DNA of 64,000 bases from Pseudonocardia sp. HH130629-09 (GTDB lineage Bacteria > Actinomycetota > Actinomycetes > Mycobacteriales > Pseudonocardiaceae): positions 558,001-622,000 of the forward strand of contig NZ_CP011868.1 in NCBI RefSeq assembly GCF_001294645.1. The letters run 5' to 3'. Shown here piece by piece: positions 1 through 64,000 of the stretch. The notes under the pieces were generated by a model that had not been told where the DNA came from, did not search any database, and saw nothing but the letters and a program-made list of their open reading frames with translations. Each line of letters begins with the position of its first letter. The first letter of the stretch is position 1. A program made the translations under genes and the position numbers.

Positions 1-1201
1 CGAACTTGGCGATCGTGGTTGCGGTGTCCTGGTCGGCTGCCGTGGCACAGAAGACGACACCGACTTCTCGGGGTGGACCCGGGTCCGGGTCGGCGTCACC
101 GAGGACGGCGTTCGCACCGTAGGGGCGCACGTCGATGTCGTAGTGCCCCGGCTCGACACCGAGTGTGTCGGGAATGCGGTCGTTCAGATAAGTCATCAGC
201 GACTTCAGCCAGTCGTCCAGCCGAGCGAGAACGGCGGGTTCACGGATGCCGACGATGCTCACCGTCTGCGCTCCGGCGGCTGCCGAGCCCTCCAGCTTCA
301 CGGTGTAGTCCTCGGCGAACTCGAACTCCGAACCGCGGACCAGTACCCGACGATCGTCCAACGCGGTGTACGTGGCGTTCGTGGTGACCAGTGTTCCGGC
401 GGGCTCCCGCAGCCGGTACGGGTCGACGTTCTCGTAGAGCATGTGCGCCGACACCGTGTACGGGGTGGCCCGGTCATCCTCTGCGGTCGGTTCGACGACG
501 AAGCCGTCGTCACCGATGTGGACGAGGACCCCACCGAGCACGGATCCGGTGGTGCACAGGTTCCCGCACTCGGCGATCTTGCTCGCGTGCCATGTCGGGC
601 CGAACGGTTTGCCCCGAAGAAGGGGCAGTGCGGCGATGAGCGCACAGTCGGTCGCGCGGCCGGCCAGGATGATGTTCGCATCGGCCTGCAACGCCTCCGC
701 GATCGGCTCGTGCCCCATCAAGCCGACCACGTGGGCGCAGCTGTCCAGGACGTCCGGCGTCAGCGGGGCCGCCGGTTCGAGCGGTACGACATCGCCGGCG
801 GCCAGTCTGGCGTGCAGATGGGCCGGCCGGATCTCACTGTAGATCTTCGCGACCCGCCGTCCCCGAATCCCGTCCTCGGCGATGATCTCGGCCACCACGG
901 ATGCGACCCAGTCGACGCCGGCATCGGTACCCGACGTGCCACAGGACCCCACGATCACCGGTATGCCGGCCCGGGCAGCGGGCCCCAGCACCGCGCGCAG
1001 GTCGCGGCGGACGGCGGCGCGGGCGCTCTTCGCCTGCGCCGCGCCGAGGTAGAAGGGGCCGGAGTCGGTCGATCCGCCGTCGATCGCAATGGCGTCGGCA
1101 CCCCGGGCGATCCCGCGCTCGATGGTGCCGGGTGGGAACCCGGCCCCCAGCATTCCGACGGGCACGAGCACTCGTACCGGGTCGGACACGTCGTCGGTCA
1201 T
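1..1201 (-). CDS. AtuA-like (DUF1446) family protein, 3' end beyond window
   Basis: This is an acyclic terpene utilisation AtuA/DUF1446 family protein of unknown exact reaction; members sit in hydroxy-acid and terpenoid breakdown clusters. The reading frame runs without a stop from an ATG at 1201 to the window edge (about 400 residues visible). Visible features are an N-terminal GMLGAGF segment, AIDGGSTDSGPFYLG near residue 40, GSCGTSGTD near residue 90 and LAGRATDCALIA near residue 185, which fit the family. AAGGAG lies 9 bases before the ATG. The gene is last in a minus-strand operon behind a CitMHS transporter and a GntR regulator, which suggests metabolism of an imported carboxylate. The family call rests on remembered conserved motifs; the C-terminus is not visible. 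Confidence 0.75.
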   Translation of the reverse strand, partial: MTDDVSDPVRVLVPVGMLGAGFPPGTIERGIARGADAIAIDGGSTDSGPFYLGAAQAKSARAAVRRDLRAVLGPAARAGIPVIVGSCGTSGTDAGVDWVASVVAEIIAEDGIRGRRVAKIYSEIRPAHLHARLAAGDVVPLEPAAPLTPDVLDSCAHVVGLMGHEPIAEALQADANIILAGRATDCALIAALPLLRGKPFGPTWHASKIAECGNLCTTGSVLGGVLVHIGDDGFVVEPTAEDDRATPYTVSAHMLYENVDPYRLREPAGTLVTTNATYTALDDRRVLVRGSEFEFAEDYTVKLEGSAAAGAQTVSIVGIREPAVLARLDDWLKSLMTYLNDRIPDTLGVEPGHYDIDVRPYGANAVLGDADPDPGPPREVGVVFCATAADQDTATTIAKF

Positions 1202-1261
1202 GTTGTTGGCTCCTTCGAGCGACCCCATCCGCCCTGAGGCCGACGAGTGTCGGGTCGTGGA

Positions 1262-1942
1262 TCAGTCGATGGTGAGTAGGAAGTCCATGACGTGGCTCAG
1301 GTGAGCGCGCATGGCGTCCTCGACCGCGTTGGGATCCCGGCGGCGTAGTGCGTCGAGGACATGCCGGTGGGCGATCACGCGGTGCTGGCGAATCTCGGGG
1401 TCCTGCTGCATTCGGGCCAGGGACCGGGCCCGACGCTCGGCGCCGAACAGCGAGGCGCCGACGATCATCTGGTCCAGCATCGGATTGTCGGCGACCGCAG
1501 TGAGGACCTCGTCGAACCGATGCGCCCTCCGTTGCTGATCCGCAGGGTCTTCGGTGGAGGGATTCTCGATCTCGTCCACGATCGCGGCCAGTTCCTCGAC
1601 CGTCTCGTCGTCGATCCGGTCGGTCGCGAGCCTGGCCTGGGCAGCTCGCAGCACCACCTCCACGTGCATGAGACCGCGTAGGTCGCGGTCGGAATGCTCG
1701 GCGACCGCCAGGCGACGTGGGCCGAGGCGCACGATCAGCCGCTCGTGCTCCAGCTTGCGCAGCGCCTCACGGACCGGAGTGGGCGACACCCCCAGTCTGG
1801 CCGCCAGGCCACGTTCGGTCACCCGCTCTCCGGGCGCGAACACACCGGTTGCGATCCCCTCGCGCAAGACGTTGTAGGCGCGGTCGGCCAGCGACTCGAC
1901 CTGGTCGAGCTTCTGTAGGTCCGCTGGTGTCGGCGTGCTCAT
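1262..1942 (-). CDS. GntR family regulator with FCD domain
   Basis: This is a FadR-subfamily (FCD) GntR transcription factor of 226 aa, a normal length. Residues about 15-80 form the winged helix, with LAARLGVSPTPVREALRKLE as the recognition region. The rest is the all-helical FCD effector domain, which usually binds a carboxylic acid and often a metal. It lies between the CitMHS transporter (stop 46 bases upstream) and the AtuA-like gene on the same strand, so it probably controls this operon in response to the transported acid. The shared element GCYATAGCAAA found just upstream of this gene and upstream of the transporter start is a candidate operator (inference). Confidence 0.9.
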   Translation of the reverse strand: MSTPTPADLQKLDQVESLADRAYNVLREGIATGVFAPGERVTERGLAARLGVSPTPVREALRKLEHERLIVRLGPRRLAVAEHSDRDLRGLMHVEVVLRAAQARLATDRIDDETVEELAAIVDEIENPSTEDPADQQRRAHRFDEVLTAVADNPMLDQMIVGASLFGAERRARSLARMQQDPEIRQHRVIAHRHVLDALRRRDPNAVEDAMRAHLSHVMDFLLTID

Positions 1943-1972
1943 GAGGTCTCCTCGACGTCCTGCGCCACTGGT

Positions 1973-1983
1973 TTTGCTATAGC
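1973..1983 (-). promoter_or_regulatory. candidate GntR operator, copy 1
   Basis: On the minus strand this reads GCTATAGCAAA, containing the 8-bp palindrome GCTATAGC, in the 45-bp gap before the GntR gene. A near copy (GCCATAGCAAA) lies upstream of the transporter start at 3403-3413. The match suggests a common regulator binding site; binding by the GntR protein is inference. Confidence 0.35.
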
Positions 1984-1987
1984 TTAA

Positions 1988-3367
1988 TCAGCTCGCTCCG
2001 ATCGGGATCGCGCCGAGTGCCAGGGCGACGGCGAGCATCAGGACCGACAGGGCCACGGCCCACGGCAACCCCTTGCGCTGCAGCTCGCCGAGCGTGATGT
2101 CCAGCCGTCCCACCAGCAGGTACAAGGCCGGCACCAGCGGGCTGAGGACGTGCACCGGACCGGCGATGATCGCTGCCCGGCCGACCTCGGACGGGGTCAG
2201 GCCGTGCACCGCGCCGGCCTCCGCCAGCACCGGCACGACGCCGAAGTAGTAGGCGTCGTTGGAGAGCACGAACTTGAGCGGCAGGCTCAGCAGGCCGACG
2301 AGGACGCCGAAGCCTGCGCCCCAGGACTGTGGGAGGGCCGCCACGAGTGCCAGCCCCATGGCCTCGATCATCCCAGTACCCGACAGGACCCCGACGAAGA
2401 CGGCGGCAGCGAAGATCAGTGACACCACCGGGATGACGGCCGGCGCGTAGCCGGTGATCTGCGCGGCCTGCTCCTTCGGCGACCGGTGGTTGACGACCAG
2501 GGCGATCGCGAACGCAACTGCGAACAGCACCCCCAACGGCCAGACCTCCAGCACGACCGCGGCCATCAGCGTCACGGTCAAGGCCACGTTGAACCAGAAC
2601 AGCCGGCGATGCCGGACGGCCCGCTCCGGCACGATCTCCGGGGTGTCCCGGGACAGCCGCTGCGTCCCGACGGCCGGCGGCGCTGCGAGAGCGTCCGAGG
2701 CCGACCCGGCCACGACGCCGGTACCCGTTCGTGCTCCGGCGGTCCGAGCGCTCGACTGCAGTCGAGCGCGCTCCCGACGCCCCAGGACGTAAGCGAGGCC
2801 GAACATCGCGACCGCGGCGGCCGCCATGGACGGGACCATCGGCAGGAAGATCTCCGCCGGATCAACCTGCAGCGCCGCCGCCGCACGAGTGACTGGCCCA
2901 CCCCAGGGTGTGATGTTCGTGCAGGCGATCGACAGCATGATCAGGACCCCGAGCACGACGCGGGACATTCCGAGCCGGTCGTAGAGCGCGAGAAAGGCGG
3001 CCGCGACGATGAGGATCGTCGACGACCCGTCACCGTCGAGCGACACCACCAGCGTCAGTGCGACCGTGCCGATGGCGATCCGGACCGGGTCGGCCCGGGA
3101 GAAGCGCAGGATCGCGCTCACGACCGGATCGAACAGCCCGACATCGATCATCAGGCTGAAGTACATGATGGCGAACACGAGCAGCAGTGCGGTCTGCGCG
3201 AGGGATTCGATGCCATCGACGACGAATCCGCCGAGGTCGGCCGCCTGTCCGGCGAGCAACCCGGCGGACAGCGGCAACACGATGAGGGCGGCGACCGGTG
3301 ACATCCGCCCGGTCATGATCAACACGATGAACACGATGACCATGGCGAAGCCCAGGAAAGCGAGCAC
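1988..3367 (-). CDS. CitMHS family carboxylate transporter
   Basis: This is a CitM/H+-type symporter for citrate or a related metal-complexed carboxylate in the cytoplasmic membrane. The chosen GTG start at 3367 gives 459 aa beginning VLAFLGFAMVIVF, the usual CitMHS N-terminus, with GGGAG 6 bases upstream. The frame stays open to a GTG at 3445, so a 26-residue longer product is possible. Diagnostic motifs are SLDGDGSSTI (about residue 130) and NITPWGGPVTRAAAAL (about residue 175), with roughly a dozen hydrophobic segments and a polar cytoplasmic loop near residues 200-255. It is the first gene of the operon with GntR and the AtuA-like protein. Confidence 0.88.
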   Translation of the reverse strand: MLAFLGFAMVIVFIVLIMTGRMSPVAALIVLPLSAGLLAGQAADLGGFVVDGIESLAQTALLLVFAIMYFSLMIDVGLFDPVVSAILRFSRADPVRIAIGTVALTLVVSLDGDGSSTILIVAAAFLALYDRLGMSRVVLGVLIMLSIACTNITPWGGPVTRAAAALQVDPAEIFLPMVPSMAAAAVAMFGLAYVLGRRERARLQSSARTAGARTGTGVVAGSASDALAAPPAVGTQRLSRDTPEIVPERAVRHRRLFWFNVALTVTLMAAVVLEVWPLGVLFAVAFAIALVVNHRSPKEQAAQITGYAPAVIPVVSLIFAAAVFVGVLSGTGMIEAMGLALVAALPQSWGAGFGVLVGLLSLPLKFVLSNDAYYFGVVPVLAEAGAVHGLTPSEVGRAAIIAGPVHVLSPLVPALYLLVGRLDITLGELQRKGLPWAVALSVLMLAVALALGAIPIGAS

Positions 3368-3402
3368 GAGGATCTCCCGTCGTTGGAAGGTGGAGGGATC
3401 AT

Positions 3403-3418
3403 GCCATAGCAAATTTGC
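3403..3418. promoter_or_regulatory. candidate GntR operator, copy 2
   Basis: The element contains GCCATAGCAAA and, overlapping it, the perfect 10-bp palindrome GCAAATTTGC (3409-3418). It lies 36-51 bases upstream of the preferred transporter start at 3367, which is one reason for preferring that start. It shares GCYATAGCAAA with the site at 1973. Operator function is inferred. Confidence 0.4.
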
Positions 3419-3591
3419 CACGGCAACGCTGTCCGTCTCGCTCACCGGGCGTCGTCACGGCCGCCACTCGATCCGGGCGGGTTCGAGCCGGCTCCGGGCT
3501 CGACGAGCGGCCCCGCGGTGCGGGCGGCGCGAACGGGTCCGGCCCTTCGTGGGGACCCTTCCCCCGCGGCTGGGGCCAGCCCTTGGAGTAG

Positions 3592-3880
3592 ACGACCGAG
3601 GTCGCGAAACGGCGGGCGTTCGTGATCCTCGACGGCACCCTGCTGCACATCGACCGCGTGAGTATGACCTCGGGATACGGCCGCGCCTTCTGCAGTGGCA
3701 AGCACGAGGCCCGCGCCCTGAACGTGCAGGTCATCGCCGACCAGATCGGCAGGCTGGTGTGGATCTCTCCGCCGCTGTCCGGAGCGCGGCACGACATGGG
3801 CGCAGCCCGCGACCACGGCATCATCGACGCGTTCACCGCCCACGCTCGCCGCCGCGGACCCGGTGAACGAGCGAACGCCG
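3592..3880 (+). pseudogene. transposase fragment (IS5-like, DDE_Tnp_4 type)
   Basis: The frame reads TEVAKRRAFVILDGT, then SGYGRAFCSGKHEARALNVQ and ARDHGIIDAF. This is the central DDE region of an IS5-like transposase with the first catalytic Asp in LDGT. It has no N-terminus (an in-frame stop lies at 3589) and no C-terminal Asp/Glu part. It runs into the left end of the IS21 element, so it is a remnant that was probably cut by later insertions. A fragment of the N-terminal part of a similar transposase occurs at about 32.2 kb. Confidence 0.7.
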
Positions 3881-3903
3881 AGCTGTCAACGGCGGGTTGG
3901 GAG

Positions 3904-3936
3904 TGACCCCGTAGCGACGGATTGGAACTGACCCCC
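3904..3936 (+). repeat. IS21 left terminal inverted repeat
   Basis: The 33-bp end contains two TGACCCC blocks, one at each border of the repeat, as is usual for the multiple terminal repeats of IS21 elements. It matches the right end at about 26 positions. Confidence 0.8.
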
Positions 3937-3954
3937 GGCGTGGTGTGGTGATGG

Positions 3955-4806
3955 TCAGTCGTTGCTGGCGCGGTTGTGTTTGGCCAGGAGCTCGCGTCGG
4001 GCGCGGGTGCGGTAGGAGTCCCCGGACAGGGTCAGGACTTCGGCGTGGTGGACGAGGCGGTCGATCATGGCTGCGGCGACGACGTCGTCGGAGAAGGTCT
4101 CGCCCCAGCGGCCGAAGGGCAGATTGCTGGTGACCATGACGCTGCCTTGTTCATAGCGGGAAGCGATGAGCTGGAAGAACAGGTTCGCTGCGTCCTGGTC
4201 GAACGGGATGTAGCCGACCTCGTCGATGATGATCAGTTTGTAGCGGCGGATCTTCTTCAGCTCGGCCTCGAGCCGGCCGCTCTGGTGCGCGGCGGCGAGT
4301 CTGGTGATCCAGTTGCTGGCGGTGTCGAACAGGACCGAGTAGCCGGCGTGGGCGGCTTTGACGCCGAGCCCGATCGCGAGGTGGGTCTTCCCGATCCCGG
4401 GCGGGCCGAGCAGGATCACGTTCTCGCACTTGGCGACGAACGTGCTCGTGGCCAGGTGGGCCAGGATGTCGCGGCGCAGCGAGGGCAGATGGTCGAGGTT
4501 GAAGTCCTCCAAGGTCTTGACCTGGGGGAAGTGCGCGGTGCGGATCCGCATGACCGTGCCCTTGGACTCGCGGTCGGCGACCTGGCGCTGCAGCAGCGCG
4601 CCCAGATACTCCTCGTGCGACCAGTTCTCCTCACGGGCCTGGGCGGCAAGCTGTTCCCAGCTGGCCGCGATGGTCGGGGTCTTCAGGACCCGGGTCAGGT
4701 AGGCGATCATCGCCGGCAGTCCGTCGGGGACCGCGGCCAGCACCGGACCGGCCGGCCCCGAGCTCCCAGCGGGGTCGGTGGTGATCTTCGGTGGTGTGGT
4801 TGTCAT
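3955..4806 (-). CDS. istB: IS21 helper ATPase IstB
   Basis: This is the AAA+ ATPase partner of the IstA transposase, which it stimulates and directs to target DNA. The 283-aa product has Walker A GPPGIGKTH near residue 132 and Walker B LIIIDEVGYIPFD near residue 192, followed by the conserved NLFFQLIASRYEQGS and SNLPFGRWGETF segments. Length and motifs look intact. Its ATG overlaps the istA stop (ATGA), which implies translational coupling. The N-terminal 35 residues are Pro/Gly-rich and less conserved. Confidence 0.95.
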   Translation of the reverse strand: MTTTPPKITTDPAGSSGPAGPVLAAVPDGLPAMIAYLTRVLKTPTIAASWEQLAAQAREENWSHEEYLGALLQRQVADRESKGTVMRIRTAHFPQVKTLEDFNLDHLPSLRRDILAHLATSTFVAKCENVILLGPPGIGKTHLAIGLGVKAAHAGYSVLFDTASNWITRLAAAHQSGRLEAELKKIRRYKLIIIDEVGYIPFDQDAANLFFQLIASRYEQGSVMVTSNLPFGRWGETFSDDVVAAAMIDRLVHHAEVLTLSGDSYRTRARRELLAKHNRASND

Positions 4807-6062
4807 GAGCTGCTCGCTTCCTCGGCAGTGGAGACGAAGTCGACACCGAACAGGGCGTCGTAGTCGGGCAGTGCGCGCAGGGTCACCGGGTGGCCGTCGA
4901 GGTGACGGCGTGCTGCGGCCTGTCGGGTGTTGCGGTCGTGGGCCAGGGCGCGGCGCATCGCCGCGGCGGTGTGCTGGTGCGCCGGGTCGGTGATCACCGC
5001 GTGGCGGGCCCAGCTGCGGTCGTGACGGGCGACGACCTGGCCGGCGCAGTAGACGACGACCTCGCGCGGTGAGGCGGCGACATCGACGAACCGGCCGATC
5101 ATCTGCGGATCCACGGAGTAGTCGTTGGCATCGACGCGGACGTAGTAGTCCCGTGCCAGCCGGATCCGCTGGGCCAGCCCGATCGGCGGGTCCAGCGGCG
5201 GCAGCGGAGTCATCGCCGCGTAGTCGTGGGCGAGCACGTCCACCGGGCGGCCGCCGATCGCTCGGACGGTGCGGGTGTTGGCCCGGGCCAGCCAGTCGTC
5301 GATCTGGTGGTTGAAGTCGGCTGGGGAGGCGAAGCGACGTCCGGGCAGGAACGAGGTCTCGAAGTAGCCGTTGTTGCGTTCGACCAGCCCCTTGAACTCC
5401 GGATCCCGCGGTGGGGCAAGCCGGATCCGGGTGGCCAGAGTGCCGGCGAACGCAGCGGCCGGTGCCGAGACCCGCCCGGTCCCGCCGATCGCAGACTCCC
5501 GGTCCCAGACCAGCGTGCGGGTCACCCGCCCGACGTCGCTGATCAGCTGCCACATCCCGGACAGGATGTCCCCGGCCTGGCGCGAGGGGATCATCGTCGC
5601 GGACAAGAACCGCGAGTAGCCCAGCGTCATCACCAGCACCGGTAGGACCCGTTCCTGGCCTGGGCCGACGGGGATCGTGGTCTCGGGGAACCACAGGTCG
5701 CACTGGGTGATCTCGCCCGGTGCGTAGGCGACCCGGTCGACCGGGTCGATCCCGACATACTCGGGGCGGATCTGGCGGATCCGGTCCTTGAGCACGGTCA
5801 GCGAGTGCTCCCACCCGATCCGCTCTGCGATCACCGTGGCCGGCATGCGTGGGAACTGCGCCAGCAATGCCCGCACCTGCGGCTCGACCGCATCCGCCAG
5901 CGATCCCCGCGGGCCCCGTTCCCGCTTCGGCGGGCCCGGCGCCCGCAACGCGGAGCGCACCGTGTTGCGGGCCACCCCCAGCCGGCGGGCGATCTCCTTG
6001 ATCGGGACACCCTCGGCCCGATGCAGACGACGGATCTCGGCCCAGTCCTCCACCGACAACAC
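4803..6062 (-). CDS. istA: IS21 transposase IstA
   Basis: This is the DDE transposase of the IS21 element (419 aa, normal length). An N-terminal helix-turn-helix (IKEIARRLGVARNTVRSAL, about residues 22-40) is followed by an RNase H-fold core. The candidate catalytic residues are Asp in ITQCDLWF, Asp in VWDRESA and Glu in GLVERNNGYF. The C-terminal part carries the usual IstA beta-rich region. No frameshift or internal stop is seen, so the element may still be active together with istB. Confidence 0.95.
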   Translation of the reverse strand: MLSVEDWAEIRRLHRAEGVPIKEIARRLGVARNTVRSALRAPGPPKRERGPRGSLADAVEPQVRALLAQFPRMPATVIAERIGWEHSLTVLKDRIRQIRPEYVGIDPVDRVAYAPGEITQCDLWFPETTIPVGPGQERVLPVLVMTLGYSRFLSATMIPSRQAGDILSGMWQLISDVGRVTRTLVWDRESAIGGTGRVSAPAAAFAGTLATRIRLAPPRDPEFKGLVERNNGYFETSFLPGRRFASPADFNHQIDDWLARANTRTVRAIGGRPVDVLAHDYAAMTPLPPLDPPIGLAQRIRLARDYYVRVDANDYSVDPQMIGRFVDVAASPREVVVYCAGQVVARHDRSWARHAVITDPAHQHTAAAMRRALAHDRNTRQAAARRHLDGHPVTLRALPDYDALFGVDFVSTAEEASSS

Positions 6063-6081
6063 CCCCTCAGCGTCGTGCAGA

Positions 6082-6114
6082 GGGGGTCAATCCCAAGCCG
6101 ACGCTAGGGGGTCA
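6082..6114 (-). repeat. IS21 right terminal inverted repeat
   Basis: Read inward from 6114 this repeats the left end: TGACCCC, then TAGCG, then a second TGACCCCC block. It lies 20 bases upstream of the istA start and probably overlaps the istAB promoter. Confidence 0.8.
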
Positions 6115-6239
6115 GTCTGAGCCCGTCGTCGACACGAGCTGACGAACTGGTGGGTCCGGCGGAAGATCCGATCCGGTCCGAACGCCGCCGACGAGCTCAT
6201 CGCCGCAGTTCAGACTCTCATGATCGCCAACGCATGATC

Positions 6240-6990
6240 AGGTTGGCACAGGCTCATCGAGACGGTCGGGCTGTACTCGTCGGCCCCGGTGCGCAGCAGG
6301 TCGGCGCGGACGCGACTGCGTTCCCGTGTCGAATGGCGTGCCGATCCGATGCTCGGCGTACCGGCGGGAGGTTTCGGCCGGTCGGACTCGTGGGAGAAGT
6401 CCTGCACGCCGATCCCGAGTGAGAGGACGCCCGGCTCGTGCACGATCTGCACCGGTTCCCCGTCCAGCACACCGAACGTCGTCCGCAGGCTCTCGTGTCG
6501 CTCCACCACGAGGGCGAACGCGCGTTCGAGCCGTGCGGGGTCGACCGGGCCGTAGAGGTCGAGCAGATCGCTGCGGTTGAACGCTTCCGCCTGCACCGCT
6601 GTCCGTTCGATGTCCAGCAGCAAGAGCCGCGGCAGAGCCGGTTCGTAGGTCCGGCACCGCCGATGCTCGTGATGGTCTCGACCGCGCTCTGGGCGCGGAG
6701 GCACCAGCGCCGCGAGCGCGCCGATCGTCGGCCGGGCGAACAGCATCTCCGGCCCCAGCTCCACGCCCAGCTGACTGCGCACCTGGGACAGGATCTGGAT
6801 CGCCCGCAGCGAGTTGCCTCCGAGGTCGAAGAACCGGTCGGAGACCCCGATGCCGCCGCGACCCAGCACCTGCTCCCAGATCTCGGTCAGCTGCTTCTCG
6901 GCGTCGGTCACCGGCTGGCCGGTGTTCGACCGACTGGGCCGCTGGACGCCCGTCGTGCAGGAGCCGCTGCATCCCGTCCAGGTCAACTTA
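6240..6990 (-). pseudogene. orphan NRPS fragment (carrier plus partial condensation domain)
   Basis: The minus-strand frame carries a peptidyl carrier domain with the phosphopantetheine site FFDLGGNSLRAIQI. A partial condensation domain follows (LERAFALVVERHESLRTTFGV). The piece starts at the very end of an adenylation domain and stops before the HHxxxDG active site of the condensation domain. It has no start codon context, no other NRPS genes nearby and sits between two IS elements. It is therefore a leftover of a lost nonribosomal peptide cluster, not a working gene. Confidence 0.8.
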
Positions 6991-7073
6991 GGCGTGATGG
7001 GTGAGGGTCCAGCCGTTCCTGTGCCCGCGACCAGGTCAGCGGTTCCGCACGGAGATCTCGACCCAGCTCACAA

Positions 7074-7118
7074 CTTGCCATGTTGGCAAGTGAAGTCCAA
7101 GCTTGCCAACATGGCAAG
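7074..7118. promoter_or_regulatory. paired palindromic operators at the start of a winged-helix gene
   Basis: Two 17-bp elements, CTTGCCATGTTGGCAAG (7074-7090) and CTTGCCAACATGGCAAG (7102-7118), are exact reverse complements of each other. Each is itself a palindrome with 7-bp arms, and their centres are 28 bp apart. The second overlaps the ATG at 7111 of the regulator gene. This arrangement fits cooperative autorepression by that winged-helix protein (inference). Confidence 0.6.
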
Positions 7119-7178
7119 TACTACCGGCTCCGGTTCGCCGCCGGAATCGACAGTGTTCGACGAGGTCATCCACTCACT

Positions 7179-8165
7179 GAGCCTTTCCCAGTAGGTGCTG
7201 GTTGATCATGTGGTTCGGTCGTGCTCGACGTGGAGCAGGACGAGCGCGGCGGCGGTGATCGCGCCGATCCGCCAGGGGCAGAAGCTGACCCGGCGTAGCG
7301 CCTTGAAGGTGGTCTTGAGCAGGGAGTTCCCGCGTTCGGCCACAGCCCTGACGGCGGAGTGCAGCGTGTTGACGGTGCGTTTGTCCACCGACAGTCCGCC
7401 GCCGGTGGGGGTCTTGAACGGGCAGGTCAGGCGGGTGTTCTCACCCTCGTAGCCGAGGTCGGCGAGCACGACGTGGGTGTCGTCGGTCCAGCCCTCGATC
7501 GCGTCGAGCAGGCCGGGGTGACCGCGGGCGCAGGTGGTGTCGTGCTCGCGGCCCGGGCGCACCGGGGAGGTCCACAACGGCCACCCGTCAGGCGCGGTGA
7601 GGACCTGAACGTTCCCGCCGTGGACGTGGTGCTTACCCGACCACCACAGATCCACTCCCGGGGTCGGTCCGGGAGTGCGGGAGCGGTCAGTGTGGATCAC
7701 GGTGCCGTCGAGGTGAACGTGGGTGTGCCCGGCGGTGCGGGCCGCGAGCAGCGCGCCGGGCAGTCCAGGCGCGGCGGCGGCCAGAACGTCGATGCCTTCG
7801 TGCAGGTAGCGGTAGGTACTCGACAGGCTCAGCTGGTTGTCGGCGGCGAGCTGGGCGACCCGGGTCGCGTCGAGGAACCAGCGCAGCACCAGCACCGCGT
7901 GGCGGTCACAGTCCAGCGCCCGACGCCCGCGCCGGGTCCCGCGCCGGAGGCGTTCCTCGGCCAACAGCCGCGACAACATGGACGCGGTGGGCTCCCCGAT
8001 CGGGAGCACGGCGGTGTAGGTGACAGGATCGGGCACGCGGGACCTCGGTGGTGAGTCGATCTTTGAGCGGACCGATCTCTTCTACTGGGGTCCCGCACCC
8101 TCGTTGAGCACCTCCACGCCCCCGGCGTGTCGCCGCCAGCCGCTCCCCACTACTGGGAAAGGCTC
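7179..8165 (-). mobile_element. IS5-like insertion sequence, 987 bp
   Basis: The element is bounded by inverted repeats GAGCCTTTCCCAGTAG (7179-7194) and its complement (8150-8165). It is flanked by the direct repeat ACT (7176-7178 and 8166-8168). It carries one transposase gene on the minus strand. Deleting it with one ACT restores the reading frame of the regulator gene, which confirms the borders. Its ends begin with the same GAGCCTTT as the 165-bp MITEs in this window. Confidence 0.88.
7206..8036 (-). CDS. IS5-like family transposase
   Basis: This is a DDE transposase of the DDE_Tnp_4 type, 276 aa. The N-terminal part (residues about 35-90) contains a helix-turn-helix (LSLSSTYRYLHEGIDVL). 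The catalytic core shows Asp in HLDGTVIHTD, Asp in VVLADLGYEG and Glu in VAERGNSLLK. The segment WWSGKHHVHGGNVQVL is typical of the family. No stop or frameshift is seen, so it could still mobilise its own element and the related MITEs. Confidence 0.9.
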   Translation of the reverse strand: MPDPVTYTAVLPIGEPTASMLSRLLAEERLRRGTRRGRRALDCDRHAVLVLRWFLDATRVAQLAADNQLSLSSTYRYLHEGIDVLAAAAPGLPGALLAARTAGHTHVHLDGTVIHTDRSRTPGPTPGVDLWWSGKHHVHGGNVQVLTAPDGWPLWTSPVRPGREHDTTCARGHPGLLDAIEGWTDDTHVVLADLGYEGENTRLTCPFKTPTGGGLSVDKRTVNTLHSAVRAVAERGNSLLKTTFKALRRVSFCPWRIGAITAAALVLLHVEHDRTT

Positions 8166-8354
8166 ACTGATCCGGTTGCAGGTCTGTGCCATCCTCGCCG
8201 CCGCCGATTCGCTGAGATTCGCAGAAGTGCAGGCAGAACTGGGCATCACCGACTCGCATCTGTCGAAGAATGTGCGTGTGCTGGCGGATGCTGGATACGT
8301 CGATCAGTTGAAGCATGCTGAACAGGTGGGCGACCGTCAGCGACCGGTGACAGT

Positions 8355-8519
8355 GAGCCTTTTTCAACCTGACCAGCGAGCTTCTGCGTCAGGAGATCGC
8401 GAAGGTTGCAGCGCAACTGCTCTGACCACAGCTGCACAGGTCACCGGCTCGCTAGCTCGGCGTCTGCACCCACACAACCAGGCCCCTGAGCTGCCGGAAC
8501 GGCAGGTTGAAAAAGGCTC
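8355..8519 (+). mobile_element. 165-bp MITE, copy 1
   Basis: This is a non-coding miniature element with 17-bp perfect terminal inverted repeats GAGCCTTTTTCAACCTG. It is flanked by the target duplication AGT (8352-8354, 8520-8522). It is the exact reverse complement of 28226-28390. The insertion (165 + 3 bp) is a multiple of three and contains no stop in the host frame, so it adds 56 codons to the regulator frame. An internal frame reads NLTSELLRQEIAKVAAQLL then stop, possibly the tail of a captured gene. Confidence 0.9.
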
Positions 8520-8640
8520 AGTGCTGACTCTGACGCTGCAGGGCCGAACCGCCTATCGGCAACACGCTGCATGGCTTGACCATCTCACTCGAGGTCGCGG
8601 GTCTTCGTAGGCCGTCACCCCGCCAGGACAAGGAGGCACG

Positions 8641-9117
8641 ATGCCCACCCTGAACGACGCACTGGATGCGACCCTCTCCGCGGAAGCCTTGGAGGCTTCG
8701 ATCGTCCATGCCGTCGCAGGCATCCAGACGACCGACAACGCCTACGTCAGCCCACGTGACGGTGTGGCCCACTCACGCACCCGTTTCGAGATGCCCGATC
8801 TCGACGGCTCCGACACCGGGAGCCGCGCGGAGACCGTCGCCCGTCACGGCGCGCTTCACACCCGTGCCGCAGACAGCGACGAGTGGGTGACACTCGACAT
8901 GCCTCGACCAGTCCTCGGGTCGTTGGCTTTCCTGACTCTCCTGTATGGGGCAGAGCTCGAACGGTTCACGTCCGCCGAGAACGCGACGATCGAGGTGGAG
9001 ATCTCCGCATCCCGCGCAATCGAGCGAGTACCGGATGAGCTGCGCAGCACTCTCGAGGGCATCCTTGCCGGTCCGATACAGGAAGAGTCCGGGCCCGCTA
9101 CCGCAGTTGCGGAATGA
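8641..9117 (+). CDS. hypothetical protein, 158 aa
   Basis: I do not recognise this protein. It is acidic, has no signal peptide or membrane segment, and contains a regular helix-like C-terminal part (AENATIEVEISASRAIERVPDELRSTLEGIL). A strong ribosome site (AAGGAGG) lies before the ATG. The gene starts 30 bases after the stop of the interrupted winged-helix regulator on the same strand, so the two probably formed a regulator-effector operon under the palindromes at 7074-7118. Codon use is normal for the genome and the frame is intact. It now probably lacks its native promoter context because of the upstream insertions. Confidence 0.65.
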   Translation: MPTLNDALDATLSAEALEASIVHAVAGIQTTDNAYVSPRDGVAHSRTRFEMPDLDGSDTGSRAETVARHGALHTRAADSDEWVTLDMPRPVLGSLAFLTLLYGAELERFTSAENATIEVEISASRAIERVPDELRSTLEGILAGPIQEESGPATAVAE

Positions 9118-9344
9118 CCGGAGGGTAGCGGGACAAGGGTGGTGAAACGCGTTTTGCGCTCGACAAGTGTCGCGATCGTCTTGCCACACATGGGAGCCGT
9201 GGATCAGGTCTCCTTCCGCAAGGGTGTGTTTGAGACGATCAACTTGTGGGTGTGAACCTGCGGCGTTGCTGTCGAGTGGCGGGGCCTTCCCGGGCGAGTC
9301 GGCGGGTTATGGTGTTGATCGCGGCTCAGCTGATCATGGCCTCG

Positions 9345-9640
9345 TGCCGTCCACTGCCCGGCGCGCAGCAGAACGAGCTGCAGCGGGAGCGTGGTCAGCG
9401 CGACGACCGCGGCCAGCGCCAGCAGCGCCGCACGCCAGCCGAGGTGGGGCGCGAGCACGCCGGCCAGCGGGATGAAGATCGTCGCGGCCAGCCCGCCGAG
9501 CAGGGTGACGACGGCGACCGCGCGGGCACGGGAGGCTCCTCGAACCAGGCTGCGGTGAGCGCGAACGCGGGTTCGTAGAGGGTCGCCGACATAGCGACCC
9601 CGGCCGCGGCGAAGACGAGTCGAAGGCGGGCGATCGTGAT
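9345..9640 (-). pseudogene. MFS transporter remnant
   Basis: Two minus-strand frames together resemble an MFS exporter: FAAAGVAMSATLYEPAFALTAAWF (about 9620-9540) and, in another frame, LAPHLGWRAALLALAAVVAL (about 9460-9390). A frameshift separates them. Only two or three transmembrane segments remain and both ends run into unrelated sequence. Adjacent DNA on the plus strand is a transposase scrap. This is decayed and non-functional. Confidence 0.6.
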
Positions 9641-9699
9641 CGTGTAGAGCGCCGAGTCGGCCTGCCGGTCACCGTGGACCCCGGCGCGTCCGGAGACCG

Positions 9700-9890
9700 G
9701 GCGAAGATGGGGATGGTGTTCGTGCACACCGTCCTCGACGATCACTCGCGCATCGCTTATGCCGAGATCCACGACGACGAAACAGCCGCCACCACCGTCG
9801 TGCTGCGCGTGCGGTTGCCTGGTTCGCCGCCTGCGAGGTCACCACCTGCCGGGTCCTGTCGTGCGCGGGGGAGGTGGTGCTGGTGTCCGA
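9700..9890 (+). pseudogene. IS481-type transposase scrap
   Basis: The plus-strand frame reads VFVHTVLDDHSRIAYAEIHD and then DETAATTVV. This is the first catalytic Asp region of an IS481/IS3-like integrase core, after which the frame breaks. No terminal repeats or start codon are visible. From here to the P450 stop at 10189 I see no gene; the sequence is GC-rich and without recognisable structure. Confidence 0.6.
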
Positions 9891-10188
9891 GGCGGCGCTC
9901 ACCCTGCGGGGTGGCGCACTGTCGCCCGCGGCCGCCCGGCCACCGAGCGGGTCGGGCGTGAGGGGCTGCAACGGGCGGGAGGTGCGTTCACCGACGAGCA
10001 TCTGACGACGCCGACATGTCGGTCGATTGGATCGTCGCCTCTACCATGTGTCGGTTGCGCACGGCGCACGCCGTCTTCGTTGGGTCGGCGAGGCCTGTCC
10101 GAGCCACAGGTCGACATGGGAGGGTCGGGATGACGGCCCCTCCGGCCCCTCCGGGCTCTTCACCCGTCGTGGGCGCCGGTCCCGTGAA

Positions 10189-11376
10189 TCACCACATGAC
10201 GGGGAGTCTCTCGAGCCCGAAGATCGCTTTGTGTCCGGCCCAGGCGACATCATCGTCGTCGACGGCCAGTCGGAGTTTCGGAAACCGGCGCAGCAGCGCC
10301 GGGAACGCGACCTTCATCTCCATCCGGGCCAATGGGGCGCCCAGGCAGTGATGGATGCCGTGCCCGAACGCGACGTGGTTGGTCGATGGGCGGGTGATGT
10401 CGAGGCGTCCGGGTTGCTCGGTGATCTCGGGGTCGCGGTTCGCGGCGGGCAGGTGGAACAAGACGAGCTCTCCGCGACGGATCGTCGTACCGCCGATCTC
10501 CACGTCCCGTGCGGCCAGGCGTGGCGAGCCGGAGTTGACGATCGACAGCCAGCGCAGCAGCTCCTCGACGGCGGCGGGCACGGCCTCGGGTTCGTCACGG
10601 ACCAGGGCGAGCTGCTCGGGGTGGCGCAGCAGTGCGAGGGTGCCGAGGCTGAGCATGTTGGAGGTGGTCTCGTGGCCGGCGACCAGCAGTAGGTTGGCGA
10701 CGCCGACGAGCTCGGCGTCGGTGAGGGTTTCGGCGTGCTCGCGGATCAGCATCCCGATCAGGTCCTCGCCGGGGTCGCGTCGGGCGCGGGAGACGAGGTC
10801 CTGCATGTAGGCCAGCGCTTCGGCGGCGAGCGTGACCCGCTCCTGTTCACCTGTGGTGGTGTCGAGCTGGCTGGCGGTGCGGGTCTGGAATTCTGCCTGG
10901 TCGGTCGGTGGCACGCCGAGTAGCTCGCAGATGACCAGGGACGGGATGGGGAGCGCGTAGTGGGTGACCAGGTCGGCGGGCGGGCCGGTTCGTGCGAGCG
11001 CGTCGAGATGGTCGTCGACGATCTGCGCGATGCGCGGTTCGAGGCGGCGCATCCGGCGCACTGTGAACTCGGGGGTGAGTAGACGGCGTAGCCGGGTGTG
11101 GTCGGGCGGGTCGAGCGAGAGCAGGTTGCCGCTGCGGTCTCCGGAGAGCTGGCGGGGGTCGCGGCCGGGGGAGCCTTCCAGGTCGGCGGGGGTCCACCCG
11201 TTACGGAAGGAATCGGCGTCGCCGAGCATTCGGCGGACGTCGGCGTGGCGGGTCAGCATCCACGCCTGCGGGCCGAACGGGGTCGGCACGCGGCGCAGGG
11301 GCTGGTCGCGCAGCGCCTCTGCGGCGGGGGCGGGCCCGAAGTCGGTGCGTTGCAGGTCGAGGTCGGCGGTGGTCAC
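10189..11376 (-). CDS. cytochrome P450
   Basis: This is a soluble class I bacterial P450 monooxygenase, 395 aa, needing ferredoxin partners that are not encoded here. Seen are the I-helix oxygen-binding GHETTSNML (about residue 235), the K-helix EELLRW (about residue 275), and the haem loop FGHGIHHCLGAP with the axial Cys near residue 345. The GTG start overlaps the stop of the MFS exporter gene (GTGA), so the two are co-transcribed. The TetR regulator is divergent. Such P450-exporter-TetR sets often act on toxic or secondary-metabolite-like hydrophobic substrates; the substrate is unknown. Confidence 0.93.
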   Translation of the reverse strand: MTTADLDLQRTDFGPAPAAEALRDQPLRRVPTPFGPQAWMLTRHADVRRMLGDADSFRNGWTPADLEGSPGRDPRQLSGDRSGNLLSLDPPDHTRLRRLLTPEFTVRRMRRLEPRIAQIVDDHLDALARTGPPADLVTHYALPIPSLVICELLGVPPTDQAEFQTRTASQLDTTTGEQERVTLAAEALAYMQDLVSRARRDPGEDLIGMLIREHAETLTDAELVGVANLLLVAGHETTSNMLSLGTLALLRHPEQLALVRDEPEAVPAAVEELLRWLSIVNSGSPRLAARDVEIGGTTIRRGELVLFHLPAANRDPEITEQPGRLDITRPSTNHVAFGHGIHHCLGAPLARMEMKVAFPALLRRFPKLRLAVDDDDVAWAGHKAIFGLERLPVMW

Positions 11377-12822
11377 GAGTGGTCCTCTCGGACGGGGTTG
11401 GTGGCGGGTCGACGCGGGATCGCGGCGGTGATTGCGACGGCGACGAGGGCGGAGCCGGCGCCGAGCAGCATCACGACGAGGAAGGCGGCCTCGGACGGGA
11501 CGGCGACGCCGTCCACGGTTGTCGTCATGCGGGCCAGCAGCACACCCGCGACGGCGCCGGCAGTGGACAGCCCGATGGCGCGCATCAGGTTGTTGAGGCT
11601 GTTGGCGGCCGCGGTCTGTGTGACCGGCACAGCCGCCATGACCAGAGCGGGCATGGCCCCGTAGGCGAGGCCGACCCCGGAGCTGATGACGACCGAGCTG
11701 AGCACGAGCTGCCAGATCGCGGTGTGGAACGCCGCTCCCAGCCCGTACCCGGTGGCCACGACGACTGCGCCGATCATCAGCGTGGTCCGCGGGCCCCGAG
11801 CGGCGCTGATCCGCGCCGAGATCGGCGACATCGCCATCATGCAGAGTCCCCCGGGGGCCAGGACCAGCCCGGCGACCAGGATCGACTGCCCCAGCCCGTA
11901 GCCGGTCTCCTTCGGCAGTTGCAACAGCTGTGGGAACACCAGCGACATGGCGAACATCGAGAAGCCGAACACGGCCGAGGCGATGTTGGTGAGCAGCAGC
12001 GGCCGGCGACGGCTGACCCGCAGGTCGATCAACGGGTCGGGGGTGCGCAGCTCACGCAGGCCGAACCCGACGAGCGCGACGGCGGCGGCCCCGGCCAACG
12101 ACAGCGTCACCGCCCCGGCCCAGCCCGGGTCACCACCCTTCGACACGGCCAGCAGCAGCGTGACCAGCGCGACCGAGAGCAGCAGTGCCCCGGGCAGATC
12201 GAATCGGCCGCCGGTGCGCTGAGGCGACTCCGGCACCAGGCTCCCGACGAGGGCGGTGACGAGGGTCCCCAGCGCGGCGGCTGTCCAGAACAGTGCGTGC
12301 CAGTCTGCGGCCTGCACGACCAGTGCCGAGAGCGGCAGGCCCAGTGCGCCGCCGACGCCGAGCGAGGCGCTCATCGTCGCGGTGCCCGACCCGACCCGCT
12401 CGGCCGGTAGCAGGTCGCGCATCAGGCTGATGCCCAAGGGGACGACGCCCGCGGCGAGTCCCTGCAGCGCCCGGCCCACGACGAGCGGAACCAGGGAGGT
12501 GCTGAGCGCGGCGACGACCGAGCCGGAGACCAGCACACCCAGACACCAGGAGCATGCGGCGCTTGCCGACCATATCGGCGAGCCGGCCCACGACAGGGAC
12601 CGCGACCGCGCCCGCGAGCAGGGTGGCGGTGACGATCCATGCGGTATCGGCCGGGTCTGCGCCGAGTAGCCGCGGGAACAGCGGGACCAGCGGGATCACC
12701 ACGGTCTGCTGCAGCGAGACCACGATGCCGGCCGCGGCGAGGACGGCGACCAGCGCCGGGGCGCGTTCGCCGGGGACGGGCCCTCCCGGCGGGGAGCCGG
12801 GCGCCGTGACGGGACGGGTCAT
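11373..12822 (-). pseudogene. MFS drug exporter, frameshifted
   Basis: This is a 14-helix EmrB/QacA-like proton-driven exporter. The N-terminal frame (ATG 12822) gives two helices, ending in the motif A-like GRLADMVGKRRMLLVSG. A +1/-1 shift near 12527 moves the rest (LVSGSVVAALSTSLVPLVVGRALQG onward, to 11373) into another frame. Apart from this one base the protein looks full length (about 480 aa). It may be a real null mutation or a sequencing error in a G/T-rich run. It is first in the operon with the P450 and is divergent from tetR across a palindromic operator. Confidence 0.8.
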
Positions 12823-12835
12823 GCGATGGACGCTA

Positions 12836-12851
12836 AGTCAATCAATTGACT
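12836..12851. promoter_or_regulatory. TetR operator between exporter and tetR
   Basis: The palindrome AGTCAAT-CA-ATTGACT has 7-bp perfect arms and lies in the 73-bp divergent promoter region. It overlaps a TTGACT that could serve as a -35 element. A further TTGACTG half-site occurs at 12869-12875. Binding by the adjacent TetR protein is inferred from position. Confidence 0.6.
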
Positions 12852-12895
12852 GAATCAAGTGCGGGGAGTTGACTGTTGGTGGCGAGGGAGAGGTC

Positions 12896-13558
12896 ATGAG
12901 CAGAGTGGACCGGCAGTACGTGGACCGGGCGGGGGTGACCCGCGAACGCATCCTGGACGCGGCGGAGCGGCTCTTCGCCGAGCATGGGGTGCGTGCGGTG
13001 TCGAACCGTTCCGTCGCCGAGGCGGCGGGGCAGGGCAACAACACCGTCGTCGGCTACCACTTCGGCACGAAGGCCGACCTTGTGCGGGCGCTGATTCGGC
13101 GGCATGCCGCAGAGATGGACGCGCGGCGCGAGGCGATGGTGGCTGCTCTCGGTTCCGCGCCGGACGTGCGTAGGTGGGTGGACTGCCTTGTGCGTCCGGT
13201 CGCCGAGCACCTCGCCGAGCGGGGGGCGCCGACCTGGTACGCCCGATTCGGGGCGCAGATCATGACCGATCCCGGGCTCCGCGAAATCATGGTGAGGGAA
13301 TCGCTCGGGTCCCGGTCGCTGACCACCGTTCTCGACGGTCTGAACGCGGCACTGCCGACACTCCCACCCGAGGTGCGACTCGAACGCGGCGACATCTGCC
13401 GGCAATTGCTCGTGCATCATTTCGCGGAGCGGGAGAGGGCACTGGCGGAGGGGCTGCCCACCCCACGGTCATCCTGGGACGGAGCCGCCACCGGCCTCGT
13501 CGACGCGCTGGTGGGGATCTGGACAGCGCCGGTGAGTTCCACGATGCGGGCCGACTAG
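12896..13558 (+). CDS. TetR family regulator
   Basis: This is a TetR-type repressor of 220 aa from the ATG at 12896, which follows GGGAGAGG; a TTG at 12869 in frame is less likely. The DNA-binding domain spans residues about 12-65 (RILDAAERLFAEHGVRAVSNRSVAEAAG, then VVGYHFGTKADLVRALI). The C-terminal ligand domain is divergent. It is transcribed away from the exporter-P450 operon and probably represses it and itself through the AGTCAAT palindrome. The 280 bases after its stop hold no gene that I can support. Confidence 0.9.
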   Translation: MSRVDRQYVDRAGVTRERILDAAERLFAEHGVRAVSNRSVAEAAGQGNNTVVGYHFGTKADLVRALIRRHAAEMDARREAMVAALGSAPDVRRWVDCLVRPVAEHLAERGAPTWYARFGAQIMTDPGLREIMVRESLGSRSLTTVLDGLNAALPTLPPEVRLERGDICRQLLVHHFAERERALAEGLPTPRSSWDGAATGLVDALVGIWTAPVSSTMRAD

Positions 13559-13838
13559 AGATGCACGTGCGGGAACTGCCTGTTGCCGCCCGTCGCCGGT
13601 GGTCGCCGAGGCGGTTCCGATGGACCGGCGACTGCGGACAGCAGAGGCCCAGAGCCCGTGACACGGGGGATGTGTCGCCAGACGGGTCGAGCACTCCACC
13701 GTCGACAGTGACGTCCTCGAACGGGTCCTCTCCCCGCGCAGCGACGTGATCGTCGTGGTACCAATCCGGCAGTAGCACTGGTGCTCAGCGTGCCGACGGG
13801 TCCGGTCCGCTCCGCGGAGCCGTCCGGTGATCATGGGA

Positions 13839-14978
13839 TCAGTTGCGAGACAGACGCGTGTAGCGGGCCCTGTGCTGGTCGGCGGAGCCGAACTCGTACT
13901 CGATCGCGGTGAGCCGCTTGAAGTAGTGCCCGACCGCGAGCTCCTGGGTCATCCCCATCCCGCCGTGCAGCTGGACCGCGCTCTGCCCCACGAACCGCGC
14001 CGCGCGGCTCACCGTCACCTTGGCGGCGGACACGGCCCGCGCCCGCTCGGCCGGCTCCGAGCCCAGCCGCAGCGTCGCCAGGTAGGTGGCCGAGACTGCC
14101 TGCTCCACCTCCATGTGCATGTCGACCATCCGGTGCTGCAGCGCCTGGAACGACCCGATCGGCTGCCCGAACTGCCGGCGCTCCCGCGCGTAGGCGACGG
14201 TGTCGGCGAGCACCGTCCGCAGGCATCCGACCGCCTCGGCGCACACCGCGGCGACCGCCTCGTCGAGTGCGGGCGCGAGCAGGTCCCAGCCGCGGTCCTC
14301 CACGCCGAGCAGCGCGGTGGCGGGCAGCCGGACGTCGTCGAACACGAGGTCCGCGGCGTGCCGGTCGTCGACGGTCCGGAAGGGGGCGATCCGCAGCCCG
14401 GCCGGCGGGTCGTCGACGTCGACCGGCACGGCGAACAGCGAGATCCCGTCGAGCCCGCGCCGCCCGCCCGAGGTGCGGGCGCTGACGAGCAGGTGGGTGG
14501 CCTGCGGCACCCCGGGGACGACGACCTTCGCGCCGCTCAGCACCCAGCCGCCGCCCGAGCGGCGGGCCGTGAGCGACACGTCGTGCGCGGTGTGCCCCGA
14601 TCCCGGCTCGGCCAGCGCCGGTGCGATGCGGACCGAGCCGGCGGCGACACCTTTCAGCACGTCGGTCGCGCCCGCGCGGCCGAACACGCCGCCACCGAGC
14701 ACCACCGTGTCCACATAGGGCTCGACGACGAGCGCGCGGCCGAGCTGCTCCGCGACGACCATGACCTCGACCGGGCCGCCGCCCGAGCCACCGGCGTCCT
14801 CCGGCAGTGCCGCGCCGAGGATCCCGAGGTCGTCGGCGAACGCCTGCCAGATCGCGGGCTGCCACCCGGCGTCCGACCCGGCGATCTCGCGGCTGCGCGC
14901 GAGGTCGTAGCGGGCCGCGAGGAAACCGGCGAGCGTGTCGCGGAGCTGTTCCTGCTCCGAGGTCAACTGGAAGTCCAT
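13839..14978 (-). CDS. acyl-CoA dehydrogenase, second subunit
   Basis: This is a FAD-dependent acyl-CoA dehydrogenase-fold protein of 379 aa. It shows the N-terminal helical domain, a central beta domain, and the C-terminal segment ending LHGGMGMTQELAVGHYFKRL. The gene starts directly after the stop of the upstream acyl-CoA dehydrogenase (TAGATG). Adjacent, dissimilar pairs of this kind in actinobacteria often form heteromeric alpha2beta2 enzymes acting on steroid side chains or other bulky acyl-CoAs (established for the FadE pairs of M. tuberculosis). The pair is divergent from a LysR gene across a 13-bp inverted repeat. The substrate is unknown. Confidence 0.9.
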   Translation of the reverse strand: MDFQLTSEQEQLRDTLAGFLAARYDLARSREIAGSDAGWQPAIWQAFADDLGILGAALPEDAGGSGGGPVEVMVVAEQLGRALVVEPYVDTVVLGGGVFGRAGATDVLKGVAAGSVRIAPALAEPGSGHTAHDVSLTARRSGGGWVLSGAKVVVPGVPQATHLLVSARTSGGRRGLDGISLFAVPVDVDDPPAGLRIAPFRTVDDRHAADLVFDDVRLPATALLGVEDRGWDLLAPALDEAVAAVCAEAVGCLRTVLADTVAYARERRQFGQPIGSFQALQHRMVDMHMEVEQAVSATYLATLRLGSEPAERARAVSAAKVTVSRAARFVGQSAVQLHGGMGMTQELAVGHYFKRLTAIEYEFGSADQHRARYTRLSRN

Positions 14979-16211
14979 CTAGAGCCCCAAAGCCGCCTTC
15001 GCGATGATGTTGCGCTGGATCTCGTTGCTGCCCGCGTAGATCGTCCCGGCTCGGTCGTTGAGGTAGCGCAGCGGCGCGACCGCCTGCCACTCCTCGCCGC
15101 TGAGGTAGCCGTCCGCCGGTGGGACGAAGCCCGCGACCGGGCCGCCGGGTCGGGTCGCGTGCGGCTGGTAGGCGTGCCCGCGCGGGCCGGCGGCCTCCAG
15201 CAGCAGCTCGGTCAGGGTCTGGCTGAGTTCGGTGCCGAGGATCTTCAGCATCGACGACGCCGTCCCCGGGTTGCCGCCCTCGGCCGCCGTCGAGAGGACC
15301 CGGAACTCCAGGATCTCGAAGACGTCGATCCGGATGCGGGCTTCGGCCAGCTTCGCCGCGAAGTCCGGTGAGTCGATCAGCGGGCGCCCGTCCGGGCCTG
15401 GCTGACCGCTCGCGGCGCGCGCCACCTCCCCGACCGTCACCTGCAGCCCGGGCGCGACCGCCGCGCCGCCCCGCTCGAACTCGAGCAGGTACTTCGCGAC
15501 GGTCCAGCCGTCGTCGACCGAGCCGATCACGTTCGACAGCGGCACCCGCACCCCGTCGAAGAACTCCTGGTTCTGGATCTGCTCCCCGGAGGTCATGACC
15601 AGCGGCCGGACCTCGATGCCCGGCGAGGTCATGTCGATCAGGAGGAACGTGATGCCCTGCTGCTTCTTCCCGGTCCGGCTCGTCCGGACCAGGCAGAACA
15701 TCCAGTTCGCCTCGTGGGCGTGGGTGGTCCAGATCTTGCTGCCGGTGCAGACGAGGTCGTCGCCGTCGACGACGGCGGACATCGACAGGGAGGCGAGGTC
15801 GGAGCCCGCCTCCGGCTCGGAGTACCCCTGGCAGAAGAAGATCTCGCCGCTCAGGATCCGGGGGAGGAAGTACGCCTGCTGCTCGGGCGTCCCGAACTCG
15901 ACGATCACGTGGGCGACCTGCGAGATCCCCATCGGCGACAACGGCGGCGCTCCGGCGAGGACCGACTCGCGGGAGAAGATGTAGTGCTGGGTGAGCGTCC
16001 AGTCGCAGCCGCCGTGCTCCACCGGCCAGGCCGGGGCGGCCCAGCCGCGCTCGTGGAGGACCGCCTGCCACCGCATGCTCGCCTCGTGGTCGGCGTACAC
16101 GCTCGTCATCAGCCGGCCGGCCCGGCGCAGGTCCGGGGTGAGCTTCTCGTCGAGGAACGCGCGGACCTCGTCCCGGAAGGCGAGATCGGCCGCTGACCAC
16201 TGGAGATCCAT
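14979..16211 (-). CDS. acyl-CoA dehydrogenase, first subunit
   Basis: This is an acyl-CoA dehydrogenase of 410 aa, with the ATG at 16211 chosen because the homologous N-terminus starts MDLQWSAADLAFRDEVRAFL. FAD/substrate motifs include CQGYSEPEAGSDLASL and KIWTTHAHEANWMF. The C-terminal stretch is GTIYAGSNEIQRNIIAKAALG, typical of the FadE17/FadE29-like group. It is first in a two-gene operon with the second dehydrogenase. It is probably controlled by the divergent LysR through the inverted repeat at 16243-16275, 32 bases upstream of its start. Confidence 0.92.
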   Translation of the reverse strand: MDLQWSAADLAFRDEVRAFLDEKLTPDLRRAGRLMTSVYADHEASMRWQAVLHERGWAAPAWPVEHGGCDWTLTQHYIFSRESVLAGAPPLSPMGISQVAHVIVEFGTPEQQAYFLPRILSGEIFFCQGYSEPEAGSDLASLSMSAVVDGDDLVCTGSKIWTTHAHEANWMFCLVRTSRTGKKQQGITFLLIDMTSPGIEVRPLVMTSGEQIQNQEFFDGVRVPLSNVIGSVDDGWTVAKYLLEFERGGAAVAPGLQVTVGEVARAASGQPGPDGRPLIDSPDFAAKLAEARIRIDVFEILEFRVLSTAAEGGNPGTASSMLKILGTELSQTLTELLLEAAGPRGHAYQPHATRPGGPVAGFVPPADGYLSGEEWQAVAPLRYLNDRAGTIYAGSNEIQRNIIAKAALGL

Positions 16212-16242
16212 CTCTGCTGCGCCACTCCCTCGCTCGCCGGTG

Positions 16243-16275
16243 CCCCCGCAACCTAACATGTATAGGTTGCGGGGG
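16243..16275. promoter_or_regulatory. LysR operator in the divergent promoter
   Basis: This is a perfect 13-bp inverted repeat, CCCCCGCAACCTA and TAGGTTGCGGGGG, around a 7-base spacer ACATGTA. The core CCTA-N7-TAGG recurs at 17251-17265 upstream of the SDR operon. The position between the acyl-CoA dehydrogenase operon and lysR fits a LysR recognition site; binding is inferred. Confidence 0.65.
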
Positions 16276-16317
16276 GGGAAGTGGACAAACGGCCCGCCCC
16301 GAGGCGATGCTCCGGCC

Positions 16318-17202
16318 GTGGAGGTCCGACATCTCCGGTACTTCGTGGCCGTGGCCGAGGAGGCGAGCTTCTCCCGCGCGGCCGAGCGGCTCGGCATGGC
16401 CACCTCCCCGCTCAGCAGGCGGGTGCGGGACCTGGAGGGCGAGCTCGGTGTGCAGCTGTTCGTCCGCGACTACCACCGCGTCACGCTGACCGACGCCGGC
16501 CGGGCACTCGTCGACGAGGCACGCGGGATCGTCGAGCGCGTCGACGCCCTCCCCGGGCTGCTCCCCCCGGCGGCGTCGCGGGAGACGGTCGTCACCGTCG
16601 GGACCGCGCCCGAGGTGTCGCCGGACCTGCGCTCCCGGTTCCTCACCCTGGTCCGCGCCGAGCGCCCGGGGCTCGTCCTGCGGCAGCGGCCCGCCAGCAC
16701 CGCCCCGCTCGTGCGGGCCGTGCTCAAGGGCGAGGTGGACCTGGCCTTCGTCCACGGCCGCGTCGACGACCCGCGGCTGTCGTCGGTCGTCGTGGAGTCC
16801 CAGCCGGTCCGGGTCGTCGTGGCGCAGGGGATCGGCTTCGACGGGCGGGACTCGCTGCGGCTCGCCGAGCTCGCGCACCTGCCCTACACCTCCCTGAAGG
16901 CGTCGTCGGCCCCGTTCGTCGCGCACGCGGCCGACACCCTGCTCGCCCGGCACGGTGTCGCGGGCCGGCTGCCGGTGCAGGCCGCGCACGCCGAGCTGGT
17001 GCCGATGGTCTCGGCGGGTGAGGCCTTCACGATGTGCGGTGCCCGGTTCGGGGCGACCCGCAACGTGTTCCTCCAGGAGCCGGTGCTCCTGCTCCCCTTC
17101 GAGGACGACCGCGAGCGGCTGGAGACCCACGCCGTCTGGCGCGCCGACCGGGGCGGTCTCCTGCACGGGCTCCCCGCGCTGTCGCGTCGCCTCCACGCGT
17201 GA
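16318..17202 (+). CDS. LysR family regulator
   Basis: This is a LysR-type regulator, 294 aa from the GTG at 16318 (VEVRHLRYFVAVAEEASFSR). The N-terminal winged helix (AAERLGMATSPLSRRVRDLE, about residues 21-40) is followed by a periplasmic-binding-protein-like effector domain from about residue 90 (TVVTVGTAPEV). It is divergent from the acyl-CoA dehydrogenase pair and is followed by the SDR-ALDH-synthetase genes on its own strand. Both flanking promoters carry CCTA-N7-TAGG, so it probably activates both sides when the substrate or a CoA intermediate is present (inference). Confidence 0.9.
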   Translation: MEVRHLRYFVAVAEEASFSRAAERLGMATSPLSRRVRDLEGELGVQLFVRDYHRVTLTDAGRALVDEARGIVERVDALPGLLPPAASRETVVTVGTAPEVSPDLRSRFLTLVRAERPGLVLRQRPASTAPLVRAVLKGEVDLAFVHGRVDDPRLSSVVVESQPVRVVVAQGIGFDGRDSLRLAELAHLPYTSLKASSAPFVAHAADTLLARHGVAGRLPVQAAHAELVPMVSAGEAFTMCGARFGATRNVFLQEPVLLLPFEDDRERLETHAVWRADRGGLLHGLPALSRRLHA

Positions 17203-17250
17203 CCGGATCGGTCATCCGCAGGTCGCCGACGTGGTCGTGGACACGCTTCA

Positions 17251-17265
17251 CCTAACGCCAATAGG
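17251..17265. promoter_or_regulatory. second LysR-type box
   Basis: CCTAACGCCAATAGG has the same CCTA-N7-TAGG architecture as the larger site at 16243-16275, and the two share ACCTAAC and ATAGG. It lies 79 bases before the SDR start, suitable for an activator site. Confidence 0.5.
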
Positions 17266-17343
17266 CTTCGCGCACTCGCGGTGACGGGGCCGGGGGTGTG
17301 GTCCCGCTGTGGCCCCGGCCGTTCGATCGAAGGGGTGCCGTCC

Positions 17344-18168
17344 ATGGGCAGGCTCGAGGGCAAGGTCGCTTTCATCACCGGGGCCGCGCGGGGGCAGGGG
17401 CGGGCACACGCCGTCCGGCTCGCCGAGGAGGGCGCCGCCATCGTCGCGGTGGACATCTGCGAGCAGATCCCCACCGTCTTCTACCCGATGGCGACCAAGG
17501 AGGACCTCGACGAGACCGTCGCGCTCGTCGAGGCCGCGGGCGGACGGATCGTGGCCCGGGTCGCCGACGTGCGCGACCGGGCCGCGCTGGAGGCCGCCCA
17601 CGAGGCGGGCGTCCGGGAGTTCGGGCACGTCGACACCGTGCTGCCGAACGCCGGGATCATGCCGGTGATCAACGAGGGCGAGCAGCGCCAGGCCTGGTTC
17701 GACGGCATCGACACGCTGCTCACCGGGGTCTGGCAGACGGTGGAGGTCTGCCTCCCGTCGATGATCGAACGGGACCGCGGCGGGTCGATCCTGATCACCA
17801 GCTCCGCGGCGGGCCTGTCCAGCATCGGGCTGAACACCCTGCCCGGGCAGGCGGCCTACTCCGCGGCCAAGCACGGCGTCGTCGGCCTGATGCGGCTCTA
17901 CGCCTCGCAGCTCGCGAAGCACTCCATCCGGGTTAACACCGTGCACCCCACGGGCGTGGACACGCCGATGGTCGCCAACGCGGCCTACGGCGAGTTCGTC
18001 GAGCGGTTCCCCGAGATCGCGGGCAGCCCGAACTACCAGAACCCGATGCCGGTCCCGCTCATCGAGCCCGTCGACGTCAGCAACGCGCTGGTCTACCTGG
18101 CCTCCGACGAGGCCCGCTACGTCACCGGCGTGACCTTCCCGGTCGACGCCGGCTACCTCAACCGCTGA
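17344..18168 (+). CDS. mycofactocin-coupled SDR oxidoreductase
   Basis: This is a short-chain dehydrogenase of 274 aa that probably oxidises an alcohol with tightly held NAD, re-oxidised through mycofactocin. The Rossmann motif is TGAARGQGRAHAVRLAEEGA. The AVDIC loop plus the 10-12 residue insertion around FYPMATKEDLDETVALVEA is the signature I associate with the mycofactocin-coupled SDR family (TIGR03971). The catalytic Ser (ITSSAAG) and YSAAKHG are present. The ATG at 17344 was chosen because the upstream in-frame part is not conserved. It is first gene of an operon with an aldehyde dehydrogenase and an acyl-CoA synthetase. Confidence 0.88.
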   Translation: MGRLEGKVAFITGAARGQGRAHAVRLAEEGAAIVAVDICEQIPTVFYPMATKEDLDETVALVEAAGGRIVARVADVRDRAALEAAHEAGVREFGHVDTVLPNAGIMPVINEGEQRQAWFDGIDTLLTGVWQTVEVCLPSMIERDRGGSILITSSAAGLSSIGLNTLPGQAAYSAAKHGVVGLMRLYASQLAKHSIRVNTVHPTGVDTPMVANAAYGEFVERFPEIAGSPNYQNPMPVPLIEPVDVSNALVYLASDEARYVTGVTFPVDAGYLNR

Positions 18169-18180
18169 AAGGAAGACGTC

Positions 18181-19635
18181 GTGAACGTCCGTGACGAACT
18201 GCTGATCGACGGCGAGTGGCGCAAGCCGGCGTCGTCGGTACGGATCCCCGTCGTGTCGCCCTCCACCGACGAGGTGATCGGCGAGGCCCCCGACGCCAAC
18301 GCCGACGACGTCGACGCCGCCGTGCGCGCGGCCCGCCGCTCGTTCGACGAGGGCGTGTGGCGGCTGCGGCCGGTCGCCGAGCGGGCCGAGGTGCTCGAGC
18401 GCGCGCTCGGCCTGATCGAGCCGAAGCTCGACGAGATCGGCAGGCTGGTGACCGCGGAGATGGGGCTCCCCACCGCCTTCGCCGGGATGCAGATCCCCGG
18501 CGCACTGGCCGTCGGGAAGTACTTCCTCGACGTGGCACGCGACAGCCCGCTCTCCGAGGTCCGGCAGACCATGTACGGGCCGGCGGCCGTCGTGAAGGAA
18601 CCGGTCGGCGTCGTCGCCTCGATCGCGCCGTGGAACGGCCCGTTCAACATGGCCGTCTCGAAGATCTGGCCGGCGCTGGTCAGCGGGTGCAGCGTGGTCT
18701 ACAAGCCCGCGCCCGAGACCCCGCTCGACGCGTACTACATCGCCGAGGCGCTGGTCGAGGCCGGTGTCCCGGCCGGGGTGTTCAACTACGTCACCGGCGA
18801 CCGCGACGCCGGGCGTGCCCTCGTCGCACACCCGGGTGTGGACAAGGTCAGCTTCACCGGGTCAACGGCGGCCGGTCGCCAGATCGGGCAAGAGTGCGGC
18901 GGGAGCTTCAAGCGCCTGCAGCTGGAGCTCGGCGGGAAGTCCGCGGCGATCGTGCTCGACGACGCCGACCTCACCACGACCATGACCGGCCTCGCGACCG
19001 GCTCGTTCTTCAACACCGGCCAGGTCTGCGCCGCCTACAGCCGGGTGCTGGTGCCGAGCGGCCGCTACGACGAGGTCGTCGGCGCCCTCGTGGCCACCGC
19101 CGAGTCGTTCGTGGTCGGCGACCCCTTCGACCCGGCAACGACCATGGGCCCGCTGGTGTCGAAGCGCCAGCAGGAGCGGGTGCTCGGCTACGTCGAGGCG
19201 GGCAAGGCCGAGGGCGCCTCGGTCGCCACCGGCGGCGGGGTGCCGGCCGGGCTGGAGAAGGGCGCCTTCATCCAGCCCACCGTCTTCACCGGCGTCGAGA
19301 ACGGGATGCGGATCGCGCAGGAGGAGATCTTCGGCCCGGTCGCGTCGGTCATCCGCTACGAGACCGTCGACGAGGCGATCGCAATCGCGAACGACTCCGA
19401 GTACGGGCTGCACGGCGCCGTGTTCACCGCCGACCCGCAGCGGGCGGCCGACGTCGCCCGCCGGGTCCGGACCGGCACCTTTAGCGTCAACTCCTTCACC
19501 TACAACACCGAGGCGCCGTTCGGCGGGGTGAAGTGCTCGGGCGTCGGCCGGGACACCGGTGCGGAGGCCGTCGAGTCGTACTACGAGCTGAAGACCGTGA
19601 ACCTCACCGAGGACATGACCCCGCTGTTCTCCTGA
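18181..19635 (+). CDS. aldehyde dehydrogenase
   Basis: This is an NAD(P)-dependent aldehyde dehydrogenase of 484 aa, oxidising an aldehyde to the acid. The cofactor and catalytic motifs are all visible: FTGSTAAGRQIG, the Glu in LELGGKSA (about residue 257), the nucleophile Cys in NTGQVCAA (about residue 291) and EEIFGPV (about residue 384). The GTG start follows AAAGGAAG and lies 12 bases after the SDR stop. Position between an alcohol dehydrogenase-type SDR and an acyl-CoA synthetase suggests the middle step of alcohol to aldehyde to acid to CoA ester. Confidence 0.94.
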   Translation: MNVRDELLIDGEWRKPASSVRIPVVSPSTDEVIGEAPDANADDVDAAVRAARRSFDEGVWRLRPVAERAEVLERALGLIEPKLDEIGRLVTAEMGLPTAFAGMQIPGALAVGKYFLDVARDSPLSEVRQTMYGPAAVVKEPVGVVASIAPWNGPFNMAVSKIWPALVSGCSVVYKPAPETPLDAYYIAEALVEAGVPAGVFNYVTGDRDAGRALVAHPGVDKVSFTGSTAAGRQIGQECGGSFKRLQLELGGKSAAIVLDDADLTTTMTGLATGSFFNTGQVCAAYSRVLVPSGRYDEVVGALVATAESFVVGDPFDPATTMGPLVSKRQQERVLGYVEAGKAEGASVATGGGVPAGLEKGAFIQPTVFTGVENGMRIAQEEIFGPVASVIRYETVDEAIAIANDSEYGLHGAVFTADPQRAADVARRVRTGTFSVNSFTYNTEAPFGGVKCSGVGRDTGAEAVESYYELKTVNLTEDMTPLFS

Positions 19636-19641
19636 CACTCC

Positions 19642-19669
19642 CCGGGGCGCCGGTCCGCCGGCGCCCCGG
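19642..19669 (+). terminator. GC-rich hairpin after the aldehyde dehydrogenase gene
   Basis: A 12-bp perfect stem (GGGGCGCCGG arm plus two C-G pairs) closes a TCCG loop just after the stop, without a U-tract. It could be an attenuating terminator or an mRNA-stabilising stem between this gene and the synthetase 34 bases downstream. Confidence 0.5.
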
Positions 19670-19702
19670 ACCCGTCCGTCCCACCACGCCCTGGAGGATC
19701 CC

Positions 19703-21226
19703 GTGAGCGGCACCGTCGTCGACGCCCTGACCTGGTGGGTGCGCACGGTCCCGGACCATCCCGCCGTCGACCTCGACGGCGACGTCCTGACCTACGCCGA
19801 CCTCGACGCCTGGGCCGACGGCGTCGCGGCGGTCCTGCGCGGGCACGGCGTGGCGCGGGGCGACCGCGTCGGGATCGTGGGCACCAACAGCCTCGAGTGG
19901 TGCGTCGCGGCGGTCGCCGCCTGGAAGACCGGGGCCGTGGTCTGCGGGTTCAACCAGCGCTTCCTCGCCGCCGAGCTCGGGGCACTGGTGTCGCTCTGCG
20001 AGCCCGCTGTCGTGTTCGGCGACGCCGCCCACCTGCCGCTGCTGGAGGAGGTGCGGCGCTCCGGGCCGGAGTTCACCGTCCTCGGGCTCGACGACGCCGT
20101 CACGGGCGCCCGCGGCGGCGGGCACCAGCCGGCCCCGGCGTTCGGGGCCGAGCCCGACGACCCGACCTCGATCGTCTTCACCAGCGGCACGACGGGCACG
20201 CCGAAGGGCGTCGTCTTCACCCACCGCACGATCGCCGGGATCATGCACGAGTGGTCCCTGGGCGAGCAGGTCGGGCCCAACGACCTGCGCGTCCTGCTCG
20301 TCCTGCCGATGTTCACCGCGGCGGGCGTCGTGTGGGGGCTCTCCCGGAGCCTCGTGCAGGGCGGGACGATGTACCTGCAGCCGGGCTTCGACCCGCCCCG
20401 GGCGCTGGAGGTGCTGCAGGAAGCCCGGATCACCACCTTCACCGGCCCGCCGATCCTCTTCGAGCAGATCTCGCGGGTGCCCGGGTTCGAGCGGGCACGG
20501 CTGGACCACCTCACGACCGCGTGGGTCGGCGGTGCCAGGGTCCCGGTGCCGCTGCTCGAGAAGTGGCGCCCGCGCGGGGTCGCGCTCCGCCAGCTCTACG
20601 GGCAGACCGAGATCGGCGGCACCGCCACCGCGATGTCGGCGGAGGGAGCGCTGCGGCATCCCGACAAGTGCGGCTGGGGCGGGCCCTTCACCCGCATCCG
20701 GGTCGTCGATCCGGACGGCCGGGACTGCGCGGTGGGCGAGGTCGGGGAGATCGTCATGCGCGGGCCCGGCATGTTCCCCGGCTACTGGCGCAACGAGGAG
20801 GCGACGAAGCAGGCGCTGCGGGGCGGCTGGCTGCACACCGGCGACCTCGGGACGCTCGACGCCGAGGGCCTGCTCACCTACGTCGACCGGATGGGCGAGA
20901 TGATCAACTCCGGCGGCCTGAAGATCTCGCCGGCCGAGCTGGAGACGGTGATCGCCCAGGTCCCCGGGGTGATCGAGGTGGCCGTCGTCCCGGTGCCCGA
21001 CGCGAAGTTCGGCGAGACGTCGGCCGCCGTCGTCCACGTCGACGGGGACCTGGCCCCGGCCGACCTGGTCGCGTTCTGCAACGAGCGCCTCGCCGACTAC
21101 AAGGTGCCCCGCTACGTGATCACCCACGACGGGCCGCTGCCGCGGATGGCGAGCGGGAAGATCGCCAAGCGCGACCTGCGTGCGGTCTACGCCGACGCGC
21201 CCGAGCGCTTCCCGAAGGTCCGCTGA
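19703..21226 (+). CDS. acyl-CoA synthetase (AMP-forming)
   Basis: This ANL-superfamily acid-CoA ligase of 507 aa activates a carboxylic acid to its CoA thioester with ATP. Motifs in order are the P-loop TSGTTGTPKGVVFTH (about residue 160), YGQTEIGG (about residue 300), GDLGTLD (about residue 380) and the C-terminal PRMASGKIAKRDL, whose Lys completes adenylation. The GTG start has GGAGG 6 bases upstream. It ends 4 bases before the convergent stop of the lipocalin-like gene. It probably takes the acid made by the SDR and aldehyde dehydrogenase. Confidence 0.93.
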   Translation: MSGTVVDALTWWVRTVPDHPAVDLDGDVLTYADLDAWADGVAAVLRGHGVARGDRVGIVGTNSLEWCVAAVAAWKTGAVVCGFNQRFLAAELGALVSLCEPAVVFGDAAHLPLLEEVRRSGPEFTVLGLDDAVTGARGGGHQPAPAFGAEPDDPTSIVFTSGTTGTPKGVVFTHRTIAGIMHEWSLGEQVGPNDLRVLLVLPMFTAAGVVWGLSRSLVQGGTMYLQPGFDPPRALEVLQEARITTFTGPPILFEQISRVPGFERARLDHLTTAWVGGARVPVPLLEKWRPRGVALRQLYGQTEIGGTATAMSAEGALRHPDKCGWGGPFTRIRVVDPDGRDCAVGEVGEIVMRGPGMFPGYWRNEEATKQALRGGWLHTGDLGTLDAEGLLTYVDRMGEMINSGGLKISPAELETVIAQVPGVIEVAVVPVPDAKFGETSAAVVHVDGDLAPADLVAFCNERLADYKVPRYVITHDGPLPRMASGKIAKRDLRAVYADAPERFPKVR

Positions 21227-21230
21227 GGGC

Positions 21231-22147
21231 TCACGACCCGGTGCCGTGCTCGTGGGCGGACAGCCACGCCCGGTGCTCGGGCGATGGGGAGGCACGCTCC
21301 CGGACGGCGAGGTGCCCGCTGCCCAGCCGCCCGCCGCAGCGCCAGGTCCCGTAGGTCTCGGTGGCGAAGTGCCCACCGTCGTGGGTGGACACCCCCGAGA
21401 GGTCGGTCTCGCCGGTGAACTCGTAGCCGTGCCCGGAGTCGGTCCACACCTGCAGCCGGGCGGAGAGCGGGGTGTGCCCGTCCTCCGCGATCGTCATCCG
21501 GTCGGCCACCCGGACGACGCCGTGCCGCACGCCGCCGTCGACGACGTAGCCGTAGTCCCCGCGGCCGCGCCGGTCGCTGGTCATGGCGTAGACGACGGCG
21601 AACAGGTCCTCCCGAAGGTCAGGTGCCCCCAGCGGTAGGTCGCGGCGAGGTCGCCGTAGTCGCGCGGGCCCCAGGAGTGGTCGTGGAAGGCGAACGCGGT
21701 GGCGGTGCCGCCGTCCGGGAACGTCGCGGCGACCCGCCCGAAGACCTCGTAGTGACCGGTCCCGGGGGAGCGGTAGTCCGAGATGGTGTTCCCGCGGGGC
21801 GCCAGCGGCTCGGTGAACCCGGTGAAGGCCAGCTCCACCTGCGGCAGGCGGGTCGTGTACTCGCGCAGCGGGACCGTGGTGCTCACGTCCAGCGGGCCGG
21901 CCCGGAACTCCGCGGGGTCGTAATCGTCCATCGGGACGTTGAGCGACTGGTAGCGCTCCAGCACCTCGCCGCCGCGGGCGACCCAGCTCTGCACACATGC
22001 GCGCCCGCGTGCGGGCTGGAAGTCGACGTGGTGGTAGCTGCCGGAGCGGGTGAGCGGGTCGTACCAGGAGGTAAGCCAGGACTCCTGCCAGCCCGGCACG
22101 TCACCGTCGGGGTGGTGCCGGTGGTGGTCCTCGGGGGTGTAGCTCAC
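21231..22147 (-). pseudogene. lipocalin-like conserved protein, frameshifted
   Basis: I cannot name this family with certainty. It resembles uncharacterised actinobacterial proteins with an AttH/CrtC-like lipocalin fold, rich in W, Y and beta-strand patterns (SYHHVDFQPARGRACVQSW; FHDHSWGPRDYGDLAATY). The N-terminal frame starts at GTG 22147, overlapping the phosphotransferase stop. At about 21613 one G is missing from a GGGGAG run, and the remainder (EDLFAVVYAMTSDRRGRGDYG to the stop at 21231) continues in the next frame. It is third gene of the SRPBCC-phosphotransferase operon. The shift may be a sequencing error. Confidence 0.6.
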
Positions 22148-23196
22148 GCGGGGTCCTCCAGACGCGCGTCGATCCGGTCCAGCAGCCTGCGGACGCTGCG
22201 GGGGTCGTCGTCGCCGGGGACCGGCAGCCCGGCGCGGGCGCGGTCGGCGAACGCCCCGGCCCGCAGCAGCGCGAGCTGGAACAGGGCGAACACCTCGTGC
22301 CAGCGCAGGTCCACGACCGGCAGGCCGGTGCCTGCCCGCCAGCGGTCGAGCGTCTCGTCGCGCGTCCCGAGCCCGGGCAGGCGGTCGACGCCGGCGTCGG
22401 TGCTGTGGTTGCGGTCGAACATCAGCCACCAGGCGAGGTCGACCGTCGGGCCGCTGAGCGAGACCATCTCCCAGTCCAGCACCGCGGTGCACCGGGTCCC
22501 GGCGAACAGCATGTTGCCCAGCCGGGCGTCGCCCCAGGACAGGCCGGCGGGCGCGTCGGCCGGGACGTGCGCGCGCACCCAGTCGCGGACGCCCGCCAGC
22601 GGCCCGAGCGGCGCCCGCTCACCGACCCACTCCGCCATCCGCTCCCAGTACCGCACCAGCGGCTCCGGCCCCGGCTCCAGGAAGTCCACGGTGGACACGT
22701 CGGCCCGGTGCAGCCGGCACATCTGGTCGAGCGCGTCCTGCCAGAGCGCGCGCCGCGCGTCCGCGGTCAGGTCGTGCAGCGGACCCGCGGTGTTGTAGTT
22801 CGGGTAGTCGGGCGGGACGAACCCGGCCACCCGCTCGGTCACCAGGAACGGGGCACCGAGGACCTCGCCGGTGGGGTCGACGCCGTACACGGCGGGCACC
22901 GGCACCGCGGTGTGCGCGGCGACCCACCGCAGCGCCGCCGCCTGCCGCTCCAGGTCGGGATCGAGGTAGGCGGCCGCCTCCGGGACCGTCAGCCGCACGA
23001 CGATCCCGCGGGTGCCCCGGGTGGTGCGGCACTCGGCCAGGACCGTCTCGTTCGCGGTGCCCGCGCCCTCGGCCGGGCGGGCCCGCTCGACGGCCAGGAC
23101 GCCGTCGAGGGCACCGTGCGACCGCAGCCAGCCACCCAGCCGCCGTTGCAGGTCGTCGAGGTCGCGGCCGGTGCGGCGGAGCAGGTCGACGGCCAC
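22144..23196 (-). CDS. APH/ACAD10-type phosphotransferase
   Basis: This is an aminoglycoside-phosphotransferase-fold kinase of 350 aa. The catalytic loop is LSWGDARLGNMLF (a WGD variant of HGD) and the metal-binding motif is VLDWEMVSLSGPTVDLAWWL. The ATP-binding part includes VVRLTVPEAA. Proteins of this group in acyl-CoA catabolic clusters resemble the kinase part of ACAD10/ACAD11 and LvaA of levulinate catabolism, which phosphorylate 4-hydroxyacyl-CoA. With acyl-CoA dehydrogenases nearby, such a role is plausible here rather than antibiotic resistance (inference). It starts 1 base after the SRPBCC stop and overlaps the next gene. Confidence 0.85.
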   Translation of the reverse strand: MAVDLLRRTGRDLDDLQRRLGGWLRSHGALDGVLAVERARPAEGAGTANETVLAECRTTRGTRGIVVRLTVPEAAAYLDPDLERQAAALRWVAAHTAVPVPAVYGVDPTGEVLGAPFLVTERVAGFVPPDYPNYNTAGPLHDLTADARRALWQDALDQMCRLHRADVSTVDFLEPGPEPLVRYWERMAEWVGERAPLGPLAGVRDWVRAHVPADAPAGLSWGDARLGNMLFAGTRCTAVLDWEMVSLSGPTVDLAWWLMFDRNHSTDAGVDRLPGLGTRDETLDRWRAGTGLPVVDLRWHEVFALFQLALLRAGAFADRARAGLPVPGDDDPRSVRRLLDRIDARLEDPA

Positions 23197-23197
23197 G

Positions 23198-23695
23198 TCA
23201 GCCGGTCCGTTCCGCGACCCGCCGCAGGCCGGCGAGCGACCGGCCGATGTTGTCGCGCTGGAACTCCGCGAACGTGTGGCCGCCGGTCACGATCCGGTCC
23301 ACGACGGCGGCGACGACGTCCGGCCAGGGGCGCTCGTCGGTCCACGTGAGACGGACCCGGGTGGCGGTGCCGTCCGGTTCGAGCTGGTACCGCCAGGCCG
23401 CGTTGCGGATCCGGAGCGACGGGGACCGCAGACCCCAGTCGTGGGCCGAGAACCCGAAGCGGCGCCCGGGCTCGACCTCGGTGACGACGCAGCGCGTGGT
23501 CCACCGCAGCGGCCCGCGGCGGTTGCTGCCGACGAAGGCGTCGCCGACCGCCGGGGTGGAGCCGGCCGGGAGCGTGGCCCCCGTGTTCTCCGGGCTCCAC
23601 TCCGGGTAGCGGGCCGGGTCGGCGACGAGCCGCCAGAGCGCCTCGGGGGAGGCCTCGACGTGGATCTCGTCGCTGATCGTGCGTGACCGCGGCAT
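23198..23695 (-). CDS. SRPBCC family protein
   Basis: This is a START/Bet v1-like (SRPBCC) small hydrophobic-ligand-binding or cyclase-like protein, 165 aa. The family pattern ISDEIHVEASPEALWRLVADPARYPEWSPE opens the protein and RVRLTWTDERPWPD forms the later strands. The ATG at 23695 follows GAGGAG. It is first of a tight three-gene operon with the phosphotransferase and the lipocalin-like protein. It may hold or process an acyl intermediate. A palindrome lies 47-73 bases upstream of its start. Confidence 0.85.
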   Translation of the reverse strand: MPRSRTISDEIHVEASPEALWRLVADPARYPEWSPENTGATLPAGSTPAVGDAFVGSNRRGPLRWTTRCVVTEVEPGRRFGFSAHDWGLRSPSLRIRNAAWRYQLEPDGTATRVRLTWTDERPWPDVVAAVVDRIVTGGHTFAEFQRDNIGRSLAGLRRVAERTG

Positions 23696-23741
23696 GGCCG
23701 GTCTCCTCGCGTCGTCGCCGGGGAACGACCGCAGTGTACGA

Positions 23742-23768
23742 GACAAACGACGAAGTCCGTCATCTGTC
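23742..23768 (-). promoter_or_regulatory. interrupted palindrome and promoter of the SRPBCC operon
   Basis: The structure GACA-N3-GACG-N5-CGTC-N3-TGTC is symmetric over 27 bp. On the minus strand TGACGG and, 18 bases on, TACACT could be the -35 and -10 elements, with the palindrome covering the -35 and spacer. This fits a repressor operator; the regulator is not identified. Confidence 0.45.
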
Positions 23769-23836
23769 CGGGGACGGTCGCCCCGGGACACCGGATCGCT
23801 GCGCCGGTCGCGCGGGGGACAGGCCCGCGGGCGGGA

Positions 23837-24952
23837 TCAGGAGGAGTGGACCACCACGCTGCGCAGGGTGCTGCCGTCGTACATCGCGGCGTACCCCTCG
23901 TTGATCTCGTCGAGGGTGAAGGTGCGGGTGACGAGCTCGTCGAGCTTGAGTGCGCCCGCGCGGTAGAGGTCGAGCAGCGCCGGGACGGCCTGCGCCGGTG
24001 ACCAGGAGCCGTAGAGGCAGCCCTGGATGCGCTTCTGGTACATGGGCAGCTGGGCGAGGTCGAGCGGGACCGCGCCGGCGTCGCGGCCGGGAACCGCGGT
24101 GGCGACCACGGTGCCGTCCTTCCGCACGGCGTCGAAGGCCTGGGCGATGTAGGTGCCCTTGAGCGTGCTGGTGGTCACGACCGCGACGTCCGCGCCCTGC
24201 CCGTTGGTCAGCGAGCGGGCGAGCTCGGTGGCCTCCTCCATCGACCCCAGCGCGTCGGTCGCGCCGAAGGACAGTGCGCTCGCGCGCCGGTTCGGCAGGG
24301 GATCGACGGCGACCACGCGGACGGCACCGGCGTGCGCGGCACCCTGCACGGCGTTGATCCCGAGCCCTCCGGTCCCCATGACGATCACGACGTCGCCGGG
24401 CCGGACACCACCCGCGTTGACGGCGGAGCCCCAGCCGGTCGGTACCCCGCAGCCGACCAGGGCCGCGGTGGTCAGCGGGATGTCCGTGCCGATGGGGATG
24501 CAGCAGTGCTCGGGTACGACACCGAACTCGGAGAACGTGCCCACGAAGGACGCCTGCGCCACGTCGCGGCCCTGGTGGTGCATCCGGAAGGTGCCGTCGA
24601 GCATGGCGCCGCGCCCGATCAGGGCCCCCAGGTCACAGAGGTTCTGCATCCCGCTCGCGCACCAGCGGCAGCGACCGCAGCCCGGCAGGAACGAGGTGAC
24701 CACGTGGTCACCGACCTTCAGGGTGGTCACCCCCGGGCCGACGGCCTCGACGACGCCCGCCCCCTCGTGCCCGCCGCAGTAGGGCAGCACCTGGGTGGCG
24801 CTGTCCCCGGTCGCGTGGTGCTCGTCGGAGTGGCAGAGCCCGGACGCCGCGTAGCCCAGCAGGACCTCGTTCGCACGGGGCCCGTCGATGTCCACCTCGT
24901 GGACCTCCCACTTGCCGGGGACCTCCATCAGCAGTGCGGCCCTGCTCTTCAT
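23837..24952 (-). CDS. NDMA-dependent (mycofactocin-type) alcohol dehydrogenase
   Basis: This zinc-dependent MDR alcohol dehydrogenase of 371 aa is of the nicotinoprotein type, with bound NAD re-oxidised by NDMA in vitro and by mycofactocin in vivo. Seen are the catalytic zinc ligands Cys in GLCHSDEHHATGD and His in GGHEGAGVVE. The structural zinc cysteines lie in PGCGRCRWCASGMQNLC, and the Rossmann motif is GTGGLGINAVQGA. The whole N-terminus (KSRAALLMEVPGKWEVHEVD) fits TIGR03989. The ATG overlaps the stop of the upstream acyl-CoA synthetase (ATGA), so the two enzymes are co-expressed. Confidence 0.93.
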   Translation of the reverse strand: MKSRAALLMEVPGKWEVHEVDIDGPRANEVLLGYAASGLCHSDEHHATGDSATQVLPYCGGHEGAGVVEAVGPGVTTLKVGDHVVTSFLPGCGRCRWCASGMQNLCDLGALIGRGAMLDGTFRMHHQGRDVAQASFVGTFSEFGVVPEHCCIPIGTDIPLTTAALVGCGVPTGWGSAVNAGGVRPGDVVIVMGTGGLGINAVQGAAHAGAVRVVAVDPLPNRRASALSFGATDALGSMEEATELARSLTNGQGADVAVVTTSTLKGTYIAQAFDAVRKDGTVVATAVPGRDAGAVPLDLAQLPMYQKRIQGCLYGSWSPAQAVPALLDLYRAGALKLDELVTRTFTLDEINEGYAAMYDGSTLRSVVVHSS

Positions 24953-26484
24953 CGCGACTCCTCGCGGACTCGGTGGTGGGTGTGGAGGACGTCGGGGTAC
25001 AGATCGCGGACCCGGCGGCGGGCGATCTTCCCGCTGGCCATGCGGGGCAGCGGTTCTGCCCGGTGGATCACGTAGCGGGGCACCTTGTAGCCCGCCAGCC
25101 TGTTCCGGCAGTGGGCGACGACGGCGGCGGCGTCGGGGACCGCGTCGCCGTGGACGACGGCGGCCGGGGTCTCGCCGAACCGGTCGTCGTCGACCGGGAT
25201 CACGCAGACCTCGTCGACCCCCGGCAGTCCGGCGATCACGTTCTCGATCTCGGAGGGGGCGATGTTGTAGCCCCCGGAGATGATGAGGTCCTTCGTCCGG
25301 TCGACCATGCGGATCAGTCCGGACCCGTCGGCCACCCCGAGATCGCCGGTCCGGAACCAGCCGTCGCGCCATGCGGCCGCGGTGGCCTCGGGCTTGCGCC
25401 AGTAGCCGGGGGTGATGGAGGGGCCGCGGGCGACGATCTCGCCCTCCTCACCGGGCCTGCAGTCGCTGCCGTCCTCGCGTACGACACGGTGCGGGGTGAA
25501 CACCGAACCCCGCCCGATCGCCTCCGGATGGGCGACCGCCTCCTCCACCGGGTTCATCGACGACAGCCCGTGCAGCTCGGTCATCCCGTAGGACTGCCGG
25601 AGCACGACACCCTTCTCCAGCCACAGCCGGAGGTTGTCGGGGGAGACCCGGGCACCGGCCACGGTGGCGAGCCGGACGCAGGACAGGTCGGCGTCGGCGA
25701 ACTCCGGGACCGCCGACATCTGCTCGAACAGCAGCGGGACCCCGCAGTCGACCTCGACGCGCTGCTCGGCGATCCGCCGCAGCATCGCCACGGCGTCGAA
25801 CCCGCGCTCGTAGAAGAGGGTCATGCCGCGGGTGAGCGGGTGCAGCACGTGCCAGGGCAGTCCCGGCATGCCCGACATGGAGAGGACGTAGATGATCCGC
25901 CCGCCGGGGCGCATCACCGGCTCGGTCACGGCGAACTCGGTCACGAAGCTGACGAACCCGCGGTGGGTGATCGTGACGTCCTTCGGCTCCGAGGTGGTCC
26001 CGGAGGTGTAGACGATGACGGCGACGTCGTCGGGTGACACCGCAGGCGGGGGCAACGGGTCGGTGGGCGGGGAGTCCGGCGCAGGGCGCTGCTCCGCGAA
26101 CGACTCCATCGACAGCAGCCGGATCGGCGCGTCACCGATCGCCTCGCTCATCGCCGGGCGGACGGTCGCGTCGGCGACGACGGCGACGGGTTCGGCGTCG
26201 CCGAGCTGGTAACGGAGCTCGGCCGCGGTGAAGCGGTTGTTGAACGGAACCGCGACGGCGCCGAGTTTGAGCGCGCCGATGGCGGAGACGATCCACTCGA
26301 GCTGGTTGGCGCCGCCGAATCCGACGCGATCCCCGGCGCGTACGCCGGTGCCGGCGAGCCGGCGGGCGGCGTCGTCGGTCCAGCGGTCGAGGACCGCGTA
26401 GCCGACCTCGTCGGTGCCGTCGAAGACGACGGCCGGTCTGTTCGGGGTGGTGCGCGCCCACCATCGGACGCCGTCGGTGATCAT
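24949..26484 (-). CDS. acyl-CoA synthetase (AMP-forming), second copy
   Basis: This ANL-superfamily ligase of 511 aa starts at the ATG at 26484, preceded by GGGAG. Motifs are YTSGTTSEPKDVTITH (P-loop), YGMTELHGLSS, GDLGVADGSG and PRMASGKIARRRV with the catalytic Lys. It is related to but clearly different from the synthetase at 19703, so it may act on another intermediate. It is first in an operon with the NDMA-type alcohol dehydrogenase. The promoter TTGACC-N17-TAAGGT and a TetR-type box lie 143-172 bases upstream. Confidence 0.92.
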   Translation of the reverse strand: MITDGVRWWARTTPNRPAVVFDGTDEVGYAVLDRWTDDAARRLAGTGVRAGDRVGFGGANQLEWIVSAIGALKLGAVAVPFNNRFTAAELRYQLGDAEPVAVVADATVRPAMSEAIGDAPIRLLSMESFAEQRPAPDSPPTDPLPPPAVSPDDVAVIVYTSGTTSEPKDVTITHRGFVSFVTEFAVTEPVMRPGGRIIYVLSMSGMPGLPWHVLHPLTRGMTLFYERGFDAVAMLRRIAEQRVEVDCGVPLLFEQMSAVPEFADADLSCVRLATVAGARVSPDNLRLWLEKGVVLRQSYGMTELHGLSSMNPVEEAVAHPEAIGRGSVFTPHRVVREDGSDCRPGEEGEIVARGPSITPGYWRKPEATAAAWRDGWFRTGDLGVADGSGLIRMVDRTKDLIISGGYNIAPSEIENVIAGLPGVDEVCVIPVDDDRFGETPAAVVHGDAVPDAAAVVAHCRNRLAGYKVPRYVIHRAEPLPRMASGKIARRRVRDLYPDVLHTHHRVREESR

Positions 26485-26592
26485 TCGATTCTCCCGGTGG
26501 TGGTCAGGAGAGCGCGGAGCCGTCCGCGCACGTGCGGGAGGGACGACCGGCGTCCGCACTCCTGTGTGCGGTGACGACCTACAGAGCGGAGC

Positions 26593-26613
26593 GCGTTCCG
26601 GATCGGAACGCGG
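26593..26613. promoter_or_regulatory. 21-bp palindrome in the synthetase leader
   Basis: CGCGTTCCG-GAT-CGGAACGCG has perfect 9-bp arms. It lies between the promoter at 26628-26656 and the synthetase start, so it could be a second operator (roadblock) or an RNA hairpin in the leader. Confidence 0.45.
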
Positions 26614-26626
26614 GCGAATGATTCTT

Positions 26627-26656
26627 ACCTTATGGCGGTAGGTAGTACTGGTCAAG
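26627..26656 (-). promoter_or_regulatory. promoter with TetR-type operator
   Basis: On the minus strand a near-consensus promoter reads TTGACC (26656-26651), a 17-bp spacer, then TAAGGT (26633-26628). The -10 and spacer are covered by the element TACCTTATGGCGGTAGGTA (26627-26645), which recurs near tetR and upstream of the truncated aldehyde dehydrogenase gene. It drives the synthetase-alcohol dehydrogenase operon. Confidence 0.65.
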
Positions 26657-26674
26657 ACATGTGTGTGTTCCGGT

Positions 26675-27292
26675 TCACCCGGCGTTGTCGATACCGCGCA
26701 GGAACGTGCGGATCGACTCCGCCCACAGTGCCTCCGGCGCCAGCCGGTTGGCGGCCACGGCCCGCGCCATCGCAGGCTCTTCCAGGGGGTCGACGTGCGG
26801 GAACGTCTCCCTGCGGGTCCCCGGTCGTTTCATCGCCTCGGTCAGGGCCGCGCCCAGCGTGAAGCGGTCCAGCGCGTCGAGGACCAGGACCTGCAGGTGC
26901 GTGGGGACTCCGGCGTCCGCCAGCAGTCGTGCCGACACCTCGTAGACCGGTGCGAGCACCTCGCGCGGCATGAACTCCAGCAGTACGGGCGCCGCGTTGG
27001 CGTGCCGGAGCACGGTTCGCCGAAAGTTGAGGCTCTGGGTGACGAGGTACTCGATCCAGTGCCCGGCGTCGCGCTCGCGCGGACGCGGGGTCTCCATCAC
27101 GATCGCCCGTGCGACCTCCTCCAGGATCGAGGCCTTGTCCGGGAAGTGGTAGTAGAGCGACGGCGCCTGCACCTCCATGTCCCGGGCCAGCCGCTTCAGG
27201 CTGAACGCCTCCAGGCCCTCCGCGTCGATGATCGCCAGGGCGGCGGAGACGATGGACGCGGGACTCAGCAACGGCTGGGCGGGACGCGGCAT
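26675..27292 (-). CDS. TetR family regulator
   Basis: This is a TetR regulator of 205 aa from the ATG at 27292 (MPRPAQPLLSPASIVSAALAIIDAEG); a GTG six codons upstream is also in frame. The DNA-binding domain is FSLKRLARDMEVQAPSLYYHFPDKASILEEV, and the C-terminal part resembles the TetR_C class of proteins linked to catabolism. It is divergent from the SDR at 27401 and follows the promoter of the acyl-CoA synthetase operon. Boxes of the form ACCTTAYGRCRRTAGGTA at both sides are its probable operators. Confidence 0.9.
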   Translation of the reverse strand: MPRPAQPLLSPASIVSAALAIIDAEGLEAFSLKRLARDMEVQAPSLYYHFPDKASILEEVARAIVMETPRPRERDAGHWIEYLVTQSLNFRRTVLRHANAAPVLLEFMPREVLAPVYEVSARLLADAGVPTHLQVLVLDALDRFTLGAALTEAMKRPGTRRETFPHVDPLEEPAMARAVAANRLAPEALWAESIRTFLRGIDNAG

Positions 27293-27334
27293 GGCAGGAG
27301 TATGGCGCACCGTTCTGGATCGAACCGCGAGACA

Positions 27335-27353
27335 TACCTATTGTCGTAAGGTG
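27335..27353. promoter_or_regulatory. TetR-type operator, copy 2
   Basis: The complement reads CACCTTACGACAATAGGTA and matches the site at 26627 in ACCTTA, the central G/C positions and TAGGTA. It lies in the 108-bp gap between tetR and the divergent SDR gene, so it probably controls both. Confidence 0.55.
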
Positions 27354-27400
27354 AAGCGGCCCGTCGCGGCCGCACGCCGGTCGTCGACGAGGGAGTCCTC

Positions 27401-28153
27401 ATGGGTGTGCTGGACGGGCGGATCGCCCTGGTGACCGGCGGGTCGTCCGGGATCGGGCTCGCCTCGGCGGTAGCGCTGGCGGCCGCGGGCGCCGACGTCG
27501 GCATCGCCGACCTGGACGCGGACGGTGGTGAGGCGGCAGTGGCCCGGATCAGGGCCCACGGGCGCCGCGCGGTGTTCCAGCAGGTCGACGCGACGGACGA
27601 GACGCAGGTCGCGGGCGTCGTCGGCCAGGTGGTGGCCGAGCTGGGCGGACTCGACCTGGCGGTGAACAACGTCGGCGACGGGGAGCTCGGGCGCACCGTG
27701 ACGACGACGTCGCTGGAGAGCTGGAACGCGATCATCGGCCGGTCCCTGACCTCGACCTGGCTCGCCATGAAGTACGAGATCCCGGCGATGGCGCAGCGCG
27801 GTGGCGGGGCGATCGTGAACATGTCGTCCAGTGCCGGGGTCAGTCCTCAGACCACGGCCTCGCCCGCCTACGCCGCGGCCAAGGCCGGCGTCGTGCACCT
27901 GACCCGCTACACCGCGCGGCAGTACGCGGACCAGGGGATCCGGGTCAACGCGGTGGCTCCGGGGCTGACGCTGACGCCACGGGTCGAGCAGTGGTTCGCG
28001 CCCGACGCGATCGCGGGCGAGGTCGCCGACAGTCAGTTCGTGCACCGCGCCGCGGCGCCGGAGGAGGTCGCTGCGGCGGTGGTCTACCTGTGCTCGCCGG
28101 CGGCCGCGATGGTCACCGGGCACACCCTGCCGGTCTCCGGCGGGGTCCGGTGA
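27401..28153 (+). CDS. SDR family oxidoreductase
   Basis: This classical short-chain dehydrogenase/reductase of 250 aa is FabG-like in layout. It has the Rossmann TGGSSGIGLASAVALAAAGA, the NNVGDG segment, the catalytic Ser in NMSSSAG, the YAAAKAG motif and C-terminal GHTLPVSGG. The Asp in IADLD suggests preference for NAD. The ATG follows GGGAG. It probably oxidises a 3-hydroxyacyl-CoA or an alcohol of the same pathway and is regulated by the divergent TetR. A promoter for a further gene follows its stop directly. Confidence 0.92.
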   Translation: MGVLDGRIALVTGGSSGIGLASAVALAAAGADVGIADLDADGGEAAVARIRAHGRRAVFQQVDATDETQVAGVVGQVVAELGGLDLAVNNVGDGELGRTVTTTSLESWNAIIGRSLTSTWLAMKYEIPAMAQRGGGAIVNMSSSAGVSPQTTASPAYAAAKAGVVHLTRYTARQYADQGIRVNAVAPGLTLTPRVEQWFAPDAIAGEVADSQFVHRAAAPEEVAAAVVYLCSPAAAMVTGHTLPVSGGVR

Positions 28154-28160
28154 CCGGCGG

Positions 28161-28191
28161 TTGACAGATATTAAACTATACCCGTAAGGTA
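28161..28191 (+). promoter_or_regulatory. promoter with TetR-type operator, copy 3
   Basis: TTGACA (28161-28166) and TAAGGT (28185-28190) are spaced by 18 bp and form a strong promoter. The complement of 28173-28191 begins TACCTTACGG and matches the other two boxes at about 13 of 19 positions. The promoter reads toward the aldehyde dehydrogenase fragment at 28449, but a MITE now lies between them. Confidence 0.55.
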
Positions 28192-28225
28192 AAAATCATC
28201 GCCCGGTTGGCGCATCTGTGCCAAT

Positions 28226-28390
28226 GAGCCTTTTTCAACCTGCCGTTCCGGCAGCTCAGGGGCCTGGTTGTGTGGGTGCAGACGCCGAGCTAGCGAGCCG
28301 GTGACCTGTGCAGCTGTGGTCAGAGCAGTTGCGCTGCAACCTTCGCGATCTCCTGACGCAGAAGCTCGCTGGTCAGGTTGAAAAAGGCTC
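28226..28390 (-). mobile_element. 165-bp MITE, copy 2
   Basis: It is identical base for base to the reverse complement of 8355-8519. It has the same 17-bp terminal inverted repeats and its own target duplication AAT (28223-28225, 28391-28393). It lies between a TetR-controlled promoter and the start of the aldehyde dehydrogenase fragment, 58 bases before the GTG at 28449. Its hairpin potential could alter leader transcription. Confidence 0.9.
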
Positions 28391-28448
28391 AATGATCTGC
28401 GCGGCGAATTCTTCTCACCCGCGATTGTCCGACGAGGGGGAGTGTCTC

Positions 28449-28683
28449 GTGAGTCTCGAGCTCTACATCGACGGTGGGTGGATCGCGTCCGCCGCCACCG
28501 AGTGGATCGAGGTGCTCGACCCGGCGACCGGGAAGTCGCTCGCCGACGTGCCGGCCGGGGATGCCGCCGATGTCGACCGTGCCGTCCGCGCGGCTCGCCG
28601 GGCGTTCCCGGACTGGGCGGCGACCGCACCGCCGGAGCGGGCGGCGTTCGTCTCCCGCCTCGCGGACGAGCTAGCCCGGACTC
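28449..28683 (+). pseudogene. aldehyde dehydrogenase, 5' fragment cut by IS1380
   Basis: The N-terminal 78 residues of an aldehyde dehydrogenase remain (VSLELYIDGGWIASAATEWIEV, then VLDPATGKSLADVP, VDRAVRAARRAFPDWAATAP). The GTG follows GGGGGAG. The frame is lost at the left end of the IS1380 element at about 28684; cofactor and catalytic regions are missing and no 3' part is seen beyond the IS. It was probably the third TetR-controlled transcription unit of the pathway. Confidence 0.85.
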
Positions 28684-30359
28684 TTCACGGGCTGTGCCGG
28701 TGATCTCCGACCCCAACTGAAGAAAGTGCCTCGTGACCAGGTAAGACAGCGGGTGTCGAAGCCCTGTCCGCCATGGTCGAGGAGGCACTTTCCGAGTGCA
28801 GACTACAAGCACGCGCCCACCGGTCATCGTGACCGCCGACGGCGCTGGGGTGGTGTCGCACGTCGGGTCGCGTCTGCTGGCCGATGTCGCCGACCGGACC
28901 ACGTTGACCAGTGAACTCTCGACCGCGCTCGCACCGCTGCGACGAGCTCGGGCGCGTCATGATCCGGGGCGGGTGCTGGTCGATCTGGCCGTCGCGGTCG
29001 CCGACGGGGCCACGAGGATCTGCGAGATCGCGGTCCTGGCCGATCAGGGCGCGGTGTTCGGGTCGGTGGCATCGGACTCGACCTGCTGGCGACTGCTCGA
29101 CAAGCTCGACGAGCGCCGGTTGTCCTCGATCGCGGCGGGGCGGGCGCGGGCCCGGGAGGTGGTCTGGGCCCAGCACGCCGACGTCGATGGTCGCGCGTTT
29201 CCCGCGGCTCGGGTCGCCGGCCGCGACCTGCGCCGGCACGGCCGGGACGTGCTGGTGATCGATCTCGACGCCACGATCGTCATCGCCCACAGCGAGAAGG
29301 AACAGGCCACGCCCACGTTCAAGAAGACGTTCGGGTATCACCCGATGCTGGCGTTCTGCGACAACACCGGCGAGTTCCTCGCCGCCCGCTTGCGCCGCGG
29401 GAACGCCGGTGCGAACACCGCCGCGGATCACATCAACGTGCTCGACGACGCGCTCGCCCAGATCCCTGACGCGTTCCGTCACGGGCACCCGATCCTGGTC
29501 CGCACCGACACCGCGGGCGCCACGAAAGCCTTCCTCGCCCACATCCGAGCGCAACAAGACACAGCGGTGAGCTGTGAGTTCTCCGTCGGCTGGGCCGTCA
29601 CCGACCGCGAACGCACCGTGATCAGCCTGGTCCCGAAGACGGTGTGGGCCGAGGCGGTCGACGCTGACGGCGGGCACCGTGACGGCGCCGGGCTGGCCGA
29701 GATCACCGGCTTGCTCCCCGCCTCCGCGTTGGTCGACTACCCGGCCGGGACCCGCGTTGTCGTCCGTCGCGAACGGCCGCATCCCGGCGCGCAGCTCGAT
29801 GCGTTCGAGGAGCGTGACGGCTGGCGCTACACCGCGTTCGCCACCGACACCCGCGTCGGGCAGCTCGCCTTCCTCGACGCCCGCCACCGCGCCCACGCCC
29901 GGGTCGAGGACCGGATCCGCTGCGGCAAGGACACCGGCCTCAACCACTTCCCGTCCCGGTCCTTCGCCGTCAACGCGGCGTGGTTGACCGTGGTCATGCT
30001 CGCGGTCGACCTGATCACCTGGACCCAGCGCCTGCTTCTCGACGGCGACCTGGCGAAGGTCGAGCCGAAGGCGTTGCGCTACCGGTTGTTGCACACCGCC
30101 GCGCGGATCACCCGCGGGCAACGCCGAGTCTGGGTCCGTATCCAACGGTCCTGGCCCTGGGCGGTCGATCTCGCCCGCGCGTTCGCGCGGCTGTGCGCGT
30201 TGCCTGTTCCTGCTGGTTGATCTCCGAAGCCCGACACGACGAGCGGCGGGAGCTCCCGGCAGAACGCGCAGGCCGGCCCCTTCGCCATGCCCACCCATCG
30301 AACGAACCGGACCGGATCCGCCGCCAGCCGATCACGCGGTCAATCCGCAGCTCCGTGAA
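28684..30359 (+). mobile_element. IS1380 family insertion sequence
   Basis: A 1.68-kb element carries one transposase gene. Probable ends are TTCACGGGCTG (from 28684) and the complementary-like CAGCTCCGTGAA ending at 30359; the match is imperfect and no clear target duplication was found, so the borders are approximate. The left end interrupts an aldehyde dehydrogenase gene. The DNA on the right belongs to a different, polysaccharide-related region, which suggests a deletion or rearrangement at the element. Confidence 0.75.
28796..30220 (+). CDS. IS1380 family transposase
   Basis: This DDE transposase of 474 aa has the normal length for IS1380. Seen are DVLVIDLDATIVIAHSEKEQA (first Asp), LVRTDTAGATKAFL (second Asp), and the C-terminal DTGLNHFPSRSFAVNAAWL, which carries the conserved IS1380 segment; the catalytic Glu is probably in the RVEDRIRCGKD stretch. 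The start is GTG 28796. No internal lesion is visible, so the element may be active. Confidence 0.92.
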   Translation: MQTTSTRPPVIVTADGAGVVSHVGSRLLADVADRTTLTSELSTALAPLRRARARHDPGRVLVDLAVAVADGATRICEIAVLADQGAVFGSVASDSTCWRLLDKLDERRLSSIAAGRARAREVVWAQHADVDGRAFPAARVAGRDLRRHGRDVLVIDLDATIVIAHSEKEQATPTFKKTFGYHPMLAFCDNTGEFLAARLRRGNAGANTAADHINVLDDALAQIPDAFRHGHPILVRTDTAGATKAFLAHIRAQQDTAVSCEFSVGWAVTDRERTVISLVPKTVWAEAVDADGGHRDGAGLAEITGLLPASALVDYPAGTRVVVRRERPHPGAQLDAFEERDGWRYTAFATDTRVGQLAFLDARHRAHARVEDRIRCGKDTGLNHFPSRSFAVNAAWLTVVMLAVDLITWTQRLLLDGDLAKVEPKALRYRLLHTAARITRGQRRVWVRIQRSWPWAVDLARAFARLCALPVPAG

Positions 30360-30431
30360 TCACCAGGGTTAGCGCCGGGTGTCTGTTCGCCGGCTCACAC
30401 CGTGCGGGAACGGACACGTTTCGTCACTCTA

Positions 30432-30454
30432 TGGTGACGCAGCGCGATGGTGCG
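30432..30454 (+). repeat. 23-bp conserved element, copy 1
   Basis: The element starts TGGTGACGCAGCG and ends ATGGTGCG, and matches 50953-50975 at 21 of 23 positions. It lies in a 260-bp stretch without a gene between the IS1380 end and the damaged sugar transferase. Upstream CGTCAC and the element's GTGACG can pair around TCTATG. Confidence 0.45.
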
Positions 30455-30618
30455 TTGCTGCGACCTGGGGCGCCGCAGCGACGCCGCCTCGGCCCGGTGC
30501 TTCCGGTTCGGAAACATATCCGGCCGACGCAGGTCGGTGGACGGTCGACCGCGGTGAACCCGACCTCGGTCATGCACCTCATGATCCCCGCCGTCGCGGA
30601 GGAGGTGGGGGAACGGGG

Positions 30619-31350
30619 TCAGTAGGCGCCCCGGCGCGGGCGACCGCACCGGCGGTGCGGGCCAGGATGGACAGGTCGAGCATCGGGACCAGCGCTCGAC
30701 GTACTCGGCGTCGAGGTGGATCGACTCGTCCCAGGTGAGGTCGCTGCGGCCGGAGATCTGCCAGAGGCCCGTGAGGCCGGGCTCGACGGCGAGGCGGCGG
30801 GCGGCGAGCGGGCAGTACGCCGCGACCTCGCGGCGCAGGGCGGGGCGCGGACCGACGAGGTGCATGGCGCCGGTGACGACGTTGAACAGCTGGGGCAGCT
30901 CGTCGAGGGAGTAGCGGCGGAGGACACAGCCGACCCGGGTGACCCGAGGGTCGGCGCACACCGTGAACAACGGGCCGGCGCCCTCGTCACGGGCGGCGAG
31001 CGGGGTGAGCCGGGCCTCGGCGTCGACGACCATCGAGCGGAACTTCAGCATCCCGAAGTCGGTGCCGTGCTTGCCGACGCGGGACTGGCGGAAGAGCACC
31101 GGGCCGCCGTCGAGCTTCACCGCGATCGCGACGGCCAGCATGACCGGGGCGAGCAGCTGGATGAGCAGCAGCGCGGCGACGGCGTTGAGGACCGTGTAGG
31201 CGCGGCCGGCGGTGCGGGCCGGGGTGGCGGTGACTGACTCGACGGTCCCGACCGCGGCATCGACGACCGCCGCGGCCCCGGTCGCCTCGGGGATGGGGTC
31301 GGGACGGAGACGCGGTGCGGTGCGGTGCGGTCGTCCGTCGGTGCGGTCAT
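30619..31350 (-). pseudogene. undecaprenyl-phosphate sugar phosphotransferase, broken
   Basis: This is a WcaJ/WbaP-type bacterial sugar transferase that would start an exopolysaccharide on the lipid carrier. The core is clear: a membrane helix (LLLIQLLAPVMLAVAIAV), then GPVLFRQSRVGKHGTDFGMLKFRSM, SLDELPQLFNVVTGAMHLVGPRPA and PGLTGLWQISGRSD. The ribosome site (GGGGGA) and ATG at 31350 are in a different frame from the core; the switch falls in a CACCG tandem repeat near 31316-31330. A second shift near 30690 moves MLDLSILARTAGAV out of frame, and a third precedes the GAY terminus. It is inactive unless these are sequencing errors. Confidence 0.75.
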
Positions 31351-31489
31351 CGTGTTGTCCCCCAGGTCCGGTCCGGGTGCTCCGGCCCTGTCCTCTGGGG
31401 GTTCGCCTACGGACGATGGGGCATGAGCGACGGGCGGGGGGAGATCGACAATCTTGGCGATGGGTTCCGGTGGGATGGTCACACACTCA

Positions 31490-32223
31490 GCGGTCGATCA
31501 TGGGCGGATCGAGGACGCGGGTAGCGGACGGTCGACGCTGACGAACCGTTCTCGCATTCGACGTTGCAGGCGGGCCTGGTCACGTCGAGCGCCCAGCGGG
31601 TGCAGCCATTCGGTGCGTCGTCGGACTCCAGTCCGGACAGCCGCAGGTCGTCCGCCCGGTCGAACCGGTCGCGGGAGTGGAGCCGCACGTGGTGCTGTGT
31701 GGCCTGCAGCGTCGGGGAGCGACGAACGGCCACGCGGCGTAGCCGGTGTCCTGATCCCGCGGCTGCGACCGCGGGATCAGCGCGGTCGCGGTGAGTGGTG
31801 AGAAGGTGCCGTGCACGACGCCGTGGGAGAGCGGCACGAGCGCGGGCATACATACAAGACTCCCAGGATTCCTGGTAGTGCAGGCGCTCGGTGGTGGGAT
31901 TGAATCCAAAACGGATCGTAGAAACCGATCGCGCGACAACTATGGGACTGATAGTCAAGCCAATCTTGTCATATGCTGTGGAGTCCTCACGCGCTAGCAT
32001 GTAGGTCATCACGATCATCGAGCCAAAGGCTAGCCACCTCACTAGCGCAAGAGCGGCGTTGAATCGTTCAGTATGCGTGATCCTGGACGACCCTCACCGA
32101 TGAGGCCTTGCCAACCTGGCAGACGGGCTGGTCGAGACCGGTGGAGCGTGGCGTGACCCCGTACGGCTGAAGCTCCCGGCGGACGGCCGGGCTTGTCGAG
32201 ACCGAGACCGCCGACCAGGAGCT
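31490..32223. other. gene-poor, partly AT-richer remnant DNA
   Basis: About 730 bases without a supportable gene. Between about 31850 and 32060 the GC content is visibly lower than the surroundings. There the minus strand has an open stretch resembling one membrane helix (VRWLAFGSMIVMTYMLA), followed by ISPIVVARSVSTIRFGFNPTTERLHY, which stays in frame only to about 31860 with sense. It may be the tail of a lost polysaccharide or transport gene of foreign origin; I cannot assign it. Confidence 0.3.
31751..31780. terminator. strong hairpin in remnant DNA
   Basis: CTGATCCCGCGG and its exact complement flank the loop CTGCGA, a 12-bp perfect stem. There is no U-run. It may be an old terminator or the end of a decayed repeat; the strand cannot be decided. 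Confidence 0.35.
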
Positions 32224-32420
32224 TCACGGTGCTGGCCTGCCCATCGGGGATGATCGTGTCCAGCCATGCCCTGCAGGTGTGGTCCGACGGCTTGCGCGCA
32301 CGCCGCAACCAGCGGCGGAGCCGGTGGCGAAAACCCTCACCCGGCTGGCAGGCTCCGCTCGTGTTGCCCACCTGCTACGGGTGGGACTTGCGCTGACCTG
32401 GCTTGCGGCGGAGTGACCGC
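32224..32420 (+). pseudogene. N-terminal transposase scrap (IS5-like)
   Basis: The plus strand reads VSSHALQVWSDGLRARRNQR and RRSRWRKPSPGWQAPLVLP, then in the next frame LLRVGLALTWLAAE. This resembles the N-terminal helix-rich DNA-binding part of DDE_Tnp_4-type transposases (the RSRWRKL..GRQALLVLAHLR stretch). It is frameshifted and stops before the catalytic domain. Confidence 0.5.
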
Positions 32421-32490
32421 TCGTCTCCACCCGGCTGCCGCCCAGCTCAGATGTCATGAGTCGAACATTAGGTCGAGTATAGTGGAGTGC

Positions 32491-33816
32491 GTGGACGGAA
32501 CCTGGCAGACCGGCGACGAGGAGCTTCTCCTCGCGGTCGCGGCCGTCCAGGAGCGGATCAACCGCGAGTCCCACGCCCTGGTGGCGCTGGTCGCGGAGAT
32601 CGCGATCCGGGGCCTGGCCGAGGCACGGGGTTTCCGCCACACCGCGGACCTGCTGCGCACGGTGCAGAACGTGTCGCTGTCGACCGCCCGCGCCCGCGTC
32701 GACGCCACCCGGAAGCTCTCGCCGCTGTTCCTGATCACCCGTGAGCAGGTCGACGCCGAGCTCCCCGAACTGGCCGCGGCGTTCGCCGAGGGCGCAGTGA
32801 CGCCCGAGCACGTCCGCGTGATCGTCCGGGTGCTGGCTGCGCTCCCGCCGCACCTCGACGAACATCGGCCTGCGCTGGAGGCGGACCTGGTCCACCACTC
32901 CCGCGGCCTGGACCCCGACGCGGTGGAGAAGCTGGGCCGGCGCGCGATCGCGATGCTCGACCCGGACGGGCCCCGTCCCCAGGAGCCCACGCCGTCGCGC
33001 AACCGGCTCACGCTGCGCCCGCACGGTGCGGGGTTCGAGGCGCGGGGCTGGCTGGACATCGAGTCCGCGGCGCTGCTGCGGACCGCCCTGTCGCCGCTTT
33101 CCGCCCCGGCCCCTGCCGACGGGCCGGCCGGAGCGGGGCGCGACGAGCGATCGACGGCCGAGCGCATGGGCGACGGGCTGGCCGAACTGGCCCGCCGCAT
33201 GCTCGCGACCGACGGACTCGGGATCGAGAACGGGCAGCCGGTCGCGCTCACCGTGACCGTGCCGCTGGAGACCCTGACCACGGCCACCGGGACGGCGCTG
33301 CTCGGGTTCGGTGCGGGCGGACTGGCCGCGCCGGTCCCCGCGCAGGACGCACTGCGGCTGGCCTGCGACGCGAAGGTGGTGCCGGTGGTGCTCGCGGGCA
33401 CGGGGGAGCCGTTGGCGGTCGGGCGCGAACACCGGCTCGCGACCCGGGCACAGCGCCGGGCACTGGCCCAACGCGACGGCGGGTGCGCCTTCCCCGGCTG
33501 CGAGGCCCCACCCCAGTGGTGCGTGGCCCACCACGTCGTGCACTGGGCCTCGGGCGGAGCCACCGACCTGGACAATCTGGTGCTGCTGTGCGCGCACCAC
33601 CACCGCATGATCCACACGGGGGACTGGTTGGTGGTGCTCACCAGCGGGTTCCCGGTGTTCCACCCGCCGCCCTGGATACCGGGCGGCCCGCGCCGCAACC
33701 TCCTGCACCGTCCCGACCTGCTCGGCGGCGACGATCGTTACCCGCACGGCGACGACCCACCGGTGCCGCTCGAGGATCTCGCCGGCGCCGGTGCCGGCCG
33801 CGGGCCGGTGTCGTGA
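32491..33816 (+). CDS. DUF222 / HNH endonuclease signature protein
   Basis: This member of the 13E12-repeat-like family is common in many copies in actinobacteria; its cellular role is unsettled. The 441-aa product has an N-terminal DUF222 helical region (about residues 5-330) and a C-terminal HNH motif. The latter reads CAFPGCEAPPQWCVAHHVVHW, then NLVLLCAHHHRMIH, with two Cys pairs for zinc and the catalytic His. A TATAGT (32478-32483) lies 7 bases before GTG 32491, and no ribosome site is seen, so a leaderless message is likely. GTG 32482 is an alternative start. Confidence 0.88.
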   Translation: MDGTWQTGDEELLLAVAAVQERINRESHALVALVAEIAIRGLAEARGFRHTADLLRTVQNVSLSTARARVDATRKLSPLFLITREQVDAELPELAAAFAEGAVTPEHVRVIVRVLAALPPHLDEHRPALEADLVHHSRGLDPDAVEKLGRRAIAMLDPDGPRPQEPTPSRNRLTLRPHGAGFEARGWLDIESAALLRTALSPLSAPAPADGPAGAGRDERSTAERMGDGLAELARRMLATDGLGIENGQPVALTVTVPLETLTTATGTALLGFGAGGLAAPVPAQDALRLACDAKVVPVVLAGTGEPLAVGREHRLATRAQRRALAQRDGGCAFPGCEAPPQWCVAHHVVHWASGGATDLDNLVLLCAHHHRMIHTGDWLVVLTSGFPVFHPPPWIPGGPRRNLLHRPDLLGGDDRYPHGDDPPVPLEDLAGAGAGRGPVS

Positions 33817-33838
33817 TCGCCCGGGCCGGTGTGCCGGG

Positions 33839-34477
33839 TCAGGCCACCGGCCGGACCTGCGCCGCTCCCTCGACACGACGACCGATCCTGCGGGCCAGCC
33901 GGTGCGCCGGGCGCTCCGCGCCCCGGAAGAACACCTCTGCCACGACCAACGCGACCGGGACGGCGTCCAGCATCGTCAGCCACACCGGCGGCCGGCCGCC
34001 GAACAACAGCACCGTCGAGATCACCACGGCGTCGTGGGTCAGGTACAGGCTGAACGACCGGCTGCCCAGCCACTGCACCCACGGCCGCTCCAGGACGCGG
34101 AGCACCGGAGGCCGGCACAGTGCCGCGACCACCAGCAGCAGCGCACCCACGATCTGCAGCGCCCGGGCCCGGTACAGGCGGGGCAGCCGCTGTGCGTAGT
34201 AGGAGCCCCACCCGAACCCGTCCCGGGTCGCCGATCCGGTGAGCACGAAGCCGCTCAGCACGAAGAACAGCAGCACCGCCTCGGTGCCCGCCCACACCAG
34301 GTGCAGTGGGGTGTAGGCCAGCCACCAGGCGAGCGTTCCCGGTGCCGCGCGGCCCGTTCCGGCCGCCACCGCGGCCAGCGTCGGGTCGGTCATCAGGCAG
34401 TGGTTCACCACGACGACCAGGGAGGCGACGCCGCGCGGGCCGTCGAGGGCCGGCACACGGGACGGGGCAGCGATCAC
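33839..34477 (-). CDS. acyltransferase-3-like protein with internal deletion
   Basis: This is a membrane acyltransferase (OafA/NodX type) that would modify surface sugars. The N-terminus is typical: ALDGPRGVASLVVVVNHCL (with R-G where R-A is usual), FFVLSGFVLTG and YYAQRLPRLYR. It then jumps directly to ARALQIVGALLLVVAALCRPP and the terminal FSLYLTHDAVVIS, so about 150 residues with several helices of the usual 350-400 aa are missing. The reading frame is preserved. It is probably non-functional or has a changed function. It is divergent from the lipoprotein gene and lies in a region of decayed polysaccharide genes. Confidence 0.7.
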   Translation of the reverse strand: MIAAPSRVPALDGPRGVASLVVVVNHCLMTDPTLAAVAAGTGRAAPGTLAWWLAYTPLHLVWAGTEAVLLFFVLSGFVLTGSATRDGFGWGSYYAQRLPRLYRARALQIVGALLLVVAALCRPPVLRVLERPWVQWLGSRSFSLYLTHDAVVISTVLLFGGRPPVWLTMLDAVPVALVVAEVFFRGAERPAHRLARRIGRRVEGAAQVRPVA

Positions 34478-34602
34478 GGGAATGGCCTCGGCGACGGCCG
34501 GTGATCGTTACCGGCGACGCGGGTCACAGGTCGTCCTCACGGCCGGGTGGTTTTGCCGCCACGGCCCAGCGCGATCGGACGAACCGGAGAACGGTGTCGC
34601 AC

Positions 34603-35172
34603 ATGACCACTCACCGCGCACCACTGCTGATCGGACTGCTGTCGGCCGGCCTGCTCGTCGCCGGGTGCGGCGGCGCGGCCGAGCCAGCGAACCAGGCGCC
34701 GGCGGCGCTGTCGTCCCCGCCCACCACCGCGGCGCAGCAGCCCACCGGGGAAGCCGGTCAGGTCGCCCGCTGCACCAGCCAGAGCCTCGAGGCGTCGGTC
34801 GGCACCACCCTCGGCAACGACCAGAAGGACACGACCATCGTCTGGCGCAACACCTCGGCCGCGCCCTGCACCATGACCGGCTTCGGCGGCGTCGACCTGC
34901 GCGGACCGGACGACCCGCAGTGGGGGCCGTCCTACTCGCTGCCGCGCGCGGCGGAGGAGCCGACCACGCTCGTCGTGAAGCCGGGCGGCACCGCGCACAC
35001 CGTCATCACCTGGCTGCCCGGGGACAACTGGACGCCGACCGAGATCGTCGTGACCGCGCCGGACGAGACCACGTCGACGACGCTGACGTGGGACCAGGGG
35101 CCGGTGCTCCGCCAGGACGGTGCGACCCGCCCCGGCACCTACATCCACCCGGTGGCGCCCGGCTCGGTGTGA
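34603..35172 (+). CDS. secreted lipoprotein, DUF4232-like
   Basis: This is a predicted cell-envelope lipoprotein of 189 aa. The signal peptide ends in a lipobox LLVAGC, so the mature protein is anchored at Cys 22 or so. A Pro/Ala/Thr-rich linker follows. A beta-rich domain with two cysteines then appears (VARCTSQSLEASVG, and SAAPCTMTGFGGVDL), the pattern of actinobacterial DUF4232 proteins of unknown function. The GTG at 34594, three codons upstream, is an alternative start nearer to GGAGA. It stands alone. Confidence 0.82.
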   Translation: MTTHRAPLLIGLLSAGLLVAGCGGAAEPANQAPAALSSPPTTAAQQPTGEAGQVARCTSQSLEASVGTTLGNDQKDTTIVWRNTSAAPCTMTGFGGVDLRGPDDPQWGPSYSLPRAAEEPTTLVVKPGGTAHTVITWLPGDNWTPTEIVVTAPDETTSTTLTWDQGPVLRQDGATRPGTYIHPVAPGSV

Positions 35173-35229
35173 CCGGGGCGTCGCCACCCTGCGGTTAACG
35201 AAGCCACGGTCGTGACGTACAAGAGGGGC

Positions 35230-35802
35230 ATGGACATCCATCCGACCCCGCTCCCCGGATCGGCTCTCATCGACCTGAGGCGACTCGAGGACGACCGTGG
35301 CTTCTTCGCGCGTTCCTTCTGCGAGCAGGAGTTCACCGACGCCGGGCTCGACCCGACGATCACCCAGTGCAACCTCTCGTACAACCACGAGGCGGGCACC
35401 CTGCGCGGCTTCCACTACCAGCTGGAGCCCAACGCCGAGGTCAAGGTCATCCGCTGCGTCCGCGGCGCGATCTACGACGTGATCGTGGACCTGCGCCCCG
35501 ATTCCGACACCTATCTGCAGTGGTTCGGCGCCGAGCTGTCCCAGGACAACTACCGGGCGATGTACGTGCCGCGGAACTTCGCGCACGGCTACCTCACCCT
35601 CACCCCGGACGCGACGACGATCTACCAGGTCTCGACGCCCTACACCCCCGGTGCGGAGCGCGGCCTGCGCTGGAACGACCCGGCGCTCGACGTCGCGTGG
35701 CCGCACTCGGTCGACCACGTCTCGGACAAGGACGCGAACTGGCCCCTGCTGGCCGACAACGCCGACTTCCCGTCGGTCGCCACCGGGGCGGCGGGCCGCT
35801 GA
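35230..35802 (+). CDS. RmlC-like dTDP-sugar 3,5-epimerase family protein
   Basis: This cupin-fold sugar epimerase of 190 aa is related to RmlC. Family residues seen are DDRGFFARSFCEQEF, the active-site His in GTLRGFHYQ, RCVRGAIYDVIVDLR, and FAHGYLTL. It lies 20-odd percent away from the separate rmlC at 41968, so it probably acts on a different nucleotide sugar. The ATG follows GAGGGG. It overlaps the next gene by one base (TGATG), forming a two-gene unit with a SAF-domain oxidoreductase. Confidence 0.85.
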   Translation: MDIHPTPLPGSALIDLRRLEDDRGFFARSFCEQEFTDAGLDPTITQCNLSYNHEAGTLRGFHYQLEPNAEVKVIRCVRGAIYDVIVDLRPDSDTYLQWFGAELSQDNYRAMYVPRNFAHGYLTLTPDATTIYQVSTPYTPGAERGLRWNDPALDVAWPHSVDHVSDKDANWPLLADNADFPSVATGAAGR

Positions 35803-37085
35803 TGCTGATCCTCGACACCGCGCTCGCCAAGCGTGCCGCAGAGAACCGGCCCATCCGGGTCGGCCTGGTCGGCGCGGGGTTCATGGGCCGTGGCCTGGTC
35901 AACCAGATCGTGAACTCCACCCCCGGGATGGACGTCGTCGCGATCGCCAACCGCACCGTCGCCACCGGGGTGCGTGCCTACACCGAGGCCGGGCTGGAGC
36001 CGGTCGAGGTGTCGAGCACCGCGCAGGTCGAGGCGATGATCGCGAAGGGCGTCCCGGCGGTGCTGGGCGACGCGTTCGCGCTGCTCGCGGCGGAGAACAT
36101 CGACGTGCTCGTCGACGTCACCGGCGCGGTCGAGTTCGGCGCGCGGGTCACCGTCGCCGCCATCGAGCGCGGGCTGCCCGTCGTCACGATGAACGCCGAG
36201 CTCGACGGCACCGTCGGCCCGCTGCTCGCGCACCGCGCCCGCGCCGCCGGGGTCGTCCTGACCGGCGCCGACGGCGACCAGCCCGGCGTCCAGGCCAACC
36301 TGCTGCGCTTTGTGAAGGGCATCGGGGTCACCCCGCTCGTCGCCGGCAACATCAAGGGCCTGCAGGACGAGTACCGCACCCCCACCACGCAGCAGGCGTT
36401 CGCCCAGAAGTGGGGACAGGACCCCTACATGGTCACCAGCTTCGCCGACGGCACCAAGGTGTCGTTCGAGCAGGCGATCGTGGCCAACGCGTTCGGCTTC
36501 ACCGTCGGGAAGCGCGGCATGTACGGGCGCGACCACGCCGGGCACGTCGACGAGCTGACGCAGGCCTACGACGTCGACGAGCTGCGCGAGCTCGGCGGGG
36601 TCGTGGACTACGTGGTCGGCGCCAAGCCGGGCCCCGGCATCTACGTTCTCGGCACCCACGACGACCCGAAGCAGCGCCACTACCTGAACCTGTACAAGCT
36701 CGGCGAGGGCCCGCTGTACAGCTTCTACACGCCCTACCACCTGTGCCACTTCGAGGTCCCGAACACGATCGTGCGGGCCGTGGACTTCGCCGACGCCGCG
36801 CTGAGCCCGCCCGCCGGGCAGCGGGTCGACGTCGTCGCCACCGCCAAGCAGGACCTGCGGGCCGGGCACACCCTCGACGGGCTGGGCGGCTACGACACCT
36901 ACGGCGTCGCCGAGGCCTCCCCGGTCGCGCGGTCGGAGCGGCTGCTCCCGATGGGGGTGGCGGAGGGGTGCACGCTCAACCGCGACGTCGCCAGGGACGC
37001 CGTACTCACCTACGACGACGTGACCCTGCCCCCGGGCCGGCTCGTCGACGCGCTGCGCGAGGAGCAGGAGAAGCTCTTCGCCTGA
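35802..37085 (+). CDS. NAD(P)-dependent oxidoreductase with SAF domain
   Basis: This is a homoserine-dehydrogenase-like Rossmann protein of 427 aa. It has VGLVGAGFMGRGLVNQIV near residue 20, a catalytic-like central domain (ADGDQPGVQANLLRFVKGIGV; KGLQDEYRTPTTQQAFAQKW) and a C-terminal SAF-like segment (TAKQDLRAGHTLDGLGGYDTYG). Such proteins are found paired with RmlC-like epimerases in surface polysaccharide loci, where they are thought to make an unusual sugar; the reaction is not known to me. It is translationally coupled to the upstream gene. Confidence 0.75.
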   Translation: MLILDTALAKRAAENRPIRVGLVGAGFMGRGLVNQIVNSTPGMDVVAIANRTVATGVRAYTEAGLEPVEVSSTAQVEAMIAKGVPAVLGDAFALLAAENIDVLVDVTGAVEFGARVTVAAIERGLPVVTMNAELDGTVGPLLAHRARAAGVVLTGADGDQPGVQANLLRFVKGIGVTPLVAGNIKGLQDEYRTPTTQQAFAQKWGQDPYMVTSFADGTKVSFEQAIVANAFGFTVGKRGMYGRDHAGHVDELTQAYDVDELRELGGVVDYVVGAKPGPGIYVLGTHDDPKQRHYLNLYKLGEGPLYSFYTPYHLCHFEVPNTIVRAVDFADAALSPPAGQRVDVVATAKQDLRAGHTLDGLGGYDTYGVAEASPVARSERLLPMGVAEGCTLNRDVARDAVLTYDDVTLPPGRLVDALREEQEKLFA

Positions 37086-37167
37086 GCGACTCATCAGTTT
37101 TGCGTAACGCCGGCCCGCCCGAATGCGACAGGTGATCGAACGATCATCCTGCGTGAGGAGGCGACGG

Positions 37168-37644
37168 GTGCCGTTGCGCCGCTTCGACCGGACGTCCTGG
37201 CCCGAGCACGGCCCGCACCGCGAGCTCCTGGACCTGCTCGACGCCGTCCACGACCGGAACGGCCGCCGGTCCGAGCGCGACATCGCGCGCAGGCTGCGGA
37301 CTCCGGTGGCGCGGGTCCGCGGCATCGTCCGCGGGCGGATCCTGCCCGACGACGAGGCCGCGACCCGCGCGCTGCTCGCCGCGCTGGCCGGGGACGGGGG
37401 AGTCGATCCCGCCACGGCCGACCGGGCCGCGGCGCTGACCGCGGCCGCGCGCCGGGAGCACGACGGCGTCGCCCCGTGGCCGGCCGCCCGCCGGACGGGC
37501 GAGCCGGTGTGGCCGGACCCGGGACCCGCCACGTCGCCGGGTCCCACGACCGTGCGCCGCCGGACGACGGTCGCCGCGGTCCTGGTCGTGCTCACCGCCG
37601 CGGTCGCCATGGCCGTCGTGCTCTCGGATTACCTGCCGCTCTGA
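37168..37644 (+). CDS. hypothetical membrane-anchored protein
   Basis: I do not recognise this 158-aa protein. It begins with an Arg-rich, helix-turn-helix-like stretch (HRELLDLLDAVHDRN, then ERDIARRLRTPVARVRGIVRG). A Pro-rich linker follows, ending in one C-terminal transmembrane segment (VAAVLVVLTAAVAMAVVL, about residues 135-155). This layout recalls membrane-tethered DNA-binding or anti-sigma-like proteins. GTG 37168 was chosen for the GGAGG 7 bases upstream. It is convergent with the damaged sugar transferase. Confidence 0.6.
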   Translation: MPLRRFDRTSWPEHGPHRELLDLLDAVHDRNGRRSERDIARRLRTPVARVRGIVRGRILPDDEAATRALLAALAGDGGVDPATADRAAALTAAARREHDGVAPWPAARRTGEPVWPDPGPATSPGPTTVRRRTTVAAVLVVLTAAVAMAVVLSDYLPL

Positions 37645-37666
37645 GCCGCCGGTTCCCGGCCACCGC

Positions 37667-38850
37667 TCAGTGCCGGCCGCGCCGGACCAGCTCCCGCGCC
37701 GTGCGCACGACGATCTGGGCGTCGAGCCACAGCGACCAGTTCGCGATGTAGTAGTTGTCGTGCCGGACCCGGTCGGCGATCGAGGTGTCACCGCGCAGCC
37801 CGGAGATCTGGGCGAGCCCGGTGAGTCCGACCGGGACGCGGTGGCGGGCGGTGTGGCGCTCGTGCTCGGTGGCGAAGCGCTCGACGAACGACGGCCGCTC
37901 CGGACGCGGACCGACCAGGCTCATGTCGCCGCGCAGGATGTTCCAGAGCTGGGGCAGCTCGTCGAACGAGGTGCGGCGGATGAACCTGCCGACCGGGCCG
38001 ACCCGGGAGTCGCTCGCGATGGACCACTGTGTCTGCTGCTCGCGCTCGTCGACCGGCCGCATGCTGCGGAACTTGAGGACGGTGAAGGGCTTGTTGCCCA
38101 GCCCGATGCGTTCCTGGCGGAAGATGACCGGCCGCCCGCTCTCGACGAGCACCGCGACCGCGACCGCCAGCAGCAGTGGCGAGGTCAGCACCAGCGCCGA
38201 TGCGGACACCACGATGTCGGCGAGGCGCTCGAGCCGCCAGGAGAGCCGGTTCATCGGGTCCGCGGGCAGCCGGAGCAGCGGGATGCTGCGCAGCCGTTCG
38301 ACGCCGGAGTGGTCGTGCACCAGCTCCGAGAGCCAGGGGAGGAGCAGGACGTCGAGTCCGTCGCGACGGGCCTCGATCGCGGCGTCGAGGACGGCGGCGT
38401 CGTCGACGGTGTGGCAGGCGAACACGACGACGCACCACGGCGCGCAGGACCAGGGCGAGCAGGGTGGCGAGCAGCACGACCCGGACCGGTCCGGCGACGT
38501 CGATGCGGGTGTCCAGCTCTGCTGCACGGCCATCGCCCCGGCCAGCAGGAGGCCCATCGTCACGACGAGGGCGGCCAGCTCACGGGCAGGTCGTCGAACC
38601 AGGACAGCCGCAGCCGGGAACGGTGCAGGCGGGCCGCCGAGCGCACCCCCAGCAGCAGGGACGCGGCGACGACTCCGCTGCCGCCGGTCTGCGCGACCAC
38701 GAGTACGGCGATCCCGACGGCCACCACGTCGGTCAGCACCAGCGCGGTCCGGACGAGGCAGACCCGCGCGGACAGCCTGCGCACCGGCGCCGGCGCGGCA
38801 GAGGAGTCGGCGCTCCCGGGTCGACGGGTCTGCATCGATCCGGAGCTCAT
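37667..38850 (-). pseudogene. polyprenyl glycosylphosphotransferase, broken
   Basis: This is an exopolysaccharide sugar transferase. The C-terminal catalytic half is intact: FRQERIGLGNKPFTVLKFRSM, SFDELPQLWNILRGDMSLVGPRPERP, VPVGLTGLAQISGLRGD, YYIANWSLWLD. The N-terminal membrane half starts at ATG 38850 (MSSGSMQTRR) but shifts frame near 38585 (one C missing) and again near 38510. Between LVLRAVVRRR and VVFACHTVDD most of the CoA-binding-like domain, about 100-150 residues, is absent. Length is about 390 codons instead of about 480. With the similar lesion at 30.6 kb, both priming transferases here are dead. Confidence 0.75.
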
Positions 38851-39205
38851 GGCCGGCCGGCCCTTCGGAAGGTGCTCTGCGACAACGAGAACCACACCGC
38901 GGACCGCGTGTTCGTGCGACGGAGCGTAGCGGAGGGTGGTGCCAGCGTTGTCACGATGAGTAACCATCAATCGCAGAGACGGGCCGAGCTGCGGGCACGG
39001 CATTAGTCCGTTCGGAGGTGTCCTTGGGATCTTGCCGTACGATCTGCACGCTCGTCACGCACGTTCCGTACGTTACGTCGGCGAACGTGGGACATGCATC
39101 ACTCCTTTGCTTTGCTTCTCTTTCGAGGAGAACGCACAGTGTCATGAGGGAGTGTGTCGCGCCGGCGTGACTGCCGCAGCCATTCGGTAACGGAGAGTCA
39201 CTGAT
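38851..39205. other. intergenic region, no gene seen
   Basis: 355 bases between the broken sugar transferase and rmlA. It is less GC-rich than the neighbours, with short repeats around ACGTTCCGTACGTTACGTCGG (39058-39078) and a purine/pyrimidine stretch near 39105-39130. It may hold promoters but no consensus pair stood out. Confidence 0.4.
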
Positions 39206-40093
39206 CTACGACCTGAACTGATCCGCGACGGCCATGACGTACTCGCCGTAGCCCGAGCCCGCCTGCCGTGCCCCCAGGGCGTGGCAGGCGTCGGCGTCGA
39301 TGAAGCCCATCCGCAGGGCGACCTCCTCGACGCAGGCGATCCGGATGCCCTGGCGGTTCTCCAGGACGCGGACGTACTGGCCGGCCTCCATCAGCGACTC
39401 GTGGGTGCCGGTGTCGAGCCAGGCGAAGCCGCGTCCGAGGTCCTGCAGGCGGGCACGGCCCTGTTCGAGGTAGGCGCGGTTGACGTCGGTGATCTCGAGC
39501 TCGCCGCGGGCCGACGGGGTGATGCGCGCGGCGATGTCGACGACGCGGTCGTCGTAGAAGTAGAGGCCGGTGATCGCGCGGTCCGAGCGGGGGTGCTCGG
39601 GCTTCTCCTCGATCGAGAGCAGGGTGCCGTCGTGGGCGGCCTCACCGACGCCGTAGCGCTGCGGGTCGCGGACGGGGTAGCCGAACAGCACGCAGCCGGT
39701 GTCGCCGGAGGTGACCTCGGCGGCGCGGCGGCGCAGCAGGTCGCCGAACCCGGCACCGTGGAAGATGTTGTCGCCCAGCACCAGCGCCGACGGCCCGCCG
39801 CGGACGTGGTCGGCGCCGACGACGAACGCCTCGGCCAGGCCGTTGGGGTGCTCCTGGGCGGCGTAGGTGATCTCGAGGCCGAGCCGGCTGCCGTCGCCGA
39901 GCAGACGCCGGAAGCCGGGCAGGTCGTGCGGGGTGGAGATGAGCAGGATTTCCCGGATCCCGGCCAGCATCAGCGTGGTCAGCGGGTGGTAGATCATCGG
40001 CTTGTCGTAGACCGGCAGCAGCTGCTTGGACACCGCCGCGGTCAGCGGGAACAGCCGGCTCCCGGTGCCGCCGGCCAGCACGATGCCCTTCAC
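39206..40093 (-). CDS. rmlA: glucose-1-phosphate thymidylyltransferase
   Basis: RmlA (295 aa) joins dTTP and glucose 1-phosphate to dTDP-glucose, the first step to dTDP-L-rhamnose, which links arabinogalactan to peptidoglycan in mycolata and feeds other glycans. Seen are the nucleotide-binding GIVLAGGTGSRLFPLT, SKQLLPVYDKPMIYHPL, AQEHPNGLAEAF, LVLGDNIFHG and EEKPEHPRS. The GTG start (40093) overlaps the rmlD stop (GTGA), so rmlD and rmlA form one unit. The 80-residue-longer upstream frames are shadows of rmlD. Confidence 0.96.
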   Translation of the reverse strand: MKGIVLAGGTGSRLFPLTAAVSKQLLPVYDKPMIYHPLTTLMLAGIREILLISTPHDLPGFRRLLGDGSRLGLEITYAAQEHPNGLAEAFVVGADHVRGGPSALVLGDNIFHGAGFGDLLRRRAAEVTSGDTGCVLFGYPVRDPQRYGVGEAAHDGTLLSIEEKPEHPRSDRAITGLYFYDDRVVDIAARITPSARGELEITDVNRAYLEQGRARLQDLGRGFAWLDTGTHESLMEAGQYVRVLENRQGIRIACVEEVALRMGFIDADACHALGARQAGSGYGEYVMAVADQFRS

Positions 40094-40935
40094 CGCGGGG
40101 CCCGGGCGAGGACCTGGTCCAGCCCGTCGCGCCAGGCGGGCATCGCGACACCGGCCCGGGTCGCGCGGGAGAGGTCGAGCACCGAGTTCGCCGGGCGGCG
40201 GGCCACGTGCGGCTTGTCCGCGGCGTACTCGCTGCTCGACACCGGGCGGACGTCGCCGGGGTCGCGGCCGCAGCGGGCGAACACCTCGCGGGCCAGCTGG
40301 TACCAGCTGACCGGCTCGCCGTCGCCGGTGGCGTGGAACGTGCCGTGCTGCCCGGACCCGGCCAGCACGAGCAGCGCCGTGGCCAGGTCCGGCGCGAACG
40401 TCGGCCGCCCCACCTGGTCGTCGACGACGGCGGGGCGGACCCCGTCGCGGGCCAGCCGCGCCATGGTCGCGACGAAGTCGCCGCCGTCGCCGACGACCCA
40501 GCTGGTGCGCACGATCACGTGCCGATCCGGCAGCGCCGCCCGCACCGCCAGCTCCCCGGCGGCCTTCGACGCGCCGTACACCCCGAGCGGGGACAGCGGG
40601 GCGTCCTCCGGCACCGGGCCGGGCGCGGTGCCGTCGAAGACGTACTCGGTGGAGACGTGGACCAGCAGGAAGCCGTGCTCCCGGGCCGCCGCGGCGAGGT
40701 GCGCGGGGCCCGCCGCGTTGGCCCGCCACGCGCCGGCCGGCTCGGTCTCGGCGCGGTCGACGGCGGTGTAGGCGGCCGCGTTGAACACCACGTCGACGCC
40801 GGTGAAGTCGTGCGCGGCGACGGCGTCGGAGTCGCCGATGTCCAGCGCCGCACGGTCGAGTGCCACCGCATCGGGCCGGGCGGCGACCAGCGCCCGCCCG
40901 AGCTGCCCGTTCGCCCCCAGCACACACGCGTGCAC
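40090..40935 (-). CDS. rmlD: dTDP-4-dehydrorhamnose reductase
   Basis: RmlD (281 aa) carries out the last step, reducing dTDP-4-keto-L-rhamnose to dTDP-L-rhamnose with NAD(P)H. Motifs are VLGANGQLGRAL (Rossmann), FNAAAYTAVDRAE, the catalytic VSTEYVFDG and YGASKAAGE, and RTSWVVG. The GTG at 40935 has GGAGG upstream; the frame stays open further but without conserved sequence. It is divergent from rmlB with 73 bases between. Confidence 0.95.
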   Translation of the reverse strand: MHACVLGANGQLGRALVAARPDAVALDRAALDIGDSDAVAAHDFTGVDVVFNAAAYTAVDRAETEPAGAWRANAAGPAHLAAAAREHGFLLVHVSTEYVFDGTAPGPVPEDAPLSPLGVYGASKAAGELAVRAALPDRHVIVRTSWVVGDGGDFVATMARLARDGVRPAVVDDQVGRPTFAPDLATALLVLAGSGQHGTFHATGDGEPVSWYQLAREVFARCGRDPGDVRPVSSSEYAADKPHVARRPANSVLDLSRATRAGVAMPAWRDGLDQVLARAPR

Positions 40936-41008
40936 TCGCCCACCTCCGGATATCGTCGCGACCGACTCTGACACGCTGGTGGGGGCGGACAGTGAGCGGG
41001 GAGGGCAC

Positions 41009-41971
41009 GTGCGCATCGCGGTGACCGGGGGGGCCGGGTTCATCGGGTCCTGTTTCGTCCGGGAGGTGCTGGGCGGGGAGCATCCCGAGCTGGCCGGGGC
41101 CGAGGTCCGGGTGCTCGACGCGTTCACCTACGCCGGCCGGATCGAGAACCTCGCCCCCGTCGCCGACGACCCGCGGCTCACGGTCGAGCGGGGCGACATC
41201 CGTGACCCGCGCCGCGTCGCGGAGGTGCTCGACGGCGGCGCCGACCTGCTCGTGCACTTCGCCGCCGAGACCCACGTCGACCGCTCCATCACCGGCGCGG
41301 CGGACTTCGTGACGACCAACGTCCTCGGCACCCAGGTGCTGCTGCAGGCGGCGCTGGACGCGGGCGTCGGCCGGTTCCTGCACGTCTCCACCGACGAGGT
41401 GTACGGCTCGATCGAGTCGGGCTCCTGGCCCGAGACCCACCCGCTGGAGCCGAACTCGCCCTACAGCGCCGCGAAGGCGGGCAGTGACCTGCTGGCACGC
41501 AGCTACCACCGCACGCACGGCCTCGATGTGGTGATCACCCGCTGCTCGAACAACTACGGGCCGTACCAGTTCCCGGAGAAGGTGATCCCGCTGTTCACCA
41601 CACGGCTGCTCGACGGCGGCACCGTCCCGCTCTACGGCGACGGCCTCAACGTCCGCGACTGGCTGCACGTCTCCGACCACTGTCGCGGCATCGCCCTGGC
41701 CGCCACGGCGGGCCGCGCCGGAGAGGTCTACAACATCGGCGGCGGGACCGAGCTGACCAACCTGGACCTGACGCGCGCGCTGCTCGCGGCCGTCGGTGTG
41801 GGGGAGGACCGCATCGAACGGGTGGCCGACCGCAAGGGACACGACCGCCGGTACGCGGTGGACTGGTCGAAGATCCGCGACGAACTCGGCTACGCCCCCC
41901 GGGTGCCCTTCGACGAGGGCCTGGCCGCGACGGTGGCCTGGTACCGCGACCACCGGAGCTGGTGGGCATGA
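41009..41971 (+). CDS. rmlB: dTDP-glucose 4,6-dehydratase
   Basis: RmlB (320 aa) converts dTDP-glucose to dTDP-4-keto-6-deoxyglucose with bound NAD. Seen are VTGGAGFIGSCFVREV, HFAAETHVDRSI, the catalytic Thr-Asp-Glu in VSTDEVYGSI, YSAAKAGSDLL, and TRCSNNYGPYQFPEKVIPLF. The GTG follows GGGGAGGG. The stop overlaps the rmlC start (ATGA). Confidence 0.96.
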   Translation: MRIAVTGGAGFIGSCFVREVLGGEHPELAGAEVRVLDAFTYAGRIENLAPVADDPRLTVERGDIRDPRRVAEVLDGGADLLVHFAAETHVDRSITGAADFVTTNVLGTQVLLQAALDAGVGRFLHVSTDEVYGSIESGSWPETHPLEPNSPYSAAKAGSDLLARSYHRTHGLDVVITRCSNNYGPYQFPEKVIPLFTTRLLDGGTVPLYGDGLNVRDWLHVSDHCRGIALAATAGRAGEVYNIGGGTELTNLDLTRALLAAVGVGEDRIERVADRKGHDRRYAVDWSKIRDELGYAPRVPFDEGLAATVAWYRDHRSWWA

Positions 41972-42567
41972 AGGCCACACCGCTGTCGATCGACGGGGCC
42001 TGGCTGTTCGAGGCGACCACGTTCGCCGACCACCGCGGCTCGTTCACCGCGCCCTTCCAGGGCCCGGCATTCCGCGACGCGCTCGGGTTCGACCTGACCG
42101 TCGCCCAGACCAACCAGTCGGTGTCGACGCGCGGGGTCGTCCGCGGCGTGCACTACGCCGACGTGCCCCCCGGCCAGGCCAAGTACCTCTACGTGGCCGC
42201 CGGTGCGGTCCGCGACGTCGTCGTGGACCTGCGCGTCGGGTCGCCGACGTTCGGGCGGTTCGAGGCCGTCGAGCTCGACGCCGCCTCCCCGCGGACGCTC
42301 TACCTGTCCGAGGGGCTCGGGCACGCCTTCCAGGCGCTCGCCGACACCACCGTCGTCGGGTACCTGTGCTCGACGTCGTACACGCCGGCGGCCGAGCACG
42401 GGATCAGCCCGCTGGACCCGGTGCTCGCGTTGCCCTGGCTCGAGGGGGTCGAGCCGGTGCTGTCCGAGAAGGACCGCGCCGCGCCCACCCTGGAGGAGGC
42501 ACTCGCCGCGGGCGCCCTGCCCACCTGGGAGGACTGCCGCGCCCGCCTGGCGCAGATGCGCGGCTAG
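41968..42567 (+). CDS. rmlC: dTDP-4-dehydrorhamnose 3,5-epimerase
   Basis: RmlC (199 aa), a cupin-fold epimerase, makes dTDP-4-keto-L-rhamnose. Seen are DHRGSFTAPFQGPAFRDALG, QTNQSVSTRGVVRGVHYAD with the catalytic His, GAVRDVVVDLRVGSPTFG, and GLGHAFQALADT. It is coupled to rmlB. Together with rmlA and rmlD on the other strand it completes the dTDP-L-rhamnose pathway in a 3.4-kb block. It is more typical of RmlC than the epimerase at 35230. Confidence 0.94.
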   Translation: MKATPLSIDGAWLFEATTFADHRGSFTAPFQGPAFRDALGFDLTVAQTNQSVSTRGVVRGVHYADVPPGQAKYLYVAAGAVRDVVVDLRVGSPTFGRFEAVELDAASPRTLYLSEGLGHAFQALADTTVVGYLCSTSYTPAAEHGISPLDPVLALPWLEGVEPVLSEKDRAAPTLEEALAAGALPTWEDCRARLAQMRG

Positions 42568-42571
42568 CCGC

Positions 42572-43246
42572 TCAGTTGCCGGCCCAGCCGGACCGCACCG
42601 CGAAGTAGGCCCGGACGAACGGGTCCCGCGCGGCGCCCTCGGCCAGCAACGCCGCCCGCCGCGCCGCCTGCTCCCGCGTCCCGGCGTCGATCTCCGGCGG
42701 CAGCACGTCCGCGGCGAGGTCGCTGTGCGACAGCAGCACGAGCAGCAGCCCGTCGCGGTCGCCGGGAGGGCTGTCGGTCACCAGCGCCGACGCGAGCCGG
42801 GTCCGCAGCGCACGGGCGGGCTCCGGGTCCTGCTCGGTCAGGTGCACCCGGCGGAACAGGCCGAACCGCCGGTACTCCTGCGCGCCGAGGACCCCGTCGG
42901 CCACCAGCTGCCCGACGGCGCCGCCCGCGCTCCCGGCCGGGGTCCGCGCCAGGTGCACCGCGGCCGCGGTGACCGTCCGCGAGCCCGAGTCGGTGCCGTC
43001 GTGGGTCACCGCGGCGAGCGCCGCGGCCAGGGCCGGGTGCTCGGGCTCCCCGCCCGAGGGCGTCACGGTGTCGGCAGGCTCCCCGGCACCCGCGGGACCG
43101 GCGTCGAGGTGCAGCGCACCGGCGTCGACGAGGTCGCGCACCAGCGCCACCGGCAGCACCCGGGCGTCGAACCGGTCGCTGATCCGGCCGGTCGGCCGAT
43201 CCAGCCCGAGCAGCAGCAGTTCCTCGGCCAGCAGCAGCGTCCTCAC
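42572..43246 (-). CDS. GPP34 (GOLPH3/Vps74-like) family protein
   Basis: This is a bacterial GPP34 protein of 224 aa, related in fold to the eukaryotic phosphoinositide-binding GOLPH3; its bacterial function is unknown. The start LLLAEELLLLGLDRPTGRI is characteristic, followed by a helical body with LFRRVHLTEQDP and the C-terminal RAALLAEGAARDPFVRAYFAVR. GTG 43246 was chosen because family members begin a few residues before LLLAEELLLL; the frame is open upstream. It is convergent with rmlC (4-base gap). Confidence 0.82.
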   Translation of the reverse strand: MRTLLLAEELLLLGLDRPTGRISDRFDARVLPVALVRDLVDAGALHLDAGPAGAGEPADTVTPSGGEPEHPALAAALAAVTHDGTDSGSRTVTAAAVHLARTPAGSAGGAVGQLVADGVLGAQEYRRFGLFRRVHLTEQDPEPARALRTRLASALVTDSPPGDRDGLLLVLLSHSDLAADVLPPEIDAGTREQAARRAALLAEGAARDPFVRAYFAVRSGWAGN

Positions 43247-43361
43247 ACCCGGTGACGCTATCGCCCGGCCGACGGCACCGTCGCGCCACCGCAGCGTCAC
43301 CCTCACGCCCACTGCCCGACGTGCGCGACCCGTCCCACGGACGGGGAGATAGCCTCCGCCC

Positions 43362-44711
43362 ATGTCGGATACCACCACCGGGCTGAAGCTCTCCGTGATC
43401 GGGTGCGGCTACCTGGGTGCCGTGCACGCGGCGTCGATGGCGGAGCTGGGCCACGAGGTCGTCGGCATCGAGGCCGACGTCGCGAAGGCCGAGTCGCTGG
43501 CCGCGGGCCGGGTCCCGTTCTTCGAGCCGGGCTTCGAGGAGCTGCTGCGCCGGTCGTTGGACTCGGGGCGGCTGTCGTTCTCCTCGGACACGGCCGACGC
43601 CCGGGGCGCGGCGGTGCACTTCGTGTGCGTCGGCACCCCGCAGCGGCGCGGCGAGTACGCCGCGGACCTGACGTACGTGGAGGCGGCGACGGCGTCGCTG
43701 ATCGAGGTGCTGGGCCCCGGCGAGCTGGTCGTCGGGAAGTCCACGGTGCCGGTGGGCACGGCGGCCCGGCTCGCCGAGCAGGTCGCCGCCCGGGTGCCGG
43801 GCGCCGCGCTGGCGTGGAACCCGGAGTTCCTGCGCGAGGGGTTCGCGGTGCAGGACACCCTGCACCCGGACCGGCTCGTCTACGGCGTCCAGTCGCTGTC
43901 CGGTGTGGACGCAGACGTGGACGCGGAGAAGGTCCTGGACACCGTCTACGCGCGGATCGTCGCCGACGCCACGCCGAAGGTCGTCACCGACTACGCCACC
44001 GCGGAGATGGTCAAGACCGCCGCGAACTCCTTCCTCGCCACCAAGATCTCCTTCATCAACGCGATGGCCGAGCTGTGCGAGGCCACCGGCGCCGACGTGA
44101 AGCAGCTCGCCGACGCGATCGGCCACGACGACCGGATCGGCCGCAAGTTCCTCAACGCCGGGCTCGGCTTCGGTGGCGGCTGCCTGCCCAAGGACATCCG
44201 GGCCTTCATGGCCCGTGCCGGGGAGCTGGGTGCCGACCAGGCGCTGACCTTCCTGCGCGAGGTCGACAACATCAACATGCGGCGCCGGATCCGGATGGTG
44301 GAGCTCGCCCGCCAGGTGTGCGACGACTCGCTGCTCGGCAAGCGGATCGCCGTGCTCGGCGCGGCGTTCAAGCCCGACTCCGACGACATCCGCGACTCCC
44401 CGGCGCTGAACGTGGCCGCGCAGCTGCAGCTGCAGGGTGCCAACGTCCGGGTGACCGACCCGCAGGCGCTGCCCAACGTGCGGCGGCACTGGTCGCAGCT
44501 GGACTGCGTCGACACGCCGGAGGAGGCCGCCGAGGGTGCCGACGTCGTCCTGCTGCTGACCGAGTGGAAGCAGTACCGCGAGCTCGACCCGGGCTCGTTC
44601 GGCACGGTCGTGAAGACCCGCCGGGTGCTCGACGGCCGCAACGCCCTGGATCGCGAGACCTGGGAGTCCGCGGGCTGGACCTACCGCGCGCTGGGCAGGC
44701 GCAACGTCTGA
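43362..44711 (+). CDS. ugd: UDP-glucose 6-dehydrogenase
   Basis: This is a UDP-glucose/GDP-mannose dehydrogenase family enzyme of 449 aa, giving UDP-glucuronate by two NAD-dependent oxidations. Motifs are VIGCGYLGAVHAASMAELGH, VGTPQRRGEYAADLTY, KSTVPVGTA, NPEFLREGFAVQD, the catalytic Cys in GLGFGGGCLPKD (about residue 274) and GAAFKPDSDDIRDSP. It probably supplies surface polysaccharides like the adjacent rml block. Its last 31 bases overlap the convergent NmrA-like gene. Confidence 0.93.
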   Translation: MSDTTTGLKLSVIGCGYLGAVHAASMAELGHEVVGIEADVAKAESLAAGRVPFFEPGFEELLRRSLDSGRLSFSSDTADARGAAVHFVCVGTPQRRGEYAADLTYVEAATASLIEVLGPGELVVGKSTVPVGTAARLAEQVAARVPGAALAWNPEFLREGFAVQDTLHPDRLVYGVQSLSGVDADVDAEKVLDTVYARIVADATPKVVTDYATAEMVKTAANSFLATKISFINAMAELCEATGADVKQLADAIGHDDRIGRKFLNAGLGFGGGCLPKDIRAFMARAGELGADQALTFLREVDNINMRRRIRMVELARQVCDDSLLGKRIAVLGAAFKPDSDDIRDSPALNVAAQLQLQGANVRVTDPQALPNVRRHWSQLDCVDTPEEAAEGADVVLLLTEWKQYRELDPGSFGTVVKTRRVLDGRNALDRETWESAGWTYRALGRRNV

Positions 44712-45610
44712 GGCCTGCCCACGGCCCGAGCCCACGCCGCGACGCCGACGGGGTCGAGCCCGAACTCCCGGGCCCGCTCCGGGCCCACGACGCGGGGGTG
44801 GGCGTCGAGGAAGGCGTGGGCCTGCAGGAACATCTCGGCCATCCCCTCCGCGACGGCCTGCTCGGGGCTCTCGGTCAGGGTGAACGGCACACCCCAGGCC
44901 TCGGTGAGCGCCGCGGCCGCCTGCCGGTAGCTCAGGCGCTCGCCGACCAGGTCGAGCGCGACGCCGTCGAACCGGTCCGGGTCGGCGAACGCGGCGGCCG
45001 CCGCGGCCCCGATGTCGGCCACCGCGACGAACGGGTGCGCGCGGTCCGGGTCCATCGCCAGCAGCATCCGCGGTGCGTCGCCGCCGACCAGGTACGGCGA
45101 CCACGGCACGAAGTTCTCCATGAACGTGGCGGGCCGCAGCCGGGTGACCCACCGGGCCCCGGACCCGGCGATCGCGTCCTCCGCGGTGGCCTTGGACCGC
45201 CAGTAGTGGGCCATGTGCTCACCCCAGACCCCGGGGTCGATGGCGCCGGGACGTCCCAGCTCGGCGACCCCGGACACCGAGGTGTGCACCACCTGCGCGA
45301 CGCCGGCCTCCCGCACGGCGGACGCGATCGACTCCGCGTGGCGCAGCTCCCGGCCGCCGAGCAGGTCCTCCAGGTCGGGCATCTGCACCGAGAAGACCCC
45401 GCGGGCGCCGCGGGCGGCCGCCGTCACCGATGGGGGGTCGTCGAGGTCGCCCGTGACCAGCGCGGCGCCGGCGTCGGCCAGTGCCCGCGCCGCAGCGGTG
45501 CCGGGGTCACGGACCAGCGCCCGGACCGGCGTGCCCGTGGCCAGCAGTGACCGGGCGGCCGCCCCGCCCTGCTTGCCGGTCGCCCCCGTGACCAGAACCG
45601 GTGCGTTCAT
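44681..45610 (-). CDS. NmrA-like NAD(P)-binding protein
   Basis: This is an atypical SDR of the NmrA/HSCARG type, 309 aa. The N-terminus LVTGATGKQGGAAARSLLATG is the cofactor site. The segments VFSVQMPDLED, VHTSVSGVAELGRP and RPATFMENFVPW follow the family. Such proteins act as redox sensors or quinone-type reductases. It is divergent from a TetR gene with CCGTTT-type repeats between, so it is probably the target of that regulator. Confidence 0.87.
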   Translation of the reverse strand: MNAPVLVTGATGKQGGAAARSLLATGTPVRALVRDPGTAAARALADAGAALVTGDLDDPPSVTAAARGARGVFSVQMPDLEDLLGGRELRHAESIASAVREAGVAQVVHTSVSGVAELGRPGAIDPGVWGEHMAHYWRSKATAEDAIAGSGARWVTRLRPATFMENFVPWSPYLVGGDAPRMLLAMDPDRAHPFVAVADIGAAAAAAFADPDRFDGVALDLVGERLSYRQAAAALTEAWGVPFTLTESPEQAVAEGMAEMFLQAHAFLDAHPRVVGPERAREFGLDPVGVAAWARAVGRPQTLRLPSAR

Positions 45611-45622
45611 GACGTGCTCCTC

Positions 45623-45684
45623 CCGTTGAAACGGAGTAGCCCCCCGTTTTCTGTCCGCTACGATATGGAGGACCACCCCGTTTT
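45623..45684. promoter_or_regulatory. CCGTTT-type repeats between NmrA-like gene and tetR
   Basis: CCGTT-GA-AACGG (45623-45634), a further CCGTTTT at 45644-45650 and another CCCCGTTTT at 45676-45684 make inverted and direct repeats of one half-site across the divergent promoter. They are candidate operators for the adjacent TetR (inference). Confidence 0.45.
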
Positions 45685-45706
45685 GTCGAGCAGTCCGGGA
45701 GATCCC

Positions 45707-46282
45707 ATGCCGCGCGACGCCACGGCCACCCCACGGGCCGACCGCCTCCGCAACCGGGAACGCCTGCTCAGAGCCGCGATGGAGGTCGTCGCGCGGGACG
45801 GTGCCCAGGCGTCGATGGAGGAGATCGCCCGCCGGGCGGGTGTCGGGTCGGCGACCCTGCACCGGCACTTCGCCTCCCGCAGGGTGCTGCTCGAGGCGGT
45901 GTTCGCCGACGGCGTCGACACGCTCTGCGCCCGGGCCGAGGCGCTCTGCCGCGCCGAGCCCGCCACCGCGCTGTGGGTCTGGCTCGACGAGTTCGTCCAG
46001 TACGTGGCGTCCGCCCGGGGCATGGTCGAGGTCCTGCTCGCCGAGCCGTCCCCGGAGGCCCCCGTGTGCCACAGCGACCGGGTGTGTGCCGTCGCCCGCC
46101 CGCTGGTCGCCGCTGCGGCGGCCGCGGGTGGTCTGCATCCCGACGCCCGCCCCGAGGACGTCGTCGCCCTCACCGCGGCCGTGTCCACGGCCGCGGGAGA
46201 GGATCCGGCTGCCGCACGGAGGCTGCTGCGGTTGACCGTGGAGGGGCTGCGGACGTCCGGCTGCGGTAGAACGCAGGCGTGA
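45707..46282 (+). CDS. TetR family regulator
   Basis: This TetR repressor of 191 aa starts at ATG 45707, preceded by GGGAG. The DNA-binding domain is RERLLRAAMEVVARDGAQAS, then MEEIARRAGVGSATLHRHFA. The C-terminal half resembles the TetR class with a Trp-rich first helix (ALWVWLDEFVQYVASA). It is divergent from the NmrA-like gene and probably regulates it. Its stop overlaps the next gene (GTGA), which may be a chance of compact packing. Confidence 0.9.
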   Translation: MPRDATATPRADRLRNRERLLRAAMEVVARDGAQASMEEIARRAGVGSATLHRHFASRRVLLEAVFADGVDTLCARAEALCRAEPATALWVWLDEFVQYVASARGMVEVLLAEPSPEAPVCHSDRVCAVARPLVAAAAAAGGLHPDARPEDVVALTAAVSTAAGEDPAAARRLLRLTVEGLRTSGCGRTQA

Positions 46283-47709
46283 CCTCCCACCCCGTCCTCG
46301 CCGGATCGGACCGCGCGGCCTTCGACTCGCTGCAGCGGGCCTCGACGCCACGCGCGGAGCGCTACCGCATCGGGAAGGGTCTGAGGAAGGTCGCGCCCCG
46401 GTCCGGGCTCGCCACGTGGTCGGCGGACGTGCGTCGGGCCGACCCGGTGGACGTCGTCGAGGCGCAGAACGCGGGGCGCGTGCACGAGCTCGTCCCGCTG
46501 CGGATCCAGCGGATGACCGCCTCGCCGCACGCGTTCCTGCGCGGCGCCGCCGCCCTGCACGCCGCGGACTTCGCGGTGCTGCCCGAGACCGGCGTGCACC
46601 CCGTCATCTGCGGCGACGCCCATCTGGGCAACTTCGGCTTCTACGCCTCGCCCGAGCGCGACCTCGTCTTCGACCTCAACGACTTCGACGAGGCCCACCC
46701 CGGCGCCTGGGAGTGGGACCTGCGCCGGCTGGTGTCCTCCACCTGGGTCGCCGGCCGGGTCTCCGGTGCGACCGAGGAGCAGTGCGGCGAGGCCGTCACC
46801 CGCTGCGTGACCTCCTACGCCGAGCACCTGCGCCACCTCGCCGACGAGCCGCTGCTCGCCCGCTCGTTCGACGTCATGGACGTCGACACGCTGCGCTCGG
46901 ACGCCGACCACGAGACCTCGCGCCGGGCCATCGACAAGGCCGCCGAGCGGGCGCGCCGGCGGACCAGCGACCGCGCGCTGCCCCGGTTCGTGACCGAGGA
47001 GGGCGGGGCGCGGCGGATCGTCACCGAGCCGCCGCTGATCACCCACCCCGACGACGAGCACACCGCGCGCATCCTGGCCGCCCTCGACGGCTACCTCACG
47101 ACGCTGCCGCCGCACTGGAGCCGGATCCTCGGCGGCTACCACGCCGTCGACGTCGCCCACAAGGTCGTCGGGGTCGGCTCGGTCGGGCTGCGCGCCTACC
47201 TCGTGCTCTGCGAGGGCTCCAGCCCCGACGACGTGCTGTTCCTGCAGCTCAAGCAGGCGCGCCGGTCCGTCGTCGCCCCGTGGGTGCACGGCGGCGAGGC
47301 GTGGCACGCCCACCAGGGGCAGCGGGTCGTGGGGTACCAGCAGGCCCTGCAGACCGTCTCCGACCCGCTCCTGGGCTGGACGACGATCAACGGCCGCCAG
47401 TACTACGTCCGCCAGTTCCGCGACATGAAGGGCGCGATCGTCCCCGACACCCTCGACGCCACCGCCCTGGCCGACTACGCCGACGTCTGCGGAAAGCTGC
47501 TCGCCAAGGGGCACGCCCGCACCTCGGGAGCGTCGATGATCGCCGGCTACCTGGGGAAGGGCGGCAAGGTGGCCGGGGCGCTGACGACCTTCGCCAGGGC
47601 CTACGCCGACCAGACCGAAGCCGATCATGACGCACTGGTCCGCGCGGTGCGGTCCGGGCGGCTGTCGGATCGGACACCTGAGCAGGTGCCGGGCACGGCC
47701 ATCGGCTAG
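46279..47709 (+). CDS. DUF2252 family protein
   Basis: This is an uncharacterised DUF2252 protein of 476 aa, distantly kinase-like. Seen are the family segments RMTASPHAFLRGAAALHAAD, ICGDAHLGNFGFYASPERDL, DLNDFDEAHPGAWEWDLRRL and RQFRDMKGAIVPDTLDA. The GDAHLGNFG and DLNDFDE motifs resemble the catalytic and metal loops of APH-type kinases, so a phosphotransfer activity is conceivable. Function is unknown. It is translationally coupled to the upstream tetR. Confidence 0.9.
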   Translation: MTSHPVLAGSDRAAFDSLQRASTPRAERYRIGKGLRKVAPRSGLATWSADVRRADPVDVVEAQNAGRVHELVPLRIQRMTASPHAFLRGAAALHAADFAVLPETGVHPVICGDAHLGNFGFYASPERDLVFDLNDFDEAHPGAWEWDLRRLVSSTWVAGRVSGATEEQCGEAVTRCVTSYAEHLRHLADEPLLARSFDVMDVDTLRSDADHETSRRAIDKAAERARRRTSDRALPRFVTEEGGARRIVTEPPLITHPDDEHTARILAALDGYLTTLPPHWSRILGGYHAVDVAHKVVGVGSVGLRAYLVLCEGSSPDDVLFLQLKQARRSVVAPWVHGGEAWHAHQGQRVVGYQQALQTVSDPLLGWTTINGRQYYVRQFRDMKGAIVPDTLDATALADYADVCGKLLAKGHARTSGASMIAGYLGKGGKVAGALTTFARAYADQTEADHDALVRAVRSGRLSDRTPEQVPGTAIG

Positions 47710-47720
47710 GTTCTGGCCCC

Positions 47721-47975
47721 GTGACCGTCGTCGAAACCCTGCTGGTCTTCGTGGTCGCGCCGGCTGTCCTCTACTTCGCGATCTGGGGCTGGATCGCGAT
47801 GCGGAACCGGAGCAACCGCCCCCGCTACCACGCGGGTGACCCCTGGCCGTACGAGCCGCTGTTCTGGATCGCCGAGCCGTCCGGCGCGGGGCACCACGCC
47901 GCGCACGCCGGACACGGCGACACCGCCCCGTCCGAGGGCGGCGACACCCGAGGAGGTACCGGTGGCAAGTGGTGA
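47721..47975 (+). CDS. small membrane protein, CtaJ-like
   Basis: This 84-aa protein has one N-terminal transmembrane segment (TLLVFVVAPAVLYFAIWGWIA), then NRPRYHAGDPWPYEPLFWIAEP and a His/Gly-rich tail. The PRYxxGxPWxxxPxWW-like segment resembles the small aa3 oxidase-associated subunit CtaJ of actinobacteria. It also sits next to a DUF5130 gene as expected for that locus. The assignment is by remembered similarity and context only. It overlaps the DUF5130 start by 14 bases. Confidence 0.6.
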   Translation: MTVVETLLVFVVAPAVLYFAIWGWIAMRNRSNRPRYHAGDPWPYEPLFWIAEPSGAGHHAAHAGHGDTAPSEGGDTRGGTGGKW

Positions 47976-48441
47976 CCTCGCCGTCTTCACCGGCAACGAG
48001 GAGGACCTGCCCGAAGGGTCGGTCGTCACGAACTCCGGCCGCCTCTCGGTGGCCGAGAACTTCGTCGAGCCGTCCGCTGCCGCGCACCCGTTCACCCCGG
48101 TGCAGCTGACCCGCCTGGACGAGGCCCTCTACCTGGCCAGCCGCGAGACCGGTCTGCGGTTCGCGCTGTACCTGGGCGATCTGGGCTCGGACGCGCGGTC
48201 GACCGCGGTCGACCTGCACGGGCGCATCGACCACCACGACGACGCGGTGCTCGTCGCCGTGAGCCCCGAGCAGCGCCTGCTGGAGATCGTGACCGGTGCC
48301 GAGGCGAAGGTCCGCCTCCCCGACCGCGGCGCCAAGCTCGCTCTCATGAGCATGGTCGCGTCCTTCAAGGAGGGCGATCTGTTCGGTGGGATCCTGTCCG
48401 GGCTGAGGATGCTGGCGGACCAGGTCGGAAGCCGCCCCTGA
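47962..48441 (+). CDS. DUF5130 family protein
   Basis: This protein of 159 aa, homologous to the Rv2468c type, has unknown function and a TPM-domain-like pattern. Seen are LTRLDEALYLASRETGLRFALYLGDLG and LVAVSPEQRLLEIVTGAEAKVRLPDRG, then MSMVASFKEGDLFGGILSGLRMLADQ. The GTG has GAGGAGG upstream inside the preceding gene. The same neighbourhood (DUF5130, pepN, DsbA-like) occurs in mycobacteria. Confidence 0.85.
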   Translation: MASGDLAVFTGNEEDLPEGSVVTNSGRLSVAENFVEPSAAAHPFTPVQLTRLDEALYLASRETGLRFALYLGDLGSDARSTAVDLHGRIDHHDDAVLVAVSPEQRLLEIVTGAEAKVRLPDRGAKLALMSMVASFKEGDLFGGILSGLRMLADQVGSRP

Positions 48442-48522
48442 ACTGGGGGTCACCCGTGGGTCACCACGATCGGTGCCACGGCTCTAAGGTGTCAGCATGT
48501 CGCGTAGTGGGAGGACCGAGCG

Positions 48523-49194
48523 GTGACCGGGCCCACCGGCAGCCCGATCCTGATCGTCGACGACCACGAGCTGGTGGGGTCCGCCCTCGCCCTCAACCTG
48601 CGCGCCGAGGGTGAGGACGCGACGTTCCTCCCGGTCCGTTCCGCGGCGGACGTGCTCGAGCACGTCCGGCGTGTCACGCCCGGTCTGATCGTGCTCGACC
48701 TCGACCTGGGGCGTGATCCGGAGGGCAACCGCATCGACGGGGTCCGGCTCGTCGGCCCCCTGTGCGAGGTGGGCTGGCGGGTGGTGGTGCTGTCGGGCAG
48801 CTCCGACGCCGGCCGGGTCGGCGCCGCCCTGGACGCGGGCGGGTTCGTGTTCGTGCCGAAGAACGCGCCGTTCCCGGCGCTGCTCAGCGCCATCCGCGAG
48901 GCCCACGCCGGGCGCTCGATCATGCCGCCGGGCCGCCGCGAGCAGTTCATCCGGCTGCATCGTGACCGGGAGCACGAGCGCCGCGACCTGCACGAGAAGC
49001 TGGGCAGGCTCACCCAGCGCGAGCGCGAGGTCCTCGCCCTGCTGGCGGGGGGCAAGCGAGCGCAGTCGGTGGCCGACCACTTCGTCGTCTCGCTGGCGAC
49101 GGTCCGGACGCAGATCCGCGCGGTGCTGACCAAGCTGGAGGTCGGCTCCCAGCTGGAGGCCGTCGCGTTGTACCGCAAGGCCGCCGGAATCTGA
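48523..49194 (+). CDS. LuxR-type response regulator
   Basis: This is a two-component response regulator of the NarL/FixJ type, 223 aa. The receiver domain has ILIVDDHE, the phospho-acceptor Asp in LIVLDLDLG (about residue 66), VVVLSGSSD and VPKN(A). The C-terminal LuxR helix-turn-helix is GRLTQREREVLALLAGGKRAQSVAD, then SLATVRTQIRAVLTKLEV. The GTG start follows GGGAGG. Upstream, GGGTCACC is repeated with an 11-bp period (48447 and 48458), a possible binding site. It is followed by a histidine kinase 101 bases on. Confidence 0.9.
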   Translation: MTGPTGSPILIVDDHELVGSALALNLRAEGEDATFLPVRSAADVLEHVRRVTPGLIVLDLDLGRDPEGNRIDGVRLVGPLCEVGWRVVVLSGSSDAGRVGAALDAGGFVFVPKNAPFPALLSAIREAHAGRSIMPPGRREQFIRLHRDREHERRDLHEKLGRLTQREREVLALLAGGKRAQSVADHFVVSLATVRTQIRAVLTKLEVGSQLEAVALYRKAAGI

Positions 49195-49295
49195 CCCGTT
49201 CGGCCCTCGGCGCCGCCGCCGGGGGCCACCGAGAATGACGAGTCCTATCATCGCGTTCTCAACCAGTCCGGCGACATCTGCAGAGCGGAGACGAC

Positions 49296-50858
49296 GTGGC
49301 GTCCGGTGTCGTCGGCGAGGTCCTGGGGCCGCAGCGGCGGGCCCGCTTCCTGGCAGGTCACCTCACCGACGTGCTGGTCGTCGCGGTGATGACCGTCGTC
49401 GTGGTGGCCGTGAGCCGCCCCGCGGTCGTCGACGGCCGGGTCGACCTGTCCGATGCGACGGCGGTGCTCACCCTCGTCGCGGCCGCGGTCGGGTCGGCGG
49501 CGGCGATCGTCGCGCTGGTGACGGGCCGGCTGTCCGGGGACCCCCGTCCGTCGTGGTTCGGGGCCGCCCTCCTGCTCTACGGCGTGGTGCTCCTTCCGCT
49601 GTCCGCGCTGGTCCTGCCCCAGTACCCGGCGGGTACCCCGCGGCTGGCCGTGCTGACCATGTTCGTGATCAGCCTGTGCATCCTGGTCGCCGGGCTGCGG
49701 CCGCCGCCGGTCCTCGGGGCCTGGGGTGGCTGGGCGCTGGCCGCGGTCGGCCTCGTCGTCGGCGGGGTAGTCGCGTCGCAGGCGGAGAGTCCGTTCACCC
49801 GGATGCTGGCGACCTCGCCGCTGTACTCGGTCGTGGTGCAGAGCGGCTGGGCCCTGGTCGCGGTGCTGTTCCTGCTCGACGGCTACCGGCGCCCGAGCCG
49901 GGTCCGGGCCCGCATGGGGCTCGGCCTGCTGATCATCGCGGTGTCGCAGCTGTACCGGGCGATCGTGCCCGGCCAGGAGCCGGTGGCCGGCCTGGTCTAC
50001 CCGTCGCTGCGGGTGCTCGGGATGAGCGTCGTGCTCGTCGCGCTGCTGACCATGGCGCTGCGCACGGTGACCCGGATGCAGGACGACTACGACCAGCTCC
50101 AGGACACCCTCGGCGAGGCATCGGCGCTGCTCGAACGGGCTACCGGCCAGACCGCCGAGCGCGACCACGAGCTGCGCAACGGGCTGGCCGGTCTGGCCGG
50201 AGCGGCGCAGCTGCTGACCACCCGCCCCGGCGGCGAGGACCCCCAGGTCGACCGGATGCGGGAGGCGGTGCTCGCCGAGCTGAACCGGCTGCGCCAGATG
50301 CTGCAGACCCCGGTCGCCGTCGACGACGCCGCGGCCGACCCGACGACCGGCCGGAGCGAGGCCGCCCTGCTCGACTTCGGCCCGGCGTACGCCCCGGTCG
50401 CCTCCTCGCCGGGGGCGGACACCGGCAGCGAGCACGACGTCGGGGCGGCCCTGCGCACCCTGGTTGACCTGCGCGACGGCCGCTCCATCACCCTCGACAC
50501 CCAGGACGACCTGCCCCCGGTCGCGGCGCCCGAGTCGCTGACCCGTCAGGTCGTGACGAACCTGCTGGCCAACTGCGACCGGCACGCGCCCCGGACCCCG
50601 GTGGTGGTGCGGGCCCGGCTCGCCGACGAGCCGGGGCTGGTGGCCGTCGAGGTCCGCGACCACGGCCCCGGCCTGCCCGACGGGCAGGAGCAGCTCGAGA
50701 TCGTCCGCGGGCGGCACGACGAGGCCGCCGGCGGCTCCGGGCTCGGGCTGCACATCAGCGCCCAGCTGGCTCAGGAGCACGGAGGCAACCTGGTGCTCCG
50801 TACGGTGCACGCACCCCGCGGCTGTCTCGCCGTACTCACACTTCCGGTGGCCCGCTGA
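49296..50858 (+). CDS. membrane sensor histidine kinase
   Basis: This histidine kinase of 520 aa is the likely partner of the upstream response regulator. The N-terminal half (about residues 20-260) has seven or eight hydrophobic segments and no obvious extracellular loop domain, which suggests intramembrane sensing. Then follow a helical linker (MQDDYDQLQDTLGEASALLERA), the H-box-like AERDHELRNGLAGLAG with His near residue 290, the N-box NLLANCDRHAP and the G-box VRDHGPGLPD. A late G2-like GGSGLGLHIS completes the ATP site. The signal is unknown. Confidence 0.88.
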   Translation: MASGVVGEVLGPQRRARFLAGHLTDVLVVAVMTVVVVAVSRPAVVDGRVDLSDATAVLTLVAAAVGSAAAIVALVTGRLSGDPRPSWFGAALLLYGVVLLPLSALVLPQYPAGTPRLAVLTMFVISLCILVAGLRPPPVLGAWGGWALAAVGLVVGGVVASQAESPFTRMLATSPLYSVVVQSGWALVAVLFLLDGYRRPSRVRARMGLGLLIIAVSQLYRAIVPGQEPVAGLVYPSLRVLGMSVVLVALLTMALRTVTRMQDDYDQLQDTLGEASALLERATGQTAERDHELRNGLAGLAGAAQLLTTRPGGEDPQVDRMREAVLAELNRLRQMLQTPVAVDDAAADPTTGRSEAALLDFGPAYAPVASSPGADTGSEHDVGAALRTLVDLRDGRSITLDTQDDLPPVAAPESLTRQVVTNLLANCDRHAPRTPVVVRARLADEPGLVAVEVRDHGPGLPDGQEQLEIVRGRHDEAAGGSGLGLHISAQLAQEHGGNLVLRTVHAPRGCLAVLTLPVAR

Positions 50859-50952
50859 TCGGGTGACTCCGTGTCCGTGAGCTGCCGATCCGTCCACGGA
50901 AGGTCTATTCGTCGTTCCGAGCCATTCCCACGCGCCCCACGCGATCTCATAC

Positions 50953-50983
50953 TGGTGACGCAGCGGCATGGTGCGATGACGCA
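50953..50983 (+). promoter_or_regulatory. 23-bp conserved element, copy 2, with repeated TGACGCA
   Basis: Positions 50953-50975 match 30432-30454 at 21 of 23 bases. TGACGCA occurs at 50956-50962 and again at 50977-50983, a 21-bp spacing or two helical turns. It lies 40-70 bases before the start of the Cys-rich small protein, as expected for an operator. Confidence 0.45.
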
Positions 50984-51022
50984 ATGGTCGTCCGCGCTGC
51001 CGTTCGCCGGCACGAAGGAGGT

Positions 51023-51349
51023 CACATGGCGCACGAGAACGACGGCACCGACCGCAGGACCCCCGTCGCCCCCACGGCCGCGGTCCTGACACCGCCGACG
51101 GGCCTGCAGCCCGTCCCGGCGTTGCCCCGGCCGCGCACCCCGTCCGAGCCCCGGACCCCGGCCGGTCCGCCGGCGCCCGCCGTACCGCAGGTGGGACTGT
51201 GCACCTGTGGCCACCAGGAGGAGGTGCACGAGCACTACCGCCCGGGCACCGACTGCGGCAGCTGCGGGCCACGTGTCTGCGCGGGCTTCCGCTCCGCCGA
51301 CGAACCGGCGCCGGCCAACCCCCTGCGGCGGTGGCTGCGCCGCCGCTGA
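51023..51349 (+). CDS. small Cys/His-rich hypothetical protein
   Basis: I cannot assign a function to this 108-aa protein. The first 55 residues are Pro-rich and probably disordered. The C-terminal half carries CTCGHQEEVHEHYRPG, then CGSCGPRVC, i.e. five Cys and three His in about 30 residues, which suggests a small zinc-binding knuckle. The start is set by a strong GGAGG before ATG 51023. A bidirectional terminator follows the stop. Confidence 0.7.
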   Translation, partial: HMAHENDGTDRRTPVAPTAAVLTPPTGLQPVPALPRPRTPSEPRTPAGPPAPAVPQVGLCTCGHQEEVHEHYRPGTDCGSCGPRVCAGFRSADEPAPANPLRRWLRRR

Positions 51350-51366
51350 CCACACCCCGACACACG

Positions 51367-51404
51367 GACGGCGCCCCGGGAGCACGTGCTCCCGGGGCGC
51401 CGTC
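51367..51404. terminator. 38-bp perfect palindrome, bidirectional terminator
   Basis: GACGGCGCCCCGGGAGCAC is followed directly by its complement, giving a 19-bp perfect stem. It lies between the convergent ends of the Cys-rich protein gene (51349) and pepN (51414). It has no U-run, as usual for high-GC actinobacteria. Confidence 0.8.
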
Positions 51405-51413
51405 GTGCGTGGG

Positions 51414-54020
<2,607 letters not shown>

Positions 54021-54119
54021 GTAGGTCCTCTCCGGGGAGTGGTGTCGTCCGGCATCCAATCACGGTGGGCGCGGCGCGGTCCGAGGAATCGGGGGCGCGT
54101 GGCGTGCGTTGTGCCGTAC

Positions 54120-54746
54120 ATGACGACTGCTGCTGCTGACGGCAAGGCCCGCATCGACATCTGGTTCGACCCGCTGTGTCCCTGGGCGTGGCTGACCTCC
54201 CGCTGGGTGCTGGAGGTGGAGAAGGTCCGTGACGTCGACGTCACCTGGCACGTGATGAGCCTGGCCGTGCTGAACGAGGGCCGTGACCTGCCCGAGCAGT
54301 ACGTGGAGATGATGAAGAAGGCGTGGGGCCCGGTGCGGGTGTGCATCGCCGCTGCCGAGCAGCACGGCACCGTGGTGCTCGCGCCGCTCTACACCGCCCT
54401 CGGTGAGCGGATCCACAACCAGCAGAACAAGGACTTCGACGACGTCGTCGCCGGCGCGCTCAAGGAGGTCGGCCTGCCGGAGTCGCTGGCCGAGGCCGCG
54501 CACTCCACCGAGTGGGACGAGAAGCTGCGCGCCAGCCACCACGAGGGCATGGACCCGGTCGGCCTCGACGTCGGCACCCCGACGATCCACGTCGACGGCG
54601 TGGCGTTCTTCGGGCCGGTCATCTCCCGGGTCCCGAAGGGGGAGGACGCCGGCCGCCTGTTCGACGGCGCCCGGCTGCTGGCCGAGAACCCGCACTTCTT
54701 CGAGCTCAAGCGCACCCGCACCGAGGACCCGTCCTTCGACTACTGA
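54120..54746 (+). CDS. DsbA-like mycothiol-type oxidoreductase
   Basis: This is a DsbA-family thioredoxin-fold protein of 208 aa, like Rv2466c (mycothiol-dependent reductase, oxidative-stress linked). The active-site region is [20 protein letters not shown], where Rv2466c has CPWC, so the second cysteine is replaced by Ala. [18 protein letters not shown] contains the cis-Pro loop, and [16 protein letters not shown] closes the protein. It is divergent from pepN, as in mycobacteria. No strong ribosome site precedes the ATG, and the message may be leaderless or nearly so. Confidence 0.88.
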
Positions 54747-54865
54747 CCCGCTCCGGCGGGTGATCCCCGCACGGCCGGTGATCTCCGACGACGGCTGCTC
54801 GCGATCGCGAACGGGATGGCCCGTTCGGCCGTGGCGGGCCCCGCGGGGGCGCACAGTGCTCCGCC

Positions 54866-56239
54866 GTGGACACCTGGTTCTCGCGGCGGACGACGTCGGT
54901 GCTCGGGACGGTGGCGCTGGTCGCCGGGACGCTCGCGGGCGGGCAGATCGCCGTCGGTGCGGTGCTGGAGCGTGGGGCACTCGCCGACGCGGTGCCCCGC
55001 ACGTCGCTGAGCCCGTACTCCGACGGCGCGTTCACCGTGCGGGCGGCGGCGGTGGACAGCCGGGTCGACATCGCCGGGGCCGAGGACGGCTCCTACGTGC
55101 TCGGCCACACCCCGGCGGGCAGCGATGTGGTCCTCGACCTCGACCTGCTCTCCGGCGACACCGCGCGCCCGTGGTGGGTGCAGCCCGCGACCGGGACGAC
55201 CCTGGAGCTGGCCCAGCTGTCGAGCTCGGGGATCGCCCGGTTCCCGGTGCCGCAGGGCACGGGTGGGAGCACCGACTGGGTGCTGGTGGTCGACGACGTC
55301 GCCGCCGGGTACGGCGCCCCCGACGCCGACGCCATCGCGCGGGCGGTGGGGGAGCGGGTGCGCGCCGCGGTGGCGGAGGCGGGTTCCGGTGCGGATCCGG
55401 ACCGCGCCGGCTCCGAGAGCGGCTCCGGCGGCGGCCCGAACGGCGGCGGCTCCGATGGGCCGGCTCCGAGCGGCTCCCGCTCGGACCACTCGGGCTCGGG
55501 CGGCTCGGGCTCGGGCGGCTCGGGCTCGGGCGGCTCGGGCTCGGGCGGCTCGGGCTCGGGCGGCTCGGGCTCGGGCGGCTCCGATCCGAACGGCTCCGGT
55601 CCGGGCGGCAGCGTGGGCGACCCCGGCGGTTCCGGCCAGCGATCCGGCGGTAGCGCCGGTGACGGCCCGGCCTCGGGCTCCGAGCCGGAGGACCGCGACT
55701 TCGGCGACTCCGGAGACCCCGGCCGCTCCCGCGACGACGGTGGCTCGTCCGAGGGCGGGTCCGGAACCGACGGCTCCGAGTCCGGTCGCGACGACTCCAG
55801 TGACGACAAGTCCGGCGGCGACGAGAAGCCCGGCGGCGACGGGTCCGGTGGGAACGAGGACGGCGGAGCGAAGGACAGCGGGGCCGAGGGCGGTGGAGGC
55901 GACAGCGGGACCCCGGCACCCCGGGCCCCGGCCCCGGAGCGGGAGGAGAAGAAGGAGCCGACGCCGTCGTCGTCGGCGAAGGCGGCCGACGGTACCTGGG
56001 ACCGGTTGGCGCAGTGCGAGTCCTCCGGCGACTGGGCCATCTCGACCGGGAACGGCTACCACGGTGGTCTCCAGTTCGACAGGGGCACCTGGAGCGACTT
56101 CGGCGGCACGAAGTACGCCCCCACCGCCGATGGTGCGACCAAGGAGCAGCAGATCGAGATCGCGACCAAGGTCCGCGACGCCCGCGGTGGTTACGGATCG
56201 TGGCCGGCCTGTGCCAACAAACTGGGCCTTCCGAGGTGA
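54866..56239 (+). CDS. secreted Rpf-like transglycosylase
   Basis: This resuscitation-promoting-factor-like protein of 457 aa should cleave peptidoglycan outside the cell. An N-terminal signal/anchor helix (TSVLGTVALVAGTLAGGQIAVG) precedes a beta-rich domain to about residue 165. A long Gly/Ser- and then Asp/Glu-rich linker (about residues 170-365) includes GSGGS repeats. The C-terminal Rpf domain is WDRLAQCESSGDWAISTGNGYHGGLQF, with the catalytic Glu in CESSGDW, and ends GSWPACANKLGL. The start is GTG 54866. The very long linker is unusual among Rpf proteins. Confidence 0.88.
   Translation: MDTWFSRRTTSVLGTVALVAGTLAGGQIAVGAVLERGALADAVPRTSLSPYSDGAFTVRAAAVDSRVDIAGAEDGSYVLGHTPAGSDVVLDLDLLSGDTARPWWVQPATGTTLELAQLSSSGIARFPVPQGTGGSTDWVLVVDDVAAGYGAPDADAIARAVGERVRAAVAEAGSGADPDRAGSESGSGGGPNGGGSDGPAPSGSRSDHSGSGGSGSGGSGSGGSGSGGSGSGGSGSGGSDPNGSGPGGSVGDPGGSGQRSGGSAGDGPASGSEPEDRDFGDSGDPGRSRDDGGSSEGGSGTDGSESGRDDSSDDKSGGDEKPGGDGSGGNEDGGAKDSGAEGGGGDSGTPAPRAPAPEREEKKEPTPSSSAKAADGTWDRLAQCESSGDWAISTGNGYHGGLQFDRGTWSDFGGTKYAPTADGATKEQQIEIATKVRDARGGYGSWPACANKLGLPR
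55490..55580 (+). repeat. 15-bp tandem repeat encoding GSGGS units
   Basis: About six near-perfect copies of a 15-bp unit (GGCTCGGGCTCGGGC) lie in the linker of the Rpf-like gene. The unit is a multiple of three, so copy-number changes would only alter linker length. Confidence 0.85.
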
Positions 56240-56378
56240 TCGGGCGTCCTGTGGTGTGGCGTACGGTCGCTGGCTGCTCGACGGGTGGTCGCGTAGGGTC
56301 CGTGGTCCCTCTCCCGGTCGTCTGCAGCACCTGCCCTGCCGACGGCGGCCCGGCCCCGATTCCCTACCCTTGGACCTC

Positions 56379-57944
56379 ATGAGTTCGCCCACCCCCGACA
56401 CGCCCCGGATCGGGAACCGCTACCGGCTCGACGAGCGGATCGGTGCCGGTGCGATGGGCGCCGTGTGGCGGGGGACGGACGAGCTGCTGAACCGGACGGT
56501 GGCGGTCAAGGAGCTGCTCGCGGCCGCGCTGCCGTCCGACGAGCAGCTGGAGGAGTCCCGCCAGCGGATCCTGCGCGAGGGCCGGATCGGTGCCCGCCTG
56601 CAGCACGCGCACGTGATCAGCATGTTCGACGTCGTCGTCCACGACGACCGTCCGTGGCTGGTCATGGAGTACCTGCCGTCGCGCTCGCTGGCCGCGGTCC
56701 TCGCCGAGAAGGGCCCGATCCCGCCGCGGGAGGCCGCCGCGATCGGCCGTCAGGTCGCCGACGGGCTGGCCGCCGCGCACACCGCCGGTGTCGTGCACCG
56801 CGACATCAAGCCGGGCAACGTCCTGATCGCCGAGGACGGCCGGGCCAAGATCACCGACTTCGGTGTGTCCCGCGCCGTCGACGACGTGCAGCTCACCCGC
56901 ACCGGCGTCATCGCCGGCACGCCGGCGTTCCTCGCCCCCGAGGTCGCCCGCGGCCAGGAGCCGACGGCCGCCTCGGACATCTTCGCGCTCGGCGCGATGC
57001 TCTACGCCTCGGTCGAGGGCGAGCCGCCGTTCGGCCTCGACGACAACGCCTACGCCCTGCTCCACAAGGTCGCCACCGGCGCGATCACCCCGCCGCGGGA
57101 GGCGGGCCCGCTGACCGCGCTGCTGATGCGCCTGCTCGCCAACGACCCCGCCGAGCGGCCCAGCGCCGCCCAGGCCCGCGACGCGCTCGCCCGGATCGCC
57201 GCGGGCCAGTCCGTCGCCGGTCTCGCGACGCCGTCGACGGCGTCCGCGGTGATGGACACCGGTGACGCCGTGGCCGCGCCGCACGGGCTCGCCGCGCAGG
57301 GCGGCGGGACGGTCGTCGACGCCCCGGCCGTCCCCGCGCCGCAGGTCATCCCCGGTCCCGGGGGGCGCGGTGGCCGCCGGAAGGGTGCCCCCCGTTCCCG
57401 GGACGGGCGGGGCCGTCGCACCCCGGTCGTGCTGGGTGCGCTCGCCGTGCTGCTCGTCGTCGTCGGCGGCGGTGTCGCGTTCGGCATCTACTCGACCAAC
57501 CAGCAGCAGGGCACCCCGCCGGTGATCGCCGCCCCGCCGACGAGCGGATCGCCGTCGCCGAGCGCGACCCCGACGACCACGCCCGCGCCGACCACCTCCG
57601 CGACGCCGACGCCCACGCCGACCACCGGCACCGGGCAGGTGCAGGACCCGGTCTCGTTCGTGCAGAACTACTACCGGATGCTGCCCGACGACATCGACGG
57701 CGCGTTCGCGATGCTCAGCCCGCAGGCACAGGCCCAGAGCCAGGGCATCCAGGGCTTCCGGTCCTTCTACAGCACCGTGCGCAACGTCTACGCCGAGAAC
57801 CTGCGCAACGCCGGCCCGAACACGGTCACCGCGACCGTCGTGTTCATGCGCAACGACGGCACGACGACCCGGGAGAACTACCGGTTCGTCGTCGGCACCA
57901 ACAGCGAGGGCCAGGAGATCCTGCAGTCGTTCAGCACGGCCTGA
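56379..57944 (+). CDS. membrane serine/threonine protein kinase
   Basis: This Hanks-type kinase of 521 aa has the glycine loop IGAGAMGAVWRG, VAVK with the ATP Lys at residue 44, the catalytic VVHRDIKPGNVL, DFGVSRA and APEVARGQEPTAASDIFALG. One transmembrane segment (VVLGALAVLLVVVGGGVAFGIY, about residues 348-370) leads through a Pro/Thr linker to an extracellular NTF2-like domain of about 110 residues (SFVQNYYRMLPDDIDGAFAML). No PASTA repeats are present, so the ligand differs from PknB. ATG 56379 is the likely start. Confidence 0.93.
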   Translation: MSSPTPDTPRIGNRYRLDERIGAGAMGAVWRGTDELLNRTVAVKELLAAALPSDEQLEESRQRILREGRIGARLQHAHVISMFDVVVHDDRPWLVMEYLPSRSLAAVLAEKGPIPPREAAAIGRQVADGLAAAHTAGVVHRDIKPGNVLIAEDGRAKITDFGVSRAVDDVQLTRTGVIAGTPAFLAPEVARGQEPTAASDIFALGAMLYASVEGEPPFGLDDNAYALLHKVATGAITPPREAGPLTALLMRLLANDPAERPSAAQARDALARIAAGQSVAGLATPSTASAVMDTGDAVAAPHGLAAQGGGTVVDAPAVPAPQVIPGPGGRGGRRKGAPRSRDGRGRRTPVVLGALAVLLVVVGGGVAFGIYSTNQQQGTPPVIAAPPTSGSPSPSATPTTTPAPTTSATPTPTPTTGTGQVQDPVSFVQNYYRMLPDDIDGAFAMLSPQAQAQSQGIQGFRSFYSTVRNVYAENLRNAGPNTVTATVVFMRNDGTTTRENYRFVVGTNSEGQEILQSFSTA

Positions 57945-57971
57945 CCCGCTCGGCCGGGCCGGGTCGCCCGT

Positions 57972-59831
57972 TCAGCCACGGGCCGTCGTCGCGGTCACGA
58001 GGTCCACGATCCGGGCGTTCGCCGCGGCCCGGGTGTGCCGGTCGTGCACCTCGTGGCCCTCGTCCGGGATGCGCAGCAGCTCCACCGGGGCGCCGCGTCC
58101 GGCCAGCGCCGCGTGGATCGCGAGCGCCTGGGACAGCGGGACGTTCGTGTCGTGCTCGCCGTGCACGACCAGCAGCGGCACGGCGATCCGGTCCGCCGTC
58201 CGCAGCGGGGACAGCTCCTCCAACAGCGCGCGGTCCCGGTCCGGGTGCCCGTACTCGGTCGTCGCGGGACCGCTGATCCAGGGCTCGGAGTCGGCGAAGA
58301 AGGCGGCCATGTCGGACATGCCGCACACGTCGACGCCGGCCCCGAACAGCTCCGGGAACCGGGTCAGCGCGGCGAGGGTGAGGAACCCGCCGTAGGACCG
58401 GCCGCCGACGACGATCCGGCGCGGGTCGACGTCGGGGACCCCGGCCAGGAGCCGGGTCGCGGCCCGCACGTCGGCGATCGACTCCGGCCGCAGCGGACCG
58501 TCGTCGAGCCGGGCGAAGGCCCGCCCCCGCCCGGAGGAGCCGCGCACGTTCGGCGTGAGCACGGTGACCCCGGCGGCGACCAGCGCGTGCAGCAGGGGCG
58601 CCCAGCCGGGCCGCTCCTCGGACTCGGGGCCGCCGTGCAGCCAGACGAACCCCACCCCTGTCGGCGACGACGGCCGGTGCAGCCACCCGGACAGCCGCAG
58701 CCCGTCCTCGGCGGGGAAGCCGACCGCCTCCGGGCGCGGCGGCCGGGGCGTCACCGGGGTCCCGCCGAGCAGCGGTGTGGCCGGGCGGGCGTCGAGCGGC
58801 AGCCGCACCACGTACGGCGGCACCCCCGGGGAGTGGCCCGCGACCAGCAGCGACACGCCGTCGCGGGCGAAGGTCACCCCGGTGACGACGTCGCACGGCG
58901 CCGGCAGCCGCTCCGGTCTCCCGCCGCGCAGGTCGGCGATCTCGACCTGGCTGCGCCCGCTGACGTTCCACACCAGCGCGGCCCGCGGGCCGCCCGGGTC
59001 CAGTGCCACGACCTCCAGGTCGGCGCCGGGCCGGACGGCGACCGGGCGCGCGGGGGACAGGCGGTGCTCGGCCGTGGGGCCGAGCGCGACGGCGAGCAGC
59101 GCGGCGTGCTCGCGGTCGGCGTCGGTGTGCACCCACAGTGTGCCGGGGGCGGAGCCGAAGCGGGCGGCGGCGGTCAGCGCACCGCTGGGCCCGCCGATCA
59201 CCCGGTCCCGGGTGCCGCGGTGCAGGTCGACCAGCTCCAGGGCGCGCTCCCCGCGACGCCCGGTGCGCAGCACGACCCGACGGCCGTCCGCCGACACCGC
59301 CTGGACGACGGCCGCCTGCCCGGACCCGAGGACGGTGGAGGAGGCGTCACGCACGTCGACCAGGCAGGCGGTGCCGTCGCCCGGCTCGCTGCCGCGCGGT
59401 GTCGCGTCGGACAGCACGGTGACGCCGAGCGACCGTCCGGTCGGGGCCCAGGCCCCCAGCACGACGGCGGTGGCGTGCGTCGCGATCCCGACGGCCGGAC
59501 CGCCGTCGGGGTCGAGCAGCGCCACCCGGGTGCGGTCGCCGCCGCACGGGGCGACCTGCACCGCGATCCGGCTGCCGTCGGGCGACCAGGACAGCGCCGT
59601 CACGTCGGCGTACGGGCCGGGCGCCGACAGCACCCGTGCCTCGTCCGGGTCGATGGGCCCGTCCGGCGGCAGCGTCGCGACGTGCACCCGTGGGCGCCCG
59701 GTGCGGTCGGAGATCCAGGCGATGCGGGTGCCGTCCGGGGACACCGCGGGGGAGTGGTGCCCGGGCGCGGCCCCGGCGCCGTCACGGTCGGGGACGGTCT
59801 GGGTGATCTGCCCGGTCTGCCCGGCCTCCAC
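57972..59831 (-). CDS. S9 family prolyl-oligopeptidase-like peptidase
   Basis: This is a serine peptidase or acyl-aminoacyl-peptidase-like enzyme of 619 aa. The N-terminal half is a beta-propeller (repeated SPDGTRIAWISDR, SWSPDGSRIAVQV, VSADGRRVVL). The C-terminal alpha/beta-hydrolase domain has the nucleophile in VGGRSYGGFLTL, the Asp in VVHGEHDTNVPLSQA and the His in IPDEGHEVHD. The GTG start has only a weak ribosome site. It is cytoplasmic, since no signal peptide is seen. It is convergent with the kinase. Confidence 0.9.
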   Translation of the reverse strand: MEAGQTGQITQTVPDRDGAGAAPGHHSPAVSPDGTRIAWISDRTGRPRVHVATLPPDGPIDPDEARVLSAPGPYADVTALSWSPDGSRIAVQVAPCGGDRTRVALLDPDGGPAVGIATHATAVVLGAWAPTGRSLGVTVLSDATPRGSEPGDGTACLVDVRDASSTVLGSGQAAVVQAVSADGRRVVLRTGRRGERALELVDLHRGTRDRVIGGPSGALTAAARFGSAPGTLWVHTDADREHAALLAVALGPTAEHRLSPARPVAVRPGADLEVVALDPGGPRAALVWNVSGRSQVEIADLRGGRPERLPAPCDVVTGVTFARDGVSLLVAGHSPGVPPYVVRLPLDARPATPLLGGTPVTPRPPRPEAVGFPAEDGLRLSGWLHRPSSPTGVGFVWLHGGPESEERPGWAPLLHALVAAGVTVLTPNVRGSSGRGRAFARLDDGPLRPESIADVRAATRLLAGVPDVDPRRIVVGGRSYGGFLTLAALTRFPELFGAGVDVCGMSDMAAFFADSEPWISGPATTEYGHPDRDRALLEELSPLRTADRIAVPLLVVHGEHDTNVPLSQALAIHAALAGRGAPVELLRIPDEGHEVHDRHTRAAANARIVDLVTATTARG

Positions 59832-59997
59832 CGATCACACCCCCGGTTCTGCCCTCGTGTCCTGCGGTTCGCCTGGCCGGACGTCGAAACTACCCGGTGG
59901 GTCCGCGCCGGGTTCCACCTCACGTGCGCCGGACCGCTCGTGCAAGACCCACAGCGTTTCGGGGTGATGACGACCACTACGGCGAACGAGAGATTCA

Positions 59998-60014
59998 TTC
60001 GTAGGTAAAACGAA
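59998..60014 (+). promoter_or_regulatory. candidate xylose repressor operator
   Basis: TTCGT-AGGTAAA-ACGAA is a 5-bp inverted repeat in an AT-richer stretch 72-88 bases before xylA. It may be the site for the ROK protein encoded behind xylA; the match is short. Confidence 0.35.
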
Positions 60015-60085
60015 CAAACTCTGGACCGGGACGGGCTCCGGGAGCATGCTCGCCGGAGCCGGACCCCCACCTCCAGGAGCAGACG

Positions 60086-61255
60086 ATGGCCGTCCCCGCC
60101 CCGACCCCCGCCGACAAGTTCTCCTTCGGACTGTGGACCGTCGGCTGGACCGCAGCCGACCCGTTCGGCTCGCCCACCCGCCCCGAGCTCGACGTCGTCG
60201 AGGCCGTCGAGGAGCTCGCCGCGCGCGGCGCGTGGGGCCTCACGTTCCACGACGACGACCTGTTCGGCTTCGCGCCGGACCCGGCCCACCGGGACCGGCA
60301 GATCGCACGCCTGCGGAAGGCGTGCGAGGCGACCGGCATGACCGTCCCGATGATCACCACCAACCTGTTCTCGCACCCGGTGTTCAAGGACGGCGGGTTC
60401 ACCTCCAACGACCGCACCGTGCGGCGGCTCGCGCTGCGCAAGGTGCTGCACAACGTCGAGCTGGCCGCCGAGCTCGGTGCCCGCACCTTCGTCCTCTGGG
60501 GCGGACGGGAGGGCTCGGAGTACGACTCCGCGAAGGACGTCCGCGCCGCCCTGGACCGCTACCGCGAGGCCATGGACCTGCTCTGCGGGTACGTCCTGGA
60601 GCAGGGCCACGACATCCGGTTCGCGATCGAGCCCAAGCCGAACGAGCCCCGCGGCGACATCCTGCTGCCCACCGTCGGGCACGCCCTGGCCTTCGTCGAG
60701 CGGCTCGCCCACCCCGAGCTCGTCGGGGTCAACCCCGAGGTCGGGCACGAGCAGATGGCCGGGCTCAACATGGCCCACGGCGTCGCCCAGGCGTTGTGGG
60801 CCGGGAAGCTGTTCCACATCGACCTGAACGGTCAGCGCGGCATCAAGTACGACCAGGACCTGGTGTTCGGCCACGGTGACCTGCTCAACGCCTTCGCGCT
60901 GGTCGACCTGCTCGAGACCGCGGGTTACGACGGCCCCCGCCACTTCGACTACAAGCCCTCGCGCACCGAGGACCGCCGTGGCGTGTGGGACTCCGCCGAG
61001 GCGAACATGCGGACCTACCTGCTGCTGCGCGAGCGGGCGGCCGCGTTCCGGGCCGACCCCGAGGTCGTCGCCGCGCTCGCCGCGGCCGGGGTGCCCGCGC
61101 TGTCCGAGCCGACGCTGGGGGGCGGGGAGACCGCGGCGGACCTGCTCGCCGACCCGGCGCTGGACACGGTCGACCCGGACGCGTTCGGCCGTCGCGGGTA
61201 CGGCTTCGTCCGGCTGCACCAGCTCGTGGTGGAGCACCTCGCCGGAGCACGATGA
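60086..61255 (+). CDS. xylA: xylose isomerase
   Basis: XylA (389 aa) converts D-xylose to D-xylulose with two divalent metals. All expected groups are visible: His/Asp in LTFHDDDLF (residues about 53-57), Glu and Lys in [13 protein letters not shown] (about residue 180), Glu and His in [14 protein letters not shown] (about residue 216), Asp in [20 protein letters not shown], and HFDYKP. GGAG precedes the ATG. Its stop overlaps the ROK regulator start (ATGA). No xylulokinase is in the window. Confidence 0.97.
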
Positions 61256-62433
61256 CCTCCGTGCCCGACCGACCGGCTCCCCGTCCCCAGGCCCTGCCTG
61301 CGCGTCCCCCGACGGTGCGCCGGCACAACCTCGGGCTGCTGCTGGGAGTGCTGCGGACGGCCCCGTCGTCGCGGGCGTCGCTCGCTGCGGCGACCGGGCT
61401 GACCCGCGGGACCGTCGCGGGGCTGCTGGACCCGCTGGTCGCCGCGGGGGTGCTCGCGGAGGGGGAGCCGGACCGGAGCGGGGTCGGGCGGCCCGGGACG
61501 CCGCTGGCGTTCGCCGGCACCGGGCCCGTCGTGCTGGCCGTGTCGGTCGAGGTCGACGGCGTCGACGCGCTGGTCACCGGCCTGGACGGGCAGGTGGTGC
61601 GTCGGTCGCGCCGGCGCCGGGACCACCGCGGCCTCGACCCGGAGGCGGTGTTCGGGCGGGCCGCTCGGACCGTGGCGACCCTGGCCGCGCGCACCGGACG
61701 CCCGGTGGCCGGGGCCGGGATCGCCGTCCCCGGACCGGTGCACGGCTCCGACGGCGCGGCGGTGCTGCTGCGGGCCCCGAACCTGCCCCGGCTCGACGGC
61801 TGCCGCCCCGCCGAGCACGCCGACGCGCTCTGCGCGGTGCCGCTGCTCGTCGGCAACGAGGCCTCGCTCGGCGCGCTCGCGCACCTGGGCCAGGCCGACG
61901 ACTTCGTCTACGTCTCCGCCGACGTCGGGATCGGCGGCGGGATCGTCGTCGACGGGCGGGTGCTGCCCGGTGCCCGCGGCGTCGCCGGGGAGATCGGGCA
62001 CGTCGTGATCGAGCGCGACGGGCGGCGCTGCGGCTGCGGTGGCACCGGCTGCGTCGAGGTCTACGCGGGTCTGCCCGCCCTGCTCGGCGACGCGGGCGTC
62101 GCCGACGTCGCCGCGCTGCGGACCGCCGCCCGCGCGGGGGACCCGGCCGCGACGGGGGCGCTGGCCCGGGCCGGCACCGCGCTCGGGACGGCGCTGACGT
62201 CGGTGCTCCACGTCGTCGACGTCGGCACCGTCGTCCTCGGCGGCAGCTACGCCGAGCTGGGCACCTGGCTGGCGCCCGCGGTGCGGGCGGAGCTCGTGCG
62301 TCGCGGGGTCGCGACCGGGCCGGACGTCGCGGTGGTCGTGTCCCCGCACGGCCGCGCGGCCACCGTCACCGGTACCGCCCGCGCGGTCGCCGACCGGGTG
62401 CTGGGCGAGCCGGACCTGCTGCTCGCCGGCTGA
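61252..62433 (+). CDS. ROK family transcriptional regulator (XylR-like)
   Basis: This ROK repressor of 393 aa has an N-terminal winged helix (about residues 22-75; [26 protein letters not shown]). A sugar-kinase-like ROK domain follows with [21 protein letters not shown] and the zinc motif [12 protein letters not shown]. Coupled to xylA, it is most likely the xylose-responsive repressor of this operon. The name XylR is by context only. Confidence 0.92.
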
Positions 62434-62440
62434 ACCTGCC

Positions 62441-63895
62441 TCAGGCCAGTACCCAGGTGTCCTTCGCCCCGCCGCCGCGCGAGGAGTTCACGATCATCCC
62501 GCCGGGCGGGGCGACCCGCGACAGCGCCGCGGGCAGCACGTCGACCTCGGGCACTCCGCCGGCGCCGGGCGACTGCACCGCGAAGACCCGCAGGTCGACG
62601 GCCTGGGGCTGCAGGGCGCCGTCGGTGAACGTGGGGTGGGTGGAGATCCCGACGAGGTCCTGGGCGACCCAGCCGGCCGGGGTGGCCCGGATCGCCTCGG
62701 CCACCCGGTCCAGCTCGGCCCGACCGGCGTACGGGCCGATCACGATCCCGGCGCCGCCGTAGCCGTCGACGGGTTTGAGCACCAGCTGGTCGAGCCGGTC
62801 CAGCACCTGCTCACGGGCCGCCGGGTCGACGCAGGGCAGCGTCGGCACCGAAGCCAGCACGGGCTTCTCGCCGAGGTAGTAGCGGATCATCTCCGGTACG
62901 TAGGCGTAGACCAGCTTGTCGTCGGCGACGCCGTTGCCGGGCGCGTTGCGCAGCGCGACCCGTCCACGGGCCATCGCCGCCCACAGCGCGCGACCGAGCG
63001 GCCGGTGGTCGGCGCCGCGGGCGGTGGCGAGCTCGTTCTCGTCCATCCGACGGTAGAGGGTGGTGATCCGGCGCCGCCGCCCGCCGCCGACGAGGAACAC
63101 CGCGCCGTCGGTGACCTGCAGCCGCGCGGGGGTCACCAGCGGGACGTCCATCGCCTCGGCGAGCAGCTGGTGCTCGAAGAACGCCGGGTCCACCTCGCCC
63201 GCGGTCAGCAGCGCGGCCTCCCCGTCGGGCCCGTCGGGGTCGCCCGCCGCGAGCGCGGCGCGCAGCCGTTCCGGCACGTCGTCGAGGTGGCGGACCTCCG
63301 ACGGCGACTCCAGGTCGGGCAGCACGCTGCGGATCAGCCGCCGGCTCATCATCGAGAACCCGATGCCCGACGGGACCCGCAGGTTGTCCTCCAGCACGAC
63401 CCAGCCGTCGGCGTCGTCGCGGACCAGGTCGATGCCGCCGACGGCGATCCGGACGGCGTCCGGGGGCACCAGCGCGCCGGAGCGGGTGCGACCGGGGGCC
63501 TGCTCGACCACCGACCCCGGGACGACCCGGTCCCGCACGATCTCGCGGCGGCCGTAGACGTCGCGGACGAAGCACTCCAGCGCCCGGATCCGCTGCTCCA
63601 GCCCGGACGCCAGGTGCGCCCAGTCCTGGGCCTCGATGATCCGTGGCACCAGGTCCAGCGGGAACAGCCGCTCGCCGTCGTCGCCGGGCTCGACGCCGGG
63701 AACCGGGAAGGTCACCCCGCGGGCGCGCTGCTCGGTGCGCAGGGCGGCTTCCGCCGCGGCCAGGCCGCGCGGGCCGAGCCGCTCCAGCGACCGGAACAGC
63801 CAGCCGTAGCCGGGCCGGACGGCGCCGGTCGCGTCGACGGCCTCGTCGTAGCGGGGTGGGACGTAACCGTGCAGCAGCTCCGGCGCGGACGGCAC
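62441..63895 (-). CDS. circularly permuted ATP-grasp type 2 protein
   Basis: This is a circularly permuted ATP-grasp domain protein (484 aa from GTG 63895). Homologues sit in actinobacterial operons with alpha-E and transglutaminase-like proteins and may ligate peptides. Seen are GYVPPRYDEAVDATGAVRPG, WVVLEDNLRVPSGIGFSMMS, RNAPGNGVADDKLVYAYVP, LVLKPVDGYGGAGIVIGP and IVNSSRGGGAKDTWVL. The frame is open to the window edge (35 more codons), so the true start may lie outside, although GTG 63895 fits the family N-terminus. Confidence 0.88.
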   Translation of the reverse strand: MPSAPELLHGYVPPRYDEAVDATGAVRPGYGWLFRSLERLGPRGLAAAEAALRTEQRARGVTFPVPGVEPGDDGERLFPLDLVPRIIEAQDWAHLASGLEQRIRALECFVRDVYGRREIVRDRVVPGSVVEQAPGRTRSGALVPPDAVRIAVGGIDLVRDDADGWVVLEDNLRVPSGIGFSMMSRRLIRSVLPDLESPSEVRHLDDVPERLRAALAAGDPDGPDGEAALLTAGEVDPAFFEHQLLAEAMDVPLVTPARLQVTDGAVFLVGGGRRRRITTLYRRMDENELATARGADHRPLGRALWAAMARGRVALRNAPGNGVADDKLVYAYVPEMIRYYLGEKPVLASVPTLPCVDPAAREQVLDRLDQLVLKPVDGYGGAGIVIGPYAGRAELDRVAEAIRATPAGWVAQDLVGISTHPTFTDGALQPQAVDLRVFAVQSPGAGGVPEVDVLPAALSRVAPPGGMIVNSSRGGGAKDTWVLA

Positions 63896-64000
63896 GGTCT
63901 CCGCGGGGGCCGACGGCGGCCGCTCGCCGTGCGTGCGTGCCAGCAGGTCGTCGACGACGTCGGCCAGCGAGCCGCGTCGCCCGAAGGCCCGCCGCTGCGC

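What the first reader, a model, noticed from the sequence alone, without database searches (positions are those of the whole stretch)
13839..28683. Mycofactocin-linked catabolic island with a possible hydroxyacyl-CoA kinase route
The island combines an NDMA-type alcohol dehydrogenase, a mycofactocin-coupled SDR, aldehyde dehydrogenases, two acid-CoA ligases, a paired acyl-CoA dehydrogenase, another SDR and an ACAD10/LvaA-like phosphotransferase. Levulinate catabolism (LvaABCDE) uses such a kinase to phosphorylate a 4-hydroxyacyl-CoA. The set here could oxidise a diol or hydroxy-alcohol to a gamma-hydroxyacyl-CoA and remove the hydroxyl by phosphorylation, with SRPBCC and lipocalin-like helpers. 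I know of no described pathway with this exact set.
Basis: inference. Interest (0 to 1): 0.72.

Follow-up and report, generated by a model that had tools for sequence, protein, structure and literature searches.

The report
Kinase-lyase pair in a catabolic island
A soil actinobacterium carries a gene cluster for breaking down a bulky alcohol whose kinase, with the neighbouring gene of no assigned function, resembles a recently solved enzyme pair that strips a hydroxyl group off sterols by first putting a phosphate on it.

The parts
10189..11376 (-). cytochrome P450; flank shared with sister G046 (97%), not seen in the G037 stretch examined
   Evidence: PF00067; tblastn 96.7% in L042, no hit in L043
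11373..12536 (-). MFS transporter, shared with sister G046 (91%)
   Evidence: PF07690
12869..13558 (+). TetR-type regulator, shared with sister G046 (87%)
   Evidence: PF00440
13839..14978 (-). acyl-CoA dehydrogenase, small-subunit type
   Evidence: best NCBIfam PimD, below cut-off; best PDB sequence hits 7szv and 6wy8 chain A
14979..16211 (-). acyl-CoA dehydrogenase, large-subunit type
   Evidence: best NCBIfam PimC, below cut-off; best PDB sequence hits 4x28 and 6wy8 chain B
16318..17202 (+). LysR-type regulator
   Evidence: PF00126, PF03466
17344..18168 (+). mycofactocin-coupled SDR (carveol dehydrogenase group)
   Evidence: TIGR03971 over cut-off; 7 of 10 PDB matches are named carveol dehydrogenase, though the best, 3sx2, is not
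18181..19635 (+). aldehyde dehydrogenase, complete
   Evidence: PF00171 over the whole profile
19703..21226 (+). acyl-CoA ligase 1
   Evidence: PF00501, PF13193
21231..22147 (-). DUF7065/DUF7064 protein, probable phosphate lyase; frameshifted in this genome, intact in G037 and G046; its GTG start overlaps the kinase stop
   Evidence: fold of homologue L087
22144..23196 (-). APH-fold alcohol kinase, WGDARLGN motif, 25-HSK/Rv3168 clade
   Evidence: PF01636
23198..23695 (-). SRPBCC protein, last gene of the module shared with both sisters
   Evidence: PF10604
23837..24952 (-). NDMA-dependent alcohol dehydrogenase (second module)
   Evidence: TIGR03989 over cut-off; 83-84% homologues in L193 and L195
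24949..26484 (-). acyl-CoA ligase 2 (second module)
   Evidence: PF00501; 81-82% homologues in G024, G061 and G030
26675..27310 (-). TetR-type regulator (second module)
   Evidence: PF00440; about 80% in L193 and L195
27401..28153 (+). SDR 2 (second module)
   Evidence: PF13561; about 77% in L193 and L195
28308..28703 (+). aldehyde dehydrogenase, N-terminal stump only
   Evidence: PF00171 positions 1-69 of 461; a complete ALDH stands at this place in L193
28796..30220 (+). DDE transposase after the stump
   Evidence: PF13701

Best explanation
The core of the finding is a two-gene ATP-dependent dehydration module. The kinase (22144-23196) phosphorylates a hydroxyl, probably tertiary or otherwise unreactive, of a bulky isoprenoid-like alcohol. 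The adjacent DUF7065/DUF7064 protein (21231-22147) eliminates the phosphate to leave a C=C bond, as 25-hydroxysteroid kinase and 25-phosphosteroid lyase do in Sterolibacterium. The other core genes (mycofactocin-coupled SDR, aldehyde dehydrogenase, CoA ligase, paired acyl-CoA dehydrogenase) oxidise another alcohol of the molecule to a CoA thioester and start beta-oxidation. Shown: families, kinase clade, fold of a lyase homologue, conserved Asp motif, recurrent pairing, sister synteny. Inferred: lyase activity, substrate class, order of steps. In this strain the lyase gene is frameshifted as assembled, so the module may be inactive here although intact in two sister species.
Against: The island's lyase subfamily is far from 25-PSL: 15% identity, its own profile reaches 25-PSL only at E 0.12, profile-profile probability 85% over 116 columns, and 25-PSL itself hits neither DUF in Pfam. 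The fold match ties with AttH and is shared by hydratases and pericyclases, so fold alone does not give lyase chemistry. 51 of 80 kinase loci show no such gene. Of the 19 kinases found beside DUF7065 genes 14 have HGD motifs; the 3 WGDAR cases are the window and its two sisters. The distance correlation ignores shared species history. In G030 and G024 the ACAD pair, ALDH and ligase 1 stand together without the LysR, mycofactocin SDR or lyase genes, and the only kinase trace, in G030, is a broken remnant, so kinase-lyase pair and steroid-like region are not firmly tied. The small ACAD has a Glu next to the column compared, so it may well be an ordinary dehydrogenase of any acyl-CoA. The lyase gene is broken in this genome.
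Confidence: 0.58

Rival explanations
1. One reading: an LvaA/ACAD10-type kinase phosphorylates a 4-hydroxyacyl-CoA and the island's acyl-CoA dehydrogenase eliminates the phosphate.
For: Same superfamily (PF01636); CoA ligases and an ACAD pair stand nearby; ACAD11 and 3dxp do match the kinase profile.
Against: Another clade and different motifs; island ACADs lack the Asp and match other ACAD types; an HGDFRIDN kinase with an Asp-type ACAD sits elsewhere in the genome. Limit: LvaA's and LvaC's own sequences were never in hand; 3dxp and 9o56 stand for LvaA by resemblance.
Confidence: 0.1
2. The DUF7065/7064 protein is an AttH/CrtC-like hydratase, isomerase or carrier, and the kinase only activates, traps or detoxifies an alcohol.
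Against: Recurrent direct pairing with a kinase, which a lyase explains best; 25-PSL is the only PDB sequence match of the wider family.
Confidence: 0.2
3. Decaying remnant: the module has no present function in this strain.
For: Frameshift in the lyase gene, ALDH stump beside a transposase, broken kinase remnant in P. terrae; a near-identical kinase in only two other genomes of the 149 searched, own included.
Against: The other core genes are open and 94-99.8% identical to the sisters' proteins; a single frameshift can be an assembly error (inference).
Confidence: 0.12

Closest known systems
25-hydroxysteroid kinase (25-HSK, PDB 9fsg, 9ft5) of Sterolibacterium denitrificans
   Different: 28% identity; 25-HSK works in anaerobic sterol degradation, and PMC8449060 saw no lyase candidate near its gene (passages)
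25-phosphosteroid lyase (25-PSL, PDB 9fzn, 9g2i, 9g4c)
   Same: Fold of a homologue, Asp in the (R/H)DxSW motif, wider family that pairs with kinases
   Different: 15% identity, another subfamily; frameshifted in this genome
Rv3168 (PDB 3ats)
   Different: The entry title gives no function; function not tested here
LvaABCDE levulinate pathway and ACAD10/ACAD11
   Same: APH-fold kinase used to remove a hydroxyl by phosphorylation
   Different: Other kinase clade by 3dxp/9o56 as stand-ins; phosphate is eliminated by an ACAD-family enzyme with a catalytic Asp (PMC11342911, PMC12440821, passages), not seen in the island ACADs
Carveol dehydrogenase group of mycofactocin SDRs (TIGR03971)
   Same: Island SDR passes the cut-off; 7 of 10 PDB matches are named carveol dehydrogenase
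   Different: Best PDB match is 3sx2, named putative ketoacyl reductase; substrate here unknown

Membership tests
LvaA/ACAD10-11 hydroxyacyl-CoA kinases | Falls in the HxD (HGD[YF]-type) clade | tested here: not met
   WGDARLGN; midpoint-rooted tree with 3dxp and 9o56 as stand-ins, their clade support 1.0, WGDAR clade 0.81; LvaA itself not in the tree
LvaA/ACAD10-11 hydroxyacyl-CoA kinases | Partner acyl-CoA dehydrogenase with catalytic Asp | tested here: not met
   Aligned position is Phe in the small and Ala in the large ACAD, by comparison with an Asp-type ACAD elsewhere in the genome; that this column is LvaC's Asp is inferred
LvaA/ACAD10-11 hydroxyacyl-CoA kinases | Phosphorylates 4-hydroxyacyl-CoA | not testable with these tools
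   needs an enzyme assay
LvaA/ACAD10-11 hydroxyacyl-CoA kinases | Small LvaB partner protein | not tested
   not searched for
25-HSK/Rv3168 clade of alcohol kinases | Sequence clade and motif | tested here: met
25-HSK/Rv3168 clade of alcohol kinases | Fold closer to 25-HSK than to 3dxp | tested here: met
25-HSK (steroid C25 kinase) | Phosphorylates a steroid tertiary alcohol | not testable with these tools
   needs an enzyme assay
25-PSL-like phosphate lyases | Two-barrel fold | tested here: met
25-PSL-like phosphate lyases | Asp of the (R/H)DxSW motif | tested here: met
   that this Asp is catalytic is inferred from the Asn in 9g4c
25-PSL-like phosphate lyases | Direct sequence similarity of the island subfamily to 25-PSL | tested here: inconclusive
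   E 0.12; profile-profile E 6.1e-6, probability 85%; E 4.6e-93 only with the wider family
25-PSL-like phosphate lyases | Intact open frame in this genome | tested here: not met
   intact in both sisters
Mycofactocin-coupled SDR TIGR03971 | Score over the curated cut-off | tested here: met
   368.2 bits, cut-off 300
NDMA-dependent alcohol dehydrogenase TIGR03989 | Score over the curated cut-off | tested here: met
   489.8 bits, cut-off 440
Mycofactocin producer | mftC in the genome | tested here: met
   655.6 bits, cut-off 265; other mft genes not tested
Pimeloyl-CoA dehydrogenase PimC/PimD | Score over the curated cut-offs | tested here: not met
   320.6 of 623.85 and 328.2 of 652.7 bits

The most novel reading that the evidence does not exclude
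DUF7065/DUF7064 proteins are phosphate lyases that, paired with APH-fold kinases of two different clades, form a widespread two-gene ATP-dependent dehydratase for unreactive alcohols, used well beyond anaerobic sterol degradation (Actinobacteria, Gamma-, Alpha- and Deltaproteobacteria, Spirochaetes by record title) and here joined to mycofactocin-linked oxidation of an isoprenoid alcohol other than the 25-hydroxysterol.
Probability: 0.4. Interest if true: 0.72.

Novelty: new variant of a known kind. Interest (0 to 1): 0.55.

Why it matters
Tertiary alcohols block beta-oxidation, and the only worked example of removing one by kinase plus lyase that I found is anaerobic sterol degradation, whose lyase gene was still called unknown or putative in the passages read (PMC8449060, PMC11061730). 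If the pairing seen here is what it looks like, two Pfam domains of unknown function gain a testable activity, and phosphotransferase genes named after antibiotic kinases become candidates for catabolic dehydration.

Tried and rejected
LvaA/LvaC assignment: rejected on clade, motif and ACAD residue, with 3dxp, 9o56 and ACAD11 as stand-ins for LvaA. One single conserved island: rejected, homology with both sisters stops at about 23.8 kb. ALDH remainder after the transposase: by eye not in the three + frames of 30.2-32.2 kb. Transposon ends: 14 inverted pairs in window 28500-30600; a few short ones bracket the transposase gene (for example 14 nt at 86%, 28567-28580 with 30541-30554), none convincing. 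Steroid ring degradation in this genome: one KshA_C match, 63.8 bits, over the cut-off of 23.3, which fits a steroid substrate but does not fix it. P450 as a steroid or vitamin D hydroxylase: of 215 PDB sequences matched the best are OxyB-type; vitamin D hydroxylases are among the 60 shown, further down, so no inference was drawn. An NRPS remnant lies nearby. The whole gene set elsewhere: of 18 related loci compared with the island proteins (tblastn, E 1e-15) none shows all of it; the other loci were compared by family only. Literature: no paper holds DUF7064 or DUF7065 or PDB codes 9FSG, 9FT5, 9FU5, 9O56; searches found no report of 25-PSL beyond PMC11061730 and PMC8449060. The library holds open-licence papers only, so a paper behind the 2026 PDB entries may exist. 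Rows dropped: L038 (same genome as L076) was left out of the statistics, and L070 (cut-off fragment, below the score limit) never entered them; 5 of 10 own APH proteins were left out of the kinase tree. The DUF search behind started from the island-type protein. Absence of ACAD11 from the 50 rows is not taken as evidence.
Full report
What is there. The window lies at G000:C1:558001-622000 of a 6.3 Mb genome. The genus is Pseudonocardia: the same-genus genome G030 has a contig of the same length, 214,619 bases, as a named Pseudonocardia terrae record with the same kinase remnant. Gene calling by codon-position GC and Pfam/NCBIfam scans give, in order: P450, MFS, TetR, small and large acyl-CoA dehydrogenase (ACAD), LysR, mycofactocin-coupled SDR, aldehyde dehydrogenase (ALDH), CoA ligase 1, DUF7065/DUF7064, APH-type kinase, SRPBCC, NDMA-dependent ADH, CoA ligase 2, TetR, SDR2, an ALDH stump and a DDE transposase. 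The mftC gene is in the genome but some 550-570 kb away.

Two modules. In sister species G037 and G046 the stretch from the ACAD pair to the SRPBCC gene is syntenic, with protein identities of 94-99.8% (the ACAD pair of G037 by DNA, 97%). DNA homology (98%) stops at about window 23,770-23,803, just before the ADH. In G046 it extends left over TetR, MFS and P450 at 87-97%. mftC is 97 and 99% identical in the same two genomes, so the core is not unusually similar. The second module, with ADH, ligase 2, TetR and SDR2 at 77-84%, occurs in G030 and G024. In G030 an EcKL-type (ecdysteroid kinase-like) gene lies between ADH and ligase 2, and a complete ALDH stands where the window has a stump. The ACAD pair, ALDH and ligase 1 also occur in G030 and G024, but there LysR, mycofactocin SDR and lyase gave no hit between or beside them. 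The large ACAD is found at 76% or more in 7 of 62 genus genomes, own included; the kinase near-identical only in the window's genome and two others of 149.

Against the LvaA route. The genome has ten APH genes. One with motif HGDFRIDN stands beside an ACAD with Asp in a YDGPSE stretch. The island ACADs have Phe (small, with Glu one residue before) and Ala (large) in that column. They match 4x28 and 6wy8 (large) and 7szv and 6wy8 (small) best among PDB sequences; that 4x28 and 6wy8 are two-subunit steroid enzymes is recalled, not from a call. PMC12440821 (passages) states that LvaC shares a predicted catalytic aspartate with ACAD10/11.

The lyase candidate. The neighbour's GTG start overlaps the kinase's TGA stop, and the kinase starts 1 nt after the SRPBCC stop. 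In this genome DUF7065 and DUF7064 lie in two frames; in both sisters they lie in one. It is the only DUF7064 match of the genome. An iterated search among 87 loci (80 of them the best kinase relatives) found such genes in 33; with a profile of 23 of them, 29 of the 80 have one and 26 have it within 600 bp of the kinase. Searching DUF7065 in 298 genomes gave 26 with a match; of the 30 loci kept, 19 have an APH-like kinase hit within the 1.5 kb flanks. Two pairs of rows are the same place, so 17 of 28 distinct places. Of the 19 hits, 14 have HGD motifs, 3 WGDAR (the window and its sisters) and 2 (L150, L151) are partial without a motif. So the two protein families meet repeatedly, not only in this clade.

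Co-divergence. Over 26 kinase-lyase pairs the two distance matrices correlate at r 0.87, and over 28 pairs, with the island (G046 copies) and 25-HSK/25-PSL added, at 0.83; 0 of 5000 permutations reached either value. This does not remove shared species history.

Substrate class. In P. terrae G030, contig C111, the ACAD pair, ALDH and ligase 1 (77-91%) and the second module lie within the 100 kb examined. Among 30 proteins chosen from it and scanned are five Mce4_CUP1/MlaD proteins, three ChsH2-type OB-fold proteins, three Thiolase_C_1 proteins, four Rieske oxygenases, two enoyl-CoA hydratases, a luciferase-like and an FMO-like protein. This looks like catabolism of a steroid or another polycyclic isoprenoid, and the window's genome has one KshA_C match over cut-off (63.8 bits). 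Against it: there the kinase is a frame-broken remnant and the lyase gave no hit.

Mechanism, with status. Step 1, oxidation of an alcohol by the mycofactocin SDR (family shown, substrate unknown). Step 2, aldehyde to acid to CoA ester (families shown). Step 3, alpha,beta-dehydrogenation by the ACAD pair (family shown, bulky substrate inferred). Step 4, phosphorylation of a remaining hydroxyl (kinase clade shown). Step 5, elimination to an alkene by the DUF7065/7064 protein (inferred from fold of a homologue, motif and pairing). The order of steps is not known.

Verdict. It is a new variant of a known kind, possibly silent in this strain.

Noticed in passing
G000:C1 about 701911-704022 (L138:5912-8023): A separate HGDFRIDN kinase beside an acyl-CoA dehydrogenase with Asp in a YDGPSE stretch: the genome's better candidate for LvaA/LvaC-type 4-hydroxyacyl-CoA chemistry.
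   Followed up: partly
L193:10865-11893: In P. terrae an ecdysteroid kinase-like (EcKL) gene lies between the ADH and ligase 2 homologues, so a second kind of alcohol kinase is tied to these modules.
   Followed up: no
L146, L147, L148, L156-L163, L166: DUF7065 genes next to HGDYR- or HGDFR-type kinases in genomes related to the window's: the same pairing with another kinase clade.
   Followed up: partly
L034:11735-19275: In sister G046 a Rieske oxygenase, ligase, TetR, ALDH and molybdopterin oxidoreductase lie beyond a transposase on the SRPBCC side; ligase, TetR and ALDH homologues lie at the same side in G037.
   Followed up: no
window 4803-8036: A Mu-type transposase, a short carrier-protein plus condensation-domain fragment of an NRPS, and a DDE transposase: decayed mobile or biosynthetic DNA left of the island.
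   Followed up: no
window 30395-44711: Two sugar transferases, dTDP- and UDP-sugar enzymes and a DUF222/HNH gene on the right side, a polysaccharide-type region.
   Followed up: no
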